From assembly GCF_041381155.1 (NCBI RefSeq), contig NC_091142.1, positions 21,104,362-21,168,361 on the forward strand: a DNA stretch of 64,000 nt, written 5' to 3'. Position numbers and translations under genes: made by a program. Of the stretch, positions 1-64,000 are shown in pieces. Source of the DNA: Argopecten irradians. Taxonomy: Eukaryota; Mollusca; Bivalvia; Pectinida; Pectinidae. Within the stretch, counting starts at the first letter, position 1, and every line of letters begins with the position of its first letter. The notes below the pieces were generated by a model, which had not been told where the DNA came from, ran no database searches, and saw nothing but the letters and a program-made list of their open reading frames with translations.

Positions 1-130
1 AAAAGAACACAACACGAACATATCGCAGTCTCCCAAAACATGCACCTCGCACTCGCACTACATACAATGGACACACAACTTACTGCATACATGGCCATAG
101 CTGTTAATAGGAAGTTAATTTATCAAACAA
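1..130 (+). repeat. Dispersed repeat fragment (GCAGTCTCCCAAAACA family)
   Basis: AACACGAACATATCGCAGTC followed by TCCCAAAACATGCACC resembles 44,930-45,000 and 45,225-45,300, which share the order 'AACACGAAT..CGCAGTCTCCCAAA.CACGCACC..CATACATGG'. An unclassified interspersed family. The left end is cut by the window. Confidence 0.55.
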
Positions 131-139
131 ACACACAAA

Positions 140-235
140 CAAACAACAAAACAAACTGCTATCATAAAATACGATACAGCAAAACGCAAAAATGGAAAAT
201 AAATCGTATTTCGTTGAATATTTGATGTTATTATA
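140..235 (-). pseudogene. Decayed outlying copy of the 16-18 kb exon unit
   Basis: CTGCTATCATAAAATACGA followed by AAATCGTATTTCGTTGAATA matches the unit at 16,975-17,060 (CTGCTATTATAAAACAATACG, then GTATTTCGTTTGCAATT). No usable splice sites remain. Confidence 0.35.
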
Positions 236-304
236 CCTTTGCTTCCTTTTTCACTATATAAAGAGTAGGGAATAGAAATGCTATTAAAATCCAATCGTTA
301 TCCT

Positions 305-3252
305 GTCGTTTAAAACCGCTATTTACCGGGTAAATAGTCATTCGAACTATTTATCTGAAAGTGAGCTATTTACCTGCATTTAAATTTTTCGCGGACTTTT
401 GCTTAATCATGAATTTGATTGGATAACGCATTGGGAGTATTTCATTCGGAACCTCTCTGACTGTATCTCATTTCCAACGAAAAAACCCAAAGCGCTTAAG
501 TGATCTAGATTTGACGCTGCAGACGACAACTTGTTTACAACATGGCCCCCAGATTCGACAACCTAGACGAGGAATCTCTCGAAAAATTGGTGACCGATAG
601 GGACAGTGGAAATACACAACAAGTCGTTAAAACAGCGGTTAAGGACTACGTACGAGAAAAATCCCTGGGCACTATCGATGATATGGAATGTTGAACAAGT
701 GAAAATGTCAACGGGTTATTGCATAAGTTTTATGCCGAGTTGAAAAAGGTTGATGGCTCTTAGTATACCAAGAAATCGATGATTACCATCAGATACGGTT
801 TACAGAGGCATTTTATGAAGAAACGCGATGAGGACATAATAAACGGCGAGCAGTTTAAGAAAGCCAACGAAATGTTTCAGTCTGTCTAGGTGCAGTTAAA
901 AAAGGCAGGATTGGTGATACAAAACACCAAACCCCAATAGATTCGAAGGACATGGAGAAGTTGTATCAGAGTGACGTTTTTTCTACCAATACTGCGGAGG
1001 GATTACAGAACAGGACACTGTTCGAGTATCTTTATTATTTCTGTAATAGGGGAAGAGAAAACCTGAAAGACATTAAAGGTAGGTTTCCCCCAACCAAATA
1101 AATATTTTTTTGTAAAATCCAATAAAAGGAAGAAAAAATGAAAAACTCATATTGAAAATATCTCAATTTAATTTCTGTATGCGTTTGAGATTGAACAAAT
1201 GTGTCTTGAATACAAAATTGAAGGAAATCCTTGATTTATTACGGTGTCCGTCAGACAAAATAGTATGCAAATGAAGCTGCGATGGATTGTGTTGTCGAAG
1301 TTTCGCGCATCCGCATTGTCACGCACTCAAAGTAAACAAAATGGCTAAACGAAAGTGTGTGAGATAAAAAATATATCTGAATCGGCAACAAAGTGGATGA
1401 AATTATAATGGGGTCGGTAGCACCCTAGGATATCTATAGGGAATTAAATTCAGAAATGGCATGTATAGTAATAGAAGAAACAGAAGCCACATCTCTAGCG
1501 GAACTTGCCCGGATCTGTTGGGACTCGTGTAACGGCGTTGCACGTGGTGAGTTAAATTTCAACACATATGCCAGCGCGCATACAGCCGCAGACTAACTAC
1601 ATGTATGTTTGGTGTACTAAGCTAGCGAGCGTATGTAAGTAACATGAAGTGTTTTAGATTATATGATATGTATATACAGTCCATCGTACAAATGTACTTC
1701 GATTTGTTGTTGTTGTTTTTTTTAACTAAACATGCCGTGGAAAACTGTCACTGCCATACTACTTTTTGTTGCACGCTTCCGTTTGTTGCTGCGGCCTCGT
1801 TTTGGAAAAAAATACGTCATGTTCTATGTAAAGTTTGACTACGCTCTATTTTTAGAGGAGTATTTTCCTGGTCAAGCGAGGCAACTGACCACCCATATTG
1901 TTCACTGTATGCATTAAAAATGATCTGAAGATTTATCTACGTACAGGATAAATTTCAATTTCGTAGTCTTCATATTTCATCTGGCGAAACCTACCTTTAA
2001 GAAAAGCGATTTTCAAATCAGTGTTGATGTTGAAGGGAGAAGATATGTGACTGTCAACAGTCGTCAAACAAAAAATCACCGTGGCGACGACCTGAGAGAT
2101 AAGGATTAAGAGGGACGAATGTATGATCAACCAGGTACTGTAACTTTTAAAATAATATATCCGTTTGATAAAGTTTGAAACTTGATAATTAACGTATGAA
2201 CTGTGAATAACTTTAATTATTCACTTGTAAAATGAAATTTGAATCAGCTCTGATAGGTTATACTGGTAATTTTGTATTTAATTATTTTCTCTTTATTTTC
2301 ATATTTTCCAGGAAACCCAAATGCCCAGGGATTACAGTATAAAAATAATTGAGTAAATTGAATCCTCTCAATGAAAACTTTTGGCAACGACTAAGGAAAG
2401 GTGTTAGCATGGACATGGGTGTTTGGTATGATAACTGCCCTGTAGGTAAAAATACCTTAAACGATTTTATGGCAGAACTAAGTAAAGATGCAGGCCTCTC
2501 GACAAAATACACAAACCACTGTATAAGGGCAACTTGTATCACAACACTAGATCAAAAGGGTGTTGAAGCAAGACATGTCGTGAGCATAAGCGGACACAAA
2601 TCCGAGAACTATATTCGATCGTATAGTGAGAGGCTAAGCGAAAGCAACAAAAACGTCAACTTTTTGAAATATTAAGTGAAAATGTGATCCCCTTAAAATC
2701 ATCGAAACAGTGTCAAAATGTCAATCTCGAAAGTGAGGGTAATGTTCGACCTATGGACAATAATGGCGGGCTAGGTGGTTCCGATCTGCAGCTTCCTGAT
2801 TTTTTGATGATGAATTTGAAGGGATTATGGCAGATATAACAGCGTATGAACTTAATGCATCAAATGCATTTGATATTCCAACGAACAGACTACAGACAAG
2901 TACAACAGCAACAGGTCAAACTCCGACACACTTCAATATCAATAACTGCACTGTGACAATCAATATTACAAAGTAGAATGTCAAGTCACTCACTAACGTA
3001 TTTGTGTTAAAAAGTTGTTTGTTATGTTTTTGTTTTTATCAATAAAATTTTGTTATTGTTTGAGATATGCTTTCAAGTTGTTATAGCATTTTTCTTAACG
3101 GTATAATAAAACACTTATTGAATGGGTTTATTCGGAAATAGCACTTTTATTGTCCCCTTGACACAAACTATTTCCCGAGCGAAGCGAGGGAAATAGTTTA
3201 TGTCTCGGGGGACAATAAAAGTGGTTTTACCCTTAATAAACCCATTCAATAA
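305..3252 (+). mobile_element. Crypton-like tyrosine-recombinase DNA transposon, decayed
   Basis: A reading frame starts at 542 (MAPRFDNLDEESLEKLV) and resembles the N-terminal part of Crypton/KIAA1958-type (DUF3504) recombinases. It has in-frame stops near 692, 763 and 887 and a frame change near 925. The catalytic end is intact at 2,349-2,675 (108 aa): HCIR (HxxR, residues 57-60), GHK at 82-84 and a Tyr near 92 in the order expected for a tyrosine recombinase. Near 2,940 the frame reads NNCTVTINI, a typical C-terminal motif of this group. About 1.2 kb between the two parts (1,081-2,310) shows no recombinase coding sequence. Palindromes with CTATTT/AAATAG lie at both sides (about 310-330 and 3,115-3,252). 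The element edges are inferred from these. Confidence 0.7.
3115..3252. repeat. 138-bp near-perfect palindrome (fold-back)
   Basis: TTATTGAATGGGTTTA at the left pairs with TAAACCCATTCAATAA at the right. Inner arms TTTTATTGTCCCC and GGGGACAATAAAA flank the centre CCCGAGCGAAGCGAGGG. It forms one long hairpin. It may be the 3' terminus of the Crypton-like element or a separate small fold-back element. Confidence 0.75.
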
Positions 3253-3259
3253 CTGTATA

Positions 3260-3425
3260 CTATTAGATTGACGAACAGGCGTTTTAAATGGCAATTGCTA
3301 AAAAAGACAAAAAGAGTAATTACCACAATGTCCCTGTATATTGTAGCTTATCCACAATGCATATAATATCTAATTAGCACCAATCAAATATGATGTAAAA
3401 ATGCTTGAACTACATACTGCTATTA

Positions 3426-3457
<32 letters not shown>

Positions 3458-3610
3458 AAAAAAAAACGAAGGAAAACAATAGCGAAAGTATTCCGTTTGC
3501 AATTCCGATCATGTCCGTTCATGAACTAGGTTATCATGATGTCAAAACTCTTGTGAAGTGTTACGTTCATAATGCACTAGACAAAATAAAAAGAATACAA
3601 TTATCGTGTA
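3260..3610 (-). pseudogene. Decayed outlying copies of the 16-18 kb exon unit, split by a poly-A run
   Basis: GGCGTTTTAAATGGCA at 3,270, an exon-like CTACAATATACAGGGACATT (minus, near 3,345), ACTGCTATTACAAAA at 3,415 and GTATTCCGTTTGCAATTCCG at 3,489 run in the same order as the landmarks of the array at 16-18 kb. This suggests that the Crypton and Ngaro-like elements landed inside a once longer array. Confidence 0.45.
3427..3462 (+). repeat. Poly-A run
   Basis: A 36-bp A homopolymer followed by further A-rich sequence, inside a decayed host exon unit. Could be a retroposed tail or simple slippage. Confidence 0.85.
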
Positions 3611-3895
3611 AAAGGGTATTTCCGGTATTGAACAACCGCATTACGCTAATCTATATCAGCGCTAATCAATCACAACTTTATAGCTTTTCGCGTATCCGCT
3701 AAAATTTTACTGTGCTAACGTGTTATAATATATGTACTGATTATCAATAGGATATAATATTATGCACCTAGTTGTTGTATATCTTGAATATTCTCCAAGG
3801 CAAATTCTTTTCCCAGGCATAATAGCTATATAGCTATATGTATAGGCCTAGGGCATATACATTATGTACCATACATAGGGAATACACTTGTCTTA

Positions 3896-3917
3896 CCCCC
3901 CCCCCCCCCCCCCCCCC
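3896..3917 (+). repeat. 22-bp poly-C run (poly-G on minus strand)
   Basis: A homopolymer of 22 C just upstream of the Ngaro-like element's repeat-rich leader. On the minus strand it could form G-quadruplex structures. Assembly length is likely unreliable here. Confidence 0.85.
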
Positions 3918-4109
3918 TTGCAGGTTAATTAATACGGTATAGTATTAAAATAGTTAATATTTTTATATATATGTAGTCAACGTATAGGTGCAAATACTTG
4001 GTTTGCAACCAACCCACCACCTACAAATTAGCTTTAGTCAGTTTGCAGCTCATTATATTACCAGTCATGGTAGCAGGTATTTCATCAACAATGGTTTTAG
4101 TTTAGTTTC

Positions 4110-4965
4110 AATTTGCAGCCCCTACCATTCGGGGTGTTACATTTTTGATTCATTAAATATTTACACTTTACACTTATAGCCTCTACCCGTCAGGGAGCCA
4201 GTTATTAAGCTATATTATCATACTTAGCTCCTACCAATTAGGATACTTAGCTGGTTATCTAATATTTATTTAGTTAGCCCCTACCAGTCGGGGTAACAAT
4301 TTGGTAAGTTTAAGCACACATATATATAGCGACCAGTTAGGTAATCAATTACTCATGCATGTTAGCCTCTATTTTAAATTAGCCCCTACCAGGCTGCAGT
4401 CTGCGTACTCTGTTGCTTATTTATATTAGCCCTTACCAGTCGGGGTATTCAGTAATTTATATTAGCCACGAAATTTATATTGGCCCCTGTAGCTACTAGT
4501 CGGGGTAACCAGTTGATAATTTATATTAGCCCCTACCAGTGGGTGTAACCGGTTGGTAATATATGTTAGTCCCTACCAGTCGGGGTAACTAGTTGGTAAA
4601 ATTTATATTAGCCCCCACCAGTCGGAGTAACCAGTTGGTAATTGATATTATGCTCTGCCAGTCGGGGTTCTCAGTTGGTAAGTTATATTAGCCCCTACCA
4701 GTCGGGTTACTTGTGATCAGTTGGTAATTTATATTAGCCTCTATCAGTCGGGATACTCGATTGATGTTTTATATTAACCCCTATCAGTCGGGTTACTCAA
4801 TTGGTGATTTATTTTAACCCATGCAGGACATTAAATTGGTAATTTATATTAGCCCCTACCAGGCGGGGTTACCAGTTGGTAATTTATATAAGTCCCTACC
4901 AGTGGAGATAATCAATTGGTAGCTTATATTAGCCCCTATCAGTCGGGGTAACCAGATGGTGATTT
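4110..4965 (+). repeat. About 19 degenerate copies of a ~41-bp hairpin repeat
   Basis: Unit consensus: TTAGCCCCTACCAGTCGGGG then TAACCAGTTGGTAATTTATA. CCCC and GGGG around TACCAGTC give each copy a small stem-loop. Copies are spaced 38-50 bp apart, best conserved from 4,270 to 4,950 and fading to the left. The array sits directly before the gag-like region of the Ngaro-like fossil, so it is probably that element's untranslated leader. Confidence 0.8.
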
Positions 4966-7900
4966 ATTATTTATAAATCCAGTGAAATTCTACAACCGCA
5001 GTTTATCTTATGACTTTTAATATTTCCTATAATTGTTGTTTAGATGGACAGCACAGACAACCAGGTGGCAAGCAGCAGTATGGCAGCTGCAGTTAACAGT
5101 CTGTCTACTGCTAAAACTTCAAAAGGAAGAGGATCTAGAAAAAAAGCCAAAAAGACCCAAGCCTCAACTTCAAATCAAGAGGAGGTACCAACGGATGATA
5201 CAGACACCCAACAATTGGTGGCCTCCATTACCAAACAGGTGCTAGAGCAATTAAATTCGAGGAATACACGTCGCCCGCACAGTCCTGATTCATCTGCTGA
5301 TGAAGAGGAGCGTGAACATCATGGACATACACGTGGGAGAAAACGCACTCGGTCAACACAAAAGAAATCACGAAAGAGACGTCGGCACAAGTCCCCTAGA
5401 GGTACGCCGTCTGGGACGTACAGTGATATTAGCACTAGCAGTGATTCTAGTACATGTAGTAGTGAGAGGGGTAGCTCTAGTGAGTCCGATGAGGACAGTT
5501 CAGGCTTGGCTTTTCTGGCAGCCGTACGCGTATCTCCAGCACAATTGCTAGTCAAATTGATCAAAAGCTCAAAAACAAAATTTGGCAACGCAAATATATA
5601 GATTTAGCAAAATTGCTGCCCCAATACAAGGAAACCAGTGCATCTGGTAAGTCCATTCATTTACAAAGTACATGTAGGTTCCAATTTCGATTATTAAAAA
5701 AGAAATCGGCACCAACAATTAAAACAGTTGATCAATGGACCAGTGCTTTTCTGAGTTATGTAGCAACATATGCAGGGAAATTTCCTAAAGAGATTCCACA
5801 TGTAATAAAGCATGGAGAAATTGCGCGCGATTTGGCTGCCAGAATAAACGGTGATGCCTGGTTCATTTACGACCAGCGTGTGAGGGCAGAAATAGAGGTA
5901 TCTGACTTTTCTTGGGGTCAAGTACATCATGAGTTCTGGGTCATGGCTAACACCCCATATCAAAATTACTCCAACGGTAGTCAGCCCTTTCGCGGGAAAG
6001 GGGCAGGGGTTTTCGTTTACGTTCAGGGAGATTCGCTAGACAAGGACCAGACCAAGACCCTCAGGCATTTTGTTACTCCTTGCATAAACATGGGAAATGT
6101 CCCTCTCCCACTGGATCCTGCCCATACATACATTGGGCGTTATCAATGCAAAAAACACCACTCAGTTCTGTACTGTCAAGGAAACAAGGCCAACACAAAC
6201 ACTAGCCAGCCAAATCAAATCCAAGCAAGTAAAAAGTAACGACATTACTACCCCAGTCAAATTTACAGTGCTAGAATATTTTTTTGACTGGTTACGATGA
6301 ACAGTTGTCACAGTATCTTTTACTGGGTTTCAGAACAGGTTTTAGACTCAAGTTTGAAGGTCACCGACAATTTAGAAATGTCGAAATCTAGTTTCAGCAA
6401 ATTAAAAAGGAGATGTAGTTAGAAACAAATTAAACAAAGAAGTTTATTTAGGAAGGATTGCAGATCAATTTGTAATACCACATTTCCCTGCTCTTCAATG
6501 TTCGCCTATTGGTGTTGTTCCTAAAAGGAGTCAGGCGAATTTAGAATGATTCAACATCTTTCTTATCCAGAGGGTCAAACTATCAATGACTATATCCCCA
6601 ACGAGAGTTGCTCAACAACCTATAGAATGGGTAGCTATTAACAAACTAGGGGTGTCAGGTATGGTCATGTTTTAGATGATTTTCTCTTTTTAGGTCCCAA
6701 AAACTCCTCAATTTGTGCATTGAGTCTTCAGCAATTATTTCATTATGTGAGGCATTGGGAGTACCAATGAAAGATGAAAAGACAGAAGGTTCAAGTTCAG
6801 TATTAACATTTTTAGGTATTGAGCGAGATACAGTCATGATTGACCAGTCGAGAAAGTTGTTAATGTTAGAAACCTTCTGTCCTCTATCAAACAGCGCAAA
6901 AATGTCACTTTACGAGATTTACAGCCCCTGTTAGGCCTCCTTAATTTTTGTCGTCAAGTGGTTGTTCCAGGTCGGGTAATGTAAGCCCCATTACCACATA
7001 CGTTTATATAAAGCAGCTAGGCTAGATATGCATGCGTGGTCAACATTTATTGATAGCTACAATGGAAAAATCAGTTTTTCTAGATGAAAAGTAGCAAAAT
7101 TCAGATAAAATTCATCTTTTTACGGATGCTTTTTGTTTATTAGGTTAGGGTGCAGTATTTGGCAGTAGATGGTTTCTATGGTCTGTGGAAATAGTGTAAA
7201 ATGCAAAGCCATCATATTACAGATAAAGAGCTTTTTCCTATTGTATTAGCTGTAGAAATGTGGGGGGGGGGGGTAGAACTTACAAAATCAGTAAGTCATG
7301 TTCCATTCGCACAATAGAGCAGTTATGGATCTTATCAACAAGACATCATCCAAAGACTCTCATATCATGCAATTGATACGTAGGCTGGTATTAGTCTGTT
7401 TTAGTCTGTTTCGTTTCAAGCTACCCTTATTCCTGGCAAAATGAATATCTTACCTGACTTGCTTTAACGGTTACATGTCAGTCAGTCGATTCAAGAAGCT
7501 GGCAGAAAGCATGGACCCCAACCCTACCAAGATCCCAACCCAGCTGCTACATCTTTGAACAGCACTGCAGTTAAACTTTTTGATGCAGTTTTTTCATCAA
7601 ATACTCATGTTTCCTACCGCACTGCCATAAATTCATATCACAAATTTCATCTACATGTAACAGGATTCTCACCTGTTTTTCCTGTTCCTGTAGACAAGCT
7701 GGTACAATATATTTCCTGGTTATACCGGAATGGTAAATCAGCAAATACCATTATTACATACCTTGCAGGTCTACCTTCTTATCATAGAATGATGGATTTT
7801 GAGGATCCAACTCAGTGTTTCCTAATTAAAAAGATTTTGAAAGGGGTACATAATTTATCGGCAGGTCCCGACATGCGACTACCGATTACACTTCCATTTT

Positions 7901-8063
7901 AGAACATTTGATTTCTGGTTTAGAACATACCTTCCCAAACAGGTACGACAACAAATTGTTACGTGCTATGTTTACTCTTAGTTTCTTTGATTCTTGCGAA
8001 TAGGAGTAATAACCAAGACAGGTACAGGTTCTACTCAAAATATTATACAATTTTTCTAGCATT

Positions 8064-9342
8064 GCCCCTGCGAGATGATATTCATGAAATCATGAATATT
8101 CATGAATGATTTATGAATCCATAAAACATTCATAATTGTTCATGATCAATGTGTCAAGAATTATCCATGAAGTTTTATACATGACTTATGACTTGGTCAT
8201 GTGACAAGTCAGGTGAATTTTAATGAATATCAGTTATGCATAAAACTTCACGAATGATTCTTGAAATGTTATTTAATTCATTTTGATGAATTTTAATGAA
8301 TAATCACCGAAGTCACCTGACTTTTCACATGACCACATGCCATATATATTTCCCGCCAAAACAGTCACAATCCAAAATTGCTGGTGGTATCTGCTGGCAT
8401 GTGGAAGGGGATCGAAACATCATTCATCTTAAAATGGAAGTTTTGGTACATTAATGAACGGATTACTCCATTTCTGGATTTCTTTAAGCACTGATGAACA
8501 ATTCAGTAAGTTTGGATTTATCTGTAGTTCTTTTTCAACATGACATTGTTGCACAATGATATTGCGATAGTAATTATGCATAGATATTTGTTTGTGAAAT
8601 TTTGTCAAATATTATTGAAATTGATTGCTGTGTATCAGTGAAAACAGATTTTGTTAGCACTTATATCTGTGGCAGTATGGAAATATAATGAACACAGTAA
8701 ACTGTTGGTGATCTTCTGATGTTATTTATCATATAAATTGATTATACCTATTGTCATAAGAATTTGTTTCATCAAATATTGAGTTGATTCCAATGTAATT
8801 GTCATTGGTGTTATAGTAATTTTCAATTCTGGACCCCCAGAAGAGTTCATGAAATTTAGATGCCGCTGACACCATCTTACATTCATTAAACTTGATGAAC
8901 ACGACTCAAGTTCATGAATATTCATGAATTGTTCCAGTTCATGAAGTTTCATGAATATTCATGAATTATTTTGTGTCAGTTGTAGTTCATGAATGACTCA
9001 TGAGTTATCAAAAATAAACATTCATGATCATTCATGATGGTTTTAAGTTCATGAATATTTTTTAAATATTCATGAACTTTTTATATTTTTTGAATGGGTT
9101 GTTCATGAATGTTCATGATTTCATGAATAAAGATATTCATGAATGTTCATGAATTCATGAATGAAAGGATTCATGAATGTTCATGAAATATATTTTCCTA
9201 AATTATTCATGAAATTTTAAGTCATGATTTGCATGAAAACATTCATTAATAATTGAAGAATATTCATGAATTTTATTCATAAATAATTCATGAATCATTC
9301 ATGAATGTTCATGAATTATCCATCAACGTCTCGCTGGGGTAC
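8064..9342. mobile_element. 1.28-kb non-autonomous element made of ATTCATGAA-type repeats, inserted in the recombinase region
   Basis: The left end CCCCTGCGAGATG and the right end CGTCTCGCTGGGG (reverse complement CCCCAGCGAGACG) form short imperfect terminal inverted repeats. The interior carries many copies of the palindrome TTCATGAA or ATTCATGAA, dense from 8,085 to 8,330 and from 8,900 to 9,320, around a less repetitive core at 8,340-8,880. Recombinase sequence of the Ngaro-like fossil lies on both sides, so this was a later insertion. No coding capacity seen. No target duplication could be assigned. Confidence 0.65.
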
Positions 9343-9901
9343 TATTTATACCAAACACAAGAAACCTAAAGAAATGGTATTTTCAATTCGTTATTTTAAA
9401 CATCATTCATCACGCAGGCCAATCAATCTATAGATAGTTTGCCAGAATTGCAAAACCATTTGTCCAGTTTCAGCTATGAAATCTTTTCGGAAAGCCATGG
9501 CCTCTTTTTTACATTTGACGGGATTACTCCCATAACCCTATCATACTATACTTCTAGGTTAAAAGAGGTGACTTCCTTTATTGGCCTAGACACATCAATG
9601 TACAAACCACATTCATTCCAGTGCCAGATACCCGAGGAAAATATTCGCCTTATGGGTCGCTGTAACTCGGATGCGGTGAAAAGATATTTTAGAATGCCAG
9701 TTTTTGATGGTCTGCAGATAAATCCACACTAATGCTAGCTTACAAAATGCTTACAGGTTGTGTTTAGATAGATCATCATGCGGCTCTGAACCCTTGTCCA
9801 CATCGATGTTCAATTAGGTGTAGGGGTTGGCCATGACCTTGCATTTATAACTGCATTTCATTATGTGTATTTTTTTATGTTTGTAAGTTTGGTTACAATT
9901 T

Positions 9902-10040
9902 TTTTTTATTTATTGATTCACTGGCATTTAATAAATGCTCAATTTTCGACAATACATGCCTTGAGTTTCTTGTCAGCATAAAATCTAGCAGATTTTCACT
10001 ATGCTACTCACAGGGGAGTAGAGTAAAACACGATGGTATA
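9902..10040 (+). repeat. Direct repeat copy 1 (probable Ngaro B1)
   Basis: TTTATTGATTCACTGGCATT to AAAACACGATGGTATA is repeated at 10,370-10,512 with about 10-15% difference. The pair with about 330 bp between fits the B1-A2-B2 end of Ngaro-type elements. The matching A1 copy at the 5' side was not found. Confidence 0.7.
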
Positions 10041-10369
10041 ATTGTATTTATGTGGAACATAAAGTAACTTATACAATCTGTTTTTTCAATTTGAATATTT
10101 TCAGTTTTTTTCTAATCCGGATTGTTATTTTTTCCGAATTTTTTACTAGTCCTTACCTTCTATTAGTCACTGCCGTCTAGACGGTCACGTGATATCTTTG
10201 TTTATATTTAGATGCTATGTTGAAAAATCAATGGCGGTGTGAAATTTTTTCAACTTGCCCTCCACCACCCCTTTCTTGCCTCCTTATATTATGATTTGTA
10301 TCTTGTTTTAGTTTTATGTTTGTAAATGCGTTTTTTTCAAGATATTCCCAACCTTTTTATGCTTTTAGT

Positions 10370-10512
10370 TTTTTTATTGATTGATTCACTGACATTTAAT
10401 ACATGCTCAGTTTTCGACAATATATGCCTTGAGTTTTGTGTCAGCACTTAAAAACTAGCAGATTTCACATGTGTGTACTCACAGGGGAATAGAGTAAAAC
10501 ACGATGGTATAG
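10370..10512 (+). repeat. Direct repeat copy 2 (probable Ngaro B2)
   Basis: Second copy of the repeat at 9,902-10,040, ending at AAAACACGATGGTATAG. LINE sequence on the opposite strand begins right after it, which helps place the 3' edge of the Ngaro-like fossil. Confidence 0.7.
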
Positions 10513-10539
10513 AGGGATCGTTATTTAAACTACAAACGT

Positions 10540-13110
10540 GCTTTGGGACGTTCAAGGTTACATACTGGTTTCCTCTATTGCTGCTTTGATTTTGGCTAGT
10601 ACTCCTTTAGTTGTGCGGTTATTCTTAATTCAATTTCCTACCAGAATAACCAAGAGTTATGGTCATTTTGGTCTCATTTCATCTGCAAACACCCCTTAAG
10701 TTGTTGCTACACTAGTACAATATTTGACGTCATCAAATAAAGACTTTATCGCCTTAAAATGTACCTGTTTACACCCAGACATTTTAGCTTTATCCAAAGA
10801 AAATCACGATCCACCGTGTCGAACGTTTTTCAAAGCTATTAAAACAGGCATATGTAGATTTGATTGGAACGTTTCCTATTGTTAATGCTAGAATACAGTA
10901 CATATATATGATCTTGAACATCCTCTATTCCTCCGACTTCTGTCTTCAATTGAATTATTTGATTATAGCCATTTACACAGACGAGTATTCAGAACGTCAC
11001 ATTATATCTTACATGTATATGGAGTTGAAAGTAACTCGTGATCCCACGGTATGAAAAAGGTATTCGGGGGTTTGTTGATTTCGGTTTAATTATAGGTTAA
11101 TCATACCCCTTTTCCAATCATCCGGTACAATTCCATTGATAAAACAGGTACTGCTGATATCGAATAACATTCTCGTGCTCGTGTCGCTTTTAAGAGCTTA
11201 ATGGGAAATATCTTCAACTCCCGCGGCCTTGTTTTGTTTTGCGCGCTAAAGTGCATCATCAACTTCCTTATAGGTTGATAGGCTGATTAAGGCTGCTCGC
11301 GTCGCGTTTTATGGAATAATTGGTCATGTGATGTAGATTCGTCCGTGGAGACACCGTCACTGATGTCATTATACAAATTGCAGTAATCTATTTTCCATCT
11401 TCTTCAAACATTTGGAAATATCATCACATATATTACCACAACATCCATAGGAATTAGAAAGCTTGCTTTCATTTTGTATACCAATCTTGGCAATTTCCCG
11501 CCAAAAATCACCCGGATTATAATTTCAAGTTTCCTTGCCATGATTTTTTTTGTTTTTTTTAAGTTGATAGTTTACGTTTATATTTGCGTAGTAGCTTGTC
11601 GAAAATTTTGCTTTCCCTGCAGTATGTATCATTGAGCGCGCGCTTTTGGTTTCCAATTCAAGGAAATCCTAGCCATACTTTTTTCACAAACACCGTCTAA
11701 CTTTTCTGTAGCTCCTCGTTCCAGAAGCTTTACGAAAAGATTGTTTGATTTTTGTAGTTGATGATGAATTTACTTTCATAGCGGCCCGTTCTTTTTCAAT
11801 GTATAACAAAATCCGTGAAGTTTTTTGTATACCTCGTTAAACATTTCGTTGGACCGAGATTGATTTTTCAATATTAGAGATCGTGTTTTTTACAGCCTGG
11901 ATAGATACTTGCTTCGTCTATTAAGAAGTTAACTATTTTGTATTTATGTTTTACAACGTTTTCGGTATCCAGTACCACAAGTGCTAGAGACCACACACAT
12001 GGGTAATTTGTAAACACATTCCAAAATAGAATGATCCGGAAGACAGTTTGGTGCTCCATGTTACTGCGAAACGACCTCATTCATAGTTACTTTCATAGGG
12101 AAAAAGTGCTTATTAGAAACTTTATGTACTTTGTCGATCTATTGTATAATTCGAGACTTTTAATTACCGAATTTGGCTAAATCATTCTAATGTGTAATAA
12201 TATTGTACTGAAATACTATGATCAATTCATTTTACTCTTTTATATTGTTTATTCGTAATTCTTTGATTAATTGTTTTAATTGTTGTCGACTTAACTATGA
12301 GCAGTAATTATATCTATTTATCGTGTGGTGTTAACCGGAGTAGTATTAAGGAGATCAATCCAACCAGGTGTGACACTTATCCCCAGGACAATTGACAATT
12401 ATTTTTACCTGCAGGACGTACCATTGACACTTGAGTTCAAAATGCCCTTCTGTTAATCTTCCGTATTTTTGTTATTGTTATATAATCATATGTGTTATGT
12501 TTTGTGATGAGTTAGTTAAGGGCAAGAGCTCGGACGGCACAGGTCGATTTTTCGGATACTCCTGGAATCGCCTACCGACTTCTAGGAAGTTATAATTGAT
12601 AAATTTTATATCTGGAAAATTATTCAGCATCTTGGAATTTCACACTTTTTATCGGAATATATCACATCGACGTCATCTCCGTTGTGAAATAAACTACTTT
12701 AAATTCTATACAAACTGCCCTAACTATTCGCACGGTACTAATATATTCTTCTTGAATCTTCCAATTAAAACATAAAAAAAAATTGTAACAATACACAAAT
12801 CTATAAAATAGTTGAAATGTTTTTACAATAGTCTAGGATGTCTAAGGTGGGCATAGTATAAACTCCGTCTATGTAATCTGATTCATCCCCACATCTCGCG
12901 TTAAAAATCACACTCCGATGTAGACAGGTTCGATCCACGTTTGGCATTGTGATGGAGATTTTATCTATTTTTTTCCTATAAAACTATATCCCTCAACGTA
13001 TATCTTGTCATCATTGCGGAGAAAAGTTTCAGAGACGCCTATGATATCACAGTCCTCTTAGTTTAAGAAGTTACACCTCAGAGATTCTTAATATGGTTTC
13101 CCTATAATTT
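10540..13110 (-). mobile_element. LINE remnant with endonuclease and reverse transcriptase sequence (CR1/Jockey-group like)
   Basis: On the minus strand, from 13,110 downward: an apurinic endonuclease start (EDCDIIGVSETFLRNDDKIY), a later endonuclease motif near 12,870 (NARCGDESDYIDGVYTMP), the connector region near 11,800, the first RT blocks near 11,250 (KQNKAAGVEDIS and VPDDWKRG) and KTFDTVDRDFLWIKLKCLGV near 10,800. Several stops and frame changes interrupt it. The middle of the endonuclease and everything after the early palm domain, including the YxDD box, are missing. No poly-A tail or target duplication was identified. It abuts the Ngaro-like 3' repeat. Confidence 0.7.
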
Positions 13111-14139
13111 GTGAGGGTGAAATAAACACAAAACTACTAAAATTAATATCGGTGCTCGGACTGATGATACATTTGAATTCAACAAATGTAAAAACTCGGT
13201 TCTTCATTAAGGAAGTATTCCTCTGAGAAGTCAAATTTTTCTTGTATTAAATTTTTTCTCATATAGATTTTTGGAAATAGGAGTTCATACCATAGAAGAA
13301 AATGGAAGAAAAAAAACATATGTTTTCAGCCATTTTTTGCGAGATTTAACCCTCTACAGAAAAAGTTTAAACTTTTGTCAATATTTTGCATATAAATAGG
13401 GAAAAATGTAGTTATTTCTAAATCAGGCACAAAAATTAGCTTAGTTTTTTGCCCCTTTAAATGTTTGTTATTTTTTTATATTTTAGAGTAAAAAAGTACT
13501 AAAAGTAGCATTAAATGTTAAAATACAAAATGACAAAAGCGTGTCATTTTATACCTAAATGCACAATATATCTTAATAACCACGAAATTGATAAAGAATT
13601 ACAGCAAAAATTAGCTCGATACGCCTTAAAATGGTGTGCTAAAACAAGTTCAGAAAAAACTAGCATAACTTTGGCTCTACTCAAAGCGAAAAAGGCACAT
13701 TTTCAAAATGGCAGCCAAATGGGCCAATTCTTTAAATTGTCATGTAAAAGAAATATACTCAGAATCAAAAATGTTTTATTTTTTGACAAAATTTGCAACT
13801 GACAACTTGCTGCAGATATTGATGATTTTATTTGAAAATATCATAATGTCTTTGATCTATGTCGAAAACGAGGCTTCAACGGGGCTGAAATCTAAAATGA
13901 ATACCTATTTAAGGACAGATTCACAAAACGTTTTATTGTCAATATCACGGGTGGACCATCCGCCGATATTCCAATAACAAACTCGGAGTGAATCCTATTG
14001 TGTATACCTCGGTACTCCCCGCCGGCTATATGTATATGTGTCTGATTGACTTGCTGACTCGTACCTGTCCTGTTTGCGCATTTGCCCGTGTTTGTTGTGA
14101 CGCGAGTGTTTGTCGTACACGCACTGTTCGTGATGTGTA
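13110..14139. other. Unclassified AT-rich sequence between LINE and TRIM
   Basis: No recognisable gene. 13,440-13,960 has long open stretches in two overlapping frames, but the peptides are Lys/Ile/Asn-rich and resemble no family I know. 13,980-14,139 is richer in GC and TGT/CGT motifs and is cut by the TRIM insertion. Confidence 0.4.
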
Positions 14140-14171
14140 TGTAGCGGGATTGGACTGGGTCGATCATCGGT

Positions 14172-14243
14172 GACCAGGTAGCTCAGTCGGTAGAGCACTC
14201 GGCTAGTATTCTGAGGGTCCCGGGTTCGAATCCCGGTCTGGCC
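14172..14243 (+). tRNA. tRNA-like sequence inside the left TRIM LTR
   Basis: 72 nt: acceptor 5' GACCAGG with 3' TCTGGCC (one mismatch at 2:71), A box TAGCTCAGTCGG, D-arm ending GAGCA, anticodon stem CTCGG/CTGAG around an 8-nt loop CTAGTATT, and a T-arm with a perfect B box GGTTCGAATCC. The 8-nt anticodon loop argues against a working tRNA. The intact A and B boxes could still act as an RNA polymerase III promoter. Confidence 0.7.
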
Positions 14244-14393
14244 GCTACATTTTCTCCTCTCCTGTTACAAAATTGGCGCCCAACTAAATAACCCACGGTG
14301 GTGGTGTTTGGAAGGGTCTCGTGTGTTTTCGAGGAAAAGACTTCGAGAAAGGAGGGAGGAGTGTAGCGGGATTGGACTGGGTCGATCGTCGGT

Positions 14394-14467
14394 GACCAGG
14401 TAGCTCAGTCGGTAGAGCACTCGGATATAGTATTCTGAGGGTCCCGAGTTCGAATCCCGGTCTGGCC
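14394..14467 (+). tRNA. tRNA-like sequence inside the right TRIM LTR
   Basis: Second copy of the 14,172 sequence, 74 nt, with two extra bases in the anticodon loop (GATATAGTATT) and one B-box change (AGTTCGAATCC). Not expected to be a functional tRNA. Confidence 0.65.
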
Positions 14468-14878
14468 GCTACATTTTCTCCTCTCCTGTTACATGTATAG
14501 CCATTGGTGCAACAGCCTCAGTATTCTGACCTATCACTACGGCTAGTATTATCACGTGTTCGGTCATTATATCCAATGGAACAACGGCTTTCAGGTGACG
14601 TGCTGTATTCATAAGCTGAATGGTTGTCGTAGTCACTTGACCTTGAACCGCGGTATTTACTATGACCTTGTTTGGAGTTGTTTACGTGACTTATATTTTA
14701 GTGAACGATGATTACCACGGGCTGTAAACGTTGTAGCGTAATTTCTGAACTCACGCTTCTGTCAAATCGATGCCATGTAGAGAACTGGTTTCTCACGACA
14801 CACCGTCCTTTGGCCTGGTAGTAGTGTCCCTTGCCTATTTCGCGAAGTAGAATACATGCATTGGCTTTAGTTATACGC

Positions 14879-15852
14879 TCAGATTTTTTTTCTTTTCAAT
14901 GAATACGTCACTGAATCGCACTGATTAACCAAGCATAACCTTTGCATCGAGGACAGATTGTCTCTCATCTTCACTACTAAGAGTGGACAAGATGATACCC
15001 AGTTTGTTTTGGTAACTAGGTTTCGTTCCACGGAAATAACCTTTACATTTGATTGTTTTAACTCGTCATGCAACAGTGCATCTACATTTGATTTAATCAC
15101 GGACGCGTCACAAGCCTCACTAAGCATTGTCTCTAAATATCTTATGACAAAATTGGGCTTCTCAGTTGGGATTGGAACCAAATAAAACCGAGATTTTAAA
15201 CAGTAGTTTTTATATATTTCGGCTTTGATCCTCCTGGGGCAAGAGGGGCGGGGCCTAATAGGAGTAAATAGGGGTAAATATTTTAGATCGCTGCTAGTCA
15301 TTGAGTTCAAGATTACAACCAAATATGGCATGAAACATCGCCGGAGAAGGGGATCAGATTTTGTATAGATTAGGCTCTGACAACCAACCACCAGCCCTTT
15401 AATCAAACAAGGACAAGGAAGGGCTAGTAATAATAAAATAGAAGTAAATAATTTAATACAATTCTTCTCATAGAGTTCTGCATGGATCGTAACCAAAATT
15501 GGCCAGACACATCCTTGTGGAGCAGAAACAGAGTTTTTAAAAAGTTTGGTCTGACCCTCCCGGGGCAGGTGGGGCGGGGTCAAATATAGGAAATAGAGGT
15601 AAATCTTTTAATTCGCTACTTGTAATATAGTCATACACGGATTGTAACCGTCAAATCTGACCGGAAACATCTTTGGGGGAAGGGGAACAGAATATTTATA
15701 CATCTCGACCCCCTGGAGTAGAAAGAGGAGGCCAAATAGGGGAAAGAGACTTTTTTTTTAAATCCTTCAGAAAAGAAACAATTATCTTATTTTCATAACA
15801 TTACTTGGCATTAAAAAACAGGTGAGGGATACAGGCCCTCTGGGCCTCTTGT
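14879..15852 (-). repeat. Reverse copy of the ~158-bp tandem element
   Basis: Read on the minus strand it begins near 15,852 with GGGCACAAGAGGCCCAGAGG and continues into about four units marked by ATAGGGG/GGGGC blocks at 15,725, 15,570, 15,420 and 15,250, each with the CAGAGCC..ATACAAG..CCAAATTTGG order seen at 54-56 kb. A minus-strand open frame spans 15,583-14,879. Its first half is only translated repeat. Its end, with SNVKVISVERNLVTKTNW, is not explained by the repeat and may be a transposon ORF1 or host fragment. Confidence 0.7.
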
Positions 15853-15999
15853 GCCCATTTGCGTGTACATTTTACTGCGCGCTATTGAATATGTTTACAT
15901 TATATGCAAGAACTGCTGAAGTTTTGCCGCTATTTCGATAATTCAACAAATCATTCGTTGGCATACAAATTGTGATAAGAAATAGTGTGCATGCATTTT

Positions 16000-18245
16000 G
16001 TTAAATACGTATGCATGTAGTAATCATTGTTGAAAGAGTTGAAATATTGTCGATATATCAATATTTCAACAATTGTATTACTGATATACAATATTTAACT
16101 AAACAAAAATTCGAAACTTGATAACGTTTATGTAGTCCTCTACAATGCATATCCTATGTAAATCTAGAAAACGCAAAATGCAGAAGACAAATCGTATTTT
16201 GTTTGCAATTATGATGACGTCCCTACATAAAATAATGATTGACGTAAAACGCATTGTAACCGTTGAAATGCTACATATATCCCCGTTCAAATTTTCCACT
16301 ACTTTACGTACAGCCGTTTAATAAACAATTAATAAAAGATAAAAATAGGAAACATTTATCGCATTTTGTGTGTAGTGAAGTGTGTAGTATTTTGTGTGTA
16401 GTGAAGTGTGTAGTATTTTATGTGTGTGTAGATTACCTACATTTAATTCTTCTAGAATATACAACAACTTATCAAAAATTGCTAACCCAAAATATTGGGT
16501 GGATATTTTGCAGTTTTTTAACAGAACATATTTACTGGGGTTTAGAATACAATGTTAGCATTTTTGCATAACAGTTGAGAAATTCAAAATAATCCATTGG
16601 TGTTATGAATTCGCGGATATAGCGAAAATAAACCGGAACCCTACGAAATACTCTATATACATACGATATGTTTACAACTCGTTTACGACAAAAAATATCT
16701 GTAAGCGTTTCCTTGAATACTTAAAGAAACAATTCTTGAAAGAGCTAAAATATTGTCACTGTATCGATTTTGCAACTATTGTATATACATCATATACCAA
16801 ATATGCCGGGGATACGACGATGTGAGGTTTTTGTTGATTAACCAAGCGACACAAAATAGGAAAAGAAAAGGTACCTCGTTCCGTTTGTAGATTCTGACAA
16901 TGTTCCTGTAGTCTATCTGCAATGCATATCATATCAAATTATCAAAAACTATGTACGATGCCAAAACACACTACAAAGATAAACTGCTATTATAAAACAA
17001 TACGACTGTGGGGAAAAAGTGGAAGACGCTTGTATTTCGTTTGCAATTTCTGATGACATTCCTTCATAAGCTAAGGTGTGATGTTAAAACTCTTGTAAAA
17101 GCTTAAGATATTGTCACTATTCAAGTATTTCCAGAGGTTTACGTACTGGCGTTATAAATACCAGTTCAAAAAAGAAAGAAAAAAGATGAAAGACGTACCT
17201 TGTTCCGTTTCCAGATTTTGGCAATGTTCCCATAGTTCCACTACAATGTATATCATATCAAATTATCATAAACGAAAAACGATGCTAAAGACTATTGAAA
17301 CATATACTGCAATTATTTCGAGACTTTCACAAAACTTTGGACTTGAAAGTATTATTGATGTTGAACATACTATTGGATAAAACATAAAATGTAGAGAACT
17401 TGTCACACTTTATATGGAGATTCTGATAACAAATCTAAACTAAATTATGTTTCATATTCAAAAGTCATTAAATAATGTATGAAGTCAAAACTCTTGTAAC
17501 GGTTAAACTGTTGTTATTATTACAATACTTGCACGAGCTTACAAAGTGACGTGTAAAACACATCTAAGGAAAAGGCAAAAAGGACTAAATATTAAAATAT
17601 ATCGTTTACCATGTTTGATTACATTCATTTAGTTCACCGAAATATAAATCTTGTTATTAATAGTCTAAAGAATCACGCGAAAAGGGCTGTCACTATACCT
17701 CTATTTTGATATTTTAACAAATACCTTGTTTATTTTATCCAAATTTTCATACAACTGTTGGAGTGTAATTTAAGATACGATTAAATTACATGCAAAAATA
17801 TGAAAGGCTTAATACATTTCGTTTGCATATTCTGATGACGTTCTGTCATAAACTATCGTATGGTGTCAGACATATCGCACCAGTTTTGCGTAATGGCGTT
17901 TTAAATACCACAAAATTAAAGACAAGAATGTGATCACATATTGTATTTCTTGTCTAGTGTCTTATTACCTTCAAATAGTTCTTCTAATATATATATATAC
18001 TGTTATAATGACACAAACATATACGTATAATTACATCAGCTTTGTAATTATGCCGCTACTTTGACGAATACATCGTTGATATACAAAATATGGTGAAACA
18101 ATAAGGTGTGTGTGTGCGTTGAATTCATAAAATGACAAAAACGGACAAAATCATTACCTTGTTCCTTTTGTTTCCTCTGACCATCAGATATGTTACGCTC
18201 GGAGAATTGATAGGGTTTTTCTGAAAAACACATTGTTACAAAAGT
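16000..18245 (-). repeat. Diverged tandem exon/intron unit array
   Basis: Blocks of roughly 150-350 bp recur with recognisable landmarks on the plus strand: GTATTTCGTTTGCAATT..TGATGAC, then TGATGTTAAAACTCTTGTAA, then ATATTGTCACTAT, then GGCGTTTTAAAT. Copies were seen starting near 16,030, 16,190, 16,730, 16,975, 17,205, 17,480, 17,820 and 18,030. The array carries the micro-exon copies described separately, so host exon amplification is the likely origin. Confidence 0.55.
16875..18220 (-). CDS. Tandem micro-exon group, candidate micro-exon gene (part 2)
   Basis: Minus-strand exons 18220-18158 (63 bp, KPYQFSERNISDGQRKQKEQ), 17983-17969 (15 bp, ELFE), 17240-17199 (42 bp, ELWEHCQNLETEQ) and 16916-16875 (42 bp, RLQEHCQNLQTER). 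All have AG/GT borders and phase 1-1, so they stay in frame in any combination. The two 42-bp exons are clear duplicates with surrounding intron sequence also repeated. Further copies that have lost splice sites or frame are visible near 17,600, 17,820, 17,045 and 16,190. Charged, Gln/Glu-rich peptides of this kind could form short coiled coils. This is inference. No known protein recognised. Confidence 0.5.
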
Positions 18246-18324
18246 CAAAAAACAAAACTAGAAAAATCACAAACCTTGCGCATTCATTTCGATATTTTTA
18301 CAAATATATGCTATAATATTTAGG

Positions 18325-18445
18325 GGATGTGGATGTGGCGCAGTGGTAGAAGGCGCAGGTATGTTTGGCTAGGCGATTGGGTGCCGTAGATCGTGAGTTC
18401 GATGCCCGGATAGGGCACGAGTCAATAAATTGTCATGCTTTATTA
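18325..18445 (+). mobile_element. tRNA-derived SINE head
   Basis: A box TGGCGCAGTGG (18,336-18,346) and B box GAGTTCGATGCCC (18,395-18,407) in the expected order, within GATGTGGCGCAGTGGTAG. The box spacing is longer than in a true tRNA and no CCA or matching acceptor stem is present. A short T-rich tail follows. Typical of mollusc tRNA-type SINEs. The 3' edge is uncertain. Confidence 0.6.
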
Positions 18446-18449
18446 AATT

Positions 18450-19258
18450 GTGTTTCTGTGATATTTGCTATAATATTCAAAACACTGCAGAGTGTGATTT
18501 ACATTGTATACTTGGCCCCGTTTAAAACAATACTTCTCAATGCGTAACTGTGAGTACATGCTTCATTTTTAGCGTGTGCTTAAAATCTCGTTCTGTATCA
18601 CTTGTATTATTTGGACCTATCAAATTTAAGAACACGTCATCACCATTAACGGGGAATGCTATAAAAATATACTAAAATGTTTTCACAATGGTTTCCAATA
18701 CGCTACGACATTTCACTTGGATATTTCTCAATAGATGATACTTGTCTAGATATATATCGAATGTTTAAAATAGATGATATATCTAAGGTTTTTGCGGTCT
18801 CTGTCGTAAATTGGAATGGATTGTCAAAAACCGGAAGTAAAGTTCGTCGCAATAAATGATAAGAGGCGACCCATCTGGACCGAATTCTTAAAAAAAATCG
18901 CATACGGACATAAACCAGATATTATATCACAAAAACATATGAATTGATGTGAAATTGTTTTTGCGACATGGTTTTCAGAAATAAGTCAAATATCATCTTA
19001 GCATTGGATGAAATGGGGATAGCGTTGTGAGTTACAAACTACAAGCGTACAAAATTGTGAAAATTTGTTCGAGGATCCCATGTCTTTATATGATATTTGA
19101 AAAATATATTATGCAACAGTTTTTTATATTGGTTTATCTTTCGAAATTTAGGACAAAATTAACAGGACTGAGACTACATTTTACCTTAATATTACAGAAA
19201 ACATAATTTTATGATTTTTTCTATATTCGGTGAGCAGATGTGCACGGATGATATTTAG
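18450..19258. other. No gene recognised
   Basis: AT-rich sequence. Nothing resembling an exon, RNA or known repeat was seen. Confidence 0.4.
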
Positions 19259-19400
19259 AGGTTATTATATGACAATTTTGATATCGCACCCTTTATCAGC
19301 CCGATACCGCCATATCATCCCAAGGGCCGCAGGCCCGAGGGCTGATATCAGGTCAAGGGCTGATAAAGGGTGCGATATCAAAATTGACATATCATAACCT
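19259..19400. repeat. 142-bp palindromic fold-back
   Basis: The left arm AGGTTATTATATGACAATTT (continuing to 19,302) pairs with 19,357-19,400, which ends AAATTGACATATCATAACCT. The inner arms CACCCTTTATCAGCCC and GGGCTGATAAAGGGTG are perfect. The centre holds GGGCCGCAGGCCC. Same size and design as the palindrome at 3,115-3,252, but a different sequence. Confidence 0.75.
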
Positions 19401-20292
19401 TTTTATCACACATTTTGGAAAAAAAAAGGTAAAGAAATTTTAACAATTTAAATACATCTATTAAAACGTATTGATCAATGGCCGATATTCCGCTGGTCAT
19501 AATGTAGGCCAATTTAATGTTGAATCAGTGGAAAAACTTCATTACATGTACATGTATATGTTTTTAACAAATACATAATCCCCGGTTAAATGAACGAGTT
19601 GAAAAAACAAATTTTAAGCAAAATTAACAAGATCCTATTGAAGGCTAACTATCACTTAAAAAATGATAATGTTCAACAAATTCTGGCAAAGCGGGTTCAT
19701 TTCAGAATGATCAGTTTTACAACGGACAGGAATTATGAATTCGACGGGAAAATTTAAACTACATGTATTAAACTGTCTAATTTATTCCTGTGTCTCTTCT
19801 TCTTGACAAACGCATGTCGTTGATTTCATTTATACCGAATTCATTCTTTTTTGTGTTATAATTATGTGAATTCCGATGCTTTGTTTTCGGCACTGTGGAC
19901 AAAACTCATTTCAACCTGATCTTAGTTAAGACAATATCTCCAGTAAAATCAATATGAAACAGACTATTTCTGATTTCTGATATCTTTCTCAATACGTTTA
20001 TCCGAGAGCTATTTTGAAACTGAAAATAGTATCCGTTATTCAACTTATCGTAAGTAGGAAACTGAATCGAAGCGGCAACTCTAAAATCCGGAGTGAAAAC
20101 CCCGGATGACGTGATATTAGCCCGGGCCGATAACTGGTATCAGCCCGGGCTGATAACTGATATCAGCCCGGGCTGATATCAAATTATGACGTCATAATGT
20201 GATATCAGCCCGGGCGCTGATATGACGGCACGGACAGCACTAGTATCGCATGGGCAAAACGTTCATTATCAAAGACAAAAGTGTGATAAATC
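19390..20292. repeat. Possible element bounded by inverted TTTATCACAC ends
   Basis: TTTTATCACACATTTTGG at 19,400 and CAAAAGTGTGATAAATCC near 20,277 are inverted copies. The palindromic cluster at 20,112-20,224 lies just inside the right end. No coding sequence. May be a small DNA transposon derivative. Confidence 0.35.
20112..20224. repeat. Cluster of GATATCAGCCCGGGCTGATA palindromes
   Basis: Four to five near copies of the self-complementary word TGATATCAGCCCGGGCTGAT occur within 113 bp, interrupted by AATTATGACGTCATAAT, itself a palindrome with a CRE-like TGACGTCA centre. Confidence 0.8.
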
Positions 20293-20729
20293 CCATATAT
20301 CAAATATTTCAAAAGGTGGTTCAAGAACACATATTTTTCTTTACAGATTTAAAATCTGCATGAAAAATGCTAAAAGTATGGAGCTACCTTAATAGAATTT
20401 TTTTATCTATTTTTATCATTTGTTTATCGAAAAAAAGTATTCAGTTTGAGAATGGTTATTTTGTACTGATGACATAAATCGCTGGCAGTATTTCGCAACG
20501 AAAATAATATATATATCTACTCATTGACAGTCTTGAATAGTCTGGATGATTATTTTATAAATTCTGTGTTCAAATATATCAAGTTTCGTTTTAATAATGA
20601 TTCACACAGTGTTTTTTATGATTTTCATAGCATGTCAATTGTATAGCAAGTTTGAAATATGTGCTTTTCGCTGGTTTTGAATACATTATTAAAAAAATAG
20701 TTTTACATTTTCACATTTTTGTTTTTTTC

Positions 20730-22010
20730 TCAATATATGTCATCTGTTGGCATTGTATATTATATTCAAAAGATACCCGACCCCTTTTATATCGGTTAAG
20801 ATAAAATGAAAAAAAATAAATAAATACGGCCAAATCTGCAAGAAATTCAGTGGCCAACAAGGGGTAATAATAATGAAATACACGAATAATGTGAAAGCAA
20901 TTATGTGCGTAATGTGAGCTACACCATAAAGAACTACACGGTACATTCCTGGAAGTAATGAGATACTGTTTCATTTTCAGCAGAGCAAGTACATGTACAA
21001 GCTGAACTGTTAGTAAGATGATCATGGTAAACAATCCATGTTTAAGTTACTACAGGAGGTTCGAAGTTGACATAAAATAATATTTGCTCTTCTGAAACCT
21101 TCTGATTTGAAAATTGATAATGATTCACTATCAGAGACAAAATCTTTATTTAATTGTTTACATTAGTTAGGAATTAGTAGTGTTAATGTTGCGACACATT
21201 TCAGGAAAATCAAAATTGTTTGTCTAAGTGGGTAAGACTTGTCAATTTTGATTATTAATCATAGGATTAAGATATGTCGTAAGTATTCAGGTGTTTTTTC
21301 ATGCATAATTTTGTAACATCATGATTTGTTTGTCTTTGTGTCTTCTTAACAGTAGTGTTTCCCACCCTGTTGTATAGTTTGTCATTTGATACCCCAGAAC
21401 GAAGACCTGCTATTATCCTAGCTGCCGCTAATTGCACAGATTCAAGACGATCCTTTGCCTGTTATGAACAAATTATCACTAATAATATCTGTATATTGTA
21501 ATATTGGAATATAGAACCTACATATATTTTGACTAATGATTTCCTGTTGACTTTAGATTTGACATGGCGTAGGATATTATGTTTATTGTAAGCTTTATTG
21601 ATTAATATTATGAAACGGTTGTTTCCATGTCGTGTCGTCTTGAATAATAAGTCCTAAGTGTTGATGTGGAGATGTGTCTGTGATTTGGCTACTTTGAAAG
21701 GATAACAAATTGTTTTCAATTTAAATGTTGTAACAAATATCTCAAAAACACTTAGTTTTTTTCCATGATTTTACTGAAACAAGATGTGATGTATATTGGT
21801 CTATAATTTGATATTAGTTGAGCCATTTTCTTTGTAAATAGCATTAACATTTCTTTGGTTCCAGGTTTATAGCTATTATACCGGATTCTAATGTCTTATT
21901 AAAAAATAGCATCAGAGGTAATTTAAGAGAAGAACTTAGCTTCTTCACAGTTTTAGGAATAATGACATCAGAGACTGGGGGTTTATGCTTGTTTATAATT
22001 TTATTTCTTC
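20730..22010 (-). mobile_element. Second LINE remnant (C-terminal part of a reverse transcriptase protein)
   Basis: Minus strand from about 22,010: early RT sequence (LFFNKTLESGIIA, then a YRPI block near 21,790), then, after a deletion of the palm core, the post-RT region ESVQLAAARIIAGLRSGVSN (near 21,420), EKTPEYLRHILNP and the C-terminal cysteine motif CSAENETVSHYFQECT (near 20,960). Stops and frame changes are frequent. The AAARIIAGLR and zinc-knuckle-like order is typical of mollusc LINEs of the CR1/Jockey group. Confidence 0.65.
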
Positions 22011-22329
22011 ATGTTTTAGTTATGTAAAACAAAGACAACAAATAATGATATTTTGAATCTTAAATTCGAATCGTTGGTATTCCCGTGGCAGTAAAAAGTG
22101 ATCAAGGGGAAAAAAACGAGATGAACTGGAAAAACAAGCACAACGTTCACTGGAAGTTGACTAACTGTCAACGTGCACGGTTGAAAAGGCAGCATTATTT
22201 TCAAATCATATACAATAGTTTATAGTTCAATGATTTCAAGCATGATATATACAGAATATGAATATATACGTGTACGTTCTTGATATTTTGTAATAAAAGT
22301 GCTGTTCAAGCTACTGTTAGAAATTCAAT

Positions 22330-22990
22330 TCAAACTGCCCACGCTTAAATTTTCTTTATACCTTGTATATCGAAAGTACTATTTGGGATATGTTGGCATC
22401 GAAAAAATTTGGCGTTTTGTATCAAAATATTGTGATTAAAATTCGGTCATTTAAATTTGGCATTTTTTCCTATGTCAATTTTGAATCCCCACGCTATAAG
22501 GATGCTAACATTGCATTATGAGTATTATCTAATGCTTGATTTCAGAAAAGAAGTCGTTTATATGAAAATAGCCAAATTGATCCCTTTTGGCCCCGGGGTC
22601 AGCCCGACCATTTGTACAATTTTCAGTCAGTACCCCTTAGGATGCTACCAGTTAAAGGGCCTCTTTCATGAACAATGGAAATTTGCCCACGAACCATCTT
22701 TTTAAACTAAATGTTATATGTAGCAACATTAATGCTATACGTTAAAAAGTTTCAAAATGTCCCAGGGGCCAGTTGGCTCAGGACCTGAAATATATGAAGT
22801 GAAAATTTGAACAAAATCGTGGACCGGGAAATTAGTGAGACAAGGTCTATTTTTAGACCATTAATCACGAATCTAACGGTGTCAACATCAATATCTAATC
22901 CAATACTCATTTTCAAGGCTTAATATGATTTCAAATTGTTTTATTTCGTGACATTTTGTAGAAAAATTAAGTTTTACTTCATCAAAATTA
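22330..22990 (+). repeat. Fragment of a GGGTCAGCC-type mollusc repeat
   Basis: CCCTTTTGGCCCCGGGGTCA followed by GCCCGACCATTTGTACAATT and TAGGATGCTACC, with a second GATGCTAAC near 22,500. It has the layout of the tandem-element group at 54 kb (GGCCCC, GGGTCA, CCAAATT) but different sequence. Edges uncertain. Confidence 0.35.
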
Positions 22991-23065
22991 CAAAACATTT
23001 GGGTATTTTAAGACCATTATCAACTGCTTTGCATTTGATGTTGCTTCACTAACATGTCCTGTTCT

Positions 23066-23240
23066 ACAGTTGTGTGACCGCACAATGTACCAAAAACTGT
23101 GTGTGCACATAGTCCGCACATCGTGCATACTTCTTTCGCACATCGTCCATAAATCGTGCGCACAACTGTGCGGTTCAGGTCGCACACCGCACAGCTGTGC
23201 GGTCCGTATACGTACCGCACAGCTGTGCGATCGGGGCGAT
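23066..23240. repeat. Cluster of GCACAGCTGTGC palindromes
   Basis: CCGCACAGCTGTGCGG (23,187-23,202), CCGCACAGCTGTGCGA (23,215-23,230), GCGCACAACTGTGCGG (23,158-23,173) and several half-copies CGCACATCGTGC and CCGCACA lie within 170 bp. CAGCTG is an E-box core, and the words could also fold as hairpins. Confidence 0.75.
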
Positions 23241-23802
23241 CAGTCATGCGAAATCATTCAATAAACGGACCTTGTTGATGAATCTAATTTATATTACTTG
23301 TACTGTCATTTTTGTGATATCTAAATCTAATACTAAATTTCTGTTTAAACATTGTTTCTACACATGTAATATTTCATCATAATATTTGAAATATATTTTG
23401 ATTGATATACATTTAATTTTTATTTATTTATTATATTGTCAGTTTGGGCGATATCTCTATATATTATATATGGGACAAGGAAGTAATTCCAACCGTGTGA
23501 ACAAAAAAAATGTCCAATTTTCAAGGCGATCTGCTCCTTTATCAAGACATACAAAACAAACACGATTACATAACAGGATACGAACTGTAATGCGGGACAA
23601 AGTAGACAAATATTTAACAATACAGCACAATGGAGCACATTAACCCTTCGGCAAGTGGCAGTCGAAGGCCGGATCTAGCAAAATGTGTCCATGCTATTTG
23701 CCAGAACGCTAAAATATTCGCGATGACTGGAAAGCGTGCCACGTGTGACGCAAGATGTGTGGCGAAATTTATAAATAGTGCTCATTGGTATAGGATGCAA
23801 GT

Positions 23803-25730
23803 TTAGTCGCCTATATCCTCGGTGTTGTGTGCCAAGAAGCAAAGTCCTAATATTAGTCGCCTTTTGCTGGGCAGCATATGTAAAGGATCAAAAACGCGTA
23901 GAAAAAGAACGGGAAAATGATGGAAGTAGAGACAACTGGTGGGACGGAGGTATAGATGAGAATCAGTAGGTTTGGAATACAAGTCAGTACTAATGGCCCC
24001 TTCAACTAAAGCGGATCTACTGTCTAGAAATATATTGGTATCTGATGATATATCGGCAGTACATTTGATGGTATTGTGGAACTGTGTACCCTGATCTGTC
24101 AAAACTTCCTGCGGTATCCCAGCCCTACTATAGACTTCAACCAATGCCTCGGCAACACGTTCTTCAACGGCACTGCTTCAGGGTATATCGTCGCATATAT
24201 AGTTAACTATTTTTAAGTATATACCGATTACCCCTCTCCGTCACTGGATTCAATGGTCCCACTATATCTATAGCTACTCGTTGAAAAGTAATGTCTATCA
24301 ATGACATAGATCCAATCGGCACTATTCCAAATTTTCCTGTTGAGTAAGTCCTCTGACAAACATCAGCCTACTATAGACTTCAACCAATGCCTCGGCAACA
24401 CGTTCTGTTTCTATCCCCTTCAACGGCACTGCTTCAGGGTCAACTATTTTCAAGTATGTACCGATTACCGATTACCCCTCTCCGTCACTGGATTCAATGG
24501 TCCCACTATATCTATAGCTACTCGTTGAAAAGTAATGTCTATCAATGGCAAAGATCCAATCGGCAATTTTCAAACTTTTTCTGTTGAGTAAGTCCTCTGA
24601 CAAACACCAGATGACCTACAGTATCTTGTTAAGTCAGAAGTCAAAAGTGATTCCTGGCGAAAAGTACTCTGAGGTAATTCTCTCCAATGTCCTCTTCGCT
24701 CCCATATCACCTGCTATCACTTTAGGAACAACAATTTGCTGAAACAACGGTTCATTAGCACATGTACGTGTTTTAAGTTCCCTAAACAGCAGTCCCCTTG
24801 ATAAAAAAAACGCGATTGTCCACCATCTGACCGCCCTTTGGTAGTTCCATTCTTCGCAATCTCCCAAATAGTTTTCAGGCTGTCATCCCCCTGAGCATCC
24901 TTGATATCTACTGGCGACCCTGAGTCTTTCGGTCTAGGAACCTTGATATCCTCTTTCCGCTTATGTACACTTGTCTGTATAGCAAGCGCATCTAATCCTT
25001 CATCTCGTTTCCAATCCTTATCTGTATCATATGATCCCCTTGCTCCCTTGATATTACCAAGTAATAAATCATAAACTGGAGTATCCATACACCAAGTCAA
25101 GTACGTACTTTTACCTTTAAAGTATGGTGTGTCAACAAATGGATAAGCGACAGGAACAATCACTTTTTTATCCATTAGCTAATATACACTTCTCTGTCTC
25201 ATCAGTGCGGTTTTCATCTCTCAAAAGACACGTATGGACAATACAGCGCTCATAGCCAGAGTCCCTCAAAACTGATAACGGATGATCGCCAAAAAACAAC
25301 TGCACAACTGGCATTTCTGTTTCTCAATACAGAAAGAAGATAATTGTTCCTCTCTGTCGAAATCAGTTTTCTTCGGTTTTGTCTTTTTCTGCAGAGCATA
25401 TGACTTCTGCTCCTATCTCTTATCCTTTGAAGCAACACAATTGGCTGTGTTTTTCTTCTTGCCACTCTTCTGGGGACAATTGAATGACATATTTAGCAAT
25501 GCTTCATCGCACCCGAAACTGTTAAATTTTGTTTTTTTGGTATCGTATTACCAGATGTCTTGCCAGACTGTACCTGCTGATTGGCATAGCCAGAAGCCGA
25601 CTTATGTCCTCCATACTTTTGCTTAGCTAAGTTGGATGTATCAACTCTTGCCTCAGCATACTGGTCAGTGAATTTCGACATCTCTTCAACGGACTTAGGA
25701 ATTCTCTGCTTTAGAAATAATATAAGGTCG
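23803..25730 (-). mobile_element. Gypsy-type LTR retrotransposon, broken fossil
   Basis: Recognisable parts on the minus strand, from right to left: a gag-tail-like piece (about 25,490-25,730), a protease-region-like piece (about 25,000-25,175) and integrase-like sequence (about 23,980-24,750). The last is identified by FQRVAIDIVGPLNP and SRAGIPQEVLTDQGTQF, the core pattern of Gypsy integrases. No LTRs were found at either side. It is broken several times and looks old. Confidence 0.8.
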
Positions 25731-25739
25731 ATTCAACAA

Positions 25740-27200
25740 GCGCGGGTGATGACGATAATTTACATGATCACTATAATTACCTGGTATCAAATATTTAAAT
25801 TTTAAAACCGAAAATGACTATGGGGATTTACTGCATGGTTACATGTTGCTAGTGGGTTAATATATCTTCATAGCTGCTTTACGCCCACTCAGTGATAAAC
25901 AAAATATTTTGCATGAAAACACCTTAGCGTTAGCTGCATATTGTATGCTATTCAGAATACCCAATTTTTCTTAGTTCTGTGTAATTTCAGAGGTCAAAGG
26001 GTGAAAATTTATTATTTTTGCAGTTTTTTAATGTAAATTATTAAAGTTATCAAAATTATTTTTATTGCAAATATAGAACAATTACTTAACTAGATCACTG
26101 GGACCTACTTTTTTCATTTTTTCATCATTTTTTTAACTGAACTTCACAAAAACAATACTATATTATGCAGTTGACCCTAAGGTATCCTCATGTAAAATAT
26201 CATGCTTATCACTAAGTTGTCGTAAACAGCACATAGCGATACCTCTCCTTTAAGTTTCAATTAGATAAAACTTCATGAAACGATTAGCATTTGTTGAAAG
26301 AAATATAAAATAAAATTCGACACATTCATTTCTATGTTAAGTTAGATACTGAATTTATGTAATCAAAAATACTTCCAGTCCTTCCACTTTACTAAAAGGG
26401 GTAAAATTAAAAAGTTTAAATCTCAGAGGACGGAGTAAAATATGTATAACACTTAAACAGTTTTTACTATGACAAAATTAGCGAAAGTTATAGACCATCA
26501 AACTTTAAACAATATTTTAGTCAATATAACCATGTCATATATATGTCATTCATAATAGTAAAAGGATTCAGATAAAATGTTTGAAAATATCTATTTAAAT
26601 CTGTCTCCTAGACAAATTACACTTTAGCCTACCATTTTTATTATGACTTGTGTGACGTCAGTCTAATTGTCTTTATGCGTTTACTTAATATCGGCTACCG
26701 ATCAAATAAAATCTATTTCAATTCTAACTGGTTGTCTATTATAAGTGGATACAACAGAATCTGATGATAATTGCATGCTTAATTAAGTACACCTCATCAA
26801 GGATTTACAAGAGAGAAGGCTTGTTGCTCGGAACAGTCGTACAAATTTACGGTTGGCTACCAATTCTTTCTTATAATGGACTAGATCCATGATCTACTCT
26901 GAGAAAATTTGTGTTTGCTTGTTGGGAATTCAGAAAACGCTTTTTTTTTGTTGTTATCTTTCGCTACCTGGTTCGCTCGGTTTGTATAACCGAACGCAGT
27001 GCAACTTTTCACGATGTTGTTGGCAACGTAGCCAATGTTAGTATTGCCACCCATAGGTCGCGATGCGCATGCGTGGGTAACTATTCCGGGGTTTAGTCGG
27101 AATGATATATTCTTTTGATGTCTTTTGGAATCAATTTTAATCTTCTTCCAATTCATGCATATTTATAATATACTATAAAGAAATGGTAAAGTAGAAGCAA
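25740..27200. other. AT-rich stretch, no gene recognised
   Basis: No exon-like or repeat structure stands out apart from short homopolymers. Open frames here are short and resemble nothing known. Confidence 0.4.
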
Positions 27201-27216
27201 TACTTCTCAGACTTAC

Positions 27217-27284
27217 CTGTGTTCTTGTCCGATATGTTAATGAAGTCGATATCGTTGGTGCTTGAGGATTCAAGTATGTTTTCT
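27217..27284 (-). CDS. Exon of an unidentified host gene (micro-exon type)
   Basis: Minus-strand exon with a strong GTAAGT donor and two adjacent AG acceptors (TTTCAG or TTTCAGAG). With the second acceptor it is 66 bp and phase 1-1, reading NILESSSTNDIDFINISDKN. Its frame then joins cleanly to the 63-bp exon at 18,220-18,158. The peptide is acidic and Ser/Asn-rich. No family recognised. Confidence 0.5.
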
Positions 27285-27770
27285 CTGAAATTAAATACGC
27301 CTATATTAATTTCAGAAAATATGTAATGCAATCACATTACTGAGCTCTAGATTTCCGGATATTCCGGAATCACAGAAAAATTGCATGCACTGTAATTTTG
27401 AAACCAAATAATTGTAAATGGTATTTCATGTATCCGAAATTATTTGCCTAACCAATACAAGAATTGTAAGTACATGGCTGGTTACTACCCCCTCCCCCAG
27501 AGTTATCTGGCTTGTTTTATAGGTGATAATATGTTGCATATAAGGTGAGTGTATTGCATTTTGTAAAACGAGTGTAAGTAGGGTTTTTTCTGGGTTTTTT
27601 TCTGGGTGTTATTTTATTTTGTTTTTTTCTCCTTTTTGCGAACTTTGTCAAGAAAACTTTACTCGTCGAGTTTTATAAAAAATATCTAATATGAAATGAA
27701 CAAATGTATGCCATAATAATTATCATATTACTACAATAAGCTACATTTCGAAGAATCGCATCATCACAAT

Positions 27771-28180
27771 GTGTTGCAACACTCCAGCAGAAGCCGACAC
27801 GTTGTCATGACGTTCTCGAGCCCTGGCACCATGTCAGTGTTGACTGATATCAAGCAATTATATCACAATGAATCTCCAGTCAATGAAAAGGGTTCGAAGT
27901 TATATGAAATTGGTGACATATGCTATAATATTACATGGGCTAAATCACTGGATATCAGGTGTGTTATAAAAATATTATGGCTCTTTGCTGAGGGATACAT
28001 CTGGACTTGTCTCCCTGAAAGAGTTATTTTTTTATCTTATATACCCTCCCAAAACAATATAGCAATGCCTTCGCTATGCAGGGCTAGAAACAAGTGGACA
28101 TGTCGTGATGAATAACTTGATGTTCCAAGACTACGGCGTGAAGTTGACATTCCAGGATGGCATAGTGAAATGGTTGCATG
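27771..28180 (+). other. Unidentified open stretch, possible element remnant
   Basis: A plus-strand frame of 114 codons (27,771-28,115) contains TMSVLTDIKQLYHNESP and GSKLYEIGDICYNITWAK. After 28,100 another frame reads MFQDYGVKLTFQDGIVKW. The composition is more protein-like than the AT-rich surroundings, but I recognise no family. It could be a decayed transposase or a retrocopy. Confidence 0.2.
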
Positions 28181-29040
28181 GCCGCCCACGACCGATTTTT
28201 TTATTTTTTTGGTGCAAATGCATCAATCGGCTCATAATGCGTATCGGAACGGTACTTATTCTATGAATAGATTAATCTTGCGATTTCAGCGCCGCTTATA
28301 TAAGTTTTACGTCCGATTCCTATTTTTGCGTCCTTAATGTATTATATTAAGGTATACACAAACCAAAGATAAATTATTTTGGTGTATTAAATAACAGCAT
28401 TTCGTATTATCTTTTTAACGATATATAATAATTCATTTTATATGTTGGGTTTCTTGCAATTTACTGTTTTGCTCTTAATTTTTCATGAAAATAGAGCCAT
28501 TTCATTTAATTCGTTTTAAATTAATAACTTAGATAACAATGACATTTCGAGTACCCTAAAATTCAAGCCATCAAAAATTATCGACACAATATATCATTTA
28601 TTGACTTATGAAAATATTGTGCCGATGAATCCATGGATATGCCAACTTTTTAGCACTTTTTTACCTACTTTGTCTCTTACTCAATATCAAAGTACTGAGA
28701 GTTGAAAATGTTAAGCAAAACATGTCCTTCTCTCGGCTCTAGCATATATGAAAAGCCGCTTAAGCGACGTCACACTTGAGTAAAATATCCCATGTAGGTT
28801 GGTGTACTAAAGTTCGGTTCAACTGACCTACATATTGACCTTTGACCAAAATCTAAATACAATATTATATTATATTAAAATGTCTGACTATCATTCACAC
28901 AATCAAAATGGTAAAACTATATAGTAGTGAAACAAGCATCCAGTGAACTGAAATTGCTTACTTTTTTGGGCCAACAAATAAGATATACATGCAAGCTAAG
29001 AACTATTCAATAGACGTTCTTGGTGTCTTATATATTTAAA
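28180..29040. other. AT-rich stretch, no gene recognised
   Basis: Nothing supported on either strand. Confidence 0.4.
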
Positions 29041-29780
29041 CAAGAGGCCCATGGGCCTTAACGGTCACCTGATATTTAATACAAATTAGTTATGTAATTC
29101 ACTAGCCAACTGATGTCTTTTGTTCACGAAATAGGAACATACATCTAAAAGGTCTACATACAAAATTTCATTAAGCTTGGTGCATATTTACTCACATTAC
29201 CGTGTTCACAAAATTAAATTATTATAATTGCACAGGGCAAAAACTTCGTCAAGTTACGATCTAATCAGGTCGATTTTCGAATTTGTCAGAGATCTTTCTA
29301 ATTTAAGTCTGAATACAAAGTTTCATGAAGCTGAATGCATATTTGTTCAAGTTATAGTGTTCACAAAATTCAATAATTATAATTGCAAAGGGTAATAACT
29401 TCGTAAAATACGATCTAATTAGGTCGCTTTTGAACTTGTCTGAGATCCTTCTAATTTCAATGTAATTATAAATTTTCTTGAAGCTGAGTGCATGTTTATT
29501 CAAGTTATTGTATCCGAAAGGTCCAATTATAATTATTAGTGCAAAGGGCAATACCTTCGTAAATCATAGTCGAACCAAGCTGATTTTAAACTCGTCCAAT
29601 ATCTTTCCAATGTTACTCTACACACAACGTTTCATAAATTAAAAGACATATATAACAGTTTACAACAGGAAATAAAACATCTTATTTTCCTGGGGCGCAT
29701 GCCCCTATGGTGACCTCCCGTCCCCTTCCGTTTGTACAACAATGACGGACGAAGCGTAAAACTTCATTTGATACTCATCG
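29041..29780 (+). repeat. Tandem element with GGCCCATGGGCC head and ~130-150-bp units
   Basis: Begins ACAAGAGGCCCATGGGCCTT then AACGGTCACCTG, nearly the same head as the 54-kb array, but its units differ: about four copies of 'TTTCATGAAGCTGAATGCAT..TTCAAGTTAT..GCAAAGGG.AA.A.CTTCGTAAA..CGATCTAAT.AGGTCG'. It ends near a GGGGCGCATGCCCC palindrome at 29,692 and a GACGGACGAAGCG stretch. No coding sequence. Confidence 0.65.
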
Positions 29781-30169
29781 CAAATTTAAGTATTATTTAA
29801 CCCATTTCGGAGAGAATCTAAACCTTGTGTAGAGTGAAGTGACTTCTTATATATACACATTTATGGTCCCCATTATTACAACTGTTGGTGGAGAACTGTA
29901 GGGAGAATTGTAAGAACATTCTGTTACTTTGTATAGTGACCTGGTGACCAAGGCAAACCTTTTTTGACACATGTTAAAATTGGTCTTGCAGTTAAGGAGG
30001 ATTTGTTCAGACAAATTTGTTCCTTTGACAGACACACAGACAAGTTGATTCCACTATGCCTCTCTAACTTTGTTAACTACTCTCCGCTAGACTTCGCTCC
30101 GAAAATAAAACGACAGATCAGGGCTAACTATCTTGTCAATTTGATTTGATACTACTTATAACGTTTAAG

Positions 30170-31990
30170 GGATCTCCCTTTCCTGAATTTTTTTTGCCAT
30201 TAGTTGTTTACTGGATGTTGAAACGCGAAATAGACTTTTAAAGCAGACGCTGTGGAATTTGCCGGTACATCCATCATGACGTCAGTCTTTCGATGGAACT
30301 TCAAATTTCATACGTGAATTATTATCTAGACGTTACAGATGAATTGAAACATGAACAAACTAATTCTTTCATGTACCTTTTCAATGCTGAATGCGTCCTC
30401 AACAATAACAAAACTTCATTTCCACCTTGTTTCCATTGTAAACCGAAGGGAATCCCGTGTCTTAATGAGCCAAGCATTTTGTCGATTGAATAAATTAATC
30501 AGAGCTTACTTTGTCAGGATTTCGATGAAGATGCTGACCTTAGCTCTCTTACAATTTATGAGCGCAGCCTTGCGGAAAGAAATGCTACTAATCATGCGAT
30601 TCACGCTACACAAGACAGTATCCTAAGTCGCATTCACGGGAGATAACAAAATCTTTACAATTTTATCAGTTCATAATGGCAACAGTCGTAAAAGATAAAC
30701 ACGCAAAATAGATTGGTAATAGATTTACATTTTGTCTTAAAGCGTAACTTCAAAGTTGTTAATATGACACTGTCGCTTCGAAATTTTCCCCCTTGGCAAC
30801 GGAGAACGACATTGAGATATACATTGTATATAGCCGCAGTAGGCTTTGGATGGAAATAGATGATATTGGTAGGTAAACTGCATTGTCGGGCTTGCCTGGT
30901 GCGTATATTATATGCTTTCTGAAGTTAACTTTTTTCTAGCAAACTGAAATTTTATCTGAAATGTCAGCAAAACTAATGAGTAATTTATACACCACTTACT
31001 TATGTTATCTTTAATTCAATCGAGGTAATGTTATAAAATTTCATACATGCAAGACATGTAATCTCAATATCGGAAATAAAGAATCTGGCTGACAATCTGT
31101 TTACCTGTCTTTCTGCCTCCAAGGCTACTATTTCAATATAAAAGTTACTTCTAACAGTGAATCAGTGCATACAATTAAGCAATACAGACAGAAACACATA
31201 TAAAAGTAGTCAAATGTCTGACGAGTCAGGAAAGATAACTCTTTCACCTCTTTTTGATATATATGTCATCTAAAATGCATTCATAACAACTACTGTATAT
31301 GCACGAACTGCTATTTAGTAGCAGTTAATAAAAACCAAACATCGGATCAATAATAGTATTCTATAATTAATAACATACACCTAAAACAATTTTGATTTAA
31401 TATATTCAATATACTCATTCACATATATATCAAATAAGTTAAATCATAGGATGGTTAATTTGTAACAAGGGCCGCCAAGTATTGGTCCAAGTGATCCCAC
31501 AGTGACTGCGTCCAGTAGAAAACAACAATAACATTACATGGCTGTGTTAGCATTAGTTACACAGTCATGTAGCCTCAATGTGTTTCAACGAAATTTTCTG
31601 GGCGCAGCCATTATGGACTCATTTCCACTAATAAATCCGTTATTACAAAACCTTTCCCATGATTCTAATTAATATGTAATATAAATGTGAAATGATATAT
31701 CGAATATAACTTTTTTCCATATCACTACGAAATTAAAACAAACAATAATATTAATGACATGTATATAGTGATCATTTATCGTATCAGTTACGCTGTATAA
31801 AATGAAAGATAGGTTTGATAATTTTATCTGTAATAATGGAGTCGACTAACCTATATCCAAGTTATCCTATCTTATCTGAACCTGAATGTGTGTGTGTGTG
31901 TTTGTTTATTTATTCACTGGCTTGTCTATGTGAATGTTATACAGGCACAAATGGTTGTACGAGTGTTGACAGATAAAAGATATGGCCTAT
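30170..31990. other. AT-rich intergenic or intronic sequence
   Basis: No gene supported. An exon-like CCTTGGAGGCAGAAAGACAG before GT at 31,106 (minus) was considered, but its length breaks the frame rule of the neighbouring micro-exons. Confidence 0.35.
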
Positions 31991-32008
31991 ATTTTAATGC
32001 TGTATTAC

Positions 32009-32023
32009 CTGGATAACCGTGTT
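32009..32023 (-). CDS. Candidate 15-bp micro-exon ending in the GGYP-type motif
   Basis: Minus strand: ATATAAAG acceptor, 15 bases (AACACGGTTATCCAG), then a GTAATA donor. Its end, GGTTATCCAG before GT, matches the end of the 48-bp exons at 60,363 and 60,761 (GGCTATCCAG), and it has the same phase. This is the only micro-exon candidate between the SLC6 gene and 27 kb. Confidence 0.3.
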
Positions 32024-32029
32024 CTTTAT

Positions 32030-34138
32030 ATTTGCATTTATATTGTATAAATTTCATTTATACTCACTCAATAATTATAAATTAGTATTGCATATAATTT
32101 GTGTTATATATTCAGCACTTTTAAATTTGTATTCAAAATTTAGTTTTTCATATTTTCCATTTGTGTCTTTTGTGCTGTAACTATATTGTAAAAGTTATTT
32201 AACATTGTATCCCGAAACGATTTTTCATAATCCGATAAAACTAAAATAAAATATTTCTTCTTTCTTGGATTCGAACTTGCATGTCTTGCTTGCGAAAAGC
32301 AAGTTTATTGTTAATATGCAATCCTACACAAATTAAGACATACATTTGATGGTTTATGTGGATAATATACAAAAATCATTTTTAGAATTGATCAACCCCT
32401 CCAAAAATCGTATCCTCAATCAAATCTACATAAAAAGATTAATACATGTATATTGGTTCCCGCATATTAACTCGAGTTACTAAAGTTTAGCCCCTTGCCC
32501 CTTGACATTTGGCATTTACACCTACTTGACCTCCAAAATTCGATTTTGATATTTACAAATAAAATAATAATAAATCCTAGAATATATAGTTATTGACGCG
32601 AAATGGACAAGATTGACACCCTGTGTAAAAAAACCAGCAAGGATAACAACCAAATTATCCCAACAACAGACACTTCACAATATATTTGAAATTGATTTGG
32701 TTGGTTATAATATTGTAGAAAAGTCATGTTTTCTTAAATCATAAACAAAAATGACAGTTTAGTAACTACAATAAAGAAGTGTGAATATAAATATGTAACA
32801 GTTTGATCAAGCCCACCGTACCTGTTGTTGTCATCCATGTTACGCAACTATTAACTTCCTGGTCAAATTAGATATGTGTTTATACATGTATGATAAACAG
32901 TCGACATATGTACTGTTATAGTTGACCTTTCATAATTCTGAACATAAAAACATGTAAATGTTTTATATCAAGGACAAACGAATTAACAAATTCATGTACT
33001 AATTAAAATAAAAAAAATATCCACAAGGAACAGATTATGTATAAACCATAGTGTATGTAGAGTACATATGCCTTTATATGATCACATACATCCATTTAAG
33101 TCAGGAGTGCGAAAATAGTTTTGAAATATGACGGTCGCCATTTAATTATTTATCAAATTATGAATCTTTTTTTTTCGAAATAGTAATTGATATATTCCAA
33201 ATTCATTCTGGTCTGTCCACTAAGGAAAAGTATTCCAAATATGTAATTGATTTCAGTTTTTTTCATTTCTCTCCCCCCTCTCTCTCTCTCTCTCTTGAGA
33301 TTAATTATGTGCTTTCACTTATGATTTTAGTCAGTATGTGTGAAGTTTTTAATTGTGTTGAATGTTGTCTTTTAAATGGAAAAATAATGTTAAGTTTATC
33401 ACATAATGTTGAATATGTGAGAACGCTGATAAAACTAAAACAACATCACAAGAAAATCTCGCAACTTTTTTTAAAACTATTTTTTTTCTCGACAAACAAA
33501 TTCTGCCAAAATGTGTCTCAGTTATTTAAGGCCACATACACAAATCTGCATTTGATGTTATACATTGTAATATAACAATTTAATATAAAATCATAATGAA
33601 ATAAGGAAGGGAAAGGGAGGTAAATCGTACAAAATTTTGAAACAGACGTAAAACAAACCTTTTCAACTTTAGCATTTAACTTTATTTTAATAATATACGA
33701 AATTCAAATTACTATAAAGAAATGTAGTAAATGTCAAAAATATCAAAGCTATAGGTGCCATAATTTGGCGAACATTCTGACATGTAGATTTATTGAAAAC
33801 CACCAAGTGAATTAAGATGTGAAAATCATTCAAATGGACAAACCTATAAATATTAAAAACTCTGCTTGATTCGTGACTATGAAAATTACGGTACCGATAA
33901 CTTTAATAATCACAAAATGCTAATATTTGTCTCGTATTAGTAGGCTATGTAATCACAACAAATTGGTATATAAATTTGGTCTTGCAAACCTCCTTCAAAA
34001 ACAAACTAACTGAAATACAGCAGAAAACAAAGAAACATAAAACAAAACAAAGAAAAACTTCAAACATACAATGTAAGAAGAACATGATTACATTTCTTTG
34101 TATCCTGCACTTCACGTCCTTGGAACACAGGACACCAT
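32030..34138. other. AT-rich sequence downstream of the SLC6 gene
   Basis: No coding sequence recognised. Holds a (CT)n microsatellite at about 33,272-33,295 and a weak tRNA-like stretch near 32,260-32,340 (minus, AGTTCGAATCC). A 3' untranslated region of the SLC6 gene must begin below 34,139, but no single poly-A signal can be chosen. Confidence 0.35.
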
Positions 34139-37100
34139 TCACAGAGCATCATTTGGCTTAGAATCATTTTCAGTTGTTATACGTAAATGAGTATTATCCC
34201 GATTTCCGTAGAAGTTGAATAAGACTAACTCTCGGAAAGACAAACTGCGGTCAGTTTTGAGCAGTGGTATGGTGACGTCACGGCAGGCGGGTCCCCATTC
34301 TGTTGTTGGAGTGGTGGAGATCCTTAGGCGCTATAATTAACATTCAAATTCAAATGCATACGTTAATGATTGAGTAATTATTCTATTCAAGCCTAATACA
34401 AATGTAAACTCACTAGATGTATTACCTCGAGCACTCGACATAACATATATTGTATATCGTGTTGAGCCCTGGAGATACTATATAACATGAAACAATCGTG
34501 GGACTTTCTTTCGTGGGTTGGAAATTTCGAGGGTAAAATATTTGTGTTAAGCAGATGGAGCAAATTTTTCTATTCATGGTTGCATAGCAACAATGAAAAC
34601 AACAGCGAAGATTTCATGTTAAAAGTAATAGGTCGAGCGCTTGGGATGTCACAGAACATTGGCTACCGTCCTTGGATACGACACTGTCATATCCGGGGCA
34701 TGTCTCAGAAATGAATTATAGAAAATGTTACTTCATTATATTTTTTTATACTCTCGAATGCATGCTTTTTACTTTGCATTGTCAACTTTAGCTATAATCA
34801 TATTGCGAATAATCTAAATATAAATATATAAGTAATCAAGGTATTCTCATTGTCCATAGTAATTTAATACCTTAGCCATCACCATAATTGTTATTACTGT
34901 ACCTTTTTCAGAGATCCTTTCTGTGTAATGATAATCCTGACCGCGTACAGGATGATGGGTACAACTGAGGCCAGAGAGAAGCACCATCCAATAGCCGTGG
35001 CGTAGGTAGGGTAAGTATAACTCCCCAGGGTTGGGGGTCGATAGGTGTACACGCTTACCACAAGTAGGAACTGAGCAAAGAATTGACAAAACAAGTACAG
35101 TCTCATCTCTAAAGACCGCCCAAATGGCCATTTATATACTAGTGGTCTTTATACACAGGTAAAATTTTGTTTAAATTGACCATTGGGGTACCAAAGAAAG
35201 TGGTCTTATACAATCATTTCTATAGACAGATCTGTCGCCTCGGTGTTCTATCAAAAAGTTTGGTTTTATTAGTTAAACGTCCTATTAACAGACATGGTCA
35301 TGTAATTTAAGGACGTGCCAGGTTTGTTGGTGAAGGAAAGCCGGAGTACCCAGAGAAAAACCACCGACCAGTACCAACGTAGTCCCGTTTTATCAGAATA
35401 GGGCAGTCTTTCGTCAGAGATCTAGTCGTATATATGTTTCTATTGTATGGGCAAAGGTCTTCTTAAATATTTACAGAAATGTATTATATTGATTCATTCC
35501 AAATGTACTAGAATGTAATATCACTTGAATACCGTGTTGCTAGTTGGACGCTGATGTGGCATTCTAAATAAAAGTATATACGTATGAGCAGGACTGCTTC
35601 ACAAATATTGTCAGATAGCTGTGCATTAAACTTCGCATTCCGATTTCTCAAATAGAACTGCAGATTTAAATCAAAACGATTTACAAAAAAAATTCACTGT
35701 GACCTATTTTTTGACACTAAGTTATATTTTCCAATATGTTTTATTTTCAACATATCAATGCATTATCATTCTTTAAATATCATTCAAAAATATCATTTGA
35801 TTCCAGCAAAACTGAACAAAACAGATAATTGACCTTCCTATTTAACCTCACATAACTGACAAGGAACTACGACCTGACCTTACGTATTAGTCCTATCATG
35901 ATACCCTAACCCCCCGGTATCTGTGAACAAAAATAATGTTTATCGGTCATGGCCACCAAAGGACCCAAATAGACAATCTTTGTTTCGGGGTCTGGAATGA
36001 CCTTTGATAATGTTAAGTGAGTTGAAAATTATTTGCACCCATCATTTAATTTCAAGTTCATTTTGAATATATCGTATAAAGCTGTATATATGAGGATATT
36101 TAAGACTACTGGGAACTCACCAGTAGAAACATTGGCATAATGAAAGCACAGCTAAATCTGATGAGTGCTGGTAGAGGCCTTCCGAGCATCAGCTGTATAT
36201 CTCTATCAATCTTGTCCCCACCTACAAAGCATTGACTGAATTGAATATCATCACAATATCATATGAATTTATATATTTAATGATTATCATAGTACGTGTA
36301 TTACTTGCTTTCGTTTGTGTGTAATACAAGATCTCCATTACAATTGTATTGTCTTTTTTCACCAGACAATCTAATTAGTATTATGCTAAATGAATACTAG
36401 TCCGTTGGTTGTGTGAGTGAGAGAATCTCTACAGAGTTTGTTTTACAGACAGCATCCCCTTTTAACAAACAAGTTCAAGGTCCAAACACACACTGCTCAA
36501 CGTACAACGAAGTATACCAAAACATGTTAATCTAATAATTTGTGTGACAGAATACACCATATACCGAATCATTAACATACTGGATCATCACCATGTTGAA
36601 TTATCACTGATTCATCGCCATGTTAAATAATCATGAATCACATGCGAATCATCACCAAACCACATGCCGAATCATCACCAAACTCAATCATCACCATGCC
36701 GAATCATCACCAAACTCAATCATCACCATGCGAATCGAAATCATCTCTGAATCATCATCATCTGAATCATCACTGAATCATCACCATACTGAATCATCAC
36801 TGAATCATCACCATCTGAATCATCACTGAATCATCACCATACTGAATCATCACGAATCATCACCATGAATCATCACTGAATCATCACCATACTGAATCAT
36901 CACTGAATCATCACCATACTGAATCATCACTGAATCATCACCATACTGAATCATCACTGAATCATCATCACACCATACGAATCATGAATCATCACTGAAT
37001 CATCACCATAGTCACTGAAATCATCACTGAATAGTCTGAATCACCATCACTAAATCATCACTGATCATCATAAGCCACCATGCTTAGCCATCACCATGTG

Positions 37101-40100
37101 CAAGATGATTTTGACACGTTTAATATTTTAATGAAAATAGACAAAATATCACACCGCAAAACATTTCTGTATACTATGCTACTTTTAGGCAAGTATCTTT
37201 TAGCATACCATATATCCAAAAGAAAACGATAGATTCTCCTATACAGATCAGCATGATACTCCAAGTAGCGAGATACCAGTCAACCAGTTGGAACATGTAG
37301 ACCCCAGCCTGTAAAACGAAACGCAACACCACGTGCATTTCGGGAAAATGAGTATGTGAACCACTCCACCACCTTTACTAATATTATAAAATTGCTTTAA
37401 AACACGCAAAGGGGGATTCATCGCGTCTGAAAAAATTGGACCGCACATTTGCGATATATGTATAACGACATAATTAGTTCAACTATAAAAATAGCATACC
37501 TTTGTAGCAAAAGGAATGCTCAGCAAGAGTGCAAGAACGCTAAACCCGCCTAGTAACCATGGACGTTTATTGTGTAGAAAGCTTGGAAAATTTTCCTCCA
37601 AGATTAGCATTACCGGTTCAGTTTCAATGGTCTGCAACAGAAATACAAAGTGAATGATGAAATGAAGAAACCGACGAGTTATTGGCAACGCCGCGTCATA
37701 TTAGACAAATGAGAAAGCTTCCCTTCAGCAGATTTATAAGACAACAGCAAGGCTTTTCTTAAGTTCTAAAAAGATTTTTAAAAACAACGTTGATACCATG
37801 TTCTATGTCAAGCACTATAGAAGCCCAAAGTCTGGTAAAATCTTACCATAGCATCAATGCCCGGTAAAAGAAGCGTGACAAAAAACAAAACGCACCAAAC
37901 TTGTGGCAAGGGGAAATAACTCAACGCCTTTGGATACGCAATGAACCCAATCGAAAATCCACCTATAATAATAAAATACAACAGTATTTATCTTACAGAT
38001 TCATCAGTCTACGGAACATATAAGTATGTAAACGTTTAAAACAAATACAATATACAAGTGCGAAACTGCATGATAAAATAGTGGATTGAACTTACAAATG
38101 TTAACAATATTTAGTTCATGTCGATTCCGCTATACGTGATGCTGACATTGACACGCATTCATTCACATGCACGGAATAGCATCCAACATTCCCTTCCCAG
38201 CCCAGTCATATAATACAGACAAGCATTACCTTATGTCTTTTTATACGGGCGCTAAGCATGAACTTCAGATACACCCAAATGGTGATTTTTTTCTGTAGGA
38301 CAGAATTTTTAACTATGATAAAAGGGTTTAGAAGATCCTTTTAATATTGACACAAACGAAGCGCATCGTATTTGTTATTTTTCATCAACGATTTGACGGT
38401 TTATGTTGGGTATACCAGCAGAGTGTCCCAGCTGCAATCTCAATTTATTGTACAAAACATACAGACAATACTTACCTGATGTAACAGCGTCGGTGATTGG
38501 TACGTTGGCTTCTGACGCCATGACCCCTAACACGGAGAAGACAACCAGTCCATTCAGAAGGCCGTACAGTAAGGTCGCCACTGTCGTGGATACTGCCGCC
38601 CTGTTGGAACATAGTCAAAACGTTCATTGAAATTTAGATAAAATTATTGTCGTCGACATTGTTATTTTAATGGGTCTAGCGAATACATCACGCAACATTT
38701 ACATTATTCTCCTCCTTGTTGATTTTGGTTTATGAACGCACTATTAACGGCTAGGGTTATTGAAGGTCGGTATCGTGTACATGCATTGTGTTGCAGGATA
38801 CTGTCGTATGTTTTGTTGTGACTCTTTGTAACAGTGCAAGTCCTTTAAGTATCATCTGACTGAAGCATACATAAAGAACAAACACATCCAACCCGATCAC
38901 ATAATACCGACAACAGGACAACCAGACGACCCATTTCCCTTAAATCTGGGTCAGAATCTACCACTTTTATAACCTAGGTGTGTTGCATAGGGAACATCAC
39001 CATCAGTCTCCCTCACAGGGGCGAATGATCAACCTGTTTTGTGATGTAAGTACATAAAATAACATTGACTACCTCAGACAATTGGTCCGGAAGTGATTAT
39101 GACATCCCATCATCATGAGTCCTCCCCAACCAGGTCCAAGGGTGTAAAATGTCATAAAGGCGGCTTCAATCCACACCTTTTATAACCCAAAGAGAAAAAA
39201 TATTATTGTTGATAAATAGTACCTATTTAACCATTCATAAAGTTGGCGTCCGGGAGGTTCCCTAATGCATCATTGTGGCTTCAATTCTTCAAAATAGCAT
39301 TAGTCTATATATGTGTATGATTAATGCATCAATTTTGAAAGATATAATGTTGCATACAATGTAAGAATGTTATGAATGTAATAAATGTATGTATATATTT
39401 ATGAACCTATATCAATTGAATACGTTTAATTAATGGAATTTTGAAAAGTATGCTTTTTATATCATAAACCAGCAAATAATACTGCACGTTAGTAGGTTAG
39501 TGGTAAAGTGATACTTATATATGTATGCAAATACATACTTATAGCATCAATAGATACGTGGGATGCTTTGACGCTATACCCACGGCATATCGTGATATTG
39601 GCAGTTACTGCATTAACGGATGCACTATATCCTTCAAAATGTTGAGCAGCATACACATGTACAGGCTAAATGTTATTTTGATATATCTATTAAGATACTT
39701 TATTGCATTAGGAAGTTTACCAGACCTTTGTATCAAAATTAATTCTAAAGTATATAATAAATGAGAAAATAAAATATTCTGGCAAATTTTAAGGGGCAAA
39801 TAAATATAATTTCATATTTAGTTGAATAATTAATAAGTAACGATCGATCAATTACATTAGTATAATACTGCATAAGCGTTGAAAAAACGAATATTATATT
39901 TATAACTCAATTGCTTTGCACATCTTAAAAAGTAATTATCTTCGGTGGTTGTCACTAGTAAGCGGAAGTGAAGTCACAGTTTTCTTCATCTTCGGTATCT
40001 TCAGATTATCAAAAGAGTTTATATTTAATAGGTGTACGGTAACACCACAGTCTCAAACCCAAATCATTAATGTGTAAACTGCACGCTGGAGGTAGACAAT

Positions 40101-43100
40101 CATTAAGGACTAGAAAAATCTCAAATGGTAATTTAAAATGATTTCTACCTCGATGTTACCAAGTTTTGTAAAATCTGGCGTTATAAAGTACAGCATGCCT
40201 TCTGTGGCTCCTGGTAGGAAGAGCGCCCTGACCCAAATAAGGATTACCAGAACTACAGGCAAGATGGCGGTTACGTACATCACCTACAGCAGATAAAATG
40301 TCATAATAATATGTCAATATGGCGGTTACATAGACAATATTCAAAGCACCTTACACTGAAATTGCAGACTAATATGGCGATAATTTTCTATTAAGTCAAT
40401 GCATCGAATGAAAGTTATGAACCGACATACACAGCTCAATATGACACTCAAGTACACCAGGTAACACGTGCAGTAGATTATGTTACAATAATAAACAGGT
40501 ATTTTTTCCATCTGTGATTTACCTTTCCTAATGACTTAACACTTTTCACACAGGCCAGGAAGACGATCACACGGACAACAATGTAGTAGAGAATATACAT
40601 TCCATTAACCTCCCCGATATCTTCTATCCCACTCGATCGACGTAGCACTTTCTTCCTATAATTGAAATACTGCAGTTAATGATTCATTCAAAAGAAGCCT
40701 TTCACTAAATCTTTATCGAGGTTTTATGACCATGCCTTCACAGCATACACATCTAAGACTAGCCACTAAGGTTTGATTGGCGTATTTTACGTCCTAATCA
40801 CAGTCATTTAAGGACTGTCAGGTTTGATGTGATGTTGTAGGAAAACTGAAGTATCAGGAGAAAAATTACGGACCAGCGACCTGTACCCAGTATCACAGGG
40901 ACCTGGCACGATTTTTTAAAACTAACAGTATACATATACAAATTATAGTATCAAGGGTTTGAACTAGGCGGTCGAGAAAAACGGACCTATTTTTTAAAAC
41001 CGTGATCATACCTTAAAGAGAAATAATTTATCTTTCCATTGAGTGCTTGATGAACGAAATTGGCCAAGTATTGACGAAGTTATGGCTTGATATATCGGGA
41101 AATTTACGAAAAATATGCTAGATAGACATTTCCCTGTCCGGTCGAAATGTCGTCTCGGCTCTAATGGGTACCTCAAAAACCAAGCCAAAATCACAAAATC
41201 TACGCTTGTGGTGGTAAACAGTACCCATAACTGTGTTCATCCAAAATCTCCTTTGGAGGTGTCATGACCCGTACTTTGTAGAAACTCCATTAAAACATCG
41301 TCGTGTAGCTCACTTACTTTAACCGTCACCGCCATGTTCATTTTTCTCTCGGAACGCTTCTCGACTTTACATATCGTGACTACATTATGCAAATTATGTA
41401 ATGTTGTGCTTTTGGGTAAACTCGAGAAGCCAGTATCTGCACAATATGGGTTAGAAATGTTCTCCGGAAAACGTTCAGATTACCACGCATATATGTAATG
41501 AAAATATCGGTTTCTCGTTTTTCTCAGTAATAAATCCAATCATCCTTCAAGACAAGCATTTGGTTGAGGCGGGCAAATCTCAACAGTCATAATACTTTGT
41601 CTGGAACCCTCCTGTAGCTGAGAGGTTTATATGTGTACAATGAATGTATGTCTTTGTATATTAAGAAATAATGTGAAGGAAGTTTAAAGTATATATAGTT
41701 GTGTGTTGAATGGGTTTCCTTTTGTGTGATGATGCTTAATGTTATATATTTACAGTCAGTGGTGAATTGATAGTATAAACCCCGTTTGATTTCAACCAAA
41801 GGCTACTCAACTTTATTTCTCGATAGATTGAGTATGTCACGCGCAATTTGGAGCCAAGCGGATGAATTTATGATGGTCCAAATCAGAAACTTTTGGTGTT
41901 TTCAGGACCGAACGTACGTTCGATGAACATGTACATGTATCAAAATAGGTTTTAGAACACATATACATATACGTGTGTAAATACAAATGTAGAAAAGCTA
42001 CATTGTTTATGTTACTACCGTACCTCTTTGAGCAATGCTTCCGTGCGTATGATAAATAAACAATGTTGTACAATGTACAATTTTGCACATTCCGATGACG
42101 TCACAATGTTTACATGTTGTGTGTCGGTGAGGCTGTGTTGTTCGCTACAATATGTAGATCTACATCCTATTTGTATTTTTAACATCTTTGGTTGTACGCA
42201 ATTGGATAAGATATGTCAGGACAACATCAGTCTTTGAGTTGCATAAGTTTAACCAAAACGACCTAGCACGATAATGCATTTTTGTTTGCCTCGGGGGACA
42301 GACAAGTCCGGCGAGAGTAGGTCTTACAACACAATGTACGTTTGGGTGTTTCGAAATATCAATGAAACAGAATCCTACAATTATAGCTTTACAATACTTG
42401 TAATAGATATCTCTAATATTTATTGAAGTGATTGAAACAACAATATCAATATAAGCTACCATTTTGAGAGCGGTAAACTTTTACCTAGTGGGCCTACCTG
42501 TGTTTGTACATGTTCCTCGAAACGACGTCCGATACATTTGAAAATCTCCAAAATCCGGAAATAATGACATGGAACTATGTAAACATCCGTGTATTCAAGT
42601 AATTTCAAACGTGAACTGATTAAGTAGAACTCAAGTGATCACAAAATTGAAGAAACTCTATGTTTGTCACACCTCCTTGACACAGGCAGTTTGAATCGGA
42701 CGACGCGTCACAACTACGTTAAATATCCTGCCACGTTATGAATTGTGTAAGCGTGTGTAATCATACGAAGTAAAAGATTAAAACCAAAGTGCTTTGCACT
42801 ATGGTGTTTTTAACAACAGATAAATAAAACGATTTATAGTTTCATACCGGGAAAACTCCAGATAAATGCTTCATCAGACGGAACTCATTTTATTTGTATG
42901 TTCATTGTTAAATTGGCGGGAATTTCCGCCACTTCGAGTGGCTGTTCCAAATACCTGTCGGACCTAAACGATATAATTCAATTTTAGTCTTATAAATGCC
43001 ATTAACACTATCAAGGGGACATTAATCCTTAAATAATACACTATGACGCATTTTGACGTTTGAATAAAATTTCATTTTGAACGAAAAAAAAGGAGAAAGG

Positions 43101-44288
43101 AAACCTTTTCGCGGTGTAAACCAAATAAAAAACCATATCATTTGACTTACATCCAGAATTCTTCTATAGCCGATACTGGTGAGGAAGTAATCAGTGTGAC
43201 CTTAAAAAAAGAGGTGAAATACAACGCAAGTCTAGGGAAAAAAAACGACAACTACTTATCTATTACCGTTCACAAGATGTTGTCGTGTACTTTAACGTTA
43301 ATATATAGTCAAAGGTAATTTAAAAAAACATTAATACAAGCTGTTGCCTTATTATCATATAACTCAGGTTTTTTTTCAATTGAACTTTTTTAATTAAAAA
43401 TAAGAACATAACGACCTGTTAAGTCGTTTCAAATTTGAGACCATAATATCTCATAACGAATGCATGATTGTGATCTATGATGTACTTATTTCAAATACGT
43501 TTTTAGAAAGTGGATTTCCCGTGGACGAGCTATGCGATGAAATATTCCGGTTGTTGGGACTTTGGTGAAATCCTGTGATGCAATTCTCCGTGTTCCAGGT
43601 GTTGTTGCAGCTGGTCCAAGGAAGCTCGGCTTGGAAGGAATTCACCAGGTACTCGATGATCCAGGATCGCATCGCAGTGTCATACACCAAACTCACACCG
43701 TTGATGATGAGTACAGCTAAACCAAAACCTAGGTAACAAATGGACTCGAATAAGAATTGAAGTTCATTGATAATGTTTTTCACGATCAGTGAATGCTTAT
43801 TTACCTATTCAGGACTCTTGACATATTATAACTTTAATGGGTCAGACTTTCCACTGTCTAATTTAAAAGACAAATGTTCAGGTCACCAAATTTAAAAGGT
43901 CGAAAACGAGTTAAGATAATGGCTATATATCGCAACTTTAAAGATGGGCAGATAAGAAAACTCCTGAACGATCCTAAACATAGCTTTAATCACATAACAG
44001 TTATTCCAAATTTTAGATAGTTCGAAACCAATACGCCACTTCTTAGCTACAAAAGTCATGTGTAAATTTCATGAACAATGAAACCCATTAGAACACTTTA
44101 CTGGCGACAAATCCCCCGTACACCTGTATTATTTCATCACATGGTCTCAAACGTACCTCTAAAATAATGGGCAGATATCCCAGATCCTCCACGGCCCTTT
44201 GCCGAGTACTGAGACATGGCAATCTCTATAAAGTATAGCGGGGCGCCGCACAGTAACATCAGTATGCTATATGGAATAAGGAACGCTC
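34139..44288 (-). CDS. SLC6-family (neurotransmitter:sodium symporter type) transporter, 13 exons, 5' end missing
   Basis: Thirteen minus-strand exons, all with GT-AG borders and compatible phases, encode about 573 residues: 44288-44157, 43728-43499, 43200-43151, 40655-40523, 40283-40149, 39176-39073, 38600-38476, 37962-37847, 37631-37500, 37308-37209, 36221-36121, 35070-34903 and 34330-34139 (stop TGA at 34141-34139). Visible landmarks are TM2 GAFLIPYSILMLLCGAP, the extracellular loop 2 pair SCNNTWNTENC with two possible N-glycosylation sites, TM4-5, TM6 TLGPGWGG, TM7 FSVLGVMA, TM8 LPGIDAM, TM10 AGVYMFQLVDWY, TM12 and the C-terminal WGPA motif. Family members move amino acids, amines or osmolytes across the plasma membrane using Na+ and usually Cl- gradients. 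The substrate cannot be assigned here. The exon carrying TM1 (GNVWRFPY in relatives) and the N-terminus was not found up to 64,000. Ion-site residues are unusual (see findings). Confidence 0.92.
35262..35400 (+). repeat. Dispersed mollusc repeat (GACGTGCCAGG family)
   Basis: TAAACGTCCTATTAACAGAC, GTCATGTAATTTAAGGACGT and GCCGGAGTACCCAGAGAAAA appear in the order common to a very abundant mollusc interspersed repeat. Lies in an SLC6 intron. Confidence 0.6.
35690..35945 (+). repeat. Dispersed ~250-bp repeat, copy 1
   Basis: CACTGTGACCTATTTTTTGA to CCCCCGGTATCTGTGAACAA matches 47,016-47,260 in the same orientation over about 250 bp. Unclassified, non-coding, in an SLC6 intron. Confidence 0.7.
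36570..37090 (+). repeat. GAATCATCAC tandem repeat
   Basis: About 500 bp of TGAATCATCACTGAATCATC with CACCATAC variants, in the SLC6 intron between exons 36,221 and 37,209. Open frames here are a consequence of the repeat. Confidence 0.9.
40770..40960 (+). repeat. Dispersed mollusc repeat, second copy of the 35,262 family
   Basis: TTTTACGTCCTAATCACAGT, CATTTAAGGACTGTCAGG and ACGGACCAGCGACCTGTACC show the same order as 35,262-35,400, more diverged. Lies in an SLC6 intron. Confidence 0.5.
41000..43150. other. Large SLC6 intron, no further exon seen
   Basis: The sequence between exons 40,655 and 43,151 holds no recognisable coding sequence. Short open frames on both strands have no family resemblance. 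Confidence 0.4.
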
Positions 44289-44639
44289 CTGTGAACAATG
44301 GAAAATGAAGAATAATACCTGGTTTACCTTGATAAAGATTTTTTATCTAAACAGATCATTATTACATTGTTGATCTGTATTATAAGGGTATCCATCACTG
44401 AAGATAACGATGGTATCGTTTTATTGCTTGATAAAGACGATTTCTCACTCAGACGTATTGAAAAAATGTATTTCTTTACATGTTTTTAGTTATTAAGTTC
44501 GAGTAGAATTCATATACGTCATCACCAAAATCTAAAATGAAATAATGGTGTCAGAAATAAAAAGGTTTACAAAAAACGTTAGCAAAGCTCTAACTTTGTA
44601 TGGTTTATTGTCACATTACTAGTCAGTGTAATTGAAGGA

Positions 44640-45330
44640 CGGCCCCAGTGTTGTGGTGTATGAATGTCTGTATATTTTGGCAGGCTATGGTATATTCATT
44701 TTGTTGCTCCTTATCATGCTATCTCGCTGACGGAAGCATACGGCCGACGACACCAAATAAACACATCCCATCTGGTCACCAGTCGTGAAACTCACTTTAG
44801 GCTAAGCGCTAAACATGAAACCGAACTACCAATGCCATAGCATGACCGGTTTGTGTGTGTTGCTTGGTGTCTTCGGTAGCTTGTTTCATTGATATAGCAC
44901 AAACGTTCCACTATACAAGAAGACACAAAATGAATATACCGCAGTCTCCCAAAACACGCACCGCACACTACTTAAACGCTACACACCGCATACATGGGAG
45001 ACAGTCTTTATATGACCCTGATTTTTTATAGGACGTTAATTTAATCAAACACCTGGTCGAGACACACCATATTTTACAACAGTGGTAGTTTCTTGCTCAT
45101 GCTAAGCGTTCAACATACCGGGAGTAGTGCGACTGGTTCGCCCGTTGTCAGTATAATATGACCGGGTAGGGTTGATTCAATGACATAGCAATATAAAGAG
45201 GGCAACAGTTCCATTCTACAGGAAGGCTCAACACGAATGCACTGCAGTCTCCCAAATCACGCAGCAAACAATTCATATACGCAACACCAGCATACGTTGA
45301 ATGCTGTCCTTACGTGATTGGAAACAAACA
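44640..45330 (+). repeat. Composite dispersed repeat, two copies of the GCAGTCTCCCAAA family
   Basis: Two related blocks (44,690-45,070 and 45,090-45,320) share ATGACCGG, a CATTGATATAGCA or CAATGACATAGCA word, AACG/AACAGTTCCA, GCAGTCTCCCAAA and CATACATGG/CATACGTTG. A third fragment is at 1-130. This looks like one interspersed family present as a partial tandem. Confidence 0.55.
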
Positions 45331-45339
45331 AACACAATT

Positions 45340-47010
45340 TTAAAGTGTCCCGGATTACCTACATATATTTGATAGATGAGAGAGTTCACCAAAATTATAC
45401 GTTTAAAACCAACGTTTTGATATTTGTATTACACCACCAATCGACCCCTCTCCTTTTTCATTTCACGGACACATTGCATTTGCACAAGTTCCACTGTTGT
45501 CGTTCTGTTTGTTATTCAGTACTTTGCAAACTTATATAGGCCCATATGGACTAATCATAACAATTTTTGAAATGCGGAATGTTTCGGCGAATAATAGAAA
45601 TCCTCTTTCCAAATTTATCGAGTCTAGCTTACTAGGGTATTCGTTCGAGTCCCACAGTGCTGTGGTTATGCGTGCTGGGGCGCACATACTGTGTATATTC
45701 ATCGGTAATTGGTTATGTCTAGTATACGGACCGAGCAGTTGAATTTATTAATTGTGCGCTCGTAATTCAGTTACTTTGACAATTCCTGTCATGTGTGTTG
45801 CATGTCTCGTTTATTAAACATCCTTGTATCATATACATTAGGTTAGTGTTCGTCCTGGTCTCTATGTTGTAGCTCGGAGCTTCGTTTGGCATGTTGATAG
45901 AGAGCGAGGATGAGAGGGGTTGTAGTCTCTCTCCATTACTCTATCGGGATGGGATCAAAACCGGGGGAGGGGGGGGTGGGTTTGGGCAGTCGGGAGGGAG
46001 AGACACTCGGGTTCCCCCCGTCTCATCACAGGGAGCCTTGGGGCGGGGGGTTGGAGGGACAGGCCAACAACGCGTGTATACTTCCGACAACAAGGGGTTT
46101 GTGGGGACAGGCAAAGTTTATTGACTTTGACTAGGAATATGTGCTTTACATAAAACCACAATCGTGTTTTTATGTCTAACGTGCCGGGGTTGCGGATTGA
46201 GATGGGATTCAAACTATCCGGATCAATAAGCATAGTTAACATGTTGAATTTACCCGTACAAATCAACGTTTAATTAAATGATCTTTGGTGTTAACATGAT
46301 CGGGTGAGTTTGGGGAGGGGTATGGTCGCCTCTTCCCGTACTTGCCTCGGCTGCGTGATTTGTTATTGGATGGTTTGCATTCCGCACTGCCGTGAACTGA
46401 ACTTGATGCAGATGATGCAACTCAGCCACATATTTTGCTGCTGGCGATGCGTCCCTGATGAAGATTGTGTGTTTTGTACTTTTTTTTTGAGCCATTTTTT
46501 ATCTTTTTTTGTTTTTCATTACATCATCATTAATCATAGGTCATCATCAGAGGATTTTGGAAAATGTTTTACCTATTTATCGTCTTTTTGTTAAGGTGCA
46601 TCTGTCAAGTTCCAAGTTAATCCATGTCTAATTTCAAATTTATTAGTACATAGTAAAACTATCCATAACAGAACCAAGTGCAATTTGGGGCCTCTGGTAG
46701 CCATACACCAAGCATTATTGTTTGTTTACAGATACCCGAGGGTCAGGAGATCATTATATAACTTATGATTAAGGCCAGGTAGGAGTCCCTTGCATAAAAC
46801 ATTTATTGACGTTTAAATAAAATCCCCCTCACCCCTCCCCCGTCACCAATATTATCTCATCCATGCTATTATTTGCCTAACTTTATATATATAAAAGCAA
46901 ACCATATTGCTCATTGCAATTTAATATAATAAATATATATAAACATTTTTCTGGTATTTTATGGCATCGGATGAACTTTATCCTTGAATAATTGACAATT
47001 ATCAAAACTA
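45340..47010. other. No gene recognised
   Basis: Short open frames only. The missing first SLC6 exon was searched for here by its expected GNVWRFPY pattern without success. Confidence 0.35.
45955..46015 (+). other. G-rich stretch with quadruplex potential
   Basis: CCGGGGGAGGGGGGGGTGGG then TTTGGGCAGTCGGGAGGGAG provides at least five G-runs of three or more within about 45 bases in an otherwise AT-rich window. Confidence 0.6.
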
Positions 47011-47015
47011 GCTCA

Positions 47016-47260
47016 TCACTGTGACCTATATTTGACACTCAAGTGATATTTTCCAAATGCTTTGCTTTCAACATATAAATGCAATATAATTCATGAAAAA
47101 TCATCCAAAAGCATCATTTGGTTCAAACAAAACTGGACAAAACAGAAAATTTGACTCTCCTGTTGAACCTCACATAACTCACAAAGGACCTGACATTAAT
47201 CATATGTCATATCATGATGTCCTAACCCCCAGGTATCTGTAAACAAAAAATAATGCTAAG
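47016..47260 (+). repeat. Dispersed ~250-bp repeat, copy 2
   Basis: CACTGTGACCTATATTTGAC to CCCCCAGGTATCTGTAAACA matches 35,690-35,945. Confidence 0.7.
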
Positions 47261-48045
47261 ACCCGTAAGTTGACACTAGTACTTACTTACGTTTATTATA
47301 AAAATAAATAAATAAACATTCTTTGTCAGTTAACTGTACCACGGAGGATATTATTCATTGTATATCATTTTGAACCAATGTGATGCCTGTTCGTTTTTGT
47401 TACACTCAAAAATAGTCCAGTCCTTGCGATTTCAATTTTATTCATCTCATTTCTTTGGGCATTGAACATTAACTGATAAATGACTGTAACAAACCTTATA
47501 TCATCAAAGACATCTTATTGTCTGTTTGGCCCCGCCGGCAATATAAAAAGGGTACAATGATATTTTACATATTTTGACATTTTGAAACCGATTTCCTCCG
47601 AAAGATTGAGGTTACAATACTTCTTTTACCTTAACGTCTGACAGAAAACGGACGAGAGCCGATTTGAGTAGTCCACTATCATAGTCGATAAAATATTCAT
47701 TAAGTGAATATTAAGAAAAAGGAAAAAAATACACCACGCTAATACGTGAAGTGTTCCTCAAACCATGTCCAGACCACTGGAATACCTTGTATATCTTATT
47801 CCCGGAAAATGTGTCCATCCTGTATCTACAGCCTTGGCAATGAAATATTTTGTTCAAGTCGTTATCACCAAAGTCGATACCGGTTCCTTCTGTATAAGTA
47901 TGTGTTTTCTAACAAATAAAATCACATTTCTTTTCCACTCCAAACCAGTTACTAAAATTTCACCACCTTTAATACATTCGTATTAATGCTATATATATTC
48001 TGTTCACATTTAAGTTTATGCTATGTTTAACTATAACATACATAC

Positions 48046-48069
48046 CCTCTTTGAAGTCCGGTTTCCGTG
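48046..48069 (-). CDS. Candidate 24-bp micro-exon
   Basis: Minus strand: ATCACAG acceptor, 24 bases read in phase 1-1 as RKPDFKE, then a GTATGT donor. Length and phase match the micro-exon set to the right, but with only 24 bases the call rests on context. Confidence 0.22.
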
Positions 48070-48079
48070 CTGTGATGTA

Positions 48080-50640
48080 TTTGAGTGGCAGGTGGATGTG
48101 TCAAATGGAACAAAAGATTATTGAAATCGATTTGAAGGCAGATTATAGCATGTTGTCGATTTGAAGGATATGCAAGAATTTATAATTACTCAAGGTATAT
48201 AAACATGCTTCCAATACCGATACTATATTAATTAATTAATCAACTGAAATCAATAAATCTTTTCGACATGTTATTTTTTCTGCAGTAATCTATTGGAAAC
48301 CATAAGTTATTGGTGAATTAAGTTTTAGAAATCATTAAATGGACAAACAATCATGTAGGATGCCTTATAAACATTACGTATAACACATACTTTATGCACG
48401 CTATAATTGTTGTAATTTTTTTATTCCTTATGTATGATAAGAGAATACAGAAATCAGTTTCAAATTACTAGTAACACTGTGATAATGTGAAATGAAATTG
48501 TAGACCACAACTTGGCTCCATAATCTGACCATTTGTATTCATTTTAGTACACTATTAATGTAAATATCATGATATTTGACAGTACTGCCATAATTCTTAT
48601 CCAGTTCTTGTTTGCACTTGTAAGATATAACCTATGCATTGTAATTTTCAAAATTATAGTAACTTTTTGTTTTGAATAAAATACAGTATGGTAATTACAG
48701 CACATATAACTTTAACACATGTATAATGTTTTCATTGAGCCACATGTACTTATTTAGCGATATACATAAACATGTAACTAATGCAACTCTCCCTGTTCAA
48801 CGTCTATCATGTCATTTATACTTTCTTGGTCTGTCGAAAAAATAAAATACACTCTGTTTTTTTCACCTTATCAATTAATGAAATTTTAAGTCCAGTTGAA
48901 CAAACCAACCGACCAACCAATATTTTAAGTTTAAAGCCAAAAATACCATTCCAGTCGAGATAAAGAAGAGCACGGAATTCAAACATATATCATTAACCTG
49001 CGGACTGAACAAGCTATCCCATTGAGGGAATCAAGGTTAGGTGAGTATGCATTAATTAGTTTAAAATACTTTAATTATAGCATAAAATAAAATACTATAC
49101 ATTTGCTCAGCCTTAAAGTCTCTTTGGAACACAATATACTCAGAACTATATAAAGCAAAATATATATATCATGCGTGACCATGCTATACACGAGAGTGAA
49201 AAGTTGAAGGCCAGGCCACGTAGGCAGTACACCCGGCCCAGTAAACGTTCCCCACTACATGGATTGGTATATAAATAGGACAAAGATGGTGAGACATGGG
49301 CAAATAACTGGACTTTTGTTGTACAGTATTATGCATTTCAAACACACAACAAGTGGCAATAGCACGAACTGGACGGATACTGCTATAAGTATGCTCCAAT
49401 CTGGAATGACTCAATTAACGAATCTATCCACTCTTTAAAGATTACAATGATCACCATCACATACTTGCGCGTTCAACCACGGTTTTGCTGCTGGTGTTGA
49501 TCTTCTGCATTGTCTTGTCTTGAAACGTTACCTGGTGCCTGTTGCAAAATTTCAAAGAATACATTGTCAAAAAGCAGTAACGTACTTAATCCCTTGATTG
49601 GTTACAATAAAGATTGTGGCCTCTGTGGGTCTTTTTAGTTTAAACAAATTTATTTGAAAATCAATTTTTTTTATTGTATTATAATTCAAAAAGTGTTCAT
49701 CCGCATTCTAAATAAGAGGAAAATAGTTTGTTTTTTTCGTATTTAAACTTAAAATAAACGAAAATAATTTTCTTTTTAATTATTATTTTCATTACTGGTA
49801 TTTAAACAAAAACTATTTGTTTCACCCGGAGTCATATTTGTACAGCTGTAATGTATTGTAAGAATATAAATGCACCAAGATTACACTATAGATATTAGTT
49901 CTATCGATGATTGCTGTTTTATTTGGTGTCTTTGGGTCAAGTTTGAAGTTAATATCACCTAGTACAAATGTTGACGTTTTAGGAAAAACCTCACTGGCTA
50001 CATTTCAGCATTTGAATATTTTCAAGAATTTATTAATGTTTAATATCTTACTTAATTTACTTAAAATGTCAATTTTCATAAAGAAAATATAAATAAATAA
50101 AAATATGTTCAAACAGCGGACAACGGGGGTCCCCTTTACACATATCCAGAGTATTGTTAGAACATATAGTTTCTGGCTCTTTACACCTTTTGAAAAGGCA
50201 AATGAGATACAAATACGCACACACACATAAAGCAGTGTGCACATAGATCTTTAACACTGGGGAACTTGAAATAACGCAGAGCGTGGACATATATATGAAC
50301 TATTTCGCTACTTACCATACACCGTCTACCAAAACATGTGCAAACGTTTTCCTTTTCAAATATTTGTTGTTGAGTTTGCTTTTGTTTTCTTGATCGAATT
50401 CCTCCCATATTTTAAGACGTCGGTTTTTCCAGTACCACTGAAAGTTGCTCTCATTAGCTAAAATATGGAGGCAAGATAAAATATAAATAGATACTGCAGA
50501 ATAATATTGTAATCACTCATGTAAACGAATCTTTACTACTTGTTTTTGTCTTTTTTGCCATTTCTTAAGATGGCCCATATCAGCCGACATGGCAACTGTT
50601 TTACTAACCTGTAGTTGTACACACATTTGTAGTGATTGCC
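48080..50640. other. AT-rich sequence, no firm gene
   Basis: Nothing firm. On the minus strand a stretch ending at a GTAAGT donor (50,310) reads RKQKQTQQQIFEKENVCTC and could be an exon, but its phase and acceptor are doubtful. Confidence 0.3.
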
Positions 50641-50651
50641 ATGGCAACTAT

Positions 50652-53635
50652 TTAGGCCATGGGCTAGGAGGGTCCCACATGCACCCCCCCAAACCTCCGA
50701 ACCAATATTTTTCTGAACCCTTATGACCCACTGATCACAAATCAAAATGTGAACATTGCATAAGTTGGGATGAACTTCCGGTTATGACGTCATCAAGATG
50801 GCCGCCATCTCGAATTTCACTAAAAATCGAAAAATAGTCATAACATTGACATTTTTCAACCGAAGTAGACAAATGAGGTATCAAAATGACCATAATAGAA
50901 CAACAAATACATATCAGGACCAAAACATCCAATAGATGTAGTGATTTTTACGCAGGAAATTAAAAAATCGGATTTTAAGCTCAAAAATGGTAATTTTTCA
51001 GCAAATTTTTCATACTTATCGTAATCAGTTATTTAAATTCCTATCAATCGGTAAAAAACAACAACAACCACAAAAATATATAGAAATGCAAAAAAGAATT
51101 ATTGTTATACCCTCAATTTTGTAGATTAGAAGCGTTTCAAATATACCTGTAATTATTACAGCACAACACCTACTGATAACGTAACAAATGTAACCTAAGC
51201 TAAGCCTGTGTTTCCGTTAATATCAAAACATTTGTGTCTTTGAAAATGAGCAGATTCATTAATTCCCTATGCATAGCACTAGCAAAATGTCAGATGGTTA
51301 CTACAATGTCACATATGTCTTTCACTGGTTCTCAATGATAATCGTTATCATTGTGCGTGCTTTCTCGCCTCACTACATTTTCCACTGAAGAGACTCGGCA
51401 TATCTGGTAGCTGGTACATGCAGTCCGAATCAGAGTAATCGAGATATCAGTATCCAATTCGTCGAAAGCCACAGCATCGTCTTTGATGTCGATGAGCTGA
51501 TGTGACACTACATTACCAGTGTTGTTCTAGCCTGTCATCTTTTTTTACCCATCCATGGCCAGAGTTCATATCAGGAACAACAGGTTCAGGGATGTGGGAT
51601 CTCTTTCAGATTCTAACATATCGTACGTATATGCTGTTTCAGACTTCTCCGGCATAATGGAAATTACACCAGATCCACATTCTTCCAATAGTGGAATTAG
51701 TTCTCCTTAGTACATAACTCCATAATTCGTATGAAGTACTATTCGTCAATCTTGTGGACCCTCTTCCACCATAAATGGCACAGGTGATATCATCGAGGTC
51801 ATTAATCAGGCCATAAATGTTAAATGTTTTTCATTGGTCTGACTTTTCCCACTCCCTTTAAGGTGCTGGTTGTGTCCCATCTGGTGTATGCGTAAAGAGA
51901 CCATTGAAGACTCCCCAGTAAAAAGTTCTCTACAGTGCTTTCCAGACTTGGCAGAGAGTGAAACTTCACTTCAGACCTCATTTATGACCTCAACGAATCC
52001 ACCTGTGTCACCTATGGTCACTGAGGTTCACAAGAATGACGAATTGTACTTCATACGAATTAAGGAAAACCAACTGAACCCGCCCCTGAATGCGGATCTG
52101 GTGTCTTTTCCATCATGCCGGGGAAGTCTGGAACATCATATACGATATGTGAATCTAGGTGAAACTAGGTTGGAAACGGGAAGAGCTCCTACATCCCTGA
52201 ATCCGATGTTTCTTATGTTAACTCTGACAATGGACGGTTGACAAGTTAGAACCACGATGGTAACCCGGAAATGTAATGTCACATCAGGTCATCGAGGTCA
52301 AAGACGACACACTGGCGAGAAAGCATGCACAACAAAAATGATTATAATCAAGACCTAGTGAAAGAAATATGTGACACTGTAGTAACCATCTTATATTTCC
52401 TTACGTTATACACAGGAAATAAACAATGGATGTGCTCATTCTAAAAGACACAACACGTTTCGAAAAGTGTCATGGTATTTACGGTATAACAGGCTTACAT
52501 CAGTTTTGATTTGATACCCTAAAGCTATTAGTTGGCGTTTTGCTGTAATAATTTAGTTTGGGAGGCTACTAGTCTACAAAATTTCGAACATGAAAATGGC
52601 TTATTTTGAAGTTCAGCCAACTTTAAATTCAAATTTGTTAAGATATAAATCGTCAATAGCCAGTGTAATATTCAGGAAATTCCAAGACACCAGGAAACTG
52701 TAGTGTCAACGGTTTGGGAAACAAATAACAATCATATGTCGCATCCGTTGATGTTTTGTAAACCAAATGATGGTATAACAACAATTCTTTTTTGCATTTC
52801 TATATATTTATGTTGTTGTTGTGGTTTTTACCGATTGATAGGAGTTTAAATAACTGATTACGATTATTAATTTGTTTTTTGGGAAACATCTTTGCTGCGT
52901 CAAGCCAAGTATGAAAAATTTGCTGAAAAATCACCGTTTCTGAGCTTAAAATCTTATTTTTAAATTTCTTGCGTACAAATTACTACATATATTGGATTAT
53001 TTGGTCCTGATATGTATTTGTCGTTCTATTGTGGTCATTTTGATACCTCATTTGTCTACTTTAGTTGAAAAATATTAGTGTTATGACTATTCTTCATTAT
53101 TAGTGAAATTCGAGATGGTGGCCATCTTGATGACGTCATAACCGGAACTTATACGATGTTAACATTGGTTTTTGTTGTTTTTGTTGGTTTTTGTTTAAAC
53201 TGATTGATAAGTGGCCAAAAAACTTAATAGAAGTAATAGTTTGCTATTGGAAAACATTTTTGCTGCGTTAATCCATATATGAAAAAATTGCTGAAAAGTC
53301 ACCGTTTTTGAGCTTAAAATCCGATTTTGTCATTTCCTGCGTACAAATCACTACATCTATTGGATTTTTTGGTTCTGATATGTATTTGTCGCTCTATTTT
53401 GGTCATTTTGATACCTCATTTGTCTACTTCGGTTGAAAAATGTCAATGTTTTCAATTTGTAGTGAAATTCGAGATGGTGCCATCTTGATGACGTCATAAC
53501 CGGAAGTTCTTCCCAACTTATGCAATGTTAACATTTTGATTTGTGATCAGTGTGTCATAAGGGTTCAGAAAAATATTGGTTCGGAGGTTTGGGGGGGGGG
53601 GGGTGCATGTGGGACCCTCCTAGCCCAGGGCCTAA
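50652..53635. mobile_element. ~3-kb fold-back element with very long inverted arms
   Basis: The left arm (50,652-51,830) and right arm (51,980-53,635) are inverted copies around a spacer of about 150 bp. The outer ends match as TTAGGCC(A/C)TGGGCTAGG, AGGGTCCCACATGCACC and CAAACCTCCGAACCAATATT. Inner matches include CTTCCGGTTATGACGTCATC, GTGCATGCTTTCTCGCC and ACTTCATACGAATTA. The right arm is longer because about 380 bp is duplicated (about 52,780-53,160 and 53,165-53,530). A 123-codon plus-strand frame at 51,870-52,241 lies at the inner end of the right arm. Its mirror in the left arm is interrupted. No transposase recognised. Confidence 0.75.
53590..53603 (+). repeat. Poly-G run in the right arm of the fold-back
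   Basis: GGAGGTTTGGGGGGG with about 13-14 G in total. The mirror position in the left arm has 7-8 C, so the two arms differ in run length. Confidence 0.8.
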
Positions 53636-53639
53636 TTGG

Positions 53640-54060
53640 CGAGTGTCTGCCTTTTGAGACAATTAAGATTCCACGCCGATATCTATCATGAGTTGGTTTA
53701 AACACTTAATAGTGGGGGAGAAAAAATAGATTCCCATGTACCTCTCTGACAGTTTAAAAAAAATGTTTTTTAGGACCGGCAGGATGTATAGTTTCATTTT
53801 ATGCTTGTTGTCATTGACAGCTAATTCCTCAGTTATCAAAATGGCCGAAATCACACATTTGCATATACCTGCATAGATAGAGAACCACACAGAGGCAAAC
53901 AAACACAATTTTAATACGATTAAAACACGCAGAATACGATAAAGTCACAACAATGATGTTACATCATCTCAATGTTGTGCATTGGTTTGACAATTATGAA
54001 ATGTTTTTTTCACTGAAAAGATCAATAAATGTCATCATTCTACAAGAAAATAAATGACTG
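53640..54060. other. Unannotated spacer
   Basis: No supported feature. The short sequence CAAATGTGTGATTTCGGTCA (minus side near 53,845) recurs at 57,775 with its flanks, so part of this spacer is a dispersed repeat. Confidence 0.4.
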
Positions 54061-54065
54061 ACAAA

Positions 54066-56226
54066 AACAAGAGACCCAGAGGGCCTGTATCGCTCACCTG
54101 GTTTGTAATGCCAAGTAATGTGCTGAATACAGGTTCATTGTTTCTTTTCTGAAGGAATTTTTGATCTTAACCTCTAAATCCCCTATTGGGCCCCACCCCT
54201 CCTGCCCCCAGGGGGTCAGAGCCAAAATTTATACAAGTTCTGTTCCCCTTCCCCCAAGGATGCTTATGGCCTAATTAGGTCACAATTCAAGCAAAACTCT
54301 AGGACAAGTAGTGATTTATAGGATTTACTTCTATTTCCCCTATTGGGCCCCACCCGCTTTGCCCCGGGGGCCAGAGCCAAAAATTATACAAGTTCTGTTC
54401 CCCTTCCAAAAAGGATGTTTGTGGCCAAATTTGGTTACATTCCATGCAGAACTCTATGACTAGTAGCGATTTAAAAGGATTTACTTCTATTTCCTCTATT
54501 GGGCCTCACCTCTCCTGCCCCCGGGGTGTCAGAGCCAAAATTTATACAAATTCTGTTCCCCTTTCCCAAGGATGTTTGTGGCCAAATTTGGTTACAATCC
54601 ATGCAGAACTCTATGACTAGTAGCGATTTAAAGGATTTACCTTTATTTCCCTATCGGACCCCACCCCTCCTGCCCCCGGGGATCAGAGCCAAGATTTATA
54701 CAAGTTCTATTCCCCTTCACCCAAGTATGTTTATGGCCAAATTTGGTTAGAATCCATACAGAAACTCTAGGACAAGGACCGATTTATTATAATTTACCTA
54801 TAATTACCCTATTGGGCCCCGCCCCTCCTGCCCCCAGGACCAGAGCCAAAATTTATACAAATTCAATTTTTATTCTTCAAAGGATATTTCTGGCCAAATT
54901 TGTTACCATTCCATGCTAAAAAAACTCTAGGACTAGTAGCCGATTTAATAGGATTTACCTCTATTTTCCCCTATTGGGCCCCGCCCCTCCAGCCCCTGGG
55001 GGGACCAGAGCCAAAATCGTATACAAGTTCTGTTCCCCTTCGCTCCAAGGAAGTTTGTGGCCAAATTTGGTTACAATCCACGCAGAACTCTATGACTAGT
55101 AGCGATTTAAAGGATTTACCTTTTATTTCCTACCTATCGGACCAGAACCCCAACCCTCCTGCCCCCGGGGATCAGAGCCAAGATTTATACAAGTTCTGTT
55201 TCCCTTCACCCAAGGATGTTTATGGCCAAATTTGGTTACAATCTCATACAGAACTCTAGGACAAAGACCGAGTTATATGAATTTACCTTTAATTACCCTA
55301 TTGGGCCCCGCCCCTCCTGCCCCCCGGGACCAGAGCCAAAATTTATACAAATTCAGTTCTTCATTCTTCAGGATATTTCTGGCCAAATTTGGTTACATTC
55401 GATGCAAAACTATATGGCTAGTAGCAATTTAAAGGATTTACCTCTATTTCCCCTACTGGGCCCCACCCATTCTGCCCCGGGGGGTCAGAGTCAAAATTTA
55501 TACAAGTTCTGTTCCCCTTCCCCAAGGATGTTTCTGGCCAAATTTGGTTACATTCAATGCAAAACTATATGACTAGTAGCAATTTAAAGGATTTACCTCT
55601 ATTTCCCCTATTGGGCCCCGCCCCTCCTGCCCCCAGGGGGACCAGAGACAAAATTTATACAAGTTCTGTTCCCCTTCCCCCAATGATGTTTGTGGCCAAA
55701 TTTGGTTATATATCATTCAGAACTTTATGACTATAGTAGCGATTTAAAGGATTTACCTCTATTTCCTCTATTGGGCCCCGCCCCTCCTGCCCCGGGGGGA
55801 TCAGGGCCAAAATTTATACCAGTTCTGTTCCCCTTCCCCCAAGGATGTTTGTGGCTAATTTTGGTTACAATCCATGCAGAATTCTAGGACAAGTAGCGAT
55901 TTATAGGATTTACCTCTATTTCCCCTATTGGACCCCGCCCCTTCTGCCCCCGTAGGGTCAGAGCCAAAATTTAAACAAGTTCTGTTCCCCTTCCCCCAAG
56001 GATGTTTGTGGCCAAATTTGGTTACAATCCATGCAGAGCTCTAGGACAAGTAGCGATTTATAGGATTTACCTCTATTTCCCCTATTGGGCACCGCCCCTC
56101 CTGCCCCCTGGGGGTCAGAGCCAAAATTTATACAAGTTCTGTTCCCCCTCCCCCAAGGATATTTGTGGCCAAATTTGGTTACAATCCATGCAGAACTCTA
56201 TGACTAGTAGCGATTTAAAGAATTTC
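54066..56226 (+). repeat. 13-unit tandem array of ~158 bp with GGCCCAGAGGGCC-type head
   Basis: Starts AACAAGAGACCCAGAGGGCC then TGTATCGCTCACCTGG, then 13 units marked by CCCTATTGGGCCCC at about 54,177, 54,337, 54,497, 54,650, 54,805, 54,970, 55,130, 55,296, 55,454, 55,606, 55,767, 55,923 and 56,080. Each unit also holds GGTCAGAGCCAAAATTTATA, GTTCTGTTCCCCTTCCCC and GGCCAAATTTGGTTACA. Mean spacing is about 158 bp. The several open frames of 65-119 codons here are translated repeat, not genes. Confidence 0.88.
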
Positions 56227-56771
56227 GAATTGAAACAACCCTTGTGTAAACATATGTATGCTACGAAAAGATAGATCGCAAGAATGGGGTGGGAGGAGGA
56301 GAGACCCCACCGAAAAATATATAATAATAAAAAAAAGTTTAAAATAAAAGAATAAAAAAAAATTAAAACTCCATATGCTCTGGTAAAACACATTGTAACA
56401 TTATTCTGAATTGAGCTGATTCTTGTCTAAATATTTTAGAATTATAAAAGGATAAACACCCAAAGGCGAGTTCACATGTTTTAAACATGATTCAGACAGT
56501 TCAAAGTTACCACTAGAACGTGATAAGCACCGTAATAATTAGTAATCCATTCCTTTCAGTGAAAACAACTAAAAAATAGGATATTTTTCATAACTGATCG
56601 GCTCGTGCCAGAACGAAAAGTACCATAAATTTAAAATTATTCCTTAGGATTTTTTTGTCATGAAACACGATAGTATTGCACAGATCATTACCACAAAACT
56701 ATATCCTTTCGGGCTCACTACTGCTCCTTAATTTTTCGTCAATCTGCTGCAGGTTGTTTTTGGGTTTCTGG

Positions 56772-57014
56772 TTACTCAGATTTCTTTATCTCAACTTCCT
56801 GGCAGATTTGGTCCCCCTGGGGAGACTTCACATTAGACCTCTTTAGATGTTCTTCCTCGCAAACTGGGTCCTTGCCAGCAGGAAATGGGAGGCGTCGCTT
56901 CCTCTCAACCATTCCGTGAATGACTTTGCACGGTGCTGGACTGTTAAAGGCAATGATCTCGAGGGGTTTTCTTTGTGCAAACAAGCTCCAACCATGACCG
57001 TGACCGGATAACAT
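56772..57014 (-). CDS. Unidentified 80-codon open frame, possible last exon
   Basis: The minus frame runs from an ATG at 57,014 to a TAA and contains KPLEIIAFNSPAPCKVIHGM and KRRLPFPAGKDPVCEEEHLK. An overlapping frame (57,121-56,843) is also open. GC content and codon pattern look coding against AT-rich flanks, and it begins 14 bases below the donor of the 39-bp micro-exon at 57,028. I recognise no family. It could be a terminal exon or part of an unknown mobile element. Confidence 0.3.
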   Translation of the reverse strand: MLSGHGHGWSLFAQRKPLEIIAFNSPAPCKVIHGMVERKRRLPFPAGKDPVCEEEHLKRSNVKSPQGDQICQEVEIKKSE

Positions 57015-57027
57015 CTTGAGGGCTTAC

Positions 57028-60000
57028 CGGGTTCTACAGAAGTTTCGGGATCATCATTGTCCCCTCCTTCATAAAGCGCGACTGTGGTTATCCCACCCAG
57101 CCTCGGTCCCGCACGATGCATTCACGTACCGAGATCATTCACCTGCACGCGTGGAAGCTATCTCAGAAGGCCTCGCTCAGACAGACTTTTCTTCAGACGT
57201 GTCAGCTCGCAAAAGCCTCGAATCGTCCCCGATCAATTAAATCTTCCTCTTCTGTCGTCTATTAGTCACGCTAGAATATCTTCTGATTGGTGTATTGACC
57301 GTAAGATTGTTCTGTTCAAGGCCTCTGTGCAGCTGATTGCGGAATTCCGTCTCTATTTGTTAACGGGACAGAATCTTGCGTCTGGTGCTATTGCAGGCGG
57401 CTATGGGTGTTATCGATCTCGTCTATTCTTGCTCATTGAATAGGGTCAACAGGACTTCTCATATGTCTGGTGATCAGGAATGCTTATGAGCAGTCTAATG
57501 ATCAATCGCGGGCGAAATGCAAGGTTAGAACCTTTGCGACTTTTTTAGCTCTTCTAAATCGATTCTCGTTCCTAGTTGCAATTTCGTCAGAATATATGGA
57601 GTATTAAAGTATTCATTTGGTTTTTTTGGGGTTTTTTTTTAACACTTTTTTTGCGGATGATGGTGATGTTCCTCTCTTTTCTTTTCTTACCTGACTAATG
57701 CAATCTATCTTTGCATAGTACACATTTGTTTACACAAGGGTTAGTTCAATTTGTAATGACTGTTCCAATCAACATTGCAAATGTGTGATTTCGGTCATTT
57801 TTTGATAACTGAAATCCAAGGTGCCTGCCATATGTATGACCCCATTGGACATTAGCTGTCAATGGCAACAAGCATAAATGAAACTAGATACCATACCGGT
57901 CCTAAACAACATGTCTCGAAAAAAATGCCAGAGGGGTACATGGAAAACTATATCGTCCTTCCCCCAACTATAGAGGATTTTGGAATAAAATTATAGAAAA
58001 GCTTAACTCACATGTTGAAAATTAGTAGGTGAGATGATAAAATTTGATATAAACTCACTTTTGAAAATAAAATAATATTGTTTATGAACAGGTCAACAAT
58101 ACTTAAATTGGTGTTAATTGTCTTACCAGGAATGCTTCTTTTGCTTTTTTATCTTTCAACTTTCCGGGTTGTTTCCCTATAAATTAACAAAAAATATAAA
58201 TATGACCATTTGTTATATTAAATCTGAATACAAAATGCAGAGCTAATGACAGTTTATATTAATGCAAACAATAATCATGTGAGACAAAACATGTATTTCA
58301 CTGAAAGGCGAGCGGATTATAACATAAGAACATAATCTTTATTGCCAGGCCGTAAAACACATGAAACTTGATGTCGCTTGCTTCTCAATATACAAGAACT
58401 GTCTGACATATCATGTTGGCTCTGAAGACCTTGCGGAATGAACTGCAGTAATATTCTACAAAGTTTGATATAAACTCACTTTTGAAAAGAAAATAATATT
58501 GTTTATGAACAGGTCAATAATACTCAAAGTAGTGTTAATTGTCTTACCAGGAAAGCTTCTTTGCGTCTTTTCTTTCAACTTTCTGGGTTGTTTCTCTATA
58601 AATGAACAAAAATATAAATATGACCATTTGATATCTTAAATCTGATTACAAAATGCAGAGCTAATGCCAGTTTATAATATTGCAAACACTAACCATGTGT
58701 GACCAAACATATAACATAATCTTTATTGCCAGGGCGCAAAACACATGAAACCTGATGTCGCTTGCTGCTCAATATGCAAACAACTGTCTGCTGCTGACAT
58801 ATCATGTTGGCTCTGAAGACCTTGCGGAATGAACTGCAGTAATATTCTACAAAATATTTTTTTCAGCAGGTTCAAAGTATTGCATAGAACAAGTTGCAGC
58901 AAAATAAGTAAAATTTGGAACCGTGACAGAGAAATAGGTGTGCCATCGAGGCCAGGGGCTACATCTGCATGTATCAACTAAATTCACCCTTTGTCAACTT
59001 GACCGACATTTATTAATGGTTTTATTATCAACCCAGTCTTTCCATTTTAATTCACCTCTTTAGTAAGTCTTTCACCATAAAACGCTTTACCGAGGACCAC
59101 AAATATGGCAAATGAGAATATTCCACATAGGGGATTTTATCGACTTTGGTTTAATTTATTCCTCATACCCTGTTCTTTATGTTCAAGGAAATTTCATTTA
59201 TGCTGCATTTTTCCCGGGTAAAGTAGAAAGAGATACAATCCCTAGCCTGGATTGCCTTGTAGGAAATATTTCGCCACTTTTTTATGTAAACAAAGACATA
59301 CATGAAAACATACTTACTAATATAATTGGGTGGAGGGGTACTATCTCCGGCCTTAAATGATACATCTTCCTCGGGTTTTGTTTCTTTGTCGCTTTCAGAT
59401 CCATCTGTAGTTATGGGGCAATTTGATAGGTATTCATCATGAAACACAATGAAAATGTTTATCAAAACGCGACCAAGGGAAAATTAACAATGATCTTAAT
59501 AGAAACATGAAGTTTATCAATGAGGTATTTTTTGTGTTGGAATTGATCATTTGGAGCAGCTGAAGTAGGTTTTACAGTCCAAATGTGGTTTACGTCTAGT
59601 ACACACATGAATCGTCTTCGTTTTGTGATTTTGTTATTTAAGAAAAAATATGACCATATGTCGAATTTTATCAATGATAGGTTAGTTATTAATTAATCGC
59701 CAACATTATTTTTACTAGGCTTTCTCTCGCCGACTTAAGTCGGCGTTATGTCTTATAGTGAGATGTTTGAAAGACGGCCCCGGGTACGAAAAATTTTAAA
59801 ACTGAAAATATCTTTAGTAAGGTATTTTTTTTACTTAAAGTTCTTTCACTTAACGCCGTATTTCACACCGTTGTAGATATAGAGGTTAGACAACGAGCAG
59901 TTGTTGATTAATGAATCTATCTGAAACGAATGAGTTTTTTCTTTAAATTTACAAAAGACACTTGCATCTCTTTCCCATAACTCTCATAAAAGTACTTTAA

Positions 60001-62673
60001 ATTTTATAAAATTCTGTTTGCTCATATAATATAGCAGACATTCCTTCTTTATAATTATCGCCATTTGTTTCAATTCTGCGCCGTAACTTTTCTTTTGTCT
60101 TAAGTTAGCTTTTTCCGAATTAAAAAAAACTTAATCGCGCTAGTTAGTAAATCGATTTGATTATTCTGATATTCTCCTACTTTAATCATTTCTTCAAGCT
60201 CCTGTTCAGTAGAACAAATCGTTCGTTATATCCTATGTGTGTACATAAATTCAGGGATAAGTGATACACAATGTTAAAAATCAGCTAAGAAAGGATAGAG
60301 TTCATTATGATATATGCATTTGATATCTATCGACAGTTTACAATTAATTAAATGTTGCCTACCTGGATAGCCTCTTCGATCTTGAGCATTCTGATGTCGA
60401 TGTTGTTTTCCTTCAATTAAAAAGAAAAGAAAAAGACAATTTTTTTAGGTGTCATAGCTTTTAAAGTGCGTGTATCTCTTTGCTATATTATGTTTTGTTT
60501 ATTTTGCCCTATGCTTTGGTATTAATTTTTATTTGGAATGAAACAGAATATTTATGTCTTTAATATATATTTCGAGTTAGATCGATGGAGCTTTAACAAA
60601 TCCTCATAACACTGACTTATTACAATTTTCATTGTTTTTAAATCAGCATTCCTTTCAGTCCTGAAATATTATCTTAACGGATTTGTATCAGGGTATTTTA
60701 TTTTCTAATAACCTCAAGCACTAATACATGTATGCGTTTTATAATTCATAAATTCTCTACCTGGATAGCCTCCGTGCTGTGTATTATTCACATTTCGTTG
60801 TTGTCTACCTTTAAACAAACAAAATACAACAAATAAGCCAGACAACAAAGCTAGATTTTATATCGAAAACCATATTGGTTCTTAACATAAATTTAAAGTA
60901 TCTATTTCGATTCCACCTTTTAGTTCCGTCGTCCTTGCCTATATGGAGTCGGAAGGAACCTAATATTATGTGAAAACTATATATTTCCTGTTGCCTTGAA
61001 ACGCACGTTTCTAAATGTTAAGGATATTGTCAGTTGTGTGATGTTCAATGTCCTTAGACTATTTAAAAATTGTAAATGATATTATATCCCAGTGACCTTA
61101 AAGCAGACATACAAATGTAGTATAAATTCGGGCAAGTCGTATAATTCTATAACAGGCAACACTGATACAAATGCATTTCAAAGTTTTGAAATAATTCGAA
61201 TTTAAGATATGCATACGCTTTAACTTTTCTAAACAAATAAACCCAACAAATGAAGATATTGCTGTCATAACCAGAAAGGAAAAAATGCTATGAATTTCAA
61301 CATTATGATAAGATCCTTTTGATTGCATCAACAAAGATTGACTGCTATGCTTAATTGAAGTTGAAATGTGGATTTCCTGAGGTTATTTCCATATATGTGG
61401 TTGAATTTAAATATTGAATGTTTTAATTTTAACTAGACAGATTGCATAACATAAACCATCTCGACTGTTTAAATCATTTTAACTAATATATATTGAGTAT
61501 ATACTACTTACGTTTTTTACCTTTTTTATACCTTGGCTTTTTTCCTGCATCAAAATCAAAATTCAAATATTTACTTATTTTTGTTTCCAAACACGAAGCA
61601 AATGGAAATTCAATTCGTTTGCGATAACGAAAATCACCGTAATATATGACGCCACGTGATTACTACGAATGAACGATAACTTTGTTTTACATTTGCACAC
61701 TGTTAAAAACATGCAGGAAATTTCAAAAATAAATATTTAAGATGTATTGGTATGTTATGAAAAGACTTTTGACATGTTACGTTTCCATCTTCAATCAATT
61801 GAAAATTCATAAGTTTTGATTAATTAAGTTGTAGAAAACATTCAAATGAACAGACAAGCGTGTATGGTGCATTATAAACATGATATTTTACGAACTGTTA
61901 AAGGTTTTTTTCCATGCCTAATGCATGTTTAATAACGTTTTTGAGCTCCTATTTGAATATAAAACACATTAAAACAAGTGCATTGTAAATATTGCAATTC
62001 TCACAACGCTGGTAACTTTTGTTTAATGGTAACATCTTAAAAGCCCATCTTCGTTTGTGAGAATGACGATTATTGCACATATATCCATATTTCTGAATTT
62101 CATCTATGTGATACAACTTTAATAGAATATGTTTCTTATCAGATGCTCTTAACCTCATAGCTGGTATTCTGTTATAAAGAGTTTGCTAAGCTATCATTTA
62201 GATCTAATCTATCGTTGTGACATTTAACTCTGATGCAATATCAAGGCTTTATAGTTACTGATATTGGTATAAAAAATCGAAGCATTCAGCAAAATTATCA
62301 AAGTTTTTAATACTAAAATAGAACAGATGCTTAACTATGTCACTGACCTTATTGTTTAATATTTGATCAATTTTCGGAACTGAAATTCACAAACCCACAA
62401 GATGTTTCTGAATAGCTACAATTTTACAATATGCAGTTAATATGGTGTTAAAGCGAACGACATAACTCTTCTGTATAAATTACAGTCAGTATAGTATCAT
62501 AATTGACCAAATCAAAGTATTAATATATGACATAGTTATTTATTTATAATATAATAATGCATGTGAATTATTAAAACCTACTGAAAACTTTCGTCGTGTG
62601 TTCAGACGAAGTAATAATATCGTCTTTTGTTGGTGTTTCTTCGTAGTTTCTTTCTGTGTTGATATCGACCCAT
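57028..62673 (-). CDS. Cluster of phase-1 micro-exons, candidate micro-exon gene (part 1)
   Basis: Minus-strand exon candidates with AG acceptor and GT donor: 62673-62578 (96 bp), 61544-61512 (33), 60808-60761 (48), 60410-60363 (48), 59404-59318 (87), 58595-58548 (48), 58176-58127 (50) and 57066-57028 (39). All but the 50-bp one are multiples of three, begin with the last two bases of a codon and end with the first base of the next, so any of them can be skipped without shifting the frame. Read this way they have no stops. Three 48-bp exons are related: RQQRNVNNTQHGGYP, KQHRHQNAQDRRGYP and KQPRKLKEKTQRSFP. The 96- and 87-bp exons are also related (GSISTQKETTKK and GSESDKETKPEE). The peptide is hydrophilic and Lys/Gln/Glu-rich, with no recognised domain. 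No function is assigned. Each short exon alone is weak evidence. The shared phase and family resemblance are what support it. Confidence 0.5.
57040..57445 (+). other. Unidentified coding-like stretch on the plus strand
   Basis: Two overlapping plus frames (57,016-57,240 and 57,084-57,443) read, for example, PHDAFTYRDHSPARVEAISE and KASVQLIAEFRLYLLTGQNL. Composition is GC-richer than the surroundings. No family recognised. May be part of an old mobile element together with 56,772-57,014. Confidence 0.2.
58040..58880. repeat. Tandem duplication of ~417 bp containing a micro-exon
   Basis: TTTGATATAAACTCACTTTT at 58,040 and 58,465 starts two copies. Both include CTTACCAGGAA (exon donor), CATAATCTTTATTGCCAGG and CATATCATGTTGGCTCTGAA, and the second ends near 58,860. 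The exon is 50 bp in the first copy (58,127-58,176) and 48 bp in the second (58,548-58,595). Confidence 0.85.
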
Positions 62674-63573
62674 CTGATAAAATAAATCATTTAACTGTTG
62701 ATTAATAAACATAGATTATGTATCCAGTAGGATAATGATTCCCGTTTTTCTCCGATTTTTTTTGTCTTTTCTGCAAACAAATTTGTAACGAGAAGTATGA
62801 AGTATACAAAACCGTAATTGTCAACAACTAAATGCGTTTTTTTTTTTTTTCCGTTTTCTATCACAATATTCTAACTTAATTAAACTGTTTAGAGCATATT
62901 GTTTACAATATAAAATAGGAGGTGGTTGAATGAGATAATCATTATGGAGTTCTGCCAAAATAACATAATTTCACATTTACAACATGAACATTACTACAGA
63001 AGGTATTAAATTTTGGTTTTATTTTCAGTTAATTACATCAGCATGCTAAATATAATTTTGATACAAAACTGCGTAGATGCTTAGGAACCAAAAACGGTAG
63101 GGATTAGTTGGCATGCTAGTGTACATCAACCCGGATAAATACAAAGTATTCCAAAATGATAGCTCCATCTGGTTAAAAACCTATTTCACAGTTAACGCTA
63201 CTGCCATCAGTTTACAGGGAAATCATTGGAAATTTCAACATTTTATTTCTTAATATAATTGTTAATTCTAATAATGCAATAAAAATATCACATAATATTA
63301 CAATAATGACAATACTTGTATCTTAAGTTTCCTTTTTTAGAGGAAATTCTCATGATACAAATTATTGGATATCAAGATAATATGTACAAATGTATATTAT
63401 TTTATTTCATTATAAGAGTTACTCCCCATGTTATTTATTTATTGGTTATTGTACTAGCGTTGCATTTTTCTATACAATGCAAATCGATTTTATAGTTTAT
63501 ATTGATATAAACTTCCTCTCGGGAAATATTATATTAATTACAGAAAAAGAGGATAAATTAAAGTTTCTCATAC

Positions 63574-63633
63574 CTGGGTCACACCTGGTGTATTTTCTTC
63601 TGTGGATTCTTCATTTTCTTGTACCCTCCTCCC
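63574..63633 (-). CDS. Possible further exon, acidic peptide
   Basis: A 60-bp stretch sits between a TTAATAAG acceptor and a GTATGA donor on the minus strand. It is open in one frame only (RRVQENEESTEENTPGVTQ), in phase 0-0, which differs from the phase 1-1 exons downstream. It may belong to the same gene through an unseen linking exon, or be chance. Confidence 0.3.
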
Positions 63634-63639
63634 CTTATT

Positions 63640-64000
63640 AACAAAAGAGATCATACACCTTATGTTTCATCGTGCATGAGTGAATATGTAAAGTAACTTA
63701 CCTATCTAAGACGAACATGTGTGATACGAATTTCAGCTTATAACAAAGTTAATTCAAAACATACAACGAATTTTACCTTATTGCGAATCATCTTTAATTT
63801 TTAATGTTTCTTTCTGTCGTATTCTAAAGGAATAACAATAGATTTCTGTCATTCCACAATTAAGATTAATATCTACCATTGAAGGTAGGTATTAGCGTTC
63901 ACAGTTTACTTAGTAAGTGTAATGTCATGAAGTTTCAGAACAACTACTTCAATGTTAGTTAACACAAATGATGTCACAGTCGATAAAATCCCATCGCAAG
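63640..64000. other. Right edge, no gene supported
   Basis: An exon-like stretch at about 63,777-63,823 (minus) has splice-like borders, but every frame contains a stop. Nothing else seen. Confidence 0.35.

Follow-up and report, generated by a model that had tools for sequence, protein, structure and literature searches.

Micro-exon genes (MEGs) of schistosomes and tapeworms, as described in PMC7653826 and PMC10399815, consist of many short exons divisible by three, arranged in runs and belonging to expanded families, and their exons can be skipped without frame loss. The operational rule of PMC7653826 calls for exons shorter than 70 nt and divisible by three, and for at least seven exons of which at least half are micro-exons, with a run of at least four. 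Tandem exon duplication within one gene is common to the family described here, to reviewed cases (PMC9013439) and to a bivalve case, the oyster alternative oxidase (PMC5589949). In the cases listed there, one exon is chosen from a set or a single exon is duplicated, whereas all copies in the present family could be joined in series, each predicted to add two heptads. Troponin T (PMC2447309) offers a partial parallel: its alternatively spliced exons share one phase class and its gene includes a heptad region, but there the heptads lie in other, conserved 3′ exons, unlike in the present family. The titles and abstract openings listed in literature searches included no bivalve micro-exon gene, which does not show that none has been published.

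The window, the whole stretch of 64,000 nucleotides that was analyzed, carries three separate things on its minus strand: the 3′ part of one micro-exon gene copy (M1, about 63.6–58.1 kb), an SLC6 transporter, and a second gene copy (M2) of which the window holds the 5′ exons (18.2–16.9 kb) before the copy continues past the window edge. The sequence-only reading had joined positions 62673 to 16875 into a single gene, which is wrong; its overall interpretation survives in part: the window also contains broken exons, and the transporter takes up some of the interval. The gene family numbers at least five units, which lie in both orientations at C9:20.86–21.18 Mb of a single chromosome-size contig. 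Among the three fully compared units, P1 (C9:20.858–20.883 Mb) is the best preserved. Relatives of the 42-bp and 87-bp exons occur in a common order in five units on C9, which counts for a gene, and a 48-bp exon lies between them in three, the units where the query found a 48-bp exon. The intervals measure 33–93 bp, and their splice borders, 1-1 phase and order are common to the units. Judged from sequence, M1 and M2 are both partly decayed copies; at least five exon copies in them are broken, which counts against a gene. The features are collected in Table 1.

Table 1. Candidate exons and the transporter copy in the window.
Feature	Position	Strand	Remarks
Altered copy of 57-bp exon	63574..63633	-	M1; 60 bp, stop in phase 1; M2 and P1 copies 57 bp, open
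Frameshifted copy of 93-bp acidic exon	62582..62673	-	M1; 92 bp; 93-bp open forms in M2 (-3870) and P1 (20627)
33-bp basic exon, KKPRYKKGKK	61512..61544	-	M1; conserved in M2 and P1
48-bp exon, RQQRNVNNTQHGGYP	60761..60808	-	M1; P1 intact, M2 broken
48-bp exon, KQHRHQNAQDRRGYP	60363..60410	-	M1; M2 exon identical, P1 conserved
87-bp exon, GSESDKETKPEEDVSFKAGDSTPPPNYI	59318..59404	-	M1; splice sites kept in 5/5 units
Candidate terminal exon	58722..58964	-	M1; AATAAA at 3′ end, present in 5/5 units; two candidate frames
48-bp exon, KQPRKLKEKTQRSFP	58548..58595	-	M1; downstream of candidate terminal exon; in 4/5 units, absent from M3
Broken second copy of 48-bp exon KQPRKLKEKTQRSFP	58127..58176	-	M1; 50 bp; M2 copy 48 bp, open
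SLC6 transporter copy	34139..44288	-	TM2 to C-terminal stop; lacks TM1 exon; frame shifted at TM2 exon end
63-bp exon, KPYQFSERNISDGQRKQKEQ	18158..18220	-	M2; phase 1-1; not named in the sequence-only reading; AG/GT borders conserved in P1 and M2
42-bp exon, ELWEHCQNLETEQ	17199..17240	-	M2; same borders in P1
42-bp exon, RLQEHCQNLQTER	16875..16916	-	M2; conserved in P1 with splice sites

Eight intact exons (AG/GT borders, divisible by three, open in phase 1-1) were confirmed in place of the at least 14 candidates first proposed. Comparison of the copies supports the proposal that the micro-exons are symmetric in phase 1 and form related groups multiplied in tandem. The 48-bp group ending in GGYP/RGYP/RSFP is confirmed at 60808-60761, 60410-60363 and 58595-58548, and the 42-bp EHCQNL group at 17240-17199 and 16916-16875, with AG/GT borders and an open 1-1 phase; the 63-bp exon (18220-18158) and the 33-bp exon (61544-61512) are also among the eight. 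The 87/96-bp group beginning GS.S..KET keeps its 87-bp member (59404-59318) and loses the supposed exon at 62673 (GSISTQKET...), a broken 92-bp copy one base short whose M2 and P1 relatives are 93 bp and read GSDINTETNY.ETPTKD.... The 87-bp exon has this length in M1, P2 and M3, is 84 bp in P1, and is frameshifted by one base in M2. Within the terminal exon candidate, P1 and M2 differ at 14 positions of a gap-free 48-bp stretch; the P2 version carries additional bases, and one of the two candidate frames contains a stop there. The second copy of the downstream 48-bp exon was not seen in P1, P2 or M3. The interval of the 63-bp exon is 64 by count in M3 and is thus shifted there.

Splice-bounded intervals were counted on both strands. 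Within the window, 26 intervals on the minus strand and 10 on the plus strand combine fair splice scores at either end with an open phase 1. A stricter splice cut leaves six and none, respectively, and the six are three micro-exons, two intervals in the SLC6 gene and one that is unexplained (7687). When P1 was aligned with M1 and M2, the splice-bounded intervals that were conserved with phase 1 open numbered 20 on the gene strand and one on the reverse strand; eight of the 20 are copies from a single P1 array, and a further two are nested readings of the same 33-bp exon. The corresponding gene strand and reverse counts are 18 and 10 for phase 0 and 3 and 8 for phase 2. Most of the micro-exons are real: such intervals exceed chance, and the comparison of P1 with M1 and M2 is a stronger test than the window counts.

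The 42-bp exon is the multiplied type. The M1 array has nine positions, seven with intact borders and length, and the P1 array has 17, one of them stop-bearing. The row set for this family holds 37 rows at 36 sites (two rows share one site by coordinates), with at most 14 mismatches to the consensus; border conservation within it is by construction because the rows were chosen by their AG/GT borders. The set excludes the copies at 73171, 75794 and -707, whose borders or length are damaged. Among the 31 row-set copies of M1, M2 and P1, a stop interrupts phase 1 in one, phase 0 in 10 and phase 2 in 24, and residue 10 of the product is leucine in 30. Pooled pN/pS is 0.66 in phase 1 versus 0.98 and 1.02 in the other frames, from 21 non-independent pairs. 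Each exon would encode 14 residues, that is two heptads in which position d is mostly leucine. The hydrophobic share in 38 heptads is 76% at d, 53% at a and 0–11% elsewhere, the hydrophobic pattern of coiled-coil heptads. The predicted rod has weak Pfam matches to mostly coiled-coil families, including DUF4472 (E 2.7e-6), ZapB and Cep57_CLD_2, with DUF4472 the sole match above the cut-off; these are read as heptad likeness and not homology. A GIMAP/AIG1 coiled coil was rejected, as none of the 45 AIG1 matches listed in the genome falls on C9.

Between the repeat units of P1 (540 bp) and M1 (841 bp), likeness is limited to three places resembling exons and a single 10-base word. The M1 array type is that of M2 at 17.2–16.9 kb and the P1 array type is that of M2 at -0.5 to -1.1 kb; M1 and P1 have amplified different members of the 42-bp family. 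Against a gene, the M2 block at 17.2–16.9 kb aligns with the M1 array beyond the exon, so some 42-bp flanks are related. What appears new is a 42-bp exon that would specify two heptads, in arrays that seem to have grown from different family members in M1 and P1.

The micro-exons thus probably represent a duplicated gene family for a predicted coiled-coil protein, with phase-1 exons of which the 42-bp type has multiplied. Its transcript would encode a rod of 14-residue modules, one per 42-bp exon, followed by acidic (net -10), basic (+14) and second acidic (-4) segments and a short C-terminal exon. The joined P1 protein omits one stop-bearing array copy, as well as the 48-bp exon that lies beyond the terminal exon on its downstream side. 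Because the internal exons are all phase 1-1 and each rod exon spans complete heptads, both frame and coil register would be preserved if exons were gained, lost or skipped. The shared phases would thus let exons be skipped with the frame kept; such skipping is hypothetical. Rod length and tail charge could then be changed by exon duplication and possibly by splicing. We put forward tentatively, at a little under an even chance, the fuller idea of a micro-exon gene family in a bivalve-like animal: that its repeated exon acts as a quantum of 42 bp, encoding 14 residues or two heptads, that leaves the coil register unchanged, that the copies amplified different members, and that exon number and splicing choice tune rod length and charged tails.

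The predicted exons of 63, 57, 48, 42 and 33 bp fall within the exon-size part of the MEG rule, and predicted P1, with 26 internal exons joined (24 of them below 70 nt, one stop-bearing array copy excluded), falls within its exon-number part. The window exons alone, drawn from two copies, would not amount to a complete gene. The suggested likeness to schistosome MEGs holds for architecture under the rule of PMC7653826. MEG exons of 3–36 in PMC10399815 compare with the predicted 33–93 bp here, and the multiplied exon type here differs from flatworm MEGs in its heptad periodicity and in a host that is apparently not a flatworm. If the reading is true, micro-exon-gene architecture exists outside flatworms with a structural logic of one exon to two heptads, and the separate growth of arrays in paralogues would serve as a natural experiment for studying whether rod length is selected.

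A coiled-coil gene of the ordinary kind, its small exons all spliced constitutively, its rod length varying by gene and exon duplication and with no skipping isoforms, is possible, although we lean against it. Splice sites are conserved between the units with fair to good scores, and the heptad module accounts for array growth without alternative splicing; the present data, however, fit either mode of splicing. Another possibility is a dead locus, in which every unit is a decayed former gene, multiplied as DNA repeats and now without product. Mismatch between P1 and M2 is 0.072 in exons and 0.074 in introns. No slower change of exons than of introns was seen between units, pN is not below pS, and purifying selection was not seen on the 87-bp exon or the pooled exons. 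Gap openings between P1 and M2 number 2 in 768 aligned exon bases against 152 in 11341 intron bases (Fisher p 0.006), a test that is not fully independent because the exon list was partly built from open frames. M1 and M2 show no such indel constraint, with 7 gap openings over 462 bases of exon against 106 over 5423 of intron (p 0.72). This last result, the broken exons of M1 and M2, the adjacent SLC6 copy without TM1 and the failure to find a start exon all favor a dead locus. We consider it unlikely given the exon gap deficit between P1 and M2, the phase 1 that stays open in all but one of the 31 copies of the 42-bp exon, and the exon-confined likeness of the 540- and 841-bp units. The scan for an ATG with a hydrophobic stretch covered 7.4 kb upstream in P1, 34–18 kb in M2 and 98–60 kb in M1 and returned weak candidates only, such as 84393 on the minus strand. 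A hydrophobic frame preceding the 63-bp exon is open in P1 and M3 and broken in M2, varies in homopolymer length, lacks an ATG in frame, and could be no more than a pyrimidine tract. The bases of the 63-bp exon (18158..18220) could instead belong to a longer 5′ exon.

The 63-bp exon also raises the possibility that the product, secreted or membrane-bound, evolves fast because selection diversifies it, perhaps for a role in reproduction or immunity, with the variable exons as binding parts. P1 and M2 differ at 15 of its 63 positions without a gap, compared with 6.2% across the 3.8-kb alignment (binomial p 5e-6, uncorrected for scanning), and 14 of the 15 differences are non-synonymous in phase 1. 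The 14 differences in 48 bp of the terminal exon candidate point the same way. Pooled exons give pS 0.056 (5 changes) and pN 0.088 (34 changes), but these values lean mostly on the 63-bp exon, and a short gene-conversion tract would give the same picture. Further gap-free, fast-changing windows fall outside exons. This explanation is doubtful.

The SLC6 transporter lies between the two gene copies. All three of the exons given matched PF00209 (SNF) above the cut-off, at 44.3–34.1 kb only. No TM1 motif was found in the window copy by minus-strand pattern, and no TM1 match. It is highly improbable that the micro-exons encode variable parts of the cytoplasmic tail of this same-strand transporter, an idea suggested by their interleaving on one strand and by a TM2 exon that also opens in phase 1. 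In the neighboring SLC6 copy, a long first coding frame of its own supplies an ATG and TM1, both copies close with a C-terminal exon after TM12 (the stop was read in the window copy), and no SLC6 TM2 match was found near P1, P2 or M3 at E 0.001. On these grounds the tail exon reading was rejected. The window copy is separate from the micro-exon gene and, without TM1 and with a shifted frame in its TM2 exon, probably a pseudogene. Its homology to the neighboring copy ends at 44595.

The window lies at C9:21104362–21168361 in an assembly of 845.8 Mb and 1508 contigs, and 49 kb of upstream and 20 kb of downstream sequence were added to the comparison. The genome has at least 150 C1q matches, with 150 of 241 candidates scored; C1q sets of this size are typical of bivalves, which is consistent with a bivalve source without being proof of one. 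The sequence at 49–64 kb recurs about 66.6 kb away, and an array of 42-bp intervals spaced at about 840 bp lies at 69.8–76.6 kb (window coordinates run on past both ends, with negative values to the left). Genome searches found relatives of the 42- and 87-bp exons in at least five units on contig NC_091142.1 (C9), called P1 and P2 on the plus strand and M1 to M3 on the minus strand. The 48-bp query matched in at least three of the five, and the exon queries gave weaker matches on contigs C100 and C176. The sequence-only reading had proposed a single minus-strand gene at 16875–62673. Its two exon groups instead belong to the 3' part of M1 and the 5' part of M2, and SLC6 transporter exons lie between them. 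SLC6 is a gene separate from the micro-exon gene, because, in the SLC6 copy upstream of the window copy, the first coding frame is long and carries its own ATG and TM1, and both copies have a C-terminal exon after TM12, with a stop read in the window copy.

Exon intervals in the window and units of the family on C9
Feature	Position	Strand	Basis
48-bp phase-1 interval	60808	-	splice-score scan
48-bp phase-1 interval	60410	-	splice-score scan
48-bp phase-1 interval	58595	-	splice-score scan
33-bp phase-1 interval	61544	-	splice-score scan
42-bp EHCQNL intervals	17240 and 16916	-	
Two units	C9 20.86–20.92 Mb	+	42-/87-bp relatives
Three units	C9 21.05–21.18 Mb	-	42-/87-bp relatives

The 48-bp group described earlier was recovered as phase-1 intervals, and the 42-bp EHCQNL group was also confirmed. 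Alignments of P1, the best-kept of three units compared in full, with M1 and M2 were used to count intervals with conserved splice sites, a length divisible by three, and a frame open in both sequences. Phase 1 gave 20 such intervals on the gene strand versus 1 on the reverse, 8 of the 20 being copies of one array. The counts were 18 versus 10 in phase 0, where most rows are phase-1 intervals counted again, and 3 versus 8 in phase 2. The strand contrast supports the shared phase 1-1 proposed before. P1–M2 mismatches amounted to 55/768 in exons and 837/11341 in introns. Gap openings numbered 2 in the 768 exon bases versus 152 in the 11341 intron bases (p 0.006). M1–M2 showed no exon gap deficit (7 openings in 462 exon versus 106 in 5423 intron bases, p 0.72), which fits the broken exons of M1 (63633, 62673, and 58176) and M2 (two). 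By these gap counts, the frame looks kept in P1 and not in the window's own copies.

Read in phase 1, 1 of 31 copies of the 42-bp exon contains a stop, compared with 10 copies when phase 0 is used and 24 for phase 2. Seven representative copies (21 pairs) share 62–88% exon identity; pooling the pairs gives a pN/pS of 0.66 for phase 1, against about 1 for either of the other two frames. The ungapped identity of their 50-base flanks is 0.18–0.70, bar one local duplicate pair (0.88, 0.82). Flank likeness varies between groups: the M2 block at 17.2–16.9 kb matches the M1 array well past the exon borders, and M2 at -0.4 to -1.2 kb aligns with P1 array units. Between the P1 repeat unit of 540 bp and the M1 repeat unit of 841 bp, likeness is limited to three exon-like places and a single 10-base word, which indicates, at the sequence level, that different members of one exon family were multiplied in M1 and P1. 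Each 42-bp exon encodes 14 residues, with Leu at residue 10 in 30/31 copies and at residue 3 in 20/31. For the predicted rod of P1, taken over 38 heptads, hydrophobic residues occupy 76% of d, 53% of a, and 0–11% of the remaining positions. Pfam matches to the predicted protein were weak and chiefly to coiled-coil families, with none in its tail. The sole PDB match, a ClpB1 chain (E 5.7e-4), is read as coiled-coil resemblance.

Flatworm micro-exon genes have a published rule on exon size, number, and runs (PMC7653826), and predicted P1 agrees with it. The predicted unit is built like a micro-exon gene; membership of the schistosome families is not claimed. The C9 units are probably a family of phase-1 micro-exon genes encoding a putative coiled-coil rod of 14-residue modules, an explanation made slightly less secure because part of the 42-bp flanks aligns between groups. 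We infer the function of the family from its architecture only.

The only hot window in the 3.8-kb P1–M2 alignment is a 63-bp interval with 15/63 sites different and no gap; 14 of the 15 differences are nonsynonymous in phase 1. Part of the candidate terminal exon is divergent as well, with 14 differences over 48 sites. Diversifying selection or gene conversion could be the cause at both places. Since other alignments have some hot windows away from exons, a high difference rate is not by itself the mark of an exon. Directly before the 63-bp interval is a hydrophobic frame, open in P1 and M3 and lacking an in-frame ATG. No clear start exon was detected in the 7.4 kb upstream of P1, at 34–18 kb for M2, or at 98–60 kb for M1. 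The tail is duplicated at 58853–58039 (minus): a second copy of the AATAAA-bearing 3' portion of the candidate terminal exon, and of the next 48-bp exon, lies about 0.4 kb downstream.

The window SLC6 copy (44288–34139, minus) lacks a TM1 exon, its homology stopping at 44595, short of TM1, and its frame is shifted at the end of the TM2 exon. Its core motifs differ from those of the human dopamine transporter, for example YTLGPGWGGLMMMGCHNHF near TM6. In the neighboring copy (C9:21227849 region), a long run of a repeat of about 10 residues (DTSGNVMDTRENVTDTSGNV...) precedes TM1 in the first coding frame; to our knowledge, such a repeat-rich N-terminus is unusual for transporters. Two near SLC6 relatives at C9:23.94 and 24.04 Mb have poor TM1 scores. 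Mobile-element-like frames occupy 5044–7902 (plus). Within them, a Ser/Arg-rich 185-aa frame had no Pfam match over the cut-off, and a 144-aa frame matches PF02899 (E 2.2e-5), the SAM-like N-terminal domain of phage integrases, as in tyrosine-recombinase retroelements. Open frames at about 92–94 kb (minus) presumably resemble LINE endonuclease and reverse transcriptase. A 157-bp minisatellite of 13 copies at 54170–56225 also occurs in M2, with related sequence in P1.
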